Notes under the pieces: model-generated
What the model saw: the letters and a program-made list of their open reading frames with translations, nothing else
Database searches by the model: none
Told to the model about the DNA's origin: nothing
Shown: in pieces, positions 1 to 64,000 of the stretch
Layout: every line of letters begins with the position of its first letter
Position numbering within the stretch: position 1 is the first letter of the stretch
From: Loxodes magnus
Lineage: Eukaryota > Ciliophora > Karyorelictea > Loxodida > Loxodidae
DNA length: 64,000 bases
NCBI GenBank assembly: GCA_946699065.1
Contig: CAMPDV010001537.1
Location: 51,758-115,757, forward strand
Direction: 5' to 3'
Made by a program: the position numbers and the translations under genes

Positions 1-740
1 TAAAATAAATAAAAAAAATGATTGAATTAAATACAACCAACTGCATTAAAATTTATAAATTTAAAAATTAAAATAAATGCAAGCATCATAAAAATATAAC
101 TAATAAAATTTATTATTTATAAAATTTAAGGTTGTAAGATTTTTTATAAACAAATTAATTTTAAAAACTAAAATTTTATAAGAGCATGTTTTGCTAAGTA
201 AAGTGTTAGTCTTTAATATAAATTTATAAATATTTAAATATTTAGATAGCAATTAAATCTTCTATTTAGAAGGTAAATATATTTTAATAATTATATTAAT
301 TTCATTATATTAATTGCATAAGTAAATTCAATTCATTTTTACATTAAACATTAAGAATTATTTAATTATGCATTTTTATTTTTCTGCCTAATATAATTTT
401 TATTATTTTGTTATAAAAATATAAAAATTAATAATAAATCAGTATTTATGGAAATATCGCATTTACTAATGAATTTATATTTTCTTAATTATTAGATGAT
501 TTTATATTTTAATAATCTTTATATTTTTATTACATTTAAGCTAAATTAAAATTAGATTCATTAATATTAATAAAATAAATATTCATAAAATAATATTAAA
601 AAATCTATTTCAAAATTATTTCTAAATATCTTCTGATCTATTTAAAGATTTTAGAATTATTAAATTAAAAATAATCTATTTTAATAATTTAAAAACTTAT
701 CTGCTAATTAAAATAAATATTATTTTTCAAATTTATAAAT
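1..740. other. A+T-rich DNA without recognisable features
   Basis: I see only low-complexity A/T-rich sequence here, with no convincing frame in the ciliate code and no repeat shared with the rest of the window. The frame of the next feature stays open into the last part of this stretch but has no ATG there. Confidence 0.6.
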
Positions 741-1373
741 TCAAAAAAAGATGTCAGGATTCAGATTAAGATTTTTTGCAACTCCAAGAAAACAGTAGTT
801 AAAAACATTTTAGAAAAACTTGTAAAAGGATAAAAATACAAAAAAGTTCAATAAATTGAGCGTTTCACTTAGAAAGAGAAACCTAGGAAATAGAAAAAAA
901 CATTGAGCAAACGGAATTTCAAATTTTAGCACAGAAAAAAGAAAGACAAAATTAGTCTTATAAAATGGTGCTAGGAAAAGGTCAAAAATCTGAAGAAAGA
1001 TAAGAAAGAGATTGATGGGAAAACATGAAATAACATAGGACATAAATTTCAGATTGAAATATATGAAAGAGGCCTTAGTTTTTTTCCAAAGCGATTAAAA
1101 AAATAATTACAGCCAATCTTAAAACTAGCAATAGATACAGAAATATTTTGGCAGAATAATTAAAATTATAAAAAATAATAAATAAAATTGAATGAGAAAG
1201 ATTATGTTGTAACTATTTTGAAAGCATTTACGAAAAAAATGATATCAAGTATTATCTAGGTGAAAGAAGAGATCAAACACCGCATGCATAAGCAAGGAGA
1301 AGAGTTTTATAGATTTGCAAACTTTTATATTTAAGATCAAGAATGTTTTTTTAATTGGCAGGAAAGTTTTTGA
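741..1373 (+). pseudogene. Decayed gag-like ORF (basic coiled-coil protein)
   Basis: With TAA/TAG as Gln one frame runs from about 741 to the TGA at 1371-1373, interrupted only by TGA at 1026-1028. It has no in-frame ATG near its start, although a competing frame does start with ATG at 751. The protein is Lys/Gln-rich. Its first third contains EKPRKQ followed by a Lys/Leu-rich coiled-coil stretch, matching the order seen in the better-preserved gag-like elements at 11773-12531 and 52125-52945. The C-terminal part (QGEEFYRFANFY) resembles the frame in repeat A near 4540. No zinc knuckle is visible. I read it as an old member of the gag-like family. An unrelated decayed gene is possible. Confidence 0.5.
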
Positions 1374-2670
1374 AATATCTCCAAAAAACGCCAAAATTTA
1401 ATTTATCTTGTTTTATCAAATTTAAAATAATGAAGAGATTTTATTTGATAATATAAATTAATAAAAATTGATTAATTCAATTCCATAACTTTAACGAAAC
1501 TTTGAAAAAGCCATCTATTTATAATAAATTTATAAGCAATAAAAAACTTAATTTATTTGAATAAATAAAAAAGATATAATCACTTAAAATAGTTGTGGGG
1601 TATAATTTTAAGAATAAATAAATATACGGATAAAATTTTCTGACTCTAAATATAAAATTTTCAAACAATTAAAAAAAATTAATAAATTTCTTATGCTTGT
1701 TATCATTTTGATTTTATGAAATACGTTTAATGTATCTGCTTCTTTTTTATCTAATCTTTATAATTCCTTTAAGTTAGGATAATAATTTAATTAAATATAT
1801 TTTATGAAAACAAACTTAATAATCTTCAGTTTATAAATTTAAAGAAATTTAGCAAAATAGAAAATAACTGTTATTTTTACTTTTATTTAAATAATTTAAT
1901 TAATATTTTACGATTAGTATATCTTTAGGGAATGAAAAGTTCAAAATTTATACGGTTATGAACAGGAATGCTCAGTTAATCTGAGTTTTTATATATTTAT
2001 TCATTTTTAATCATTTTATTTATATGATTAGTAAAAATCCTAAAATTTTACTTTATTTAAAATTAACTTTAAATGATGATTAATGATTTTAAAATTTAAT
2101 TTTCTTTTTGTTCATTTTTTTATTTTTTTTATTTAAAAAAAAGTTCTTTTTTCTTTTTTAAATTTATAAAAAAAATTAATTATTTTAATAAAATTGATTT
2201 TTACTATCTACAAGTTTAATGTATTATTTTTTTGCAAGATAGTTTTTAGGGAGTTAAATTTTTCTTTCAGTTCCAAGATTTTTTTCGTAATAAGTTAACA
2301 TATTTTAGTTCAATTTTATATTAAAAAAAAATTTATATTTAATATTTAAAATCGATTTATTTTCTTTTTTTAGATTATTTTAATCTTTTATAACTCTAAG
2401 TTTTTTCTATATATTTGTTGTTTTTTGATAATTCATAAGAGTATAAATTTGTTTCTGATAGAAAAATTTTATATTAATGATTCTTTCTTGATTTTATTAT
2501 ATTTTGCTGTTATTAAAAAAAATTTAAATCTTTTTGAGGTCGAATTTTTCAATTTAATCTCTTTCTTACATTTGATAGTAACTTAACTTATTTAGTAACT
2601 TTTAGACAATTACAGCTAAGTGTCACAAATCATGCTATTTTGATTATTAATCTTATTTTAATAGTAAAAT
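1374..2670. other. A+T-rich DNA, nothing recognised
   Basis: Homopolymer-rich A/T sequence. No conserved frame, hairpin or repeat match was found by eye. Confidence 0.6.
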
Positions 2671-3190
2671 TAATAATAATAATATTAATTTTGAGTTTTC
2701 CGTTTTAGGGATTTCCAACCCCGTCAGGAGGACAGCAGTTCATGCTCCCTGCTATTAAATATAAATATTTGGGACGTCCAATTTTAGGGAGATTGGGAAC
2801 TCGGGTTTCTCCAGCTTTTCCTTCCTTTTATATGGTTCCATCTTGATCTTGTATATTGAACCATCCGGGTTGCAATACATTCTTTTCATTCTTGCTTCTT
2901 CTTTTTTCTTCTTTTGTTGTTCTTTTATCCAATAGTTTCTTTATTTTATTAGAATTTCTAACACTTCCGATAAAAATGTCATACGCTTCCACAGCAGAAA
3001 CATTTCTTTTTTATTTTGAATTATTTTCCTTGATTTGTTTGTTCTTTCTAGGCTTCGATTTCCATTTGTATAAATCCAGTTTCTCTTTACTCTTTCTTAA
3101 AAGTTTACAATTTCTATTCTACTTTTCCGAGTCTATAGTAAAATTAAAAAATTAATTTTTGATTTCGCTCTAAATAACATTTTTATTCGT
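2671..3190 (-). pseudogene. Decayed gag-like retroposon, 3-prime half with zinc knuckle
   Basis: On the minus strand a CX2CX4HX4C knuckle is readable as CFCCGSV-TGA-HFYRKC: all four ligands are intact, but a TGA sits just before the His. The sequence downstream is Lys/Arg-rich and open in more than one frame, so a frameshift is likely. The element ends with a hairpin whose stem is GGG (2708-2710) and CCC (2720-2722), then an (ATT)n tail at 2671-2686 read on the sense strand. A fragment of the same subfamily lies at 41730-41860. The 5-prime half is missing or unrecognisable. Confidence 0.65.
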
Positions 3191-3594
3191 TTATTTTTGG
3201 TTCTAATCCACAATAGTTAAATTAGTCTTTATCATAGAGATTATGAGTTTCTTTAACGAATTGATAAAAAGTTTTCCAAATTAAACTTTTTAAGATCTGT
3301 GCTCTGTTAATAAAATTGATAAAATAAATTTTTAACTTAAAAAAGTATTTCAAAGCTTTATCGATATTTATGACCTACAAAAAAAAAATTATAATTTCCT
3401 TTTAATTTTAATTATTAAAATTACAAAGTAATCAATTAGATTAAGAAATATATAAAAGTAATGTGATTTAGAGTTCTAAATTTTATGAAAACATGATTTT
3501 CTAATAAAAAAAGCATATAAATATAGCAATAAATTTTATTTAATAGATACTATATTAAAACAATAAATAAAGAAGAATTAAAAGTTATAATTAT
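3191..3594. other. A+T-rich spacer
   Basis: No features seen between the gag-like fragment and the start of repeat A. Confidence 0.5.
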
Positions 3595-4131
3595 GATAAA
3601 TCATAAATATATCATTACTATACACTTTTCATAATTTTATTAAATTATATTTATTAATTAGCACAGTTTTTACTAAGATTGATACTTTAAGAGCATTTTT
3701 TAATTCTAATAAAATATATAAATATTCTACTTCTCTATCCTACTATTTTATACTTTTGGAATTCTATCAATTTTAACTATTTAGAAGATTGTCTTAAGAT
3801 GTTTTAATCATGTAGTCAAAAATAAATACATTATACAGACTTGCTAACTTAATTAAAGAATCTATTTAAAAGATAATTACTTTATTATTTACTATCAATA
3901 AAAGTATTCAATATTAAATTTTTATCATATATTAAAAAGTTAAGATTATGTGAAGATTCTTTGATTCTAATATATTTTTAATAGTTAATTATTAATCTTC
4001 AATAAAATAAAAAATAAGAGAAACCATTTTTATATTATTTATTAAGAAAGCTTCTAATAGAGAAATAAATTTTGACAACTGATATGAGAAAACAATACTT
4101 CGCATAAATAAAAAAATTAGTATGAAAAATT

Positions 4132-4620
4132 ATGAAACTCACTTCGGTTAAAAATGTAAAAATATTAATGGATAATAACTTATCAGAAAAAGAGGTAAAA
4201 CAGTGAAAAACATCATTTTAATTTCGCAAGAATAAGATAAAAAGAACTAGAAGAGACGAGAAAAAATTAATACAGAGAATAAAAGAAAACTGGAATAAAT
4301 CAGACAAGAATCCTAATAGAGCGATTGTGTTCCAATCGAAATATATTTAAAAAAAAGAACTAAAACCAAAAAAAATTAGAGATCTATGCAAAATTTCGAA
4401 AATTGATGATACCTACGGAAATGTCCGTAGCAAGAGAAAATAAGAAGAGTAATCGGGAGATCGATTGGTGCGAATTTATTACTTTCTTTCCATCGAATTA
4501 TGAGAAGATCTGACGGAGAAAACGAGAATTACCAGACGGAAGCTAATATACTTTTTAGAGAAAGGAGAATTTTACAGACTTTTAAAACTTTTAGTCAATA
4601 GGTTATTTTACTTTGAATTG
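4132..4620 (+). pseudogene. Coding-like island of repeat A, basic protein
   Basis: The frame starts at ATG 4132 (MKLTSVKNVKILMDN). It meets TGA at 4204-4206, continues in the same frame to TGA 4501-4503, and continues again beyond. The middle part is very basic, with KISKIDDTYGNVRSKRK in all three A copies; A2 and A3 carry one extra codon there. The end resembles the C-terminus of the gag-like frame at 741-1373 (GEFYRLLKL). No known domain was recognised. Two TGAs in one frame, and indels relative to A2, argue for a pseudogene. Confidence 0.45.
4413..4430 (+). other. Perfect hairpin in repeat A
   Basis: CTACGGA, loop AATG, TCCGTAG: a 7-bp perfect stem. In A2 and A3 three extra bases (gat or gac) interrupt the left arm. 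Confidence 0.5.
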
Positions 4621-4964
4621 AATATGAAAAATAATTAATTATTGATAAAATTAATAGTGATATAGAAAACCTTTAAAGTTTTTAACTTAAAAAGTTAAAA
4701 AAATAGATAAGCTTTCCTTTACTATATAATTTCTAAAAGTTATAGTAAAAATAATTAAAATTATGCAATATAAAATGGAATGAAAATTTACTTTTAAAAG
4801 AATTTTAAATTAATTTGAAAATAAGAATAAAATATAAAATTATATAGATATATTAAAAATCTTTATTAAAATTATAAATATAAGAGTCAATAGCTATAGA
4901 CAAAAAAATATTTAATTAATAATAATAATAATAGTAAACTAAAAGTAATTAAAGTTTAGCATTC

Positions 4965-4982
4965 CCTGGATTTTCAACCAGG
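4965..4982 (-). other. 3-prime hairpin of the gag-only retroposon
   Basis: Sense strand CCTGG, loop TTGAAAAT, CCAGG, just upstream of the (ATT)n tail. Equivalent hairpins sit at 19226-19241, 54583-54597, 58895-58912, 46514-46527 and 2708-2722, with paired changes in the stem. Confidence 0.6.
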
Positions 4983-5002
4983 TTTTTGCTACCATTTTTT
5001 TA

Positions 5003-5047
5003 GCGTGGATGGATACCACGCCATTTTTTTATGTGGATGGAACCACA
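5003..5047 (-). repeat. Duplicated GTGG/CCAC hairpin unit
   Basis: Two adjacent units share a T-run followed by a stem: gcgtgg with ccacgc (5003-5021), then tgtgg with ccaca (5032-5047). Other copies of the element have only one such hairpin, so this copy carries a short tandem duplication. Confidence 0.5.
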
Positions 5048-5189
5048 GAGGATCTTCTGTCTTTTATGTGAATAGTTTTCTCTTGTAAATCCCTGTTTAG
5101 GTTATTCAGAGTCTGCTGAGTATGCTTAACGTTCTTTATTGTTCTTTTATCTAAATTTATCTTCACTAATCGCAATTTTGTAATAAGTG

Positions 5190-5744
5190 TCACTTTGATT
5201 TGCAATAATAGCATTGTTTGCCTTGTTTTTTCTTGAATCTCTTCAGAAATACTTTTTTTTCAAGTTAATCGATTCTTTTGATTAAATCTATATTAATCTT
5301 TTAGTCATTCTATTTTTCTTAAACGTTTGCTTATGTAGAAACATTTTCGATAATCATATTTTGTTCTTGCTTAAAATTCGATTGAGATTATTCATATAGT
5401 TACTATTCCGTGACTAGATTATTCTAAATCAATTATCGTCTAATTATTAGAAGCTCGTTATTTTAATCTTCGATAGTATTCATTAGTTCTCTTATTTTTT
5501 CCCCTTGGTTGTAAATTGTTTCCTAATAATTTTGTATTATTGTTTTCATTTGGTCAAGCTATATTTATATTTCGGATTATTTTTATACCTTTACTGGATT
5601 CGATTCTATTGTTCCGATTATGATTTTTCCTTCAGAGGAGGAACTTGATTTATCTTCTTCTTGTTGTTGTCTCTGCATTTGTTTCGCAGCTTTCCTTTTT
5701 GCGTTCTTAATTTGGTTTTTGGAAAGGCGAATAGATTATTCCAT
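5190..5744 (-). CDS. Gag-like coiled-coil protein, ends inside zinc knuckle
   Basis: In the ciliate code this is 184 residues from ATG at 5744 to TGA 5190-5192. The start is fixed by conservation (MEQSIRLSKNQ here, MDQSLRLSKNQ at 20009) and lies within ten bases of the element's 5-prime end. N-terminal residues 1-35 are basic and Gln-rich, then comes a DKSSSSSEGK stretch. A long Gln/Glu coiled coil follows (GEKIRELM about residue 95) and the beginning of a zinc knuckle, CYYCKSK. The TGA falls one codon before the knuckle His; in the same frame HLLQNC follows, so the motif is otherwise complete. Expected role is nucleic-acid binding in a retrotransposon RNP. Either the TGA is a stop that removes the knuckle, or it is read through. 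Confidence 0.75.
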
Positions 5745-6784
5745 TTTTTTATATTTAATTAATAATAATAATTCAATTTTTCTAATGATAAATAAAAATA
5801 GTTTAAAGTTGTAATAAATAAATTAAATTGAGAGATAAAAGCGAAAATATATTTTTCTACAAAAAATTAAAAGATAAAATTTAAATAATTTTAATCAAAA
5901 AGGCTAAAATAATTTTTTTTAATAATAGAGAAAATAAAAGAAAAATAAATTAAATATAGAAATATAAATTTACATACGCTTTATTATATAAAATTTAAGT
6001 TAAATAAACTAAATTCATTTATTCAATTATTTATTTTTATGCTTTTTCTGAATCTTTAAATTTAGTCTTAAAGATTATTTGCTTATCAATTCCTTTTGCT
6101 CAAAAAGTAAATTTAAAGACGATGTGAACTAAATTAAGGTTACAAATAAAGATTATTTGAAACAGTTAAAAATTAAAATTTTAAATATAAAATTAGTTAA
6201 ACTAATTAAATATTAGACAAAATAAGTTTAATACATTTTAAAAGTAAAAATTTATTACTATAACCGATAATAAATAATTTGCTTAAATTTGTAAAATAAA
6301 ACTTCTATTATTCAATTTTTTCAGTTGAGCAACAAAAGAGAAAAAAGATTATATTTAACTTGAAAATATTTATTTATTAAAGAGATTTTTATTTTAAAAT
6401 AGGATTTATTATATAATTTATAAATCACAACATTTTTATTTTTTATTAAATGTAAAATATAAAATTTAGATATTCTAAGCATTTTAAATATTTTAAAATT
6501 AAATAAAAAAGTTTCTATTTTTTGAAAATTATTCTAATTATTTCATAAATTTATTTTATTTTACTAAACTATCATTATGCAATTATTGATATTTTACTTC
6601 TAATTTTAAATAAGATAGCTAATTTTCTAATAAATTTTGTTTTTTTCTAAATTAACTAGAATAGATAAATTAAATATTTGTATTTTAACTCTTTATTATG
6701 AGATACTTTAAATCATTCAAATTACTGTTTTTAATTTTAATTATTAAATATTAAACAATTATGAAGAAATAAACTAGAAATAAT

Positions 6785-7045
6785 TTATTCTTTGCTTCTC
6801 TTCTTTATTTAAAGATAAGGAAGTTGTTTCTAAAAGGATTAACTTAGACAGGAATTGACTACATTGAAGGAATAGATTAAGTATAAATTTAATTATAGTA
6901 ATTTTAAGAAATTACGAACTTGTTAAGAAATTACAAGGCAAGGACTTCAAGTGGCCATATCGAAAGATTTAAGTTCCCGGATATATAAATCTTTAATTTA
7001 GAGATATTTATGCGAATTTTAAATTTTCATAAGATAATAAGTTGA
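6785..7045 (+). pseudogene. Conserved coding-like segment of repeat A
   Basis: A TGA-free frame ending at TGA 7043-7045 reads FLKGLTQTGIDYIEGID and later NLLRNYKAR. The A2 copy (28867-29055) keeps the same frame over about 60 codons without an indel, although many residues differ. I do not recognise the protein. Frame conservation suggests coding ancestry; the number of amino-acid changes suggests it is no longer constrained. Copy A3 reaches only the start of this segment before the window ends. Confidence 0.35.
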
Positions 7046-7849
7046 TAATTAAAGTTCTGAATTAATTTATAAAATAATTTCTAAACAGGTGACTTATTAA
7101 TATTTTTAGATTACACTACCTTATTTCTTTTGCAATATAATCATTTTAGATAATTATAAAAGTTTTATGTTTGGAAAATTTATTTAACTAGAAATTTAAA
7201 ATAAATAGAATTTTTTAAGACAAAATGTAGTTTGAAATGCTTTTTTCTTAAATTTTTTATTCCTAAAATGAATTTTTTTCTAAATTTTTAAATGATCAAT
7301 TTTTTATTTTACATTCAACTAGACAACCATCTACCTAAAGTATATTGCATATTTTACATATTTTTAATGAAAATTGTTTAAAAATTTTGAATAATTACTA
7401 ATTTTTTTAATTATATTTAAAATATTTTATTATTTTGTTTGCTTTTAGTTAATTAAAAAACTTTCAAAATAATGTTTGCTTTCTAAATTTAATAGTATTT
7501 AGTAATTTTAATATATTTCACTCAGAAAGTAATTTATATTTTTCAAGAAAATGTTTAAGTTTTTATTTAAAATTTTATAATTAAAGATAGAACTTTATTA
7601 AAAGAAGGATAAGAAGAGATAGTTACAATTAATGATAAGATAAAATTTCAAAAATAAAAATAAAAAATGAGAATATAAGTTTAACTTAATTATAAAATAA
7701 TATTTCAAAAATTATACTAACATTTTTTAAATACTTTATTTTATTTTAAACTTAATTCAAGTTAAAGAATATAAAATTTTAGATACCAATGATGATAAAT
7801 AAAATAATAACATACAAAAATTTTACATTATTGATTACCCGATTTTTTT

Positions 7850-8400
7850 GGAGTAATAAAGTGAAAAGGAAAATTACGAAAAAGAAGTTAGAAAATCAGT
7901 TTTAAGGTCTTATAAAACTACTAAAAAGAATAAAACAGCCAAACTGGATCATAGATACAGCAGATGCAAGACTAAAAGGACAGCTGAATCTTATAGTTAC
8001 AAGCCAAAGACAACCTGAGCAGAATAGGAGATAAAAGAAATAGTAAAAAATTAGATAAAAATAAGATACATAGAAAAATAAATTAGAATTAAAAGAAAAT
8101 GATACTACTGATTTTCAACAGAACATAAATTCAAGCAATTCAAAATATTTTATTAGTTCAAAAGAAGCTACTGAATCAATAAAAAGAAGAAGAAAATATT
8201 TTCTACAATCAAAAAGGAGAAATCTACAAACTGAGAGAAAATTATAATTTACAAGAATGAAAAGCCCAAGAACTAAGAAGGGAAAATTTCAAGACTTTTT
8301 TGAATAAGAATTACTAAGCTTACAAACTTATTTTGGTAGTGGGAATGATATAACTGCTGCTAAACATTTTTAATTATAGTTATTATTTAGTTATTTAATT
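7850..8400 (+). pseudogene. Gag-like coiled-coil remnant in repeat A
   Basis: The best frame is ATG 8099 to TGA 8258-8260 (53 residues) with FYNQKGEIYKLRENYNLQE, which resembles the coiled coil YNQGEKIRELM of the retroposon at 4930-5750. A second frame is open across nearly the whole stretch, so frameshifts are likely. The A2 counterpart (29880-30650) carries an extra tandem expansion at its 5-prime part. No zinc knuckle was found. It is likely an ancient member of the same family, now part of repeat A. Confidence 0.4.
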
Positions 8401-8455
8401 TGAGGAGTTCTAATTAAATAAAATTATATTTTATAATTTAGAATAAACTAATTTA

Positions 8456-9605
8456 AATATAACATATCGAGAGATCTTTATTTGTACCACTTTTATTTAA
8501 AATATTTTTCTTAAATAACTGAAATTTATATTTCTTATTGAGAAAATTTGTATAAAATCAAAAAATTTTACTTAAAAAGAAGTAGGTTTCTATCTAGTTG
8601 AAATTTAGATATATTAAAAGCAAATCATATAGAAGGGGCTTTATATATATTTGCAAATTTCCTGCTAAAATATGGTATCAAAAATTTATTACTAAAATAT
8701 AAATCCCAAACATTTAAATTTTGAAAACTAAAATTTATATCTCATATACAGAAGTAATTATGTAAATGGTAATTTTAGCTTATGAACTAAATTATAAAAT
8801 TTTTATCGATAAAATTTACAATATTTATATTCTCAAAAAATATTCAGTATAAATATTAGAAATTTTAAAGGTTATAAGTATGATTTTAAAATATAATCTA
8901 AAATTAAAAAAATTTAGCAGATAATAATGGGATATTATTAGAAACACAATGTTATTACACAAAATTAAATATAATAGGGCAATATTTGAACAACAATATT
9001 ATTTAAAAAAAATTTGATTTAAATGAAAATTAAAAGATGTTGATTGTTAAAAATTCATATAAACGGAGTATAGAAAAAATATTAGATTTATTTTTTAAAA
9101 TTAAAGCTAGTAGAAAAAAACGAGTTATATTTTTTTCAAAAAGATAGTTGAGAGAAATTTTGAATTTTTAAGTTTTATTTTCTGAAAAAGTGTAATAAGA
9201 AGAGAAAAGTGAATATAGAGAAGTTGATAAGATTTATTTCTGAAAAAAATAAAGTTAATTGAAAAATCGAGTGATAGTGTTTTGAAAAGAGTTAGTGGAG
9301 AACATTTTTTTAGTTTTAAAACAAAACAAAAGTTATTTATAATATCTATAACAGAAGGTAATAATCAAAGCAATTATAATGTAAAAGAACAAATTATATT
9401 ACCTAATTTAGTTACTTGATAAAGATTTTATTGAGTTTTAGCATTAATATAATAAATGAACTAAAATCACATTTAAGAATCTAATAAATGCGAGTTCAAT
9501 AGATAAAAATGCGATTGTTTGAGAAACTAAATTCAACTTTTAAAAATATTTATTTTTAAAAGCCAATAAAAAAGTTAATACAAATAAGCATATTTGTTGA
9601 TACTT
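8456..9605. other. Segment of A1 absent from A2
   Basis: A2 reads directly from the sequence matching 8450 into that matching 9606 (joint near 30705). The segment is flanked by short 'taatt' on both sides. I see no terminal inverted repeats, no clear frame and no (ATT)n tail. It may be an insertion in A1 or a deletion in A2. Confidence 0.4.
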
Positions 9606-9861
9606 TTAATTGGAATTTAAATTAAATTTCAATAGTAATCATATATTCCTAAAAGGAAAATGAATAAATTATTATAGAGTACTACAACTAATGGTAAGAG
9701 TAAAATAATAATAAAAAAGAGTATGAACAAATAATTGACTATTTATTCTATCTGCTTCTGAATTTTAAATAGATTTTTTACAATTAATTTGGATAATTAA
9801 TTCATAAAGTCTAGTAAAAAGTTAAGTAAAAACATAAAGATCTTAAAAAAATGCTTAAACA

Positions 9862-11085
9862 ATGTTTAAGTAGGCTAAAAACCTAATAAACCCAAAAATT
9901 CGTAATTAGATTAATTTAAATTTAATTAACAACAGCAATTTATTGAAAATTGGGAAAAAAACATTTTCGATAAACATTCAAAACTAAGTAAGATAGAATT
10001 TGACTTCTCAAACAGAAAAAGAGATGGAATATTTAGAAATAAACTTTTATCTTTAATTAAGAATGAATTTATTTATAAAATATGCCTATTTTTACATGAT
10101 TAGAAATAAAAAGATTATATCTTAATTTAAAAATAATAAAACCACAGGTGATGATGGTCTAAAAGCTGAAATTATTAAATATGGAGATTAAGATTTCATT
10201 CCAAATTACTAAAAAAGCGTTTTGAAATGTTTAAGCTAAAAGATGAGTTTTAGAAGAGTTTCTGGAAGAAAAAATAGAAATAGTTCTCTAATACAATAAA
10301 TAAAAATATATGATGGTAAAAGAAAAAGAAGAGGCTTGATTGATATTTACAAACTTTTATTTTTCAACATATTTGTAATATTTATATCCTAAACTATATC
10401 TATTGAACTATGTCACAGTGTTCTTACATATTGAAACTATATTATATTTTAATTAATTAATTAAAAAATTAACTAATTTTACATTAATCAATTTTTTAAT
10501 TTTTATAATATTAAACAAAAATTGTTTGAATAAGTATTGTTATAATTTAATTTTAAGTAAATTCTTAACTAAAAAATTTAAAGTTAATTCTAATAGGAAA
10601 TAAAATTAATTTTAAACCAAAGCTAAAAGCAAAATTATTTTTGCAGGTTAAAAACAAATTAAAATTATTTGCCTTTTTATAGATTATATTTAACTGAAAT
10701 TATAAATTTAAATACTTAATTTAAATTTTAATTAAAATTGATTTTTTTACTTATAATAAATAAGTGCTTGAAAATTTAGAGAATTAAAGATTATGAATTA
10801 GATCGAGAATAAAAAAGTATGAAATATATGCAAAAAATGATAAAATAGGTTAAGATTGTACCATCTTAGAATGATTTATAGGTAGCGATGAAGTCAATAA
10901 AATAAATAAAAAACGTTATTAAAAACTTTAATAAATTAGATAATTAATTGAAAAAGATGCTATTAAACTATTGTTTCTCGTTATATTGAGATTTTTAATG
11001 TGAATTGTTAATCAAAGACATATATATTACATATTTTTTTAATATTATTCAGACATTCTTTTCGGATGATAAAGCTATTTTTTGA
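9862..11085 (+). pseudogene. Non-LTR retrotransposon reverse transcriptase fragment
   Basis: In the ciliate code a frame from ATG 9862 to TGA 10432-10434 contains KNNKTTGDDGLKAEIIKYG (10129-10185). This matches the early palm motif of LINE reverse transcriptases, the LKNNKAPGxDG-type block. In the same frame, 11059-11076 reads FSDDKAIF, a plausible catalytic YxDD motif, and 10780-10989 is a coherent basic frame. About 335 bp of very A/T-rich sequence (10435-10770) separates them. Removing it would give roughly 200 residues between the two motifs, normal for a LINE palm. In-frame TGAs and the missing fingers and endonuclease make it a decayed fragment. It is a candidate remnant of the machinery that moved the gag-only elements. 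Confidence 0.65.
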
Positions 11086-11537
11086 ATCTTTTTAAAATTA
11101 AATTAAAAAGATCCCTAAGTTACATATTAATATATAGATTAAAATCCTAAAGGAAAAATTATAATATATCTTGCTTTATTATTATTTTGATTGATTAGTA
11201 ATATTTGAAAAAATTAAAAATAAATCTATTAATAAAAATAATATAATATTAATAATTTTAAAATATTAAATGTTTCAACTTCTAAAATATCTCTTTTTTA
11301 TTCTTTTTTAGCTATTAATAATTTATAGGCCTTAAAAATAAATTTATGAATTTGACTTTCCATTTAATAAATTAAAAGCAAATTTAACTTCTCCTTGAGA
11401 TAATTAACTGAATAAAATTATTTAATTACTTAAAAATAACTTACTATTATTTAACCTTTTAAATATAAATTTTAAAGTTAAATAACATTTTAATACTTTT
11501 AATATATCTTTCTAGTATATAATTTATTAAAATTTAA
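11086..11537. other. A+T-rich spacer
   Basis: No feature recognised downstream of the reverse-transcriptase fragment up to the target-site duplication of the next element. Confidence 0.5.
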
Positions 11538-11550
11538 CTTATAACTTTAT

Positions 11551-12547
11551 AATAATTATAATAATTTTATTTAAATTGTTTTGTGGCGCCAATTAGCCAC
11601 ACTAAAAAGAAGTTTTAAAGTTATCTTTATCTTGCTTGTTGCTAGTTCTAGGATTCTTGAGCTTTGCTCCTCTGATCTTTCATCTCCCACTATATTTTAT
11701 TTTAGCTCTATCTCCAAATTCTTCCAGTTCAAGGTTACTTTTCAATCTGTAGACTTCTCCATTTGTTCTACATCAGATCTGGTTCTTGCTCTTTCTTATT
11801 CTTTGCTAGACTTGTTTTTTCCATATAATTTCTTTTACTTTACGAAACTCACCGCAGTTCTTCCATTTGTGCCATTTACTTTTACAATAGTAGCACAGTT
11901 TCACAATCCGAGGTTTTTGATTAGTTTTCATCTTAACTTAAGGATTCTTCTCGATCTCCATCTTATCAGATAGAATTTACTCCAATGGAATTTGCTAACT
12001 TTGGAAGCTTTTCTGACTTTGTAAGATATTTTCGATCTGCTAGCTCTAGTCTTGAATCTTTTGCACTTAGGAGTTCGTCTAACTAAATTACTCTCGTTAG
12101 TAATTCCAAAGAGCGTCGAGTTCCCTCTCCTAATTGACCATTCTAAGATCAAGTGTATCTTAAATTCCATGAGAGATCAGCTCCGTCAACTTTGTGTTTT
12201 CCTTGCGAAGCTTTTTAACCTCTTCCTGGAGGTTTAGTACTACTTTTATGAGGTATTCCATGCTCATCTGGCCAAAAGGATTAAATTAAGAGACCTCCTG
12301 ATGGAGAGCAGACTTCATCTGCTTCCTCGGTTTTTCACTTGAGGTTGGGGTTTCCATATGGGCTGTCTTTAAGGTTATCTTTTGTTAATCTTGTTAAGTT
12401 TCAGGTTTTTATTAAGAAGAAGATTGAGGTTATTATCAAAAAGACAGAGAAGAGATAGTTTCCTGCTTCCTCTCTTCCTTTTTGGCTTAGGAAGAGGTGG
12501 TATAGAAGCCTTTCCTGAAACTTTATTCCATTTTCCTTTTTTTTATG
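11551..12547 (-). mobile_element. Gag-only retroposon with perfect target-site duplication
   Basis: The element is flanked by the identical 13-bp repeat cttataactttat (11538-11550 and 12548-12560). On the minus strand it starts close to an ATG at 12531, is visibly richer in G+C than its surroundings, and ends with a stem GTGGC/GCCAC (11583-11600) followed by an A/T tail containing ATT repeats. About 1.0 kb long and without polymerase sequence. Confidence 0.8.
11773..12531 (-). pseudogene. Gag-like protein with intact CCHC zinc knuckle
   Basis: This 253-codon frame runs from ATG 12531 (MEQSF, matching MEQSI of the copy at 5744) to TGA 11773-11775, with one internal TGA at 12436-12438. From the second Met at 12357 it is uninterrupted for 194 residues. 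Order: a Ser/Gln-rich N-terminus, EKPRKQ, a coiled coil with LQEEVKKLRKENTKL, Gln-rich helices, then CYYCKSKWHKWKNC, a complete CX2CX4HX4C knuckle whose two Trp codons are TGG. About a dozen Gln codons are TAA or TAG, the clearest evidence here for the ciliate code. Downstream, after a 1-base shift, the frame is again conserved with the copy at 15064-15725. Nucleic-acid-binding gag function is inferred from the knuckle. Confidence 0.8.
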
Positions 12548-12560
12548 CTTATAACTTTAT

Positions 12561-15063
12561 TATTTTGTTTTTATAGTATAAACAAATATTTAAATTATTT
12601 TACTATAGCTTATTGGAAAGTTTTATTAATTCTAAACACTTAAATAATTAAAAATTAAATTTTATATTTTGAATTATTAAATAATTAAAAATTAGTTTAT
12701 TATTATTGATTTTATCTTACATCCTATTAAAATTTGTATCAGATACTTTGTTTTAGAATTCATAAGTCTATCGAAGTCTTTACTAACGCGGATTCGAATT
12801 TATTCAAAATACATTTATTCTCTAATAACCTATTATTCACTCACTTACGTAATTGAGTCAACAAGTTAAATTTATAGATTCTATTTTTATTATTCAAAAA
12901 GAAGCTAAACTATTTTAATTAGTATTAATTTAATAAATTTAAACTATTAAATTGTAAATAAGTAATCTTAGTAATCAATCTAAAAACTGTCATAATATTA
13001 ATAAAATAAGCAAAAAGCAATTAAATTAGCATTTTTTAATTTTTTAAACGATGAGTCTTTTTAACTTTATAAATAATAAAAGCATAATGTAACCTTTTAT
13101 GAAGATCTTAAAACTGATAAACTATTTTAATCTTAAATTATTTCTTTAACTATTTTTATAACTATTGGAAATAATTAATTTAGTTATTAATAGTTTAATT
13201 AAAAAAGTTATAAATTTAATATTTTTTATTTATTATTACAGTATTAAACTTATTACTATATGCTATTTAGAATATTTAAATTTCTAGTAAAGTTAGCTCA
13301 TCAAACATAAAAATTTTATATTTATATAAAAAAGTTTAAAAATAAATTAAAAGATATATAAAATTAATAAAAATTAGATAAGAATATATTATCAATTAAT
13401 AATTACTTTAAATAAGCCTAAATTAAAAATTACATTTTTAAATTGAATGAATATTAAGTTACTTAGCACCATGAAAAATTAGAAATTTAATAAAATATAA
13501 GTTTTGTATTTTATATTAGAAAGGAAATTGCTAATTTAATAAATTTATGGAAATATTAATTTTAAAAAAATTAGGATATTTCCTTTTTTAAATATGTAGA
13601 TTCTTTTCTTAGATCTTTTTAGTTAATTTCTGAGAGTATTTATTTCTATTCATAATTTGGCTTAAATAGATTAATAAATATTATTTTATTCATTATGAAA
13701 GTTTAAAATATATTATCAATCAATCATTTTGTTCTTTCTAATTTTTAAATACTAAATTGTTTGGTACATTTCATATTGATTTTCTTGCTTGATTATTTAT
13801 TTTATCATATTAATTTTTCCTATTAGCAACATGAAAAGCAATAAGTACTATTAATTTTACTTTACTTAAAGTTCTTAAATTATAAATTTTTACAGTTAAT
13901 GGTATATTTAATATTTAGATGTTCTTTATAATAAATAATAAATAAATTTTTTAATGCTTTTAAGATATTAATTGCTAGATATTGCTAAACTTTTTATTTG
14001 AATAATAAAAAGGTTAAAATTAGACAATATTAAATTGTATTAAAGAAGTTGCTAAATGTTATTATAAATAAAGCTTTACTAAGTAAATTATATTAAAAGT
14101 ATATAAATAATAAAGAATTTAAAACTATGTAAATAGCTTATGCTTATTCTTCTTCATAGATAAAATAAGTTTAACTAATTTAATTAATTAAAATATTTAA
14201 ACAATATATCTTTACTTTTAAAATTACTAAATCATATAAATATAACTAGATTAAGGATTTAGTTTGTTCTTTTCCCTATTTCTTTAATAAATCAAGGAGA
14301 AATTAACTTCATTTTTCCTCAAAAGTTTCATTCACTTTATTTCCTTTATTATAATGGGGTTGCGAAGAAATTATAATCTTGCCAATCCCAAAGTTTATTT
14401 GCCTTAATGAATGAAAACTTTGATAAATCATTTTGGGTTGTCATGAACAATGATATAATATATTTATGAAGGAATAAATTTTAATTTTATAGAGAGTAAT
14501 TTAAATTAAAAAACTAAAAAAGTTAAAAAAAGTTATATTTTAAGAACAAAGAAGTAATGCTTACTTGTAAAAATCTTTAAATTGGAAAAAACTTTAATTT
14601 AAGTATAATAGATTACTTTGAAAGGATAATTATTTTTTTAATATAGATGTGATAAATTTTTGAACTCGACTATGCTTATCAGTTAAAAATTTACTTTTAA
14701 TAAAATTTTAAAATATTTGAGATGATAAAAGTTAAAAATAAACAACTTATTTAATTTGTCATCTTTAAAAAATTAACTATGAATCTAAACTTTAATTTAA
14801 TTTCTATTTTTTTAGAAAAACTAAAAATATAACATACTTTGGATATATAATAAATTAAAGTTTTTCATTTAATCTTTTAATTATTTATAATATAACTCTA
14901 TTATTTTAAAGTTCATTTAAAAAATTATATTTTAGTTAAACAAATTTTAAATAATTTTAAATAAAAAATTGTGAAAAGCATAATTATAAAAATTAAAATA
15001 AAGCTAAACATTATTATAAAAGAAGTAATATTTTCACTTTTAATTAATTCAAATCAATAACGA
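12561..15063. other. A+T-rich DNA, nothing recognised
   Basis: 2.5 kb of A/T-rich sequence. I found no conserved frame, element end or repeat shared with other parts of the window. Confidence 0.5.
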
Positions 15064-15725
15064 GTAAAAGTAAGAGAATATTAAACTTTTTAGAAGCTTC
15101 GTAAAGAGAATGACAAACTATCACAATAAACCAAGCACGGACTGCAAGACACATTAGACCTCAGAATGTCTAACTAGGAAAGAAAGATCAATGCTCTATG
15201 GAAGTACTAACAAGAACAGTTCAGTCAGACAAATTTCCAAGTTCAGTAGATCCAAGCCCAGAGCTAGCAGTTCGAAAACATTTTGCAAAGTCAAAAGAAT
15301 CTACAAAGCTAGCAGATTCTATCAGAATATAATTTCAGTTCCGATAAGATGGAAATAGAAAAGAATTCCAAGCTGGATCAATAAAAAGGACCTAAGATAA
15401 GGAAACTATGCTACTACTACAAAAGTAAATATCATCTGTGGAAAAACTTTGGATAATTCGGAAAAGTAAAGGAAAATTCGTGGAAAAAGCAAGTTATACA
15501 GTAGATAAAAAAAGGAAAAACTAAATCTGATGTAGACAGAATGGAAAAATCTATAGATTGAAAACGGACCTTGAATTGGAAATATTGGGAAAAACGACAA
15601 ACGAATGAAATGACAAAAGATGGAAGACAAGAAATACAAGACTCGCGAGTTCTAGAGCTCGTTAAAAACTAGGCTCAAACTTAAAAACTTCTTTTAAGCG
15701 GTGACTGGCTGGATCCGCTAAAAAA
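15064..15725 (+). pseudogene. Gag-like element, 5-prime truncated, damaged knuckle
   Basis: One frame runs from KLRKEND (15094) to TGA 15559-15561 and continues in frame to the 3-prime hairpin. It is the closest relative of the element at 11551-12547: LDLRMSNQER, the Gln-rich helix and KVKENSWKKQ all align. The knuckle reads CYYYKSKYHLWKNF, so the second and last Cys ligands are lost. The TGA (ID-TGA-K) falls at the same place as a TGA in the other copy (TD-TGA-K), with conserved coding on both sides. The 3-prime end has stem AGCGG/CCGCT at 15697-15719. The N-terminal half is missing, as expected for 5-prime truncation. Confidence 0.7.
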
Positions 15726-16323
15726 TTTATTTAATAACTTAATATTAAGCTTTTTAAATAAATTAATATTTTTATGAGAAAAGTAATACTTTATTATTTT
15801 AATTTACAATTTATGAAATAACTTACATTAAAAAATTAAATTAATTTATATTTTTGTAATTTTTCTTAATTAATTCCAAGAATTAGCTTAAAATTTCAAG
15901 ATATAAAATTATAAAATTTAAGTCTTAAATAAAAGGTTCAAGAAATAGATATTTATATTAAATATTGTTTTTGGCAAGAAAAGTAAAGTTTTAGATATTT
16001 AATTTTAGATAAATTTGGTAGAAAACTGAAAAATTTTATGCAAATTTAAAATAAAAAATTTTATCATTTTAGATAAGAAATACTTTTAAAATTTTTTAAG
16101 CAATATAAGTAGACTATTTACTTTAAATTAAAAAACATACTTGATTAAGAGCTTTGAAATGCTTATTAATCATCATCCATTGCTCTAATTTGCAAGATTA
16201 GTGTAATTTTTAAATTGAAGTCGTGTTTAAACTTCTTAAAGATTTTTTCGCGTCTCTTTATCTTCTTAAAATTTTTTATAAATTATTTTTAAAATTTATA
16301 CAATTTTAATAAATCAATATTAT
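15726..16323. other. A+T-rich spacer
   Basis: A short Lys/Asp-rich minus-strand frame near 16160-16270 looks slightly coding-like, but it is too short to call. Confidence 0.4.
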
Positions 16324-17319
16324 TCAATCTAATTCGTCCTTATTTTATTTTTGCTTTTTAATATTTGCTTATAAAGATCTAAATAATAGTAGATCTTAAA
16401 TTTTTATTAGTTTATACTAAGAAATAAGACTAATAATTTTAATTTTTAATGAAATATTTCTAAATTTTACTATAAAAATTTTAAGGTTATTTTGACAGTA
16501 GAAACAATCAAATATAAATTTGTTGGTTTCTTCATGTTGAATAATACATATTGTCACTTTTTATACAATGTGTCTATTACTTTCATCATTTTTAAAGTAT
16601 AATATTTAAGTTTTATCTTTAAACATTATTTTTAATTCCTTTATTTATGTCTATTTTTAAGTATATATGTAATTATTGGAATTTTTTTTATTAGCAATAT
16701 TGCTTATATATTATTTATGCTTTTTTTAATTCCTTTTTAATGTTTCTAATTGTTGCATTTTATTCTTTCCATTTGTTCTTAAAAAATTTTATTTTAACTT
16801 TATCAGTTATGAAATTTTTGTAATGTTGTATGCTTTAATTTACTTTATTCTATTAATTGATTTATATTTATCTAATATTTTAACATTTTTATTAAATTTT
16901 TCCTATATTGACTGTTTTATCTTTTAACTAAGTTCATATAGTTACTTAATTTATCTGTCTTATTTTTATTTTTCTAGATTTCTTTACTAATCGTATTACT
17001 TCTATAGTTAATAGTAGAAGTTGAAATATCTGAGAGTTGCCATCTATTAAAATTTTAATAATTAAAATCTATATTTAGCAATTAATACTATGAAAACTAA
17101 AATATTTTAATGAATTTCTTAAGTATTTAAATCTACGTAATTTTTATTACATTTCTTAATTCCCTATAAGAAGATAAATTTTTTATCTTTCTTGTTACCC
17201 TCTTAAGATTTATAAAAATTCACTTTTGTTAGCATTAATTATTTTTACTTGTGCATTTTTGCTGTATTTTTTTATTTTTGACATTTTTAAAAAGCTTAGT
17301 CTATATTTTCAGAGTTCAT
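16324..17319 (-). CDS. Hypothetical Lys/Gln/Asn-rich protein (uncertain)
   Basis: This 331-residue frame in the ciliate code runs from ATG 17319 to TGA 16324-16326 and is open upstream to a TGA at 17464-17466. A second Met at 17043 begins a more convincing 239-residue part. That part has a Gln/Lys-rich coiled coil (QLQKQYDQQRNLEKQKQDRQ) followed by VTICIIQHEETNKFIFDCFYC. No family is recognised. TGA-free frames of this length are expected several times by chance in a window of this composition, so the call rests on the unusual run of Gln/Glu/Arg residues. A neighbouring frame is also open, so a frameshift or introns are possible. Confidence 0.3.
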
Positions 17320-18061
17320 GATTCGCGTATTTTAATTTCTAATTTTATCTATTGGTTTAAGTTTCTTAATTTAAAAGATTTATATTATTAATTTAAGCTA
17401 TTATTCAATAAATTTTATAAGGAAATCTGTTTGAGCAATTATCTTTTTAGAATTGACATTAGTTCATTATGCTGAATATTCAACAAGTCAATCTTTCTTT
17501 TTGGATTAAAATGAAAACTAATTCCTCTCTAATTTTTGTTGAGATTATTCCTAAAGTAGCTATTAATTATGTTATAATATAGAAATTTATTATTTATAAG
17601 CAACATTCTTAATGAAAATTATTTAGCTTAAATTTCTATTTTAAATTATTTATAATTTATTTTTTATCTATTATAATGTTGATATTTTTAAAGTATCTTT
17701 TCCAACGGTATTGCATGCCAAATATCGTAGCTAATATTTACTTTTAATTATTTTGAATTCTAACGAATTTACTAATATATGTTTTATAATATGCTTTTGA
17801 TATTTCTTAGTTATTTATCAAGGTTTATATATCTAGTTAATATTTTATTCTATACTATCTAAATTTTAATTTAATAAATAGTTCTTATCTAGTAATCTTT
17901 ATATGTTATATTTAAGATCTTTTATTTCTTAAATAAACTAGTATTCATTTAACTAGTTTTTAATCTTTTAATTTTATACTATAATTATATGGTCAACAGT
18001 TTAATATTAAAACTGTCTATTTTAATTCTAAAGATCAGATAAATAGTGTTAATGTGAATTA

Positions 18062-18418
18062 TCAGAAATTATAATAGTTTTTTACTGAAGATTTTAAATA
18101 AAAATATTGCCTATAAATATGAGAAAATTAACTAGTAAACTGTATATTTTTTAAAGAACTAGGAGTATTAAATCTTAAATAAAAGAACTTACTACCAAAT
18201 AATTAGCAACTTAATACTGATAGTATAAAGCACATAATCAGTTTTGTATTGTGTGGCTGTTTAAAATTTGGCAAGCTCTATATAAAATTTACTATTTCTT
18301 TTATTGACATAAAAATACATTCTACATCAACACCTTAACAATAGGTTTGAGAAAGTCATCCTATGAACTATTTCTATAATTTATTTGGTAAATCAAGATC
18401 TGTCTTTTCCTCAGCCAT
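18062..18418 (-). pseudogene. Possible exon or gene start, MAEEKTDLDLPNK
   Basis: ATG 18418 opens a frame with an acidic, normal-looking N-terminus, then TGA at 18356-18358, then continues in frame through VDVECIFMSIKEIVNFIQ to TGA 18062-18064. It lies just upstream of the frame ending at 16324 on the same strand and might be its first exon. The intervening kilobase is open in different frames, so I cannot join them. No domain is recognised. Confidence 0.3.
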
Positions 18419-19180
18419 TTACTTAATATAAAGATTTCATAAAAAAAGAAACTTTTCACTTTTTAGGAATTAAGAAATAATTCAAGCAATGACAATTTCT
18501 TATCAGAAAACTTGTAACTAAAGATCTATATTTTTAAATTATATTATAGCAATACTTTACTACAGTAAAGCATTCTCTTTCTGTATATTAGATTACAAGT
18601 GTCAGAAAACTATAAAGCAGGAATCTTTTTACTTCTTCATAAATTAATTAAAGAAGAGTCACTAATTAAAACTAATGTACTCTAAATATTTTACATTTTT
18701 TGTGCATTTAATTCATTAATAATAATAAAAATTAAAGAAGTCAACAGATTAATATATTAAATATCTTACTAATCTCTTTTCTAAGTCATAAGTAATAAAA
18801 AATTTCTAAGATTCAGAAAAATAAAGAAAGCTAAAAATGATAAAAAGTAAGCAAAATATATAATTTCTAATATTATTTTTAATATTTTAGTATTTCTTAG
18901 TTCTGTTAGATTTATCACAAAAATATCTAATTAACTACTAAGAAATAGAAGTTACTAAATTTATAAAGGTAAAATTAGTATAATTTTAGCTTATTTTATA
19001 TTTGTATTTCCATGAATAAAATATTATTAATTAAGTTATATTCTGATATTAAACTTCATTTTAATGCAACTTTTTGCTTCTAAAAGTAATTGTTAATTTT
19101 GAATACTTATTTGTTTTTTAAAACATTAAGTTTATCAAACATTTTAAGAAGGTAAAATATTCTACTAAATTGTTCCTTAT

Positions 19181-20018
19181 AATAATAATAATAGTATACT
19201 TAAAGTTAGTAGAGTTTTGCATTCTCTGGAATTGCAACCAGTTCCTGCGGACAGTTTTTTTAAATTGGGTGTGATCCACGACATTTTTATTAAGTGGAAG
19301 GTTACCACTGTAACCGTTCAAGTGGTCTTGCAAAAAGCTTTTATTTGTAGATCCCTGTTGGAGTTATTCATAGTTTATTGAGTTGTATCCATGTTCTTTT
19401 CTGCTCTTATTCGTTTATTTTCTTTCATTATCAACAGTTTTTTAAAATATGTTGATTTGATTTGCAACATCAACAAAGTTTGTATTATTGTCTTTATTTC
19501 GTTCTTTTTTATGATAATTTATTTTCTATATTTTCTAATCTTTTAATGAAACTTGTAGCAATCATTTCTTTTTCTGGATTCAATTCTGTTTTTAATTCTA
19601 TTGGTATTTTTTCTATTTCCATTTTTGTGTCGTATTTAAAATTTTATTATGATTAAGTTCAGAGTTATTCTTCCGTTATTAATTTGCTACAAATAAGTTA
19701 TCTTCTAAGTATTAGTAATTCGTTGTTCTAATCTTCTATATTACTCATTAGTTCCCGTATTTTTTCGCCTAAGTTGTAAGTTGTTTCTTCATAATTTGAG
19801 ATTACTTTTTACATTTGATCTAATTAAATTTAAAGTTTTTGATTAGTTTCGTTTTTAGGTTAACTTATCTCTATTTATCCTACCATAACTTTACCTTCTG
19901 AAGAAGAGCTTGACTCCTCCTATTGTTATTATTTTTTCTAAATTTCTTTTGCCGCTTTTCTCTTTAGGCTTCTAAGTTAATTTTTTGAGAGTCGAAGAGA
20001 TTAATCCATTTTTTTTCA
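19181..20018 (-). mobile_element. Gag-only retroposon with perfect 15-bp target-site duplication
   Basis: Flanked by taaattgttccttat at 19166-19180 and 20019-20033. The inverted paralogue C2 has a single, unoccupied version near 60165-60180. Length is 838 bp, almost the same as the 821-bp element at 4930-5750. The 5-prime end is an A-run plus ATG; the 3-prime end is the CTGG/CCAG hairpin (19226-19241) and an (ATT)n tail. Confidence 0.85.
19434..20009 (-). pseudogene. Gag-like coiled-coil protein with zinc knuckle, TGA-interrupted
   Basis: The frame runs from ATG 20009 through 192 codons to the end of the knuckle without an indel. It parallels the copy at 5190-5744: MDQSLRLSKNQ, EESSSSSEGK, GEKIRELMSNIEDQNNELL. 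TGA occurs at 19659-19661, where the other copies have Tyr (TAT) or Gln (TAA), and at the first variable position of the knuckle (19470-19472). The knuckle is C-TGA-CCKSNQHILKNC, with all four ligands present. The same frame continues beyond with further TGAs at positions shared with the copies at 5190 and 58170. Confidence 0.75.
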
Positions 20019-23000
20019 TAAATTGTTCCTTATTTATAAGATTAAAATATTTAATAAACTTAAATTATTATCTTAGCTAATTAAAAAGGAGACAAAGCTT
20101 TTTTAATACTTCACACATTGTATTATAAAGATCTTTATTAGGTTATCAATCATTACAAAAAAATGAATAAGTAAGTTAAATTATCTATTTTTCAGCTTTT
20201 CTCTTTTATTTCTTTATTTGTAATTTTTTAATTATTTATGTCATATAGTATATCATTCGTTTTTATCTAATTATAGGATTAATTTTACTCTTTATAATAG
20301 TTTAATAAAGTCTATTTTTTCTTATAGAATTATCTTTTATATTTATCGAATGTTTTCGAATTTAAATTGTAATGTTAATCCTACTTGATCTAGGAAATGA
20401 ATTTCTCAATATATATTTAAAAAATGTAGTTTCTTTTTAAATTTTGATACGCTATAAGAACATAACTTGCCAAATTTCAAATTTGTTAATTTATAAAATG
20501 TAAGTCTAAACATTTTCTACTTTTATATTATCTAAATTTTTAGATAAGGTATTCGATCATAAATTCAGCTTTATTTTAAAGATTTAACAAAAAAAGTCAT
20601 AATTTCCTTAAAATTTTAGTTTACTTTACATATTGATTTGTTTTATCAGTTTAGAATAACCTAATTTCTAATCAACATATTTTGTTGAGATTCTATAGTA
20701 AATGATAATAGAACTTAGTTTATCTTCTTTTAATAAAATAAGCAAAAAACGTAGCATAAATACTAAAGCATTATAAGTTAAAACTATAAATAAGAGCATT
20801 TTTTTATTTTACATAGTTAGAATTATATAGTAACTAAAATATTTTCCTAATCGTAAACTTTATATTTATTTAAGTAACATTAATTTGTTAAATGCTCTCT
20901 TCGTAGAAACAATATATACATTTAAAAAATAAAATAGCATAATTTTATTAAATGCTTGTAAATTTAGAAATTTATTAATGTTTTATTTAGTGAATTAAAA
21001 ATTTAACTTGATTCTCTATTTAATTTTAATGTAATAATCTAAAATTAATTATTTTTTAAAAACTTTAAAATTCTAATTTAAGGCCTGCTTGCTAATTAAA
21101 TTTGAATCATCACTTTATTGTTCCATTCAAAATTTTATAGTAATAAATAAAATTGAAAATATTTTAACTATTTATTAAATATATCATCTAAAAAATTATT
21201 TGCAAAATAATAATATTATTAAAAATATGAATCAAAATATAATTTAATAATAATTTAAATTAAATTAAATGTTAATTTTATTATAGTTGGGTAATTCATA
21301 ATCTTAAAATATTGATCTTTTAGTCTTCATAAAATTTTCTTTCTTTTGCATTATTTTGGTTTTTTACTTTTATGATAAGCAAATAATTATTTTTTTAAAC
21401 GAAATAAGCAAAAATAAAAAAAAATTATTTTGATCTTTTTACGAAACTAATTTTATATATATGTTTAATTGCAATTATTATAGTAATTAGTAATATAATT
21501 ATATTCTTTTATTTAATTTATTAATTTAAACATTAAAATTGTAAAATGTTTTACTGTTTAATAATATTTTATTTTCTTACATTTTTCATAAATTAACTTA
21601 AATTCATTTTTAATATGATAATTATCTACTTTAAATTTATTATTTTTGCTATTAAACTTATTTAATATTAAAAAATTGGATAAATTAAAAATTATCTCTT
21701 CAAGATCACTTTTCTTTTAGATTTTATTTTTTAATATTTATATTTCTTAATAATAAAAATTGCTTTTTACTATTTTATCTTTTTAATAAAGATTATCTTA
21801 TACAATATTTTAATTTTATACAATATATATATTTTTAATTGCTTCAATAGAACACTAAATTACAATTATTTGCATTCTCATTCTAAATGCTTTAATTTTC
21901 TTTTTAAAATTAATTTCTATTAAAAACTAATTAAAGCTAATTTTAATTATATTTTTAATTTTTGTACTAAATTTGTTCAAAAAGTATAATTTTTATTTTA
22001 TTTATCGGTTTATCAATATTCAATTTTTAGATTGCAGATTTCTTAATTTTCTTATTTAGAGTTACTACAAAAATATTTTAATTAATTACATTTTCTATTC
22101 TATTATTTTACGATTGATAATTTATCTTAAAAAATCCAAATCTATACTCTCTTAAAGAAGATGTATTCTATTTTGTAAAAATATTTAGCTATCATCTTAT
22201 TAAATGAAAAGCGAGAGGCAACGATCTTTTAAATAAAAGTGTTTTCCACATAAAAAAATCGTTTTTTTAAACTCCACCAAACTATGCTTCTTTGATTATT
22301 TTACGAATTACAAGCTTAAAATTTGGGTCTAAAAAGTCAAAATATAAAATTTCAAGGTTTGAGTCATTTTTTATTATGTATATGATAGAATTAAAATTTG
22401 AATATAAATAATAAGTAAATAATATTTAAATATATCTATAAAATTTTAGTCTAAAAACCGAAAAAATGAAGAAAGCTACTTTACAAAAAAAGCATAAATA
22501 TTTAAATGAATAAATACAAGAACTAGTACTATAGTAATAAATTTAATAAACATATTATGCTAAAACTTAATAGAATTAGCAGAATTTATAAATCTTATTT
22601 TTTATTTAATTTTGAATTAATTACTATCAATTATTTTAATTTTCAATTATTTTTTATAATTAATCTTGTGCTAAACATGATATAAAAAATACTTAATACT
22701 TTTAATTTTTCTTTATTTTAAATAAATTACTAGATAATCCATTTACACTCATTGAAATGAAAAGGAAATTTATTAAATAAAATTATTTCCGATCCATTTA
22801 AAGTTAATTTTTACCCTAAATTCATCAAAAAATGTTATTCTTTATTCAAATGCTTAACTATTTTCAATTTATTTTATTCTAAAATCTAAAAAATTTATTA
22901 TATTGCTATGCTTATCGCGTCTAATATTAGTCTGAATAATACAATTATTATCATTTTTTATTTCATTTTTCTTCATAAATAGGCTTATACTCATAAAGAA

Positions 23001-24034
23001 TAGTAAATTGATATTATATTTATAATTAAATTTTGCTAATTTCCTATAGTAAGACAAAATTTACTTAATTAAACAGAAAGTTTATTTATATCTTAATGAT
23101 TTATGTTTTCCCTGTCTTTGATGCTCCCATCAAAAGTAGTTAAAATTGCTTCTTAAGCTAAAAATTTAATAAATTTGTTATTAGATTTAAGTTTAGAGAT
23201 TAAATAATTATTTTTCTATTTACATAAATAGTTTCATTTTCTAATTATTTTTTAATTTTATAAATTAATATGTTAGTAAAATAATTATTCTATAGTAACT
23301 TCTAATCAATTATTTTAAGTTATCTTTTCTTAGCTTACTAATCAATTTTCTAGCAATATTTTCTTTTTTAAATTATTTATTTTAAGTTAATCTTTAAAAA
23401 TAAACTTTAGATTTTCTCCTTTACTTAATAATGTCCAAACAATTACAATTTTTTTAATATTTGACTATAGAGATTTAATATTATTAAGATTACTAATATC
23501 TATTTTAAGATTTGTTATTATATATAGAATTATTAATAACACATATTTTTCATTGTCATCTATATTTATCTGTTTATGTAGCATTAAATTAATCTCCGTT
23601 ATTTTCCGGTAAAACATGTTTCTACTACTTCTGAATGCAAAGACTTTGTTTATCTCAAATTAGCTTTATAATCTCCTATTTTTGCATTATTTTTGATTTA
23701 ATATTTTTATGGACTAAAAAAAATAGAAAAGTTCTCTTGTAAATCATCAAAATCAACATAAAAAAATAATCTGAATAATCTTAAAAAGTAATTCTCTAAA
23801 AACCTTTAAGTATTCAATAAGTAAATTAATATATTGCATTACAAAAAATAAACACTTTAATTTCAGTTAAATACTTAAAATAAAGAAAGGCGAAAAGAGT
23901 ATAAGCAGATTTGTTTTAATTTAACACAAAAATAAGGAATTTTGTGTAGCTTTCTACTAGTGAAATTACTTTCTATGCCTTTGATCTTGATCAAGTGATA
24001 AAATTAATGAAATATGATAACCTATAATTCATTA

Positions 24035-24845
24035 TTATAATAATTATAATTTAGACTAAATGTCAAATACAGATTTATGTATCTTGGGGCTTCAAATTGG
24101 TATCAGTGTACAATTTTTTTCGGGATTGTATATCGTGCTTTTTATAAATGGATGATTACCACAAAGGATTTTCTTAGTTTCTTATGGGTATTTTTATTCA
24201 TAGATGCCTAATATGTTATTAATAGTTTCTTTAGATTTTTTTATTTTTTAAGATTTTTCAGGTTTTTTTAATTTCATTTTTCTTAAGTTGCCTTCATTCT
24301 TTAAAATGTCTTTGCAAGTGATATCTAGATTTTTATTACCAACATATTTTGATATTTTTTCTTTGAATAAACTTTTATCCAACATCACAATTCTTTTGCT
24401 ATGGCTTATAAAAAAAATCATACTTTACTTTTATTAATGCTGAAATTTATGTAAATCTTCTTTTATAATAATTCTTTGCGATTATGTTGATTGGCTTAAG
24501 ACATTTTATAAAGATAATTTTTGCTACTAAAATATTTTTTATTAATTAAATTTTAAGAATTAATATTTCACTGTTTGGTCTTCTTTGCTGCTCATTAAAT
24601 CCAGGATTTTAACTCCTTGATTAAAATAATTTCTTTACTATGCAATTTATAATTTCACTTTTTCAATTTTATTTAAATTAATTTGTTATTTTTAGTTTCA
24701 GATCAGTTTATTCAGTCAGACAAACATTACTAACTAGATTCTCGATTTTGTTTTAGCTTTTTTGACTCCTAATTAGTCTCTTTATTTCTAGATTTTCTTT
24801 TTTAATTATTAGAGAGACAAATGCTCTTTCCATTTTCTTTTTTAA
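24035..24845 (-). pseudogene. Gag-like retroposon, older copy within repeat C
   Basis: ATG 24833 follows an A-run, as in the young copies (MERAFVSLIIKKENLEIKR). The frame reaches TGA at 24663-24665, and its continuation keeps the same phase as far as the knuckle remnant CWQQKSRYHLQRH at 24344 and below, in which Cys2 and Cys4 are lost. The 3-prime end near 24050 has the usual (ATT)-rich tail preceded by tttagactaaat. About 810 bp, so nearly full length. The 5-prime half is duplicated in C2 at 55265-55690. Confidence 0.65.
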
Positions 24846-24929
24846 TAATTAATTATTGTTATTAATATATATAATAAAAAAATCCCAAAAAAGCAAATCT
24901 CTACCAAAAAACTTGATGACTCTTAATAG

Positions 24930-25612
24930 ATTGTTGCCAACGATCTTTTCATACTTTAGATTGTATAAAAAAATTAGCAAATGATGGTAATAATCTTAAT
25001 TAACTAACTTAAATCTTGATGAATTATATGGAACTTTTATATCTAAAAACTAAAATTAAAGATGTAAATTACTTAAAAAACAACCTTTTAGTAAATTTAA
25101 GAAAGAATTTTATAAAATAATTAGATCGTAAAAGAAATTTAAAATACTAGAAATTATAAGACACAACAATCCTAAGTACTCAAAAGTTCAATGGAAATAA
25201 AACAATTACCTTCAACAAAAGATATTCTAAACTGAAGAAAAAAAATTCTGATATTGCAAACAATTTGGATTTAAAGTTATTATCAATTTAAATAAAAAGA
25301 ACAAAGAATAATAAAATCTAATGGGAAAATAAATTTAAAGTATATTATATTTTAGAAGGTTTATTTTATAGGAAAAAATAATTCAAGCTAATTAAAAAAA
25401 TTTAATATACTTAAAAAGCAATTAATGAATTTAATAAAAAATAATTGCTAATTGACTTAAAGAAAAAAATAATGAAAAATAATCTAAAAGCCATCAAGAT
25501 TCCTGTCAATGAAGTTCAAGCAAGTTTGAGGTGTATACTTTTTTTAGCATCTAATTCTTAAATCGTGCCAATCTTATTAATGGTGATACTACGTTAGTTA
25601 ATTATTATTAAT
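24930..25612 (+). pseudogene. Gag-like remnant with damaged zinc knuckle
   Basis: Plus-strand frame with a knuckle relic at 25246-25287 reading F-TGA-YCKQFG-F: Cys1 became Phe, TGA sits at the usual Trp position and His became Phe. It corresponds to 49646-50077 in repeat C3 (LDRKRNLKYQK here, IDRKKNLKFQK there), so both come from one insertion that was duplicated with C. It ends near an attattatt run at 25603-25612. Confidence 0.55.
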
Positions 25613-26259
25613 ATATAAATACATTATTTATATATATTATAATTTGGAATTTTATTAGCTCTACATGATTGTATATATGGCTTAAAAAAAGTAAATTTGA
25701 TTTTGACAATTTATAGCATTATTATAATTATTATATGTTCTAATATTTTAATTTATAATTTAAAATTTAAATTTTCTACTTTCTCATGAAAATATTAATT
25801 AATTAATTCTGTTATTTTGCCAATTTACACTTATATTTAAAAAAATAAAACAAATTCATATAAATATTAACGTTTTTTTTGGTTCAATTTTTCTAAATTC
25901 ATTTTTACATAAATTCAATTTCCTTTTTTGAACTCGTATTCTCAATTTTTCTATAAATTTTGAATCATAGAATCAAAGAAATATTTTTACTTCCTTTCTA
26001 ATTGCTAATAAAATCAAATAAATCAGAATATTTTATATTTACTATCCTAAATCTAATTAATAATTCTTTTCATTACTCTACTCTTTTCATATCTTAATTG
26101 ATTTATATTTATCAATTAGCACAGCTTTCACTAAGACAGATATTTTTAAAGTGTTTTTTAGTTATAGTAATATATATAACTATTCTGCTTCTCTATCCTA
26201 TTATTTTATATTTTTGCAAATCTATCAATTTCAAACTAATTTTATGTTTTAAGATATTA

Positions 26260-26709
26260 GTAAAACCCTTGCTAATTGTGGACTTCCTTAAGAGTCTAAC
26301 TAAGGAAACTCAATAGAATACTTAGTAATAATAAATTCAAGAATTCCAAGTTACTGAATCGCTAGAAAATTAATCTAGCTAGAGAAAATTATTTCGCCTG
26401 GTTTTTTATCATTAAAATTTAATTAATTCAGCTGATATTAAGAAGTTTATCCTTAGTGTGGATCTGAAATATTAAAGAGTAAAATCAAGAGAATTCCTTC
26501 CTCAATAGAAAATTAGGTTAGATGCAAAGAAGGTAACGATAAAAGAATTAAAGATAAAGACTAGCATGACTCAATTTTCATCAAATACTAGATTGTAGTA
26601 GCGTAAGTATATGCCAGAGCAATTTCTTCCTACTCCTCCTGTAGTGGGAAGAAGCTAACTGTTTCAAGTATGTAATCAAATATGTAAATACATTAAATAG
26701 ACTTGCTGA
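26260..26709 (+). pseudogene. Coding-like fragment found only in A2, Pro/Gln-containing
   Basis: A TGA-free frame in the ciliate code, open from about 26098 and ending at TGA 26707-26709. From 26281 on, its composition becomes distinctly protein-like (KSLTKETQQNTQQQQIQ, KSREFLPQQKIRLDAKK, MPEQFLPTPPVVGR). There is no in-frame ATG before 26566, so it may be an exon or a 5-prime truncated gene. Repeat A1 lacks 26260-26660 entirely. I do not recognise the family. Captured host sequence or an internal part of the A element lost from A1 are both possible. Confidence 0.45.
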
Positions 26710-26992
26710 CTAAATTAAAGAAACTTTTTAAAAGATAATTGCCCTATTATTTACTATCAATAAAAGTATTCAGAATTAAATTTTATCATATATTAAAAAG
26801 TCAAGATTATGTGAAGATTCTTTGATTCTAATAAGTTTCTAATAGTTAATTCATAATCTTCAATAAAATAAAAAATAAGAGAAAGCATTTTTATATTATT
26901 TATAAAGAAAGCTTCTAATAGAGTAATTAATTTTTACAACTGATATGAGAAAACAATATTTCGCATAAATAAAAAAATTAGTATGAAAAATT

Positions 26993-27500
26993 ATGAAACT
27001 CACTTCGGTGCAAAATGTAGAAATATTAATGGATAATAAATGATCAGAAAAATAGATCAAAAATGAAAAACAACATTTTAATTTTGCAAAAATAAGATAA
27101 AAAGAACTAGAAAAGACAAAAAAAATTGATACAGAGAATAAAAGAAAACTGGATAAATCAGACAAGAATTCTAATAGAGTGATTGTGTTCCAATGGAAAT
27201 AATAAAAGAAAGTAACTGAAATCAAAATAAATTAGAGATCTAAAAAAATTTCGAAAATTGATGACACCTACGATGGAAATGTCCGTAGCAAGAGAAAATA
27301 AGAAGAGTAATCGGGAGATCGATCTGATACAAAATAATGACTTTCTTGCCATCAAGTTATGAGAAGATCTGACGGAGAAAACGAGAATTATCAGACAAAA
27401 CTAATATACTGTTTAGAGAAAGGAAAATCTTACAGATTTTTTAAATCTTTAAAATTTCTAGCCGAAAATTTAACTTATTTTGAATTGAATATGAAAAATA
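26993..27500 (+). pseudogene. Coding-like island of repeat A, copy 2
   Basis: Counterpart of 4132-4620: MKLTSVQNVEILMDN at 26993, then TGA, then a Lys-rich frame with KISKIDDTYDGNVRSKRK and QEEQSGDRSDT. Indels relative to A1 change the frame in the middle. Confidence 0.4.
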
Positions 27501-28866
27501 ATTAATTATTGATAAAACTCATAGTGATATAGAAAAACTTTAACATTCTTAAATTAAAAAGTTAAAAAAATATTAAAAATTTCTTTTACTATATAATTAC
27601 TAAAAGTTATAGTAAAAATAGATAAAAATTTAACAATATAAAAAAGAATAAAAATTTACTTTTAAAAGAATTTAAATTAATTTGAAAATAAGAATAAAAT
27701 ATAAAATTATATAGATATATCAAAATCTTAAATAAATAAAATTATAAAAATTATAATTATATAGAGATAATAATTACAAGCAGAAAATTATTAAACTAAT
27801 AATAATACATAAATTTTTCTAATGATAAATAAAAATAGTTTAAAAAGTGTAATAAAAAAATTTAAATTTAAAAATAAAAATAAAAATGAAAATGTAGATA
27901 TATTTTTCTACAAAAAATTAAAAGATAAAATATAAATAATTTTAAATAAAAGGCATTTTTTTAGATAATAGCGAAAATTAAAGAAAAATAAATTTAATAT
28001 AAAAATTTAAATTAACATAAACTAAAGATTCATTAAAAGCATAAAAATAAATTACTGAGTATAAAAACTTAGTTTATTTAACTTAAATTTCATTATAAGA
28101 AAAATATAATTTTATAGATTATTTGCTTATCAATTCCTTTTGCTTGAAAAGTAAATCTAAAGACGATGCAAACTAAATTAAAGTTACAAATAAAGATTAT
28201 TTAAAAAGAGTATAAAAATAATTTTTTAAATATAAAATTAGTTAAATTAATTAAATATTAGATAAAATAAGTTTAATATAATTATAAAATTAATATATTA
28301 TTACTATAACCGATAATAAATAATTTCCATAAATTTGTAAAATAAAACTTCTATTATTCAATTTTTTCAATCGCTTGATAAAAGAAAAAAAGATTTAATT
28401 TAACTTGAAAATATTTATTATTAAAGAGATTTTTATTTGAAAATAGGATTTATTATATAATTTATAAATCACAACACATTTATTTTTTATTAAATGTAAA
28501 ATATAAAATTTAGATATTCTAAATTTTTAAATATTTTTAAATTAAATAAAAAAGTTTCTATTTTTTGAAAATTGTTCTAATTATTTCATAAATTTATTTT
28601 ATTTTACTAAACTATCATTATGCAATTATTGATATTTTACTTCTAATTTTAAATAAGATAGCTGAATATTTAATAAATTTTGTTTTTTTCTAAATTAACT
28701 AGAATAGATAAATTAAATTAAATAAGTGTATTTTAACTCTTAATTATGAAATCCTTCAAATTACTGTTTTTAATTTTAATTATTAAATATTTAAAAATTA
28801 TGAAGAAATAAACTAGAAATAATTTATTCTTTGCTTCTCTTCTTTATTTAAAAATATACAAGTTTC

Positions 28867-29055
28867 TTTCTGAAAGGATTAACATAAGCAGAAGTTGACT
28901 ACATTAAAAGAATAGCTTAAGTCTAGATTTACTTATAGAGATTTTAAGAAATAATGAACTTGTTAAGAAATTACAAGGCAAGAGATCTACTCGGACATAT
29001 CGAAACGTTTAAGTTCTTGGATATATAAATTTTTAATTTAGAGATATTGATTTGA
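28867..29055 (+). pseudogene. Conserved coding-like segment, copy in A2
   Basis: FLKGLTQAEVDYIKRIAQ through NLLRNYKAR to TGA 29053-29055, aligned without indels to 6785-7045. Confidence 0.3.
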
Positions 29056-29879
29056 GATTTAAATTTTCATAAGATAATAAGTTGATGGTTAAAGTTCTGA
29101 ATTAATCTATAAAATAATTACTAAACAGGTGACTTATATTTATTTTTAGATTACACTACCTTATTTCTTTTGCAATATAATCATTTTAGTTAATTATAAA
29201 ATCTTTATGTTTGGAAAATTTATTTAACTATAAATTTAAAATAAATTAAATTTTAAGAAAAAATGTAGTTTGAAATGTTTTTTTTAATTTTTTTATTCCT
29301 AAAAAGAATATTTTTCGAAATTTTTAAATGATCAATTTTTTATTTTACATTCAACTAAACCACTATTTACCTTATCCTATAAAGTGAATTTCATCTTTAA
29401 ATAATTTTTAATGAAATTTGTTCAATAAATTTTGAATAATTACTAATTTTTTAAATTATATTTAAATATTTTATTATTTTATTTGCTTTTAGTTAATTAA
29501 AACAATTAAAAAATAACTTTTTATTTTTATTTCTATTTTTAATAAAGAATTTTAAAATATTTCACCCAGAAAGTAATTTATATTTTTCAAAAAAGTTTAT
29601 ATTTTTTACTTAAAATTTTATAAATTAAGATAAAATTTAACTAAAAGAAGGATAAGTGAGATAGTTAAGATTAATGATAAGATAAGATTTCTAAAATAAG
29701 ATTAAATATGAGATTATAATCTTAATTTTATTATAAAATAATATTAAAAATTATAATAATATTTTTGGAATATTTTTAATCCTCTTTAAACTGAATTTAA
29801 ATTAGAACATCTAAAATTAAATACAAATTATAATAAATGAAATTGTCGCATAAAAATTTTCACATTATTGATTTTCATA

Positions 29880-30650
29880 AGATTTTTTGAATAGTAAAGT
29901 AAAGAAAAAAAGTAAGAAAAGAAGTAGAAAATCTGTTTTAAGAAAGTCTGAACAGCTTTGAGCTATCAAATTTAAAAAGTTAGAAAAATAAAAATGCATT
30001 TCCACGAATAATAGAATGAAAAAGAAAAATACTAATAGAATTTAGAAAATTGTTTTAAAGAAATCTGAACAACCTTTAGTTATTAAATTTAAGAAGTTAG
30101 AAAAAGTAAGAAATGCATTTCCATGAATAGTAAAGTGAAGAAGAAAAGTACGAAAAGATGTTAGAAAATCTATTTTAAGGCCTTATGAAACTACTAAAAA
30201 GAATAAAAAAATGAAACCAAATCTAAAATGTCAACTAGATCTTATAATTACAAGATAAAGACAACCTGAGCAGAATATGGAGATTAAAAAAATAGTAAAA
30301 AATTAATAAAAATAAGATCATAAGAAAAATAAATTAAAATTAAAAGAAAATGATACTACTGTTTCTCGACAGAACACAAATACAAGCAATGGAAAAGATT
30401 TTATTAGTTCAAAAAAACTACTAAATCAATGAAAAGAAAGAAAAAAGAAAATTATTCTGCAACTAAGAATGAGAAATTTACAAAATGAAAGAAAATTAGA
30501 AGTTTACAAGAATGAGAAGCACAATAACTAAGAAAGAAAAATTTAAAGACTTTTTTGTATAAAAATTAATAAAATTACAAACTTATTTTTAGCGATGGGA
30601 ACGATATAACTGCTGTTAAACATTTTTAATTATAATTATTAGTCATTTAT
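29880..30650 (+). pseudogene. Gag-like coiled-coil remnant in A2
   Basis: Counterpart of 7850-8400, more damaged: TGAs and shifts break the coiled-coil frame around 30420-30520. Its upstream part is expanded by the tandem repeat at 29889-30190. Confidence 0.35.
29889..30190 (+). repeat. Tandem repeat, about 2.5 units of 117-119 bp
   Basis: Units begin at 29889, 30006 and 30125, each with gaatagtaaagt or a close variant. The first two end with aatgcatttcca. A1 has a single unit at the corresponding place near 7850. Confidence 0.7.
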
Positions 30651-30960
30651 TTAATTTAAGGAGTTCTACTTAGGTCCGATTATATTTTATAATCTAGAAT
30701 AAACTAATTGGGATTTAAATTAAATTTGCAATAGTAATTATATATTCCTAAAAAAGGAAAAATGAATAAAATCATAAAAGAATTTCTCCAACTAAGGATA
30801 AGAGTAAAATAATAATAAAAGAAGTGTGAAAAAAATATTTTAATATTTAATTTTATCTATTTACAAACTAAAAGTCTATTTTTTTTAATTAATTTGGATA
30901 ATTAATTAATATCATCTTGTTATATGCCTGATAGTGAAAAAAGTTAAGATTTTAAAGATT

Positions 30961-31854
30961 AAAGCATGAGTCATTTTAAGACATTTTAAAATTAATTTTT
31001 TTATAATTCACATTTGTTAATAAGAGATTACATAACACTTTTAAAGTGTTTAGGATATAATCATATAAGATTTAAGATAATTTGTATTATAAATGAGCTT
31101 GAAAACATCTATAAGAAGAAATTAGAACTGAATCAAAGATAAAACTGAAAATAATAAGTTCACTGAGAGAGAAAAGAGAGTGAACATTAAGACCTTTTTA
31201 TTAAATCCTGGAGCAATCCAATTATTGAGCAGGAAGAGGCGAAATACCTCCAAAATTGCCAAATTTGATTTTAATAATTAAGTGATAATTTGAATAGAAT
31301 TTTGTTGTAGGAGATCTTGGGATGGTAAATGATAGTATCGTTAATATTTGTATACAAAAAGAAATAGAAAAATGTACTATAATGATTATATCATTATAAA
31401 CATTTAAATGATAATTAATTTGTTAATTTTACTTTTCTCAATATTATCTTATTTAAGGATAATATTCCAATCACTGTTGTCTTTATCTTTATTTTATACA
31501 TTATTGGAAAAAGATAGCTCAAATAAAATATAAGATTAGTAGTTAAAAGATAAAATATATAAGTAAAAATATACAGATTTTTCCCTACTGGTTTATTAAA
31601 TTTTCTTTTAGATAGATAAAGATATCTTGAAGGTTAATATTAAGTCATTGAAGAAATATATAAGTCAATGTAAATTAAACATTATAATTGCTTATTCAGA
31701 TTTAAGGCAAAGGAAAATTTTCTTAAAATCTTATTAAAATTACTGTGAGAATAAAAGTATTAATATAGCAAATAGAAAGTTTATATTTTATTTAATTTGG
31801 AAAAATAAAATAATTAAAATAATTTTCATGAAGCATAAAAGACATCAAATCTAA
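30961..31854. other. A+T-rich DNA with a small G+C-richer island
   Basis: 31150-31340 is somewhat richer in G+C and reads coherently in two plus-strand frames (for example DLFIKSWSNPIIEQEEAKYL), but no domain or homologous copy was found. The remainder is plain A/T-rich sequence. Confidence 0.35.
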
Positions 31855-32763
31855 TCATTGGAAATTCAAAAAAATATACATTTTTTTTAAAGAGATGCTG
31901 AGGGATTTTTTCAAAATTTGAAAATTCTAAACCATAGAAAAAGAAATCAAATGAAACTTAATTAAGAAATTAAAAATAAAAACATTGATTAATGAAAAAA
32001 TGTGATAATAAAAAAATTCTATTAATTCTTTAATAGTTTAATTTTGAGTATTTAAAAATAAATATTTATAATAGTTGATAATAAGTTGAATATTATTAAC
32101 TCTCATATTTTTCATTAATAACTGATAAAATAGACTACGGTGTTGCTATTAAATTTTCCATTTATCTGATTTTATATTTTCAACTTATAGAATTTTTTTA
32201 AATACATTTATCAAAGAAACCTTTAAACATATAGGTAAAAAAACAAACATTATTTCTATAATACAGCTATATAAAAATTTAAAAGAAAGGAAGCAGCTAG
32301 AAATATACTAAGAAATTAGATTGTCTAATTTATTTCCTGAAATTACTTACGCTAACTTGAATAAATAACATAACATAATAAATTAACGTGGTTCTGCCCT
32401 TATTATGACATCCATGAAGTAATGTTTTAATTAAAAATTTCTGAATTTCCTTTCTTATTGCTTTAATTCAAAAATTTGAAACCCTTTTCCCTTAATTCTT
32501 GTGGATACTTTCGAAGGCCGTAGTTGAAACTCTTAAAGAGCTCTCATTCTTATACAAACCTCAGTTTTTGAGTAGTCTTCTATAATTAAAAATCTTAGTT
32601 AAATTAAATTTGGCCTTATCTATGTCTTGATTTTACCCAAGCTTCTATCCAAATTGACATCATAGAGAATAGAAGGGTTTTTGAGAAGCGGACTACAAAA
32701 TAATACCTGCTTGTCCTGATATTGAGTCTAATGCTAAGGAATAGCTTGAGGCTCACCATCCAT
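31855..32763 (-). CDS. Hypothetical ORF, only the first ~130 codons convincing
   Basis: This 302-residue frame in the ciliate code runs from ATG 32763 to TGA 31855-31857 without interruption. The first ~130 codons (32390-32763) lie in a clearly G+C-richer island and read as ordinary protein (MDGEPQAIPQHQTQYQDKQ, later LRPSKVSTRIKGKGFQIFEL). After that the composition drops to Phe/Ile/Leu/Asn/Tyr typical of non-coding A/T-rich DNA. A real exon may therefore end near 32390, with the rest open by chance. No homologous copy in the window and no family recognised. It could be a host-gene fragment. Confidence 0.35.
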
Positions 32764-33540
32764 ACTTTAAATCATAATAAATAATATAGATTAAAAATGA
32801 TCAGTATATATAAGTTTAGAACTAAGGTTTTAGTTTAAAAAGAATCTTCATGTTAATCATTATCCTATTGATAATCCATATTTTATATGTGAATAATATG
32901 AGATTCTTGGAAATGTGTTATAATTTACATACTATTATTATAAAAGGAAATTATTATCATAAAATATTAGGAATTAGATAAAAGGTGCTTTAAATTTCTT
33001 AATAAGGCATTAAAAACTCTTTTCAATTTATTTTATTTGAGTATTTATATTTAAAAATAAAAAAGTATCACAAAATGTTAATGTCAAGAAGATTTGAATT
33101 GCTTAAAATTTAGAAAATTAAAAAAAGATGTGAAAGATTTTAAAAACCAAGAATGATTGAAATGTGAAAAGAAAAAGTTTTAATTTAAAATTAAAAGATA
33201 TTAATTAGCGATTTTTATTTAAAGAAAACAATTCTTGTAGTTAAATGTGTCGATATACTCTTTTATTTAATAATAAAAAATAAAAAATAATTTGATTATT
33301 TAAAAATTTATTTGTTTATGTTAACAAAATTACTAAATATATAATATATAGATTAAAAAATTATATTGTTATTTTCACTTTTTATTTCAAATTTTATTTC
33401 ATAAAGATACTTCTTCAAGATTATTTCAAATTAGAAAAAAAAATTCAGTATTAAAAGTAATGAACCTTATAATTTTAATTTGTGTTTAAATAAATAAAAA
33501 ATAGAAAAATCTAAATTTTTAGGTAATTGAAGCTTAAATT
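32764..33540. other. A+T-rich spacer
   Basis: No features recognised. Confidence 0.5.
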
Positions 33541-33571
33541 TTTTAATTAAATTAAATTAAATTAAATTAAG
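33541..33571. repeat. Microsatellite (TTAAA)n
   Basis: Five to six uninterrupted pentamer units. Confidence 0.8.
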
Positions 33572-33689
33572 GAAATGACCTATCATTTTTATGATAAAGA
33601 GCTGAGAGAGATCTGTCTAAATATTTTTAAAAGTATGCTTCCTTTTGGATATATCAATGTTCTTTTTAACTTTTTACTATAGAAATTTC

Positions 33690-34357
33690 CTCCTTAGTAG
33701 AATAATATTGTCGATTTTCTTCATAATTCTTATTATTTTCTTTTTGTTTCCCTTCATAATTCATCTGTCTTTCTTTGTTTGAATTCTTTGTATTCCTTGA
33801 ATTACCACAGAAGGTATCAAGTTGATTCGCAATAGAAACATTTTTTATTATGTTTTGGTCTTTGCTCATATTCTTTCCGCTTCTTCTCACAGCAAGTACA
33901 TGTTGTTTTAACTGTATGCTCCAGAATCATTTCCACCTCAGGTATTGGAGGCTTAAATCCAGTTGTAACTCCAGGAAATTCTATCTTGGTTTCTTTCAGT
34001 TTCAATATTTCTTCTCTTAAATAGTATATTAATGCATATCCTAAAAATCCAGCAATTCCTCTGCAATATTTGTTCTAACCTTTCCCTCATTAAGGCATTT
34101 TCATATCTTAGTGCTCCTTCGAGCTTCCGTAGTTCTTCAAAATCTTCCATAACGTCTCATTCTTCAAAATCTTCTTAGTAATATTCAGCTTCATGTACCT
34201 AAAAGATCTAACTTTTGAAGGAGATCAGGTTTTATTAATTTTTTTTCAGGGCCATGAGTTAGGTTTGCCCTGATTCATATCCGTGTTTTTGTGACTTGTG
34301 AGGAAGAGTAATTTCAAGTTTCTCTTCGACTCTTATTTTTTTCTTTTTCTCCTCCAT
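33690..34357 (-). pseudogene. Gag-like gene, distinct subfamily, frameshifted
   Basis: ATG 34357 (MEEKKKKIRVEEKLEITLP) leads to TGA at 34157-34159. The same frame continues with MEDFEELRKLEGALRYENAL (ATG 34150) in a predicted coiled coil. A shift near 34060 moves to the frame with PGVTTGFKPPIPEVEMILE and TCTCCEKKRKE, then a knuckle remnant CFYCEST-TGA-YLLW at 33840 and below (His became Tyr, last Cys lost). It is richer in G+C than its surroundings. The order, an acidic/basic N-terminus then coiled coil then knuckle, matches the family, but sequence similarity is limited to the knuckle. An independent Zn-binding gene is the alternative. Confidence 0.55.
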
Positions 34358-35912
34358 TGCACTAAAGCTATTGCGGAGATGTTCAACCTTATTTTAATAG
34401 ATTTTATTTATGAGTTTATTATTTATTAAATGAAATACTTTTTTAAATTAAGCAACACACAAACCAAAATATTATCATTTTTTGTTATTGACGAAAATGT
34501 GGTAATTAATAATATTTTATTTCATTTTTTAATTTACGATCTGTTTCAGATTTAAATTTTTCACTGAATGTAATACTTATTTTAAAATTTAATTATCTTT
34601 ACATATCTGCCTTCTTATATTGTTAAATTCCTAGTCAAATCATCTTCAATATTATCGTTTAATAAATGTTCTATAGTAAGAAAACATAAAATTATAGTAG
34701 CTTAATAATTATTATAAATTCTTCATACTTTATTAGCTTGTGAGCATTGTTAAGAAGATATATTATTATCATTTTCATAATTAAAAAAAAGAATTATTCT
34801 ATTGGAAAAACATGTTATAATAAAATAATAGATTAAATATATTTTATTATACGCTTCTTATATCATTATGAGACAATAACTCCTGTAAATTAATTTATCT
34901 TTGTTTTAAATTTTCTAATATAAATACTACAACTAGTTATTAAATTTAAGTTTGTTTAGATTAAAAATTTTGAAATCTTAGGCTTCCAATCTTTTAGCTT
35001 GTAAATATATTAAAGTTTAGAATTTGATTGGCACTTATTTCCAATTCCATAACTTAAAATTGCACTTTTATCTTTTTTTGATTTAATCCTAGATAGTACA
35101 TTGTTAATATATATTTTTAAATTTTGATTTTAGGGTTCAATTTAAAAATTTAAATTAAATAATCATCTTTTATTTCAAATAACCTTAAAATAGATATTAT
35201 ATATATTTATAAAAATAAAATTAGCGCAATTAGAATTATTTCTAAAAGCTACAAATATTAGCTTATTGGAAATTTATTTTATTCTACTATTATATTATAC
35301 TATTTTATATACTATTATTTTACAATTTATATAGCGAATTTATGATTCTTCATATAAAAAGTCTACTATATTATCTAAATATTTTAGTTAATAATAAAAA
35401 TTTAACTTTTTTTATATTCCTATTATTAATCATTCTTAATCTTTTATAACATTGAATTGATTAAAATTTAATATCAAGATTATACGTATTCTAAGATTTA
35501 ATAGCTAGGAATAATTTAATATTTTTTGGATTTTCTTATACTTTTATCATATATAAAATTTATTCTGAGTTATGTTGACTTATATGTTTTTAATTATGTA
35601 TTAAGTATCTAAAGATATTTTATACGATTTTTGATTTTTTATCTTCAAAGAAATTTTTTTCTATTAGATTTAGTATTTAAAATTAAGTTGCTTTTGTTTT
35701 TTTCGTTTCTTACTTTTTTCTCTTTTCACATTAGAAATGTAGAATTTAGGTTTTCTTCTTGTTCTTTTATTTATATTTAATATTAAGTATTTTTTTAAGT
35801 CTAATTTTTTTTTAATTATTTACTTTTTAACTCTATTTTTCCCATTTTTTACAAGATGCTAAAAAAAATACAAATTCTCTAATATTATATAATTAAATTT
35901 TTAAATAAGAAG
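34358..35912. other. A+T-rich DNA, nothing recognised
   Basis: Apart from a G+C-richer fringe just upstream of the gag-like gene (to about 34400) I see no features. Confidence 0.5.
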
Positions 35913-36290
35913 ATTCAACTTTCAACTGAGAGTGACAAAAACTCTGGTACCTTTAAGTGTCTTTTTGTGAAAAAGCGAGCAAGAATCTTGGAAGAAATCA
36001 AGCAGGACTTGAAGTATTGATTAACGTTTAAGAAGTAAGATCCAAACATTAAGGTCTCTAAAAAGTAAGGAAAATTAATATAAAGCAATGTTGAACGAAA
36101 AGAATTTTTTAAAGTAGCGCTTCAATCACGGCCTTATGCAAGACAAGACATTCAAGAAAAGTCTAGCAATGAGGGAGTATTTCATTTAAGAGTTTTTTAA
36201 AAATGATAAACTTTACTAAAAAAACTGCAAGCCATTGAGATGCTGCATGCTCTATTATCAAATCGTTTTTAGTACATGAATAAACTTCTT
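35913..36290 (+). pseudogene. Coding-like fragment of unknown family
   Basis: One plus-strand frame in a G+C-richer island reads TESDKNSGTFKCLFVKKR, then KRARILEEIKQDLK. It is broken by TGA at 36018-36020 and 36204-36206, but the phase is kept through LQSRPYARQDIQEKSS and beyond. No start codon, no zinc knuckle, no hairpin-plus-ATT end, and no second copy in the window. It may be a decayed host exon or part of an element not otherwise present here. Confidence 0.35.
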
Positions 36291-38073
36291 GATTTTTTAA
36301 TGTTTTTCTTTACAATTAAATTTAAAGTTCTAAATTTATCATATTTGACTCTATAATTACCTTTTATATATTTTTTCATTTATAAAAGAAATTAAGATAT
36401 TTATCTTGCTATTTAAAAGATTAAAAAAGTACTATTTAATGAAACAGAAAAATTACAATAATTAAATAAATATAAATCTTAGTAGCCTATATATATTTAT
36501 TAAATATTTAATAAGATAACAAATTGCGAATAATGTAAGGTTTAAAATAGAATTATAAGCATGAAAAATAGTAAATAAAACAATAAATGATATTTAAGAA
36601 TATTTTTATAATGATCTTAAATATTAAAGCAAATCAAAATCAAAATACTGTATTAACAAATATAATAAGATTTTTATAAACATTTCAAACTTTATTTATA
36701 TTAATAAGTATAAAATTATGCTTAAAAATTAGGTATTATAAAATAAAAAATATGAATAATAAGCTGAAATTATTAATATTCCATAAGTTATTTTAAAACT
36801 TAATTATAAAAATTTTAATTCGTTTATAGCAAAAATGAATAACTATTCAATATATTTCTAAATTAAAGATTCAAATAAATAATTTAAATAAAATTTATTG
36901 ACTATATTATCTTTAGTTTCCTTTCATACTCTAATAAAATATAAATATATTAAAATGGACTAAAATTATAAAGCTACATTATAAATAACTAAATTTTCTT
37001 ATTTCTAAAGCAATTATATCTTATTTTTTTAAACTATAAGATAATTTTAAATGTATATTATTTAAAAAATGAATAATTTATGCCGAGTAAATAAAATAGG
37101 CTTTTTTTGTTAAACCAAAATTACATTTTCAAAAGTAAAAATTTTTAAATGAAAGTGATAGCTTTCTCAGAATTATAGATATTAATAGAAAAATTAATAT
37201 TTTTTTGACAACTTTTTAAAAATAAAAAAATGGAAAAACTTAATAAAATTTGTAAGTAATATAATCTGTTTTAATTATGTAAAAATGATAAACATGTATA
37301 ATAATTTTATAAGCAATTTTAATCGTATAAAATACATAAAAGTTAATCTGCTTTATTTATCTAAATTATAAATAGAATGAACAAATTTGAAGTTTGATTC
37401 CTTAAAATTATATAAATTTGAATCCAGAATATCTAAAATTATTTATTTTTTAAATAAACAAATTTCAATTTAGTTCTCTTATAGGTAATATTTTAAATTT
37501 TAACTATTTTTTCCAAAAAAATTTTACTGAAATTAATTTGCTATTTCAGTTTAGGAAAAATTAATAATTTCATTTTTTAAATCTAAATAGGATCAAATCC
37601 TTTTTTAATTGAGTTTATTTAATTTAAAAAATTGTTTTTGATAAATAATTTTTTCTAATGACATATTATCAATTGAAGAATAATTATTTCAATTTTTTCG
37701 ATTTTTCTGTTTGCTAATCATATAAGAATATTTTCGGTTAATTTTACAAGCATTTATAAATCTTTAATGATGTAAAAATTCTTATAAAGATTTTTTGTAA
37801 TATTTTTCTGAAATTTATACAATTATCATCCTTTTAATCATTTTAGAACTATTTACTGAGATATGATTTTATATCAAAAACATATGAAAATTCGTCTTTC
37901 TTAACTTTTTTAATTTCAGACTTTTAATCTACTATAAACTCCATATCAACATCTATATTAGTGTTACAACTATCTCAAAAACTTAAGAATTTTTTTATCT
38001 AATGTGATTTTTTTTACATTTTTTAAAATATAAATAAAAGATAATCTATTAAAGTCTTTTGAGTACAAGTAAA
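36291..38073. other. A+T-rich DNA, nothing recognised
   Basis: No credible frame, element end or repeat found. Confidence 0.5.
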
Positions 38074-38925
38074 TTTATTATTATTATTATGAACTAAATT
38101 AAAAAAAAGGTTTAGCATTCTCTGGGGTCTCAATCAGGTACTTACCTATTACTATTTTTGTAATAAAGATCAATACTACCTTCTTGATTAAGTGGAAGGT
38201 GACCACTGTTGATTCTTAATCTATCCAACAAATATTTTTCTCTTATAAATTTCTTTTTGATGTAATCCATAGTTTATTAATCTAAGCCCATATTCTGTTT
38301 TGTTCTTTTTCGTTAATTTTTGCAAGTTATGCATTTCTTTAATAAATGAATCCTGATTTACAGTATCAACATTGCTTGAATTCTTATATTGATTAATTTT
38401 TTTATAAATATCTTGTTTTCTATTTTTTCTAATCTTTTAATTATTCTGATTTTAAATTTATAATTCTGGAATTTCTTCTTTTTTTATTTAAGGTGGAGTT
38501 TTTTCTAATTCCATTATTGATTATTGGGTAAATTTGATTAAGATTATCTTTATAATTATTCTTCCGTTACTAATAATCGATTTTAAATGAGTTATTTTCT
38601 TAAATTCGTTAATTTACTATCCTGAAAATCAATATTGCACATAAGTTCTCTCATTTATACAAATTGATAATATATAATTTCTTTGTATCGGAAAATTTAT
38701 TTCTTCATTTTTCGATTTAGTTTTAGATTATTTAACATATGTCATTTTTATTCTTCTACTTATTACGTGCCAACAATCACTTTACATTGGAAAGAATAAT
38801 TAGCCTCTGATGTAATCATCTATTTTGATTTTTCTTTGCCGCCTTTCTCTTGGCTTTCCTATTTTATTTTTTAGAAAAGTGAATAACTATTCCGTTTTTA
38901 ACACGCAATTCTCAATCTTTCTTGT
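38074..38925 (-). pseudogene. Gag-like retroposon, nearly full length, decayed
   Basis: Same architecture and size as the elements at 4930 and 19181. The start codon position reads ACG (38895), so the ATG is lost. The knuckle relic near 38371 reads C-TGA-YCKSGF, with His and Cys4 lost. Downstream of it KINEKEQNRIW and NKLWITS align with the other copies; the Trp here is TGG, whereas the copies at 4930, 19181 and 58170 have TGA. The 3-prime end (38074-38140) shows a weakened hairpin, then tttagttc and an (ATT)n tail. The target-site duplication is unclear. Confidence 0.7.
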
Positions 38926-40528
38926 AAATAAATATATAAATAGAATTTATAAGAGTTTAGAACGATTAAAAAAATAATCATCTATAATCTTTTAAAAGCA
39001 ATCTTTTCCTCGAAGCATAAAAACTGAATTTACACTCGTAATTTAAAAAAATAATTAAAAAATGTAAACATTAAAACAATAATATAATATTCTTATAAAT
39101 AAAATTAAATTTATTTACTTAGCAATATAAATATTTTTTTAATAAAAATATGAATAGTTTTGTACGTAAAAATGAACATTTTAAAGTTAATTTATTTTAA
39201 TTGTAAAAATCTATGATTTTTTCTAAGTTAAAATATCAAAATTATATATTAATTAATTATATTCAAGTTTATAAAAAAATTTTGAATTAGTAAATGCTGT
39301 ATAAAATTTTTAATTTTATACTTAATAAAAATGATAAATAAATGATTTAATTCCTTTAATGAAGAAAAATAGAGAAAATAAAGTATATATAATTTTGATC
39401 AATTTGAATAAAAATTAATCAAAAGCCAAGTTTGATTCAAACTTTAGATAAACAAAATGAAAAAAGTTAAATTTTCAAATTAAACGTTTTATAAGAGAAA
39501 AGATTCTATTAAAATATAAAATATTTCAATTAATTTATAAATCAATTTAAAAAATAGATTTCTTTATTGAAATATTTCTTTACTGAATTAATATAATTTA
39601 TGAAACAATCGGTAATATTCGTTAAAAATCTTTTAACGCCTGTCTGTTTTTCGACAGGTTTTAAGTTTTCCTTCAAGTAATTTCTAAAAATCAAAGTAGT
39701 GTGATTCTTCTAGAAGTATACTGCATATATTAATTAATTTAAAATTAAAATTTTACTTCTAATAGTTAAAATAAATTGCTTGATTAAAGTTAATAAATAT
39801 TTAAAAAATTTCTGATTATTGAAAATTAAAAATCGTTAAAATTAAGGAAATCAAAAAAATAAAGAATATCATCTAGTTATAATTTCAGATTTAAAATATC
39901 TTTTAAATTTAAGTATATATTACATCTATTGTATTATCCTAAGTTTCTAGCATAATTCAATTATTTATATTAAAATAACATCAAATTATATATAAAATGT
40001 ATAATTTTTGAATTATTTAATAATGTTTGTCTGGTTACGTTTTAACTACTTATAAACGAAAAATACTTTTTATACTCAATGATATTTATTTTACATATAA
40101 AACTATATCAATTTTTAATAACAACATATCTTGATTTCAATTAAAATATTGTTTTTTTAGTTTAGTTTTTCATAAGAGACCCTACCCTATTAATATCATT
40201 CATCATTATATGAATTTAATTAGAAAGGTTTTAATTTTTTTGATTTTTTTATTATTTTTTTCCAAATATATTAAAGATTAAATTTATTTTATCAATATGA
40301 TTCCTTTTACCTATAAATTTCTCTTAAGTTATTTAGTAAAGTTTTTCTTTATTTCTCCTGATACATCTTCAATATAAAATTTTCAGTTTTTATATTTTTT
40401 CCAACCATTTTTTTCTTGCTTTTTTAGACATTTCTCCTTTTGTGTAATATAATTGTTTCTTTCTCTTTATTTAAAATTTAATCTGATCCCCTTCTATTTA
40501 CTTTCAATCAGAATTTTACTTATATTTT
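38926..40528. other. A+T-rich DNA containing paired hairpins
   Basis: No coding features. The only structure seen is the hairpin pair at 39621-39658. Confidence 0.5.
39621..39658 (+). other. Two adjacent perfect hairpins
   Basis: gttaaaa, atc, ttttaac (39621-39637) is followed directly by CCTGTC, an 8-base loop and GACAGG (39639-39658), then a T-run. Isolated in A/T-rich DNA and not linked to a gag-like element. It could be a structured RNA ending at a T-run or an element end. Confidence 0.4.
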
Positions 40529-40960
40529 TCAAATTAGTAGGTTAATTTTCTATACTGATTACTGTTTATTCTATTTTTTATTTTGCTAATCTATTTTCTG
40601 AAATTTTTTTCTTGATTGGGTATTCTGGTTTTATTGCAAACTTCGGAGAAAATTCGAACTAATTTTCTTAATACAAAAGTTTTGAATTTTTTTCTTCCTA
40701 TTGTTAAAGTGTTCCATAAATCTTTCATAGTAATTTTTAAAATGTTCAATCTCTACTTACCTACTTACAAGTCTAACTTTAATTATCTATTCCAACGCAA
40801 TTTTTCTGTTTTTAAGTTACCATATTCGTCCTTTTTCGAAATTATTTCGCCTTATTTAATATTTTTGCTTCTTAAGTAGGAGATTCCCGTTACTAGCATA
40901 GTTTACAATATTAGTTCCTATTTCATTGATTTTTGAGAAAATTTTTAAGACATTTTATGA
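40529..40960 (-). pseudogene. Coding-like frame, basic protein of unknown family
   Basis: This 144-codon TGA-free frame in the ciliate code ends at TGA 40529-40531. It has a protein-like middle (NFEKGRIWQLKNRKIALEQ, then VEIEHFKNYYERFMEHFNN) and a Gln/Asn/Lys-rich end. No ATG is suitably placed at its start. No domain and no homologous copy seen. It resembles the basic helical part of the gag-like proteins in composition only. Confidence 0.35.
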
Positions 40961-41729
40961 AATTATTATTTTTATTTAAAAACATTCTAATACGATATTT
41001 TCATTTAATACGTTTTAAAAAATTCATTTAATATTGAGATTTATTGTCGAACATATAAAATCACATATAGAATAGTTTGAAATAAAAGTTAGTATTTTAA
41101 TGCTTAAATTAAGCAAATATTTTAAAATAAAAATAATTAAATATCTTTTTGATTTAGAGTTAAAAACGCGAAATTTTAGATATTTTAATTTTTGACAAAA
41201 ATTTATTAAATTTATTATATTTATCAAAAATCATAAAAATGCTGGAGATATTATTTCACATAACATTTTTTAATTTAATGAATCTATTTATTTAATTTTT
41301 CTGATTACGGTATGCCATATTTTTCTATGTTAATTGCTTAAAAATATATTTTAAGTTTTTTCTTTTCAAATTAGATAGTTGAAATGAATATCATTACCAT
41401 TCTAGTAATGATTATTTTAATATTAACTTTCATTATAATTTCTTTATTAAAATTTTCAAATTTTTATAGTATTTATTCAAATTTCATTTATTATTTTAGC
41501 TTTATTATTATATCATTTTTATTTCATTAACAAAATTTTAATTGGAAATGCTTCATAATATATTTAAATTTTTTGTCTTTCACTTTATTTATTTAATATT
41601 AAAAAAATAATTTAAATTTTTAGCAAATTGAATAAGATTTGTTAATATCTTAAGAGTAATTTTAATTTTAATATTTTAATTATAATGATTCTAACTATTA
41701 AAAATTAAGTCTTCATTATGAGTTATTTC
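40961..41729. other. A+T-rich spacer
   Basis: No features recognised. Confidence 0.5.
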
Positions 41730-41860
41730 GCTTCTTTAGGAAAACAGCAGTTCATACTCTCTACTGTTTATAAAAATGTTTGAAATCACAATTTTACGAG
41801 ATTTGGAGTTTAGTTCATTTAGAAGAGGGTTAGTTAGAAGAGGAAATGTAATGGAAATTC
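41730..41860 (-). mobile_element. 3-prime fragment of a gag-like retroposon
   Basis: aaacagcagttcatactctc and the following sequence match the 3-prime end at 2730-2800 (gacagcagttcatgctccct). Only about 130 bp is recognisable, consistent with a strongly 5-prime truncated insertion. Confidence 0.55.
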
Positions 41861-44097
41861 GAAGCTTCTTGCTTTTAGTCCTACTTTGATAAGATCGTAA
41901 AAAATTATTTTCTGAAATTATATATATTTATTTTTTATTTTTTATTATTTATCCAAATTTATGTTATTTTTTTTAAATCCAATTTATTACTTTTAAATTA
42001 ATTTTGATATGTAATTTACATTTTTTTCTTATCATTTTATTTTTCTTATTTTTTTATTTAGTTTAACATTACATTTTTAGATTTCTCTCTAGCAATTTTT
42101 AATTATTTCATTTATCTCAGTTATAGATTTAATGTTTTCTATATTTTATTTTTATTTTTTTTGCAATTTATTATTTTAAATTTTACGATAATAAATAAAA
42201 ATGTACTATTCTATTTAAAGAGATATTAATATTTTTTGTTTACAAATTATAAATAAAGTTAAAAAATTGCTATAAGCTTGAAATATTTTCTTTAAGTATA
42301 AGTTTCAATAACAAAATTTTTACTTTTTAAGATTTTTTAATATCTCAAATATTTTTTCAATTTTATTATTTATCATTTTATATCATACTTTTAAATAATA
42401 AAATATTTTTTCAACTGAGCAAATAGTAAAATATTGATTTCCATTTTTATTTTTAAACATAAAAATTAAGAAATTAGATTATAATCAATTTTAATTTCTA
42501 TATGGCTGTCTTTTTAATTTATAATTGATCATATTTATTTTTATATTTTGTTGATATGAATTAACTATTTAACAATACAATTTTTTTAATTAATTAATTA
42601 ATTTTATAGAAATAATATAAATTTTATTTAATAATTAAAAAAATTTGAAGGTATGTCTTCGAAATTTTAGTAAATAAAATGATAATGTTAATTTATAATT
42701 AAATTCACTTACCTCTTATTTTTTATCTAATTAATAACTACCTAAAAATAACTATAATTATTAGTTAAGGAATAAGATTATAGAAATATTAATAATAAAT
42801 CGATGAAAAAATACTAATTTAATTTGAATTATCTTCTTAAAATTAATTAACTATTGCAAAAGCTTTTATGTAAAATAAAAAAATATTTGCTACAGATGTT
42901 AAACAAAAAATATTTAAAAAGGTAGAATAAGAAATTCTAAGAACTTGAGAGAAAAAATTAAATTAAATATAAAAATTTTATTTTTAAAAAATATCAAAAA
43001 TTAAAAAATCTAATGATAAGAACTTATAAACTATAAATTATTTTGATTTTTAAAAAATTGAAATTTATTGAGCAAAATAAATTTTGGCAATAATATAAAG
43101 ATATTCTTATATTCTCCTGTTATTTTAATTTTAATTTTTTTTAATTTTAATTTTTCGTCTTTTTCAGTAATAACTTTTTAAAAAGTAATTTCTTACATCC
43201 TTTTGTCGAAAATTTACATAAAGATATTATATAAAAAAGTTTATCTCTTTTAAATTTGAAATTAAAACAATTCTTTAATTTTTAATTTTACTCTAATTAT
43301 ATTCTCAAATTTCAATTATCCTATTTTAAAGAATTCATATACTTCATAATGAGAAATTGATTTTATCTTCATTAAGAGGTCTTCCTTAATCAGTAGCAAT
43401 TTTCGTACTAAAATTTTCTTTTTGATATATTTTTATTCTAATTTCTCTTATAGAAATTATTTTCATATTAGTTTTGATTTAATATCTTTTTTTATATATT
43501 ATGTTAAATATGAGAAAATGCATGAAATATATTATAAAATATTTGATTAATTAAAATTTCTATCTTCACTTTTTAAATGTTCAAACATTTTTATTTATAA
43601 ATTTTATTTAATTTACTTTTTGTATTTAATAGTGATCTTAGTTAAATATTGATTATTTATTTAAATACCCAATTTATAATAAATTAATTATTAAACGTTT
43701 TATACTTACACTTTATCGCTTTCATATTATAAAACTTAACTGAATAAATTACTTTCTTAGTTTTATCGCAAAATATTTAGTCTTTGCGTCAAATAAAAGT
43801 TTTAATTTAACGATTTTTACTTTTATACTTCCATTCCATCATTTTATTTTATATGATTACCATTTAAATGCAAAATGTTTTTTTACTTATAAAAATGTGA
43901 CTAAACAGTCAAAATTAAGATAAAAAATAAGTAAAACAAAAAATGTAGATTTAAGAACATAGTTTTTAAATTAATGTAAAAATTGCAAATTCTGCACAAA
44001 ATAAGAGATTTTTATTCTTCTAAAAGATATGCTATTAATTTTTATGTAATTGCTTATTAAAATGTGTATATCTTTAAGCTTATTTAAATTTGTAAAA
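41861..44097. other. A+T-rich DNA, nothing recognised
   Basis: 2.2 kb with homopolymer runs and short AATT repeats (around 42585-42605). No features called. Confidence 0.5.
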
Positions 44098-44108
44098 AAT
44101 TGAAATTT

Positions 44109-45477
44109 CATAATAAATTTATCATAAAGGTGTTATTATGCTAATAAGTAAAATAATAGTTTTTAACTTAATTCAATAACAACTTAACTCTAGGATTACA
44201 GAAAGCAATTCAATGATAATAGAAGAAGTTGATTGAAAATCTGCAAGAAGTTAGAAAATGTGTTATTATTGTAATCCTTAAACGCATTTATGAAGAAGAT
44301 GGTGGTAATTTCTAAATTTTATATAGATTTTTGGAAAATTAAAAAAACAGAAAGGAAAATCGAGAATTAGGAACAACTGAAGTTAAAAAAGATAGAAAAT
44401 CTATGCATGAACGTAATAGGAATCGTTTACAAGAAAAAAGAGAATTAAAAGTAATAGAGGAACTAAAAATCATAAGAATAGAAAATGAAATAGGGAATAA
44501 AAACCAGGAATTTTTAAATATAGCTTGTAGAACAATCCGGAGACTGGAGAGAAAGAGGTTGAAAATCCTTCAAGAACACCAACATTTAATTTAATATAAA
44601 ATATTAACTTTATTAATATAAAAAAATGGTTCCTAAGAAATAATCGAATAAAAACAAACAGGACATCGACTAATAAAACTATCTAATCGAAATATACTTC
44701 CCAGGAGCTGATAATAAAAAATTATAATAATCACTTCTAAACTTGATTTAACGATTAGATTCTCTAACTTTTACTGTGCAAAAACTATAAAAAGAAAATC
44801 AATGAAAAAAAATGAAAAAAATGGAAATCAACACTAAAGCATCCAATTCTTAACTTATCTAATAACTGGAAAAATGGAGTTAAAATTTAAAGATATTAAC
44901 AAGCAAAATAATTCTGAATAACTTATTTCTCCTCATAATGATCCTATGTGTAGTGGAATAGCAGTATTCTAAAACTTTTTCTAATAGGTAAAAAATTAAA
45001 AATTGAAAAAATGTTGGAAATGTCAAAAATTAGGACATATCTCCAAAAAATGCACAAAAATGATGTTTCTTTTGTTAAAGAATGAACATATATATAAAAA
45101 TGCTGGTACTTTAAGAGAAAACAGAAATAAACAAGTCAAAAGTTATGAAATGACATATCTTAGTTATACTGTTCCCCAGAAGGAATATTTTATAAGAAAA
45201 GGAATACGATGGAGATTAATCACAATTGGATATAGTAAACGCTCAAAAAAGAAGAACGTTACAAATGTTTGGGCCTAATTGAGACTGAAACAAGATTCCT
45301 ACAGTCAAGAAGGGATAAATGAGCTTGAGTCGATACGTATTAAAAGAATGCGGGTCTATTAATTCGAGAGAAGAATAGAGTGACTCCATGAACATTTGAG
45401 AAAACTTATAAAATGATTCCGTGACTAACCTAACAAAGGAAAAAGTCACGTAAATAGATTATTATTGTTATTATTAT
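44109..45477 (+). mobile_element. Longest gag-only retroposon (1.37 kb)
   Basis: Flanked by the 11-bp direct repeat aattgaaattt (44098-44108 and 45478-45488). The 3-prime end has a strong hairpin, CGTGACT (45430-45436 region) pairing with AGTCACG (45444-45450), immediately followed by an ATT/GTT tail (45459-45477). The interior is one long frame. Confidence 0.75.
44217..45383 (+). pseudogene. Gag-like protein, 388-codon frame with intact zinc knuckle
   Basis: A single phase runs from a TGA at 44214-44216 to the terminal TGA 45381-45383, with only one internal TGA (44709-44711). The N-terminal half is a highly charged helical region (QEKRELKVIEELKIIRIENE). The knuckle at 45006-45050 is a perfect CWKCQKLGHISKKC, CX2CX4HX4C with the canonical Gly-His. 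A basic C-terminal domain follows (EYFIRKGIRWRLITIGYSKR). The first in-frame Met is at 44403; an upstream start before 44214 would need another TGA to be passed. All Trp codons are TGG. This is the best-preserved complete knuckle protein with the classical Gly, perhaps representing the ancestral subfamily. Confidence 0.7.
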
Positions 45478-45488
45478 AATTGAAATTT

Positions 45489-45929
45489 ATAAAAAATTTT
45501 CTTTTTATTGCACTATTTAAAATTTTACTACAAGATATTTTTGTGTAAAAATATTTAATAATAGATTCTTATTTAATTAAATTAGCTATATTATAAAACT
45601 ACATTTTTGCTAATATAATAATTTTATTTAAATGGCTTTATGTTTTATTTTATATATATTTATAATTATAAGATACTAAAATTAAAGAAATTTATGTAAC
45701 TTATTTAAATCTATTAAATGCTTTTGATTTAAGTTTATATCAAGGTCTGGAAAAAATTTAAATGTAAAATGATAAAAAAATTTCTTAATTCCTAATAAGA
45801 TTTAAATATTTAATTAAAATTAAATTTTATTGGTAAAAATTTATCTAAGCAATCATATCTAAATTAAATATAATATAAAAGTGTATATAAAATGCTAATA
45901 ATATAATAAATTTCAAGAAACAGAAGAAA
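45489..45929. other. A+T-rich spacer
   Basis: No features recognised. Confidence 0.5.
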
Positions 45930-46269
45930 TAAAGATATTAAAAGCAATTAAAAGTAAAACTAAACTTTTGTTTATCTTATTTTATTATTTAATATTCCTT
46001 AGTTCTAATTGAATTATTAAGAAATATCCAATTAATTATTAGAAAATAGAAGTTTATAAATTAAGAAGTAAAAATATTATAACTATAGCTCCTTTAACTT
46101 TGCATTTTATGAATAAAATGTAATTAATTTAAAATAATATTTTGGGAAATATTAAAATAAATTGCATGTTTAGTGCTATTTTGGTTATAATAATTAATTG
46201 ATAAATAACGGCTCATTTTTTTTTTAATTTTAAGTTTATTAAGAATTTTAGAAAATAAAGATAGAAGTT

Positions 46270-46560
46270 AAGCAGGAGCTGATATTTCAATTCTTTCCAA
46301 TACCTAAAAAGTGCTACTATAGCTACAAAATATTAAAAAAGACAAGAAGGCAATAAAATTCAAATAGAGCTTAAAAGACTGTTTATTAATAACTTTAGAA
46401 TTTATAAGAAAAAAATTGGATACAGAATAAGCCTTATTTAGATGGAGAGAAAGTAATCATCCAAATAAAAAATAGTAGAGAAATCCGACCTCGATAAAAA
46501 TGGAAAGCCTGACTGGATGAAAATCCAAGGAAAGCAAGTATTACTTAAATTTTTAGGTAA
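46270..46560 (+). mobile_element. 5-prime truncated gag-like retroposon
   Basis: It begins with a knuckle relic (KKCYYSYK, Cys2 changed to Ser) and ends with the family hairpin TGGAT, gaaa, ATCCA at 46514-46527 followed by an aataatt-type tail. About 290 bp. Truncation of the 5-prime end fits target-primed reverse transcription. Confidence 0.6.
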
Positions 46561-49500
46561 TAATTAAGCTTTTTAAGAAGGTAAAATTTTTAAGTAGCAT
46601 AAATTATTAATTATAAATTAATAAAATTAAATCTTTATCTTGTTAATTAGTTTAAAAATATGGAATACTTTATTAATATTTCGCTCATTACTTATAAATT
46701 TATTTATTTATAAATTTTGATCTGAGAATTAAATTATTAAATGATATTATATAGTTATCAATTAAATTCTTTTTTCTTATTTTAATTTTTTTAATATTTA
46801 TGTTATAGAATATGTTCTTCAAAATTTTGAAATTGATTCGTTTATTATCTAATTAAATTGTTTATTTTACACTTTATAGTTGTGGATTAAAATCTTTTAT
46901 TCTTCAATTTTATCAAACATTTTTATTAAATATTTACGATTTTATCTTTGATCCTTTTCCTGCTTCAAGCTATAAGATAAATGCCTTGACTAAAATTAGA
47001 AAATTTAATCTTAATTTCTAAAATTTTTAAGAAACATTATAAGAGCTTAACTTGCAAAAATGCAAATTTTTTATTTTTTAAATGTATTTCTAAAGGTTTT
47101 TTTTACATTATTTAAATTTTAATAAAATACCTTATATTACAAATTAAAAAGACAAATTCAACATTATTTAAAATTGTTTAACATATTTTTAAGAATTTAG
47201 GATTTATTTACATATTTGTACATTTTATATATCTACAGTCCCCTATTTATATTCTAATTATTTTTTGAGATTCTATATTGAAGAATAATAAAAAATCTAG
47301 GTTTATCTTGGAAAATAAGAAAAAAGTTAAATATATCTATTGAAGAGCTATAAATTAAAAACTATAGTAAGAATAGTTTTAATATATTAAAATATAGAAT
47401 ATATACACTAACTAAAATACTTTTCTAATCGTAAATTTTATATTTATTAGCGAAATCTTTATTTTTATTGCTTCAATTAATAGAAATTATCTTTTAGTTA
47501 GAAATTTATTTAACTATTATATTTTATTCTATATAAAATAATTATTTTTTAAAACCTGATAAAAAATATTATTAAAATATGTGCTTTTTTATATGATTTA
47601 AATTAGCATTTTAACTAAATTTTTTGTTTAATTTTTTTACTTTAAATAAAAATTGAGATATTTAGGTTATCTAATAGAAAGTTTAATTTAAAAAAGTAGA
47701 TAAATACTATATCTAACAGATTTTTATAAAAATATAGCATTATTAAAAAGTATAAAGTAAAACTAATCAATCTTAAATTTATTTTAAATTAAAAAACATA
47801 ACTAGTTACTTTTTATTACGATTGGATAATTTATAATCTTTAAAAAAATTATAAATTTTTTAATTCTATTAATTTAATTTACTTTCTTTAGTTTTGAATT
47901 TGTTTTTTTGCGATATACGAATAAATATTTTTTAAACCAAAAACAAATTATAAGATGATCGGATTTTTTCATAAATTAATTTTATATAAAAGTTTTATTG
48001 CGATCACTTTATTAGTTATAAATATAGATTTATATTTTTATTACTATGCCAAGTATTTTCAAAATATTAACAATTAGATTTGAGCATAAATATATTATTT
48101 TTTCTTACATTTTTCTTAAAAAAAATATTTTTATTTATTTCTTTTATGCCCTTTCTATAAAAGATTTTCTTAAAAAATATGTCAATTTAATTAAAAAAAT
48201 TTTAATTATTTAAATAGAATTCTGAATTACGATTTTTTATTTTTCATTCTGATTGGTTTTATTTGTTTTCTTTTTAAAATAATTTCAAATTAAAACAATA
48301 TAAATTTATTTTATTTTTTCTTTAAAAAATTTATTTTTTATTTTATTTATCAATTTTTAAATTTCAAATTTCTTTATTTTAATATTTTATTTTTGCCAAA
48401 TCAATAAAAAATATTTATTAAATTAAATTGACAATTTTTTATTTTATGATTAAAATATTTTATTAATTATCCTAATACTCTTAATGAATTTAAAATCGTC
48501 TCGTAAAAGTTCTAATATATCATCTTCTTAAATGGATATAGAGATACAAAGGATCTTTTTAATGCAAGTTTTTTTACATACAAAATTTTTTTTAAAAACA
48601 GCACCATTTTTAGCTCCTAGGATTTTCTTTCGAATTATAAGCTTAAAAATTTGATCAAAAGATTCATATTATAATGCTTTATTTTATCAAAGCTTAAATA
48701 ATTTTTCATTAAATATATGAAAGACGGAAAGATATTATAATATCATAATATTATCAGATAAAAATATTTAAGTATATCTATCAAAATTTAGTTTAAAAAT
48801 AGTAATTTCGTTAAGTTGAAGCAAGATAATCTATCTACAATTTCGGAGACGAAAAAGAAACTTATTAAATAAAGTATACTTCATAAATATTTATAGTAAG
48901 CTATGACCATAATTCATAAGCAAATATTATTTTTGACCTCAAAGATCTTAGTTATTTTCAATCTATTTTATTATTAAATGTATAACCCTTTTGCTTCATT
49001 CTACTATATTTATATTGTCTACTTTTACTACTCTAACTAATTATAATTATTTTATGCTTTTTCGCACATTTTTCTTCCTATATAAGCTTATAGTAAAAAA
49101 AGAATGATAAATCAATTAATAAACAAGATAAAATTTATATTCAAGAGTTTTGATTATTTTCCTATAGTAAATAAATTTACTTTTTTTAAGAAGAAACATT
49201 ATTTTCAATTTAATTATTTATGGCTTTACTGTCTTTAATGATTCTTTCAAAAACAATTTATAATAAATTTTTGTCACAAAAAATATTTAATATACTTTTA
49301 AGAAAATATTATTCAAATTTAGTAATTAAATATTTATTTTCTATTTTACATAAATAATTTCCAATTCTAATCTTTTACTGCATTTTATAAGTTTTTTTAA
49401 TTATAATTTATAAAATTTATTCCTAATATATTAAATTTACCTTTTTTTAGTTTATTAATTTGTCTTTAGCAATATTTTCTTTATTATATCATTATTTTTT

Positions 49501-49645
49501 ATTATATTTCATAATTAAATTTTTATTTTCTTCTTAACTAAATAACTCGTTAAATCTTTCAATTTTTTAAATAAAGAAGAATATTTAGATATAGAGACTT
49601 TATTTTATTAAGATTATTTATATCTATTTTATATCTAGTAAATTT

Positions 49646-50077
49646 AAGGAGGAATTTCTTTTAAAAATAGATCGTAAAAAAAATTTAAAATTCTAGAAAG
49701 TCTAAGCCAGAACAGCCCAATAATTCAACGACACAATGGATATAGAAAAATAACCTCCAACATAAGAAATTCCCTATTGGATAATAATGGTATGTTGGTA
49801 TTACAAGGAGCAGGATATAAAATAAGAAGTTGATACTAATTTAACTTAAAGAAAAAAGAATAATAGAAAGTTAGTGGAAAAATTTATTTAGAAATTATTA
49901 CAATTAAAAAGGTTTGCTCTACAGGAAAAAATGTTTTAAGAAAATAAAGAACCTATAATATTCAATAATCAGTTAATAAATCCAATAGAAAATGATTGGA
50001 ATTTTATCTATAGGAAAAAATCAAGAAAAATAGTATTAAAATCATCAAGACTTTTTAAAGAAGATCAAAAATTTTGA
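49646..50077 (+). pseudogene. Gag-like remnant in C3
   Basis: A 143-codon TGA-free frame ending at TGA 50075-50077. IDRKKNLKFQK aligns with LDRKRNLKYQK at 25130. The knuckle relic CWYYKEQDIKQEV (49793 onward) has the Trp as TGG but lacks Cys2 and His. A basic helical region follows (RKLVEKFIQKLLQLKRFALQ). Orthologous by duplication to 24930-25612. Confidence 0.5.
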
Positions 50078-50080
50078 AAT

Positions 50081-52124
50081 AAGAACTTTTATTTATCATT
50101 AAATTTTTATTTCGTATTTACCATATAAATGCAAAAGTCTTATTTATTAATTATTATTATATTTATTATGCTTTTTCTTTATTACTAATATTATTATTAT
50201 AAATATGTATTCACTATCAACTATATTTATCTTTTTATAAAATATTAGATTCATTTATGCTTTTTTTTTGGCTAAAGATATTAACTTTTTACTTCTTAAT
50301 CTAAAAAGTAATTTTTTAATTATTATTTTTACTTCTCCTATTAAATTTTTTACTAAATATTATTTTTAATTCCTAGTTGTAAATTTTTTTAAATATTTAT
50401 TTATTTTTTTAATTTTTACGAAATAAATTATCTATTGACCTATTCGTTTATTAATCTATAAATTAATCTTAAATTTTTTTTTATTTATCTTTCAACTAAG
50501 CTATTCTAATAGATTAATTTTAAAGTTTTTAACTTTATTAATTTCAAATTATTTTTACATTCCTCTATATTTGAGGGCCCTTTTGATTTACTTTTATGTT
50601 ATTTTTAAGTACATAATTTTATCAATTATGTTTTAGACTTTTAGTTAGCTCTCCATGATTGTATTTATAGATTCATAAAAGATAATATAAGTCTATCATT
50701 ATATTTTTTAGTTTTTAGCCTTATATAGAAGAGATATGATTTTATATATTTTCCTATAATCTAAATTTGAATTTTCTACTATCATTTCATGTTATTCCTT
50801 TATTCCTTTATTTAATTATTTTTTCTATTTTAGCATTTTATGCTTGTGTTCTAAATAATTAAAACGGTTCATTAAGTCTTAATAATGATTTGTTGTCTCA
50901 TTCTCTATAAATTATTTTTACAAAAATTAATTTTTTCTTAAAGTTCATTAATTTCGATATTTCTACGAAATTTGTATTTTAAGATAAAATCTAAAAATTT
51001 TATTTTTATTTATAGATCTATCAAAGTCAATCTAGTCAAAAAAATTAAATTTTCTATTTTAAATCTAAAAAACAAAATTTTTAGTAATTCTACACTTTTA
51101 TTAATTTAATTTATTTACCAATTAAATAACTTTTTAAAGACAGATTATTCAAAATTGCTGCTTAGTTCTAGTAAAACTATTATTATTATGCTCCTCTTTC
51201 TTATTATTTTATACTATTCAAATATTTCAACTTATAATCATTTTAAAAAATTATTTAACAACTCTTTAATTATTGAACTAAAAGTATAAATACATTTTGT
51301 GTATTTTGCTGATTAAACGAAGCATTTATTAATAAGATAATTATTTGGATATTTATTATAAAGTATAAGCATTTAACATAAAAGGCTTTACTTTATATTA
51401 GCATAAGACAAAGTAATGTAAAGAATAATTGATTCTAGTTAGTTAGATTAGTTCACTTTATAATATTAAACTAAATAAAAAAACAAACTAAAATATTTTA
51501 TACTTCTATAAAACAATCTAAATGGGATTTTTAACTTCGAAAATTGAAATGAGAATATAATAGTTTTCATAAACAGTAAGTTCTAATATTAAACTTTTTT
51601 AAAATAATTGACATAATTTTTTAGATATAATTACTAAATTTTAAAGATAAGGTTAGCTTAAATATCTAAGTATTAGAAAAGAATGACAATTTAAGTTTAA
51701 AAATTTAGAATTTATTTGAAAATAACTATATTTTATAAAATTATTATATTTATATTAAAATTACATATAACTCAATAAATTTAGCAAAATTATAAATATA
51801 TACCATAATAGTTATAAGCAAAAAATATTATTCTAATAATATCACTTTAATTTTTCTTTTTATAAATAGGAAATAAATTAAAAAGCTGTAGTAAAAGATT
51901 AAAAATTAGAAATAAAATTATAAATATAAACAAGTTGCTTCTATAAAACATTAAAAGATAATTATAAAAACGTTAAATCATAAAAATGTCAAAAAATAAA
52001 TTTCTTGAATGAATGATAAAAATTAAAGGAAAACTAACCTTATCTAAAAATTTATTTTAAATATTCAAATGGTCAAAACATTAAAATAAAAAAGAGAATA
52101 TGTATTAACTTAATTTATTATTAT
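50081..52124. other. A+T-rich DNA, nothing recognised
   Basis: 2 kb without credible frames, element ends or repeats. Confidence 0.5.
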
Positions 52125-52945
52125 AGACTAAATTAAATGCTTAATATTGCATGCTCTTTTTCCGAATATATAAACCCATTTCGGATTAGCTGGATTTCTT
52201 TTTGGTTAGGATACATTCTTCACTCTTCTCTGCTGTTCAGGTTCTGCATTAGATTTTCATTTTCTTTTATACATCTTTCTTTGAAAAATACAATAATTTT
52301 TCAAAATTATTATATCTCCTTTCTTTTCAATATCTTTCTTACCAATATGCTTTTTGCATTTTCTGATTCAATAACATAGTCAATAAAAATGTTTATAAAT
52401 TCCTACTACAGTAGTACTTCTTTCATATTGGCTTAGTTAGTATCTCCAAGTGTAAAAAGGTAGTATCTTTTTTAATTTCATTTTATTATCTATTTTTTCT
52501 TTTCGTTGTGCGTTTTAGAATTTAAATTGCAATTTACCCGATTTTCTTCCATTTCTCCGAGTATATATCAATTTTCATACTCTTCTATTATTTAGACTAA
52601 GTTTGACTGATTTAGTCTTGAGATATGTTTCAAAGAACATTCAGGTCTTTCTCAGGTCATTAGTCTCAATTCTATTTCTTTTGTAATTTTAAGCTTTTCC
52701 TTGGTTTTTTTATTATCTTTCTTCAATTTTTTGTCCTTTTCTTATAGGTTTAGCACCAATTTAATAAACTAGGTATAGCATATTAATAACTTGGTGATTA
52801 AATCAGAGACTTACGAGTGTAAGATATTTTTGGCCTATTTTCTAGGCTTTTCTTCAGAAATAGGAGTTTATATTTATTAGCCAATCTTCTTGACGGTTTA
52901 TCTTTTATCATAGAAATTCTAGGAAACGCTTATTTCAACTTTTTG
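52125..52945 (-). mobile_element. Gag-like retroposon inserted at the end of a LINE ORF2
   Basis: The minus-strand element begins with an A-run and a start-like codon (GTT GAA ATA AGC, where young copies have ATG GAA TAA TCT). It is about 820 bp long. It ends with stem CCGAA/TTCGG and tttagtct plus an (ATA)n tail. One phase is kept throughout: TPISEEKPRKQAKNILHSQ and LVLNLQEKDKKLKKDNKK align with the element at 11551-12547. At least five in-frame TGAs occur in the second half, and the knuckle is not recognisable. Its start coincides with the stop of the neighbouring LINE frame. Confidence 0.7.
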
Positions 52946-53765
52946 GGAATAAGCAAATTATTTTTAATCTTGTCTTGATCTCATCATTTTTCTTTAAATA
53001 TTCTTCTTTCTACTCATCTTTTCCTTTTTCCTTTTTTGCTTCCTCCATTTCTAAATTCTCGAGTCTTCTTGCCATTAGTTTCTTGTGAAATATTTTGATT
53101 TATAACTCTAAATACTCGAAATTAAACCTTGAAAATAAGTTTATATATTCTTCATCATATATCATGAGATGCCTTAAGTCATAATTCCCGATCTTTTCTG
53201 ATAGTTAATCATTTATATTAGAATAGTATTCACAATTAAAGATATGTTTGAAAGTCTCATACTCATAACATATACAATAGGGATTATAAATAGAATAAGG
53301 ATGATTTTAAAGAATCTTACGAAAATAATAAGATTATGTTCTATGTTTATATATACTGATAATTTCTCGTCTATACTATTTGTTTAATTTTGTATAAATA
53401 ATTTGTGAAAATAGTTAAAGATTACCAAATTACTCAGTATTTATTTTAGCTGTTTTCATTCTCATACATTTTTTAGTAGCTAAATTATAGAAATATTGCT
53501 GCATTTTGTCTCTTATATGCTTATTAAAAATTTTAAGATTGGCATTATTCTATTAGTTCTGCAGATGGTCATATAGATCATTATGCTTGAAAATTTCACT
53601 ACCTTTAAAAATAATAATTTTAGCTGATGTGAAGTAAATAAATAAATAAAATAAAGTATATTTAAATTGGCTTAGAATTGAAGTTATAATAATGGAAGTA
53701 GTTAAATACTTGGTAAAATAAATGTATTTAAATTTAAAAAAGCATATAATTATTACTATAACCAA
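52935..53765 (-). pseudogene. Non-LTR retrotransposon ORF2, C-terminal region
   Basis: An uninterrupted ciliate-code frame ends at TGA 52935-52937. From about 53630 it reads as ordinary protein. KLNKQYRREIISIYKHRTQ is followed by NPYCICYEYETFKHIFNC, which matches the C-terminal Cys/His motif of LINE ORF2 proteins (CxxC...ETxxHIxxxC). A charged tail follows (KLMARRLENLEMEEAKKEK). About 230 codons lack any TGA. The reverse-transcriptase core is absent, so it is 5-prime truncated or cut by other insertions. LINEs supply enzymes acting on their own RNA and sometimes on others. A second copy lies at 60950-61560. Confidence 0.75.
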
Positions 53766-53829
53766 TAAAAATTAGTTTCCATCATATTATAAAATAAAAC
53801 TTAAATTATCTAATATTTTTATTTCAGGC

Positions 53830-54260
53830 AATTAATAAAAACGATAATAAATCGTACTTAATATTATAAAAACTTATAGTTTAAGAGAAGAAAAACAATG
53901 GTCAGATTAAGTAGCTTTAGAAAAATTTTAAGCAGGTATTGAGAAGACTATGAAACGCACAAATAATATTTACAGATAAACGTTCTTTGAAATAAATTCA
54001 AATACAAAGAAAAATTAATAGTAGAATAGAATGAATTTACTTCAAAAGGATCTTTCGAATGAAATCGAATTTGATCTGCAAAATTAAATAATAATGGGCC
54101 TGGTGGAAGAATAAATCGAAGAAGAAGAAAGAGAACTTTATACCATAAGGTTATAAAGCTTTAAATATTAATAATGAGTTGGAAAAATGATTTTTAGCGT
54201 ACTTTTTAATAAGTGGAAAGCCAAATAAAGAAGACTCCACTAAATAAATTATGTTATGTT
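53830..54260 (+). pseudogene. Acidic helical gag-like frame with 3-prime hairpin
   Basis: A TGA-free frame from at least 53881 to TGA 54175-54177: EEKQWSDQVALEKFQAGIEK, then MNLLQKDLSNEIEFDLQNQ and LVEEQIEEEERELYTIRL. The first in-frame Met is at 53950. Just downstream a hairpin AGTGGA/TCCACT (54212-54241) resembles the GTGG/CCAC hairpin of the retroposons. The WSDQ..LEK run vaguely recalls a SANT-type helix, but I would not claim it. Most likely another truncated family member. Confidence 0.4.
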
Positions 54261-54544
54261 AAGAAATTTTATCTGAAAATAATAAATTTTTATTAGCTTA
54301 TAAATCACTAAAAATTTAGTTTTTATTAAGTTAAATATATGCTTAATATTTTTTAGTTTTTTGGTTGCTTATCTCATTTGTTAAAAATATCTACTATTCA
54401 TAAATAATAGTTTTTATATTGACTTAATTAAATTAATTTTATTAATAAGTAAAACATTAGAATTGTTTCTTCTACTTTAAATAAGATAAATTATTTCTTA
54501 TAATTTTTATGCTTTTTTATTACGATAACTAACACAATAATAAT

Positions 54545-54885
54545 ATTTTACTTAAAAGTTTAAAAAATAATTTCGCTTTCCCCAGGAATTCAACCTGTTT
54601 GAAGCGGGCCAGATATTTTGACATGGTTGGTTTCCACACTAATTTGAAAGGTTAAAGATTGTTTCCTCTTGTTTAACTATGACTTATTTTTGGTTTTAAA
54701 TTTTCACCTTTTCTAGATTAGAAGGATCGGGATTGGCCATGCGCTTGTCTTAAGAAGGAGATGACGAGCTTGATTAATCGATAGCCTTCAGTTTTTATTT
54801 TTGGTTCTTAAGGATTTTTTTTCAAGCATTCTTGATTTCTACTTTTTTATGGTGTTGTCCAATGTTAAATTCCATTTTTTTAATA
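54545..54885 (-). mobile_element. Internally deleted gag-like retroposon
   Basis: It starts at an A-run and ATG 54875 (MEFNIGQHHKKVEIKNA). After one TGA it reads KAIDQSSSSSPSQDKRMANP, matching the Ser-rich N-terminus at 5190-5744, then jumps to the family 3-prime hairpins and A/T tail. About 340 bp, so roughly 500 bp of the middle is missing. The hairpin stem CAGG/CCTG (54583-54597) differs from CTGG/CCAG elsewhere by a compensated pair. With both ends retained it is a miniature derivative. Confidence 0.6.
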
Positions 54886-55264
54886 AATTTACGATAACTA
54901 GCATTGATAACTTAAATTAAATATGTATCTCTTTCTCTTATTTTAATTTAAGATACTTTAAATCATTCAATTTACCAAAATGAGCACTAAATAAACATTT
55001 CAATATTTATATAATAATATACCCTTTTAAAAAATACATATAATTAAATCAAAAATAACTGCTTTATTAAATTCATTTTTAAATGGTAAGAATAGAAAAA
55101 GTATAGAAACTAATTATTACTATAGCAATATAAGTGACATAAATCCAATGTACTATCATATATAATAAACCAGTTATTAAAATTTATTAAGTAATGAAGA
55201 ATTTGATAAGCATAATTTAGTAAATTTATAAAAATATAATTAAATAATAAAAAATATTTGTTTA

Positions 55265-55690
55265 GCTTTTTAATAAATAAGGAATTCGTCTCTCTAAGAA
55301 TTAAAGAAGAAAAATATATTAATCAACTAACTAGGAGCTAAAAAAGTGAAGACAGAATTGAGAACAGAGGGAAATGTAATGGTTGGTCTTACTAAATAAA
55401 CTAATCCTGAAATAAAAAATAAATTTAAAATAAAATTGAACTAAGAAAATATAAATTTCAAAGCATGATTAAATTATTTTAATCAAGAAGAAAAAATCCG
55501 GGAATTAATGAACTGCTTAGAAGATCAAACAATGAACTTATAATTCTTAAAGTTCACTGAAAAAAAATTTAGTAACAAAAATTAGCACTATGAAATGTCC
55601 TAGATTAATTAATATAATCGCGAAGAATGATTATAAAAGAAAATTAACATAAACTTCAGCATTAGTTAATTTGAGAAAAATTCATTTTTT
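55265..55690 (+). pseudogene. 5-prime half of a gag-like element in repeat C2
   Basis: SSLQELKKKNILINQLGAKK and, after one TGA, YFNQEEKIRELMNCLEDQ, aligning with the coiled coil GEKIRELMNTIEDQ at 5190-5744 and with the complement of 24430-24845. The 3-prime half is deleted in this arm. Confidence 0.55.
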
Positions 55691-58169
55691 TTAATTAAGT
55701 AGTAGTAAGGGAACATGTTTTACCGAAAAATAACCGAGATTAATTTAATGCTACATAAACAGATAAATATAGATGGTAATGAAAAGTATTTGTGATTAAT
55801 AATTCTATAAAATATAAAAATTATAAACTAAATATAAGTAATCTTAATAATGCTAAGTTTATGTAGTCAAATATTAGAAAAATTGTAATTATTTGGTACA
55901 TTATTAATTTAAAGAGAAAATAAAATCTATTTATGAAGATTAATTAAAAAAAGAAAATATTGCTAAAAAATTAATTAGTAAGCTAAGAAATGATAAACTT
56001 AAAATAATTGATGTGAAGTTATTATAGGATAATTATTTTACGAACAAACTAATTTATAAAATAAAAAAATAATTAGAAAACGAAACTATTTATGTACATA
56101 GAAAAATAATTATTTAAGTACAAACCTAAATTAAATCAATGTTTAATTTATTAAATTTTTAGCTAAAAACAAATTTAACTACTTTTGAAAGGAGCATCAA
56201 AGAAAGAAAATTAATAATTAAATATATAAATAAATTTTCTGTTTTAAATAAGTAAATTTTATCTTACTATAGGAAATTAGCAAAATTTTTAAATAGAGAT
56301 ATAATTTATTAATTAAATGGTTTGCTATTCTTTTGTGAGTATATACCATTTTATAAAGAAAAATGAAAGAAAAAAACTATTATATTATTAAACTGAGCAA
56401 TAATAGACGAAATAAGCTTAGAAATATAACTGAAAGTATTTAGATTTGAGACTAAAATAAATTTTAAATAACTAAAAAATTTTAGTAAAGAATGTCATTT
56501 GCTGATGAATTTAGTCCAAAAAATTTACCTTAAATGGATTTTAAATATATTTTATTTAATAAGGTTCATTTTTACCTCAGTATGAGTAAATAAATTATCT
56601 TGTGATTTAATTAAAATAAAGAAAAATTAAAATTAATAAGTATTATTTTATATAGTTTTGTTAGCAAAAGATAAATCATAATAAAATTACTGAAAATAAA
56701 AAAAATTGCTAATATTTTAATTTAAAATTAAATTAAAAACTAAAATTTGTAAATTCTGCTAATTCTATTAAATTTAGCATTATACATTTATTAAATTTAT
56801 TTTTAAATTTATAACTATAGTACTATTTCTTTTTTTATTCGTTTAAAAATTTATGTTTCATTTGTAAAGTAGCTTTCTTCGTTTTTTATTTCTACATTAT
56901 TAAACTAAAATTTATACATATTTTCTAATATTTTTTACTTATTGTTTATATACATTTTCATTCTATCATTTACATAATGAAAAGGACTTAAGCATTGAAA
57001 CATTATATTTTGAGTTTGTAATTCGCGAAATAGTCAAAGGGGAATAATATGGTGGAGTTATAAAAAAATGTTTTTAATGCAGAAAATACTTGTATTTAAA
57101 AGATCGTTACTTCTCGATTTTCATTAAAGAATATGATAGCTAAATATTTTTACAAATAGAACTTATCTTCTCTAAGAGAGTAGAGATCTGGATTTTTAAG
57201 AAAAAAATATCAATAATTAAATAATAGAATCGAAAATATAATTAATTAAAATATTTTTCGGTAGCGATAAATAAAAGGAGTATCTATCTTTGAGAAAAAA
57301 GAAGTTATAAGTTATTTGAAAAGTGAAGAAGTAAAGTAAGAAAAGAAAGAATTTCAATTTTAAGAAAAAAAATTAAATTATAACTAAAATTAACTTTAAT
57401 TCGTTTTGAATAGTAATTAGTTTTAAAAAGAAAATTAATACATTTAGAATGAGAATGCGAATAATTGTAATTTAGTGTTTTATTAAAGCATTAAAAATAT
57501 ATATTATATAAAATTAAAATATTGTATAAGATAGTCTTTATTGGAGAAGATAAAATAGTAAAAAGCAATTTTTTATTATTAAGAAATAAAAATATTAAAA
57601 AATAAAATCTAAAAGAAAAGTGGCTTTAAAGAGATAGTTTTAATTTACCAAATTTTTTTAATATTAAAGAAGTTTAATAGCGAAAATAATATAATTTTAA
57701 GTAGATAGTCATGCTATTAAAAATGAGCTTGAGCTAATTGATGAAAAATGTAAGAAAGTAAAATATCAATAAACAATAAAGCATTTTTCTGTTTTTAATG
57801 TTTAAATTAATAAATTAATAAAAGAATAAAATTATATTACTAATTACTATAATGATTGTAATAAAACATTAATATAAAATTAGTTTCGCAAAAAGATGAA
57901 AATTTTTTGATTAATTTTGGTTTATTTGTTTAAAAAAATGTTTAGTTACTTATCATAAAAGTAAAAAAATCAAAATAATGAAAATAAAGAAAGTTATATG
58001 AGGATTGAAAGATCAATATTTTTATAATATTTTAAGATTATGAATCACTCAATTTTAATCAAAATATTATCTTATTTTATTTATTATTAAATTATATTTT
58101 AACCTATATTTTTTAATACTATTATTATTTTACAAACATTTTTTAAGAAATAATATTTAGATTAAAAAA

Positions 58170-58960
58170 TTATAATAATATATTCGCCTTTCCAAATACC
58201 AAATTAGAAAAATAAAAAGGAAAGCAGCGAAACAAATGCCGAGACAACAATAGTAAGAAGATAAATCAAGTTCCGCATCTGAAGGAAAAGTCATAGATGA
58301 AACAATAGAGACAAATCTAGTAAAAGTATAAAAATAATCATAACTCTAAATATAACTCGATTAAATGAAAAAACAATACAAAATTATTAGGAAAAAATTC
58401 GCAATCAAGGGAAAAATAAGAATTTAATGAATACTATAGAAGATTAAAATAATGAGCTACTAATAATTAGATGATAATTGATTTAGAATAATTCAGTCAC
58501 GGAATAGTAACTATAAGAATAATCTCAATCGAATTTTAAGCAAGAACAAAATATCATTATTGAAAAAGTCTCTACATAAACAAACGTCCAAGAAAAATAG
58601 AATGAAGAGAATATTAATATAGAATTATTAAAAAGAATCGACTAAATTGTAAAAAAATGTTTAATAGATTCAAGAAAAGTCAAATTAATTAATGCTTTTA
58701 TTGATAATTGAAGTGATACTTATTACAAAATTACGATCAGTGAAGGTAAAATTAGATAAAAGAACAACAAAGAACGTTAAGTATGATCAGCAGACTCTGA
58801 ATTACTCAAACAGGGATATACAAAAAGAAATTATTTGCATAAAAAGCAGAAGATTCTCATTGGTTACATTCACATAAAAAAATGGTAGCAAAAACCTGGT
58901 TGAAAATCCAGGGATTGCTAAACTTTTATTACTTTTAGTTTACCATTATTATTATTATAT
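58170..58960 (+). mobile_element. Gag-only retroposon inside repeat C2
   Basis: Plus-strand copy closest to the element at 4930-5750 (RKAAKQMPRQQQQEDKSS). The start codon is lost (TTA in place of ATG). There is a frameshift near 58375, TGA where the sister copy has CGA (Arg), and a ruined knuckle (CFY-TGA-QLK-TGA-YLLQNY). The 3-prime hairpin (58895-58912) and (ATT)n tail are intact. C1 lacks this insertion. An imperfect direct repeat (about 12 bp, aatatttag-like) flanks it. Confidence 0.75.
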
Positions 58961-59997
58961 TTAAATTTTTATTTAAAAAAGGAATTATTTAGTAAGTAGT
59001 TAAAAGATTTTCCATTTAATTTATTACTATAAAATTTTGAATGAAACAATAAAGTGATGATTCAAATTTAATTAGCAAGCAGGCCTTAAATTAGAATTTT
59101 AAAGTTTTTAAAAAGTAATTAATTTAAGATTATTTCATTAAAATCAAATAGAGAATCAAGTTAAATTTTTAATTCACTAAATAAAACATTACTAAATTTC
59201 TAAATTTACAAGCATTTAATTAAATTATGCTATTTTATTTTTTAAATGTATATATTATTTCTACGAAGAGAACATTTAACAAATTAATGTTATTTAAATA
59301 AATATAAAGTTTACGATTAGGAAAATATTTTAGTTACTATATAATTCTAACTATGTAAAATAAAAAAAAGCTCTTATTTATAGTTTTAACTTATAATGCT
59401 TTAATATTTATGCTACGTTTTTTTTCTTATTCTATTAAAAAGAAGCAAGATTTAGATCTATTATCACTTATTATAGAATCACAACAAAATATGCTTATGA
59501 GAAATAAAGTGATACTAAATTGATAAAATATATCAACATGTAAAGCAAACTAAAATTTGTAGATAATTATGACTATTTTTTTGCTAAATCTAGAAATTAA
59601 AGTTGACTTTATAATCGAATACCTTATTTTAAAATTTAGATAATATAAAAAGTAGAAAATGTTTAGACTTACATTTTATAAATTAACAAATTTAAAATTT
59701 GGCAAGTTATGTTCTTATAGCGTATCTTAAATTTAAAAAAGAAACTAAATTTTCTAAATTTGTATTGAGAAATTAATTTCCTAGATCAATCAGTATAAAT
59801 TTTAAAATTTAAATTCGAAATCATTCGATAAAAATAAAGATAATTCTATAAGAAAAAATAGACTTTAATCCACAATTATAAAGAGTAAAATTAATCTTAT
59901 AATTAGATAAAAACGAATGATGTACTCTATGACACAAATAATTAAAAAATTACAAATAAAGAAATAAAAGAGAAAAAGTTGATAACTAGATAATTTT

Positions 59998-60026
59998 ATT
60001 TTATTTATTTATTTATTTATTTATTT
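59998..60026. repeat. Microsatellite (TTTA)n
   Basis: About seven tetramer units inside repeat C2. The corresponding place in C1 is not expanded. Confidence 0.75.
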
Positions 60027-60949
60027 CTTTTGTAATGATTGATAACTTAATAAAGAGCTTTATAATACTATGTGTGAATTATTAAAAAAGCTTTGTCTCC
60101 TTTTTAATTAACTAAGATAATAATTTAAGTATATTACATTTTTTTAAATCTTGTAATTAAGAAACAATTTAATAGAATATTTTACCTTATAAAAGTTTGA
60201 TAAGCCCAATGTTTTTAAACACACAAATAAGCATTCAAAATAAAAATTACTTTTAGAAGCAAAAAGTAGCATTAAAATGAAGTTTGATATCAAAATATTT
60301 CTTAATTAATAATATTTTATTCATGGAAATACAAATATAAAATAAGCTAAAATTATACTAATTTTACCTTTCTAAATTTAGTAACTTCTATCTCTTAGTA
60401 GTTAATTAGATATTTTTGTGATAAATCTAACAGAACTAAGAAATACTAAAATATTAAAAATATAATTAAAAAAGTACATATTTTGTTTACTTTTTATCAT
60501 TTTTAGCTTTCTTTATTTTTTCTGAATTTTAGAAATTTTTTTATTAAATCTTAGTAAGATTCTCTATGCAAACTACCTTTATTTAATTCTTTATTACTTA
60601 TGACTTAGAAAAATGATTAATAAGCTTATTTAATATATTAATCCGATAATTTCTTTTTTAAGGTTTGATGTTTTAAATGAATTTTGCTATATATATCTTT
60701 ATTGATTGCTACTTAAACATATTATAATTCTAAGTTTTCTATATAAAAAAAATAAGATAAGAAATGATAAAAAATCTCTACTAAGCAAAAAATTCATTTT
60801 CAAGAATAACTGATAATAACTTTTTATTTATATAAAGATTAAGTAGCAAGACTATCTGATTATTATAAAATAGATATTAATAACTAGGAATATAATAGTA
60901 GCATTAATACTTTTATATAGATGTTAAAAATTAGATCCTACATAAATTC

Positions 60950-61560
60950 TATAAAGTAACTACTTAAAGACTAAAAAAGATATCCACAGCAAAGTTATTT
61001 ATATAATAATTAGAATAATAATAATAAACCCTTAAATTACCTATCAAAAACTAAATAAATAGTATCGAAAAGAAATAATTAGTATACAAGCTCAGAGATT
61101 AAAACTACAACTTTCTCAAAAAGATTTAATATAGACTCTATTTAATTGAAAATCCCTATTATATTTGTGAAAAATTTGATTAATTTGAACATATTTTGGA
61201 TTTTTTACTATATAGATATGCGAAAATGGATAATAGCAAAATTGGATGATGAGACATTAGCAAATTAATAACATATGACCGAATCTATATCAATTAATTA
61301 AAAAATTATAACACATTGATCTGAAAATAGGAAATGTTAATAGGATGCTGCTTAAAAGGAGATTTTAATTATTCGTATTAGAAAAAGTTGAATGATAAGA
61401 AAATTCTGAAACTAAGGGGAAAGAAGAGAAAAACCAAGAAAAGGATGAATAAAATGAAGAAAATTAGGAAAAAGAGGTAAGTGGAAGATTAAAAGGAATA
61501 AACTGATAATAAAGATGATCTAGCTGTAAAAAATGAAGTTGAAAGCATAAAGATTTGAAA
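60950..61560 (+). pseudogene. Second LINE ORF2 C-terminal fragment
   Basis: KLNKQYRKEIISI is almost identical to the plus-to-minus counterpart at 52935-53765. After a 1-base shift the sequence continues VYKLRDQNYNFLKKIQ and ENPYYICEKFDQFEHIL, so the first Cys and the last Cys of the motif are changed. Two adjacent TGAs and further shifts follow, then a Glu/Lys-rich tail (TKGKEEKNQEKDEQNEENQ) parallel to the other copy. A clear pseudogene of the same LINE family. Confidence 0.65.
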
Positions 61561-62349
61561 AACTTCTAAGTAATATTATAACATCTTTAATTGAAGGACA
61601 CAATTCCAATTATGAAAATATGTAACAAGACACTTTTACTTAAATTGAAATTATTTTTACGATAACATATAGTAAATTTTAATAATTTTAAAAGCTTAAG
61701 CAAATAAAATTAAAAATATATATTTTGCATATCAATATGGCCAAAAATTGACAATATTTGTTTATTTGCGAAAAAAACTAGAAAATTAAAAATATTATTA
61801 CTTAAATATCATTAAATAATTTAATAGTAAAATCAATAATCTGAGTAATTGAATCTAAAAATAACTATTGAAGTTTTGCTAAAAGAAAATTAATTAAATT
61901 TTGAAATATTCTAGACAAAAAAATTGAGTTTTTTCCATTTTGGAAAATAGCAAAAGTATAATAAAATAGATTTATTTAATATTAAAAATTGTGAGTAAAT
62001 TATAATTAGTTTCTAAAACAAGATAAAGTTAAAAAATAGTAATATAAGAAAAGTGGATATTTAATTAGTTACTTAATCATATTAGTAATCATTTTTAAAG
62101 AATTTAGTTTAAATTACTGATAAGAAAATCTCAGCATCAAAATTTGTGTACTAATTAAATTTTAAACTCTTCCAAAATCAAGCTTAAATATATAAAAGCT
62201 AAGACCAGAAGAAAATTTAATAATTAAAAGAAAGTAGGAGAAAATATTAAAAAAATGAAGCTGAAGTATTATTAATTTTCAATGTAATACAATAATTAAT
62301 AAAATAAGGTTATTAAAAAGATCTTTTGTAGAGTAATCTTATATTTAGA
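61561..62349. other. A+T-rich spacer
   Basis: The first ~100 bp may be the end of the LINE fragment. Otherwise nothing recognised before repeat A3. Confidence 0.45.
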
Positions 62350-64000
62350 TGAAACTAAATAAACTTTATTGATAAAAATATTTCATTAATGCAAAATTTC
62401 GAAAATTGATGATACCTACGACGGAAATGTCCGTAGCAAGAGAAAATAAGAAGATTAATCGGGAGATCGATCTGATACAAAATAATGACTTTCTTTCCAT
62501 CGAATTATGAGAAGATCTGACGGAGAAAACGAGAATTACCAGACAAAAATATACTTTTTAGAGAAAGGAGAATCTTACAGACTTTTAAAACTTCTATTAG
62601 AAAGTTTAACTTATTTTGAATTGAATATGAAAAATAATTAATTATTTATAAAATTAATAGTGATATAGAAAACCTTTAAAGTTTTTAACTTAAAAAGTTT
62701 AAAAAATAGTTAAGCTTTCCTTTACTATATAATTTCTAAAAGTTATAGTAAAAATAATTAAAAAATTATGCAATATAAAAAAGAATGAAAATTTATTTTT
62801 AAAAGAATTTTAAATTAATTTGAAAATAAGAATAAAATATAAAATTATATAGATATATTAAAAATCTTTATTAAAATTATAAATATAAGAGTCAATAGTT
62901 ATAGACAAAAAACTATTTAACTAATAATAATAATTCAATTTTTCTAATGATAAATAAAAATAGTTTAAAATTGTAATAAATAAATTAAATTGAGGGATAA
63001 AAGCGAAAATATATTTTTCTACAAAAAATTAAAAGATAAAATTTAAATAATTTTAATCAAAAAAGCTAAAATAATTTTTTTTAATAATAGCGAAAATAAA
63101 AGAAAAATAAATTAAATATAAAAATATAAATTTACGTACGCTTTATTATATAAAATTTAAGTTAAATAAACTAAATTCATTTATTCAATTATTTATTTTT
63201 ATGCATTTTCTGAATCTTTAAATTTAGTCTTATAGATTATTATTCTTATCAATTCCTTTTGCTCGAAAAGTAAATCTAAAGACGATACAAACTAAATTAA
63301 GGTTACAAATAAAGATTATTTGAAACAGTTAAAAATTAAAATTTTAAATATAAAATTAGTTAAACTAATTAAATATTAGATAAAATAAGTTTAATAAAAC
63401 TATAAAATTAATATATTATTACTATACCGATAATAAATAATTTCCATAAATTTGTAAAATAAAACTTCTATTATTCAATTTTTTTCAATCGCTTGATAAA
63501 AGAAAAAAAGATTAAATTTAACTTGAAAATATTTATTATTAAAGAGATTTTTATTTGAAAATAGGATTTATTATGTAATTTATAAATCACAACACATTTA
63601 TTTCTTATCAAATGTAAAATATAAAATTTAAATATTTTAAGCATTTTAAATATTTTAAAATTAAATAAAAAAGTTTCTATTTTTTGAAAATTATTCTAAT
63701 TATTTCATAAATTTATTTTATTTTATTAAACTATCATTATGCAATTATTGATATTTTACTTCTAATTTTAAATAAGATAGCTAATTTTCTAATAAATTTT
63801 GTTTTTTTTCTAAATTAACTAGAATAGATAAATTAAATATTTGTATTTTAACTCTTTATTATGAGATACTTTAAATCATTCAAATTACTGTTTTTAATTT
63901 TAATTATTAAATATTAAACAATTATAAAGAAATAAACTAGAAATAATTTATTCTTTGCTTCTCTTCTTTATTTAAAGATAAGGAAGTTGTTTCTGAAAGG
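62350..64000 (+). repeat. Large repeat A, copy 3 (partial, cut by window end)
   Basis: From about 62380 it follows A1 (4380-6840) very closely, minus the 821-bp retroposon. Near 62910-62940 the insertion site is intact and unduplicated. It includes the conserved KISKIDDTYDGNVRSKRK island at 62390-62480 and reaches the start of the segment annotated at 6785. Confidence 0.8.

Follow-up and report, generated by a model that had tools for sequence, protein, structure and literature searches.

The 64,000-nucleotide stretch of DNA analysed here (the window), from an assembly that is probably the somatic one of Loxodes magnus, contains several copies of a repeat family, F1, which is very probably a non-autonomous, ORF1/Gag-only, target-primed non-LTR retroposon mobilised in trans. 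Its organisation can be followed in the 4930 element, on the minus strand, whose 812-bp body (4933..5744) has the ATG at 5744 as its first base, with a 5' A-run of six residues immediately before it (5745..5750) and an (ATT)5 tail at the other end (4918..4932). The coding part under purifying selection, recognised by dN/dS, a motif and a structure model, covers codons 1–222 in genetic code 27 (5079..5744, minus strand) and includes a CX2CX4HX4C zinc knuckle at codons 178–191 (5172..5213, minus strand) with an in-frame TGA at codon 185, while the 3' region without coding signal (4933..5078, minus strand) holds small hairpins and the terminal box CTTTTAGTTTA. The element is flanked by a 22-bp target-site duplication (TSD; left copy 4908..4929, right copy 5751..5772), which the tail overlaps and 13 nt of which also fit the tail repeat. 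The duplication is supported by an empty site on the plus strand at 62404..63363 (94%) and by a second, more diverged one at 27256..28245 (plus strand, 80%).

Four further F1 members lie in the window. The 19181 element (19179..20022, minus strand) belongs to a subfamily and has both a TSD and an empty site (59672..60546, minus strand, 89%), so that the duplications and the empty sites in paralogous repeats which a preliminary description had reported for this copy and for 4930 are borne out. The copy at 38071..38910 (minus strand) is decayed, and that at 58157..58962 (plus strand), 82% identical to 4930, has lost the second hairpin by deletion. Six F1 copies served to build an nhmmer profile; four of these, namely 4930 (matched at 4918-5753, minus strand) and the three copies just described, lie in the window and match by construction. 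The profile additionally finds the old and diverged 24035 element (24086..24836, minus strand, E 7.6e-21) and a partial match at 55365-55576 (plus strand, E 1.2e-10).

Beyond the window, the 812-bp body with constant 5' and 3' ends recurs in all 41 F1 rows examined, which are best-scoring copies, and in each of them it lies between a 5' A-run and an (ATT)2-10 tail, as in the layout proposed earlier. The 40 sequenced copies are the best-scoring full-length matches among 3068 first-look candidates and are a biased sample for that reason. Direct repeats of 11–23 bp flank all 36 distinct insertions, the 5' A-run varying in length from 4 to 31 and the tail repeat overlapping the start of the duplication in 35 of the 36; among mismatched flank pairs used as a control, 163 of 1260 reach 11. 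Near-exact F1 ends number 596 (5') and 594 (3') in the genome, with none for the control, and the expectation of many copies of one length with identical 5' ends and duplications is confirmed for F1. These roughly 600 near-identical, dispersed copies, one of them inserted into an older F1 copy (L067), appear to reflect recent amplification. The two counts give no excess of 3' over 5' ends, and frequent 5' truncation is not supported. Of the zero-mismatch 3' ends listed up to C148, 52 in number, 40 are accompanied by a zero-mismatch 5' end and 12 lack one; one copy, L002 3200-3535, is clearly truncated.

The same data bear on whether F1 might represent only the 5' part, or the ORF1 region, of some longer LINE or LTR element that has a reverse transcriptase (RT). 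CCHC knuckles do occur in the ORF1 of two LINEs of this genome, LINE-A and LINE-C, and LINEs are adjoined by copies of F1 or of the F2-like or F3 families described below in L085, in the window and in L075. However, both F1 ends are constant, the TSDs lie directly at them in all 36 insertions and the flanking sequences vary from one insertion to the next, and those copies therefore do not run on into a LINE. In L085 the sequence of another LINE, LINE-D, starts only past the F1 (ATT)n tail, and phmmer searches with LINE-A ORF1 and LINE-B and LINE-C translations gave nothing above 12 bits in the window that holds the F1 ORFs. Neither LTRs nor terminal inverted repeats were seen by inspection in the F1 rows or in 4930. 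We consider the longer-element reading very improbable.

In keeping with the earlier claim that polymerase sequence is absent, the 812-bp body contains no RT, and Pfam recognises no RT or endonuclease (EN) domain in the gag ORFs, where the matches all fall below cut-off (best E 0.026). The F1 ORF product consists of a long coiled coil, the CCHC knuckle and a C-terminal W-[IL]-T-x-T-G-[IV]-Y-[KR] motif. All frames are open under code 27, in which the in-frame TGA found at knuckle position eight of 4930 and some relatives is read as Trp; openness by itself is therefore no evidence of coding, and selection is. In six copies, some of them decayed, and over segments picked by us, dN/dS was 0.12–0.33 for codons 1–170 in 13 of 15 pairs (two saturated), 0.08–0.35 for codons 171–222 in 8 of 15 (seven saturated) and 0.68–1.46 for codons 223–256 in 14 of 15 (0.33 in the other). 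The coding signal thus runs past the knuckle to about codon 222; the position of the stop codon is uncertain because members of the 19181 subfamily lack an in-frame TGA past codon 213 inside the element. A PDB profile search with the F1 gag returned nothing significant, the best match (E 0.07) being a phosphodiesterase over the knuckle stretch, and 10 of the 14 weak matches were Gag or nucleocapsid proteins aligned over the knuckle part. An AlphaFold model based on a nine-row alignment predicts a long helix at 50–169 (mean pLDDT 67, pTM 0.27). That the ORF is under selection suggests a role of the Gag-type protein in the spread of the element itself, and it opens cis-preference and trans-mobilisation of ORF1 to testing. 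A single ORF under purifying selection could also be expected of a processed gene, or of a host gene family with many copies; we regard this as very improbable given the (ATT)n rather than poly(A) tail, the roughly 600 near-identical dispersed copies with their TSDs, and the nested insertion of F1 into F1.

Variable-length TSDs, empty sites, a simple-repeat tail and a constant 3' end give good support to the earlier proposal of insertion by target-primed reverse transcription, and on this basis a cycle can be proposed for F1. Its RNA would begin with the A-run and ATG, end in (AUU)n and be translated with the karyorelict code into the coiled-coil, CCHC-knuckle protein, which presumably binds the RNA that encodes it. 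Target DNA rich in AT would be nicked by the endonuclease/reverse transcriptase of a LINE acting in trans, the 3' end so exposed (...AAT-3') could pair with the AUU repeats of the RNA, and reverse transcription reaching the 5' end would leave the variable-length A-run and the 11–23 bp TSD.

As to the source of the enzyme, the variable 5' A-run beside the ATG and the shared 3' box offer concrete handles on the helper machinery. RNAalifold folds nine F1 3' ends into two short hairpins, with a compensatory change in one of nine pairs and no net covariation support (covariation term +0.54). A count of the exact 11-mer CTTTTAGTTTA over both strands of 719,242 nt, excluding L006, gives 46 occurrences: in 41 F1 copies, in three 3' ends of LINE-D and in the 3' end of a SINE-like element at two paralogous loci. 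Because some LINE-D copies and the SINE-like element share this F1 terminus, LINE-D is the leading, if unproven, candidate helper. The link is nevertheless a weak one: among the distinct LINE-D-type 3' ends read, exact matches are in L086, L089 and L090, with close variants in L085 and L043, while the ends of L087 and of an ORF2 C-terminal remnant in the window (52959..53600, minus strand) diverge ahead of the box. When 200,000 windows taken at random were scored in an anchored test, 537 did as well as LINE-D (11/13 or better). The earlier expectation of a LINE sharing the F1 3' end is thus upheld for an 11-nt box in some LINE-D copies and fails for any long shared tail, the LINE-D tails being (ATTT)n- or (ATTTA)n-like, unlike the (ATT)n of F1. 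Rfam gave no matches in L085 or in the window (the latter at gathering thresholds), and ARAGORN found nothing in L085. A 202-aa group that might have been a separate short element proved to be LINE-D ORF2. The window also contains an RT-like fragment at 9772-10434.

That the enzyme for F1 comes from LINE-A, -B or -C, or else from some LINE not yet seen whose tail is (ATT)n, is a possibility to which we give a minor share of credence. LINE-A is abundant and young (copies 96–97% identical), and the four LINE-A copies read all start with an A-run and ATGG; the terminal 13 nt of LINE-A, -B and -C, however, score 5–7 against the F1 end, which is background level and discounts them as 3'-end donors, and a plain (ATT)n tail is absent from all the 3' ends read of LINE-A, -B, -C and -D. 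It is also conceivable, though unlikely, that F1 and LINE-D are halves of a divided LINE, F1 providing ORF1/Gag and an ORF1-less LINE-D providing EN-RT, mutually dependent and with the same 3' box; if so, both RNAs and a SINE would share one 3' recognition box, as in a bipartite retrotransposon. Besides the common box, this idea draws on one LINE-D copy in which the 910 nt upstream of EN contain neither a CCHC motif nor a match to the F1 gag profile, and whose repeat ends within about 650 nt upstream of EN: the near-exact EN start is found at 455 places in the genome and a 36-mer 12–47 nt upstream of it in 475 copies, a 45-mer about 650 nt upstream in 2. The 475 copies rule out that LINE-D begins at the EN ATG (AAAGATGGG). 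That one copy may, however, be 5'-truncated, so that a longer LINE-D with ORF1 is possible; LINE-A and -C carry their own knuckle ORF1 in the same genome, and the box is inexact in some LINE-D ends.

Comparable arrangements exist elsewhere. HeT-A, at Drosophila telomeres, is a non-LTR element that encodes only Gag, obtains its enzyme in trans and inserts at chromosome ends without TSDs, whereas F1 insertions are scattered over AT-rich sites and are flanked by TSDs. In SINE/LINE pairs the 3' ends are shared, much as F1 has its short 3' box in common with the candidate helper; unlike a SINE, which is non-coding with a Pol III-derived head, F1 encodes a protein under selection and has no Rfam match in the window. 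Mammalian HAL1 elements have poly(A) tails, and the L1 ORF1p combines a coiled coil, an RRM and a CTD without a CCHC motif. HAL1 (half-L1) is presented as a non-autonomous LINE derivative with ORF1p only, derived from L1 (PMC5753468). Both HAL1 and F1 are ORF1-only, and the analogy drawn in the preliminary description is apt as regards function; in its workings F1 is comparable to HAL1, although it is not classed as HAL1. The parent of HAL1 is L1; for F1, searches of the window with LINE-A, -B and -C proteins gave no hit above 12 bits.

The closest parallel by description contradicts the supposition that no such family had been reported from ciliates. Seven solo-ORF1 elements, A–G, have been published from Paramecium tetraurelia, with ORF1 alone, a zinc finger at its end that resembles the finger of full LINE ORF1s, and a (TAAA)n tail in three of the seven; they are thought to be trans-mobilised (PMC5405496). 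F1 resembles them in having a single ORF1-type gene with a knuckle, no EN or RT, a simple-repeat tail and a ciliate host, a likeness judged by description. The ORF1 knuckles of LINE-A and -C are likewise of the CX2CX4HX4C form, but phmmer detected no similarity between the F1 gag and LINE-A, -B or -C beyond this motif. The Paramecium elements are consensus sequences from a genome in which 92% of transposable-element copies are germline-limited (PMC5405496), whereas F1 comes from a karyorelict assembly whose size is that of a somatic genome, and has (ATT)n tails, about 600 near-identical copies, TSDs and empty sites that are documented, and TGA read as Trp. F1 would thus seem to be a further case of the ORF1-only kind known from Paramecium and mammals. 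Germline restriction, for which a test had been suggested, is not supported: the copies are in an assembly of 705.73 Mb, which fits the 706-Mbp somatic and not the 848-Mbp germline genome (PMC11441545). As the Loxodes somatic genome is reportedly not extensively edited, the F1 elements lie in the expressed nucleus.

The other gag-like sequences, which had been counted with F1 as about 17 copies or fragments of one family, belong elsewhere, and we could place six F1 copies (one partial), two F2 copies and a weak third, one further copy by eye and one F3 element. The 11551 element (11551..12544, minus strand, 13-bp TSD by eye), previously taken for a larger relative, represents with a fragment at 15082..15745 (plus strand) a second family, F2, whose relationship to F1 shows over 5151-5411 with an E-value of 4.7e-6. 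It comprises an A-run, a leader of about 180 nt, an ORF covering 11776-12357 and beyond, and a hairpin 3' end, so that the ATG of the ORF stands next to the 5' end in F1, whereas in F2 it lies about 180 nt downstream of the A-run/ATGG end. The F2 protein search found 11776-12357, 15082-15522 and a weak third stretch at 2895-3068 (E 0.001); it did not list the possible F2-like copy that adjoins the LINE-D remnant (52125..52936, minus strand), which is placed by eye with its previously proposed boundaries. The 44109 element, described as a single 1.37-kb member, looks composite. A gag-like element of another family, F3, has its A-run and ATGG 5' end at 44622 and its ORF from 44626 (44622..45475, plus strand), preceded by what appears by eye to be a decayed knuckle-like fragment, and the paralogue in L075 aligns from 44585 on only.

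The element at 4930 was compared with 40 full-length matches, the best-scored of 3068 first-look candidates in the genome of 705,730,643 bases that contains the window, which gave 41 rows (the window and 40 loci, among them L006, which corresponds to the window). All 41 possess the same architecture, consisting of an A-run of 4–31 nucleotides before the ATG, a body of 812 bp from the ATG to the tail, and (ATT)2–10 after the body. After removal of L006 and of four copies sharing one upstream flank, 36 distinct insertions of this main family (F1) were retained, and each of them is bounded by direct repeats of 11–23 bp (median 15), the start of the target-site duplication being overlapped by the tail repeat in 35. 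When flanks of different insertions were paired as a control, repeats of at least 11 bp were found in 163 of 1260 pairs (mean over all pairs 7.3 bp), a background probably raised by ATT repeats in the flanks. In 21 of the 36 insertions, 1–20 nt of filler separate the duplication from the A-run, and 11 of these fillers end in AT. The preliminary description reported empty sites, i.e. paralogous repeats that lack the insertion, for the elements at 4930 and 19181, and both are indeed present within the window; in one locus (L067) an older F1 copy holds a young one. F1 is a real family of ORF1-only, target-primed retroposons and has apparently been active recently. The two empty sites for 4930 (62404–63363 and 27256–28245) and the filled site (4400–6200) are paralogous repeats that are 80–94% identical. 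Across the 5' junctions of loci L001–L070, the A-run varies from 4 to 31 nucleotides despite a single body length and near-identical bodies, which may reflect slippage during transcription, slippage of the reverse transcriptase, or added bases.

Genome-wide, with up to two mismatches allowed, the 40-mers of the F1 5' and 3' ends are found 596 and 594 times, respectively, and their reversed controls not at all. In these totals there is thus no excess of 3' ends; one truncated F1 copy (L002) was seen. The matches listed for contigs up to C148 include 52 zero-mismatch 3' ends; 40 of these have a zero-mismatch 5' partner and 12 have none, the spacing within pairs being 704–775 nt, with 28 at 775. 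Conversely, 58 of the 98 zero-mismatch 5' ends in the same set lack such a 3' partner, perhaps because the partner carries mismatches or another 3' variant.

The best 150 reverse transcriptase (RT) domains of the genome contain 3–9 in-frame TGA codons each, together with TAA and TAG, which fits NCBI code 27 of karyorelicts. The main text of the Loxodes magnus genome report likewise gives code 27, along with a MAC assembly of 706 Mbp and a MIC assembly of 848 Mbp, and describes two complete families of LINEs and numerous unclassified repeats; the terms "zinc knuckle" and "SINE" do not occur in it (PMC11441545). Selection on the F1 protein was assessed in six aligned, diverged copies, some of them decayed, with the analysis restricted to gap-free codons in the reading frame of 4930 and with segment limits of our own choice. 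The dN/dS ratio is 0.12–0.33 in 13 of 15 pairs for codons 1–170 (two saturated) and 0.08–0.35 in eight of 15 for codons 171–222 (seven saturated), and lies near 1 for codons 223–256 (0.68–1.46 in 14 of 15 pairs; 0.33 for 4930/58157). This pattern indicates that the ORF is under selection to about codon 222, with in-frame TGA read through. Such codons occur inside the CX2C of several subfamilies and also before a conserved W-[IL]-T-x-T-G-[IV]-Y-[KR]. A TGA at codon 257 is the candidate stop in 4930 and is missing from the 19181 subfamily, and the position of the stop is uncertain. The AlphaFold model of the gag protein predicts helices at 50–169 and 192–210 and a small β pair at 212–222, with low confidence after 223; it agrees with the selection boundary, but it is derived from the same sequences. 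A profile search of the PDB generated 14 weak matches (E 0.07–9), ten of which align the knuckle with Gag or nucleocapsid proteins.

Seven solo-ORF1 elements with a zinc finger, three of them with (TAAA)n ends, are described for Paramecium in PMC5405496, where they are thought to be mobilised in trans, and HAL1 is the mammalian counterpart (PMC5753468). With these precedents, ORF1-only retroposons as a kind are already on record, and the Loxodes family adds a member to it; among the leading results in the open-access literature we found no description of F1, its insertion anatomy or its 3' link to a LINE. HeT-A is a further system for comparison.

Four LINE groups were distinguished: LINE-A (L071, L072, L074, L076), LINE-B (L075), LINE-C (L073) and LINE-D (window 52959–53600, L085–L090), the last being the leading candidate helper. 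F1 ends in ...ACTTTTAGTTTACT(ATT)n, and LINE-D copies in L086, L089 and L090 end in ...ACTCTTTTAGTTTAAATTTA followed by (ATTT)n- or (ATTTA)n-like tails; close variants of this box are found in L085 and in the LINE-D-like L043, and the copy in L087 and the remnant in the window have already diverged ahead of it. In 719,242 nt (both strands, L006 left out) there are 46 exact occurrences of the 11-mer CTTTTAGTTTA: 41 in F1 copies, three at LINE-D ends and two at one SINE-like end in two paralogous loci. Since 537 of 200,000 random windows reach the LINE-D score in an anchored test, the link between F1 and LINE-D is suggestive. The SINE-like element, GC-rich and located at about 3110–3410 in L085 and L086, starts with an A-run and GATGG and carries the same 3' box; its duplication appears inexact by eye, and a search of L085 yielded no Rfam or tRNA match.

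By eye, LINE-D copies (e.g. in contigs C3210, C48, C4705 and C106) carry an endonuclease (EN) about 2.1 kb ahead of the C-terminal region. Neither a CCHC motif nor a match to F1 gag was found upstream in L091, a single LINE-D copy that may be 5'-truncated, and copy number falls from 475 for a 36-mer immediately before EN to two for a 45-mer about 650 nt upstream. A divided LINE, in which F1 would carry ORF1/Gag and LINE-D would carry EN–RT without ORF1, seems unlikely to us. RT-bearing units also occur in tandem, with a period of about 2.5 kb, on contigs C5131 and C20, and might be a LINE satellite or an artefact of assembly. In the window, an open stretch at 9772–10434 (forward strand) contains, by eye, the RT-like motif NNKTTGDDGLKAE, and no Pfam match to an RT domain was obtained there.

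Layouts related to that of F1 are seen in two further gag-like families, F2 (11551, 15082 and perhaps 52125) and F3 (44626). The 5' region of F2 weakly resembles that of LINE-A around TATACCACCTC (64% over 109–121 nt, E 1.8e-4 in a small database). An A-run followed by ATGG or GATGG begins LINE-A (four of four copies read), F3 and one SINE-like element; as AAAAATGG alone occurs 17 times in the window, single cases of such 5' ends mean little. A short element of about 345 bp at 54536–54880 (reverse strand) combines, by eye, an A-run and ATGG start with an F1-like hairpin, the box and an ATT tail, and is possibly a non-coding or internally deleted relative of F1. In L075 (about 6068–6704), an F3-type gag element directly follows the 3' end of a LINE-B copy, an adjacency that may represent a chance nested insertion or a preferred target.
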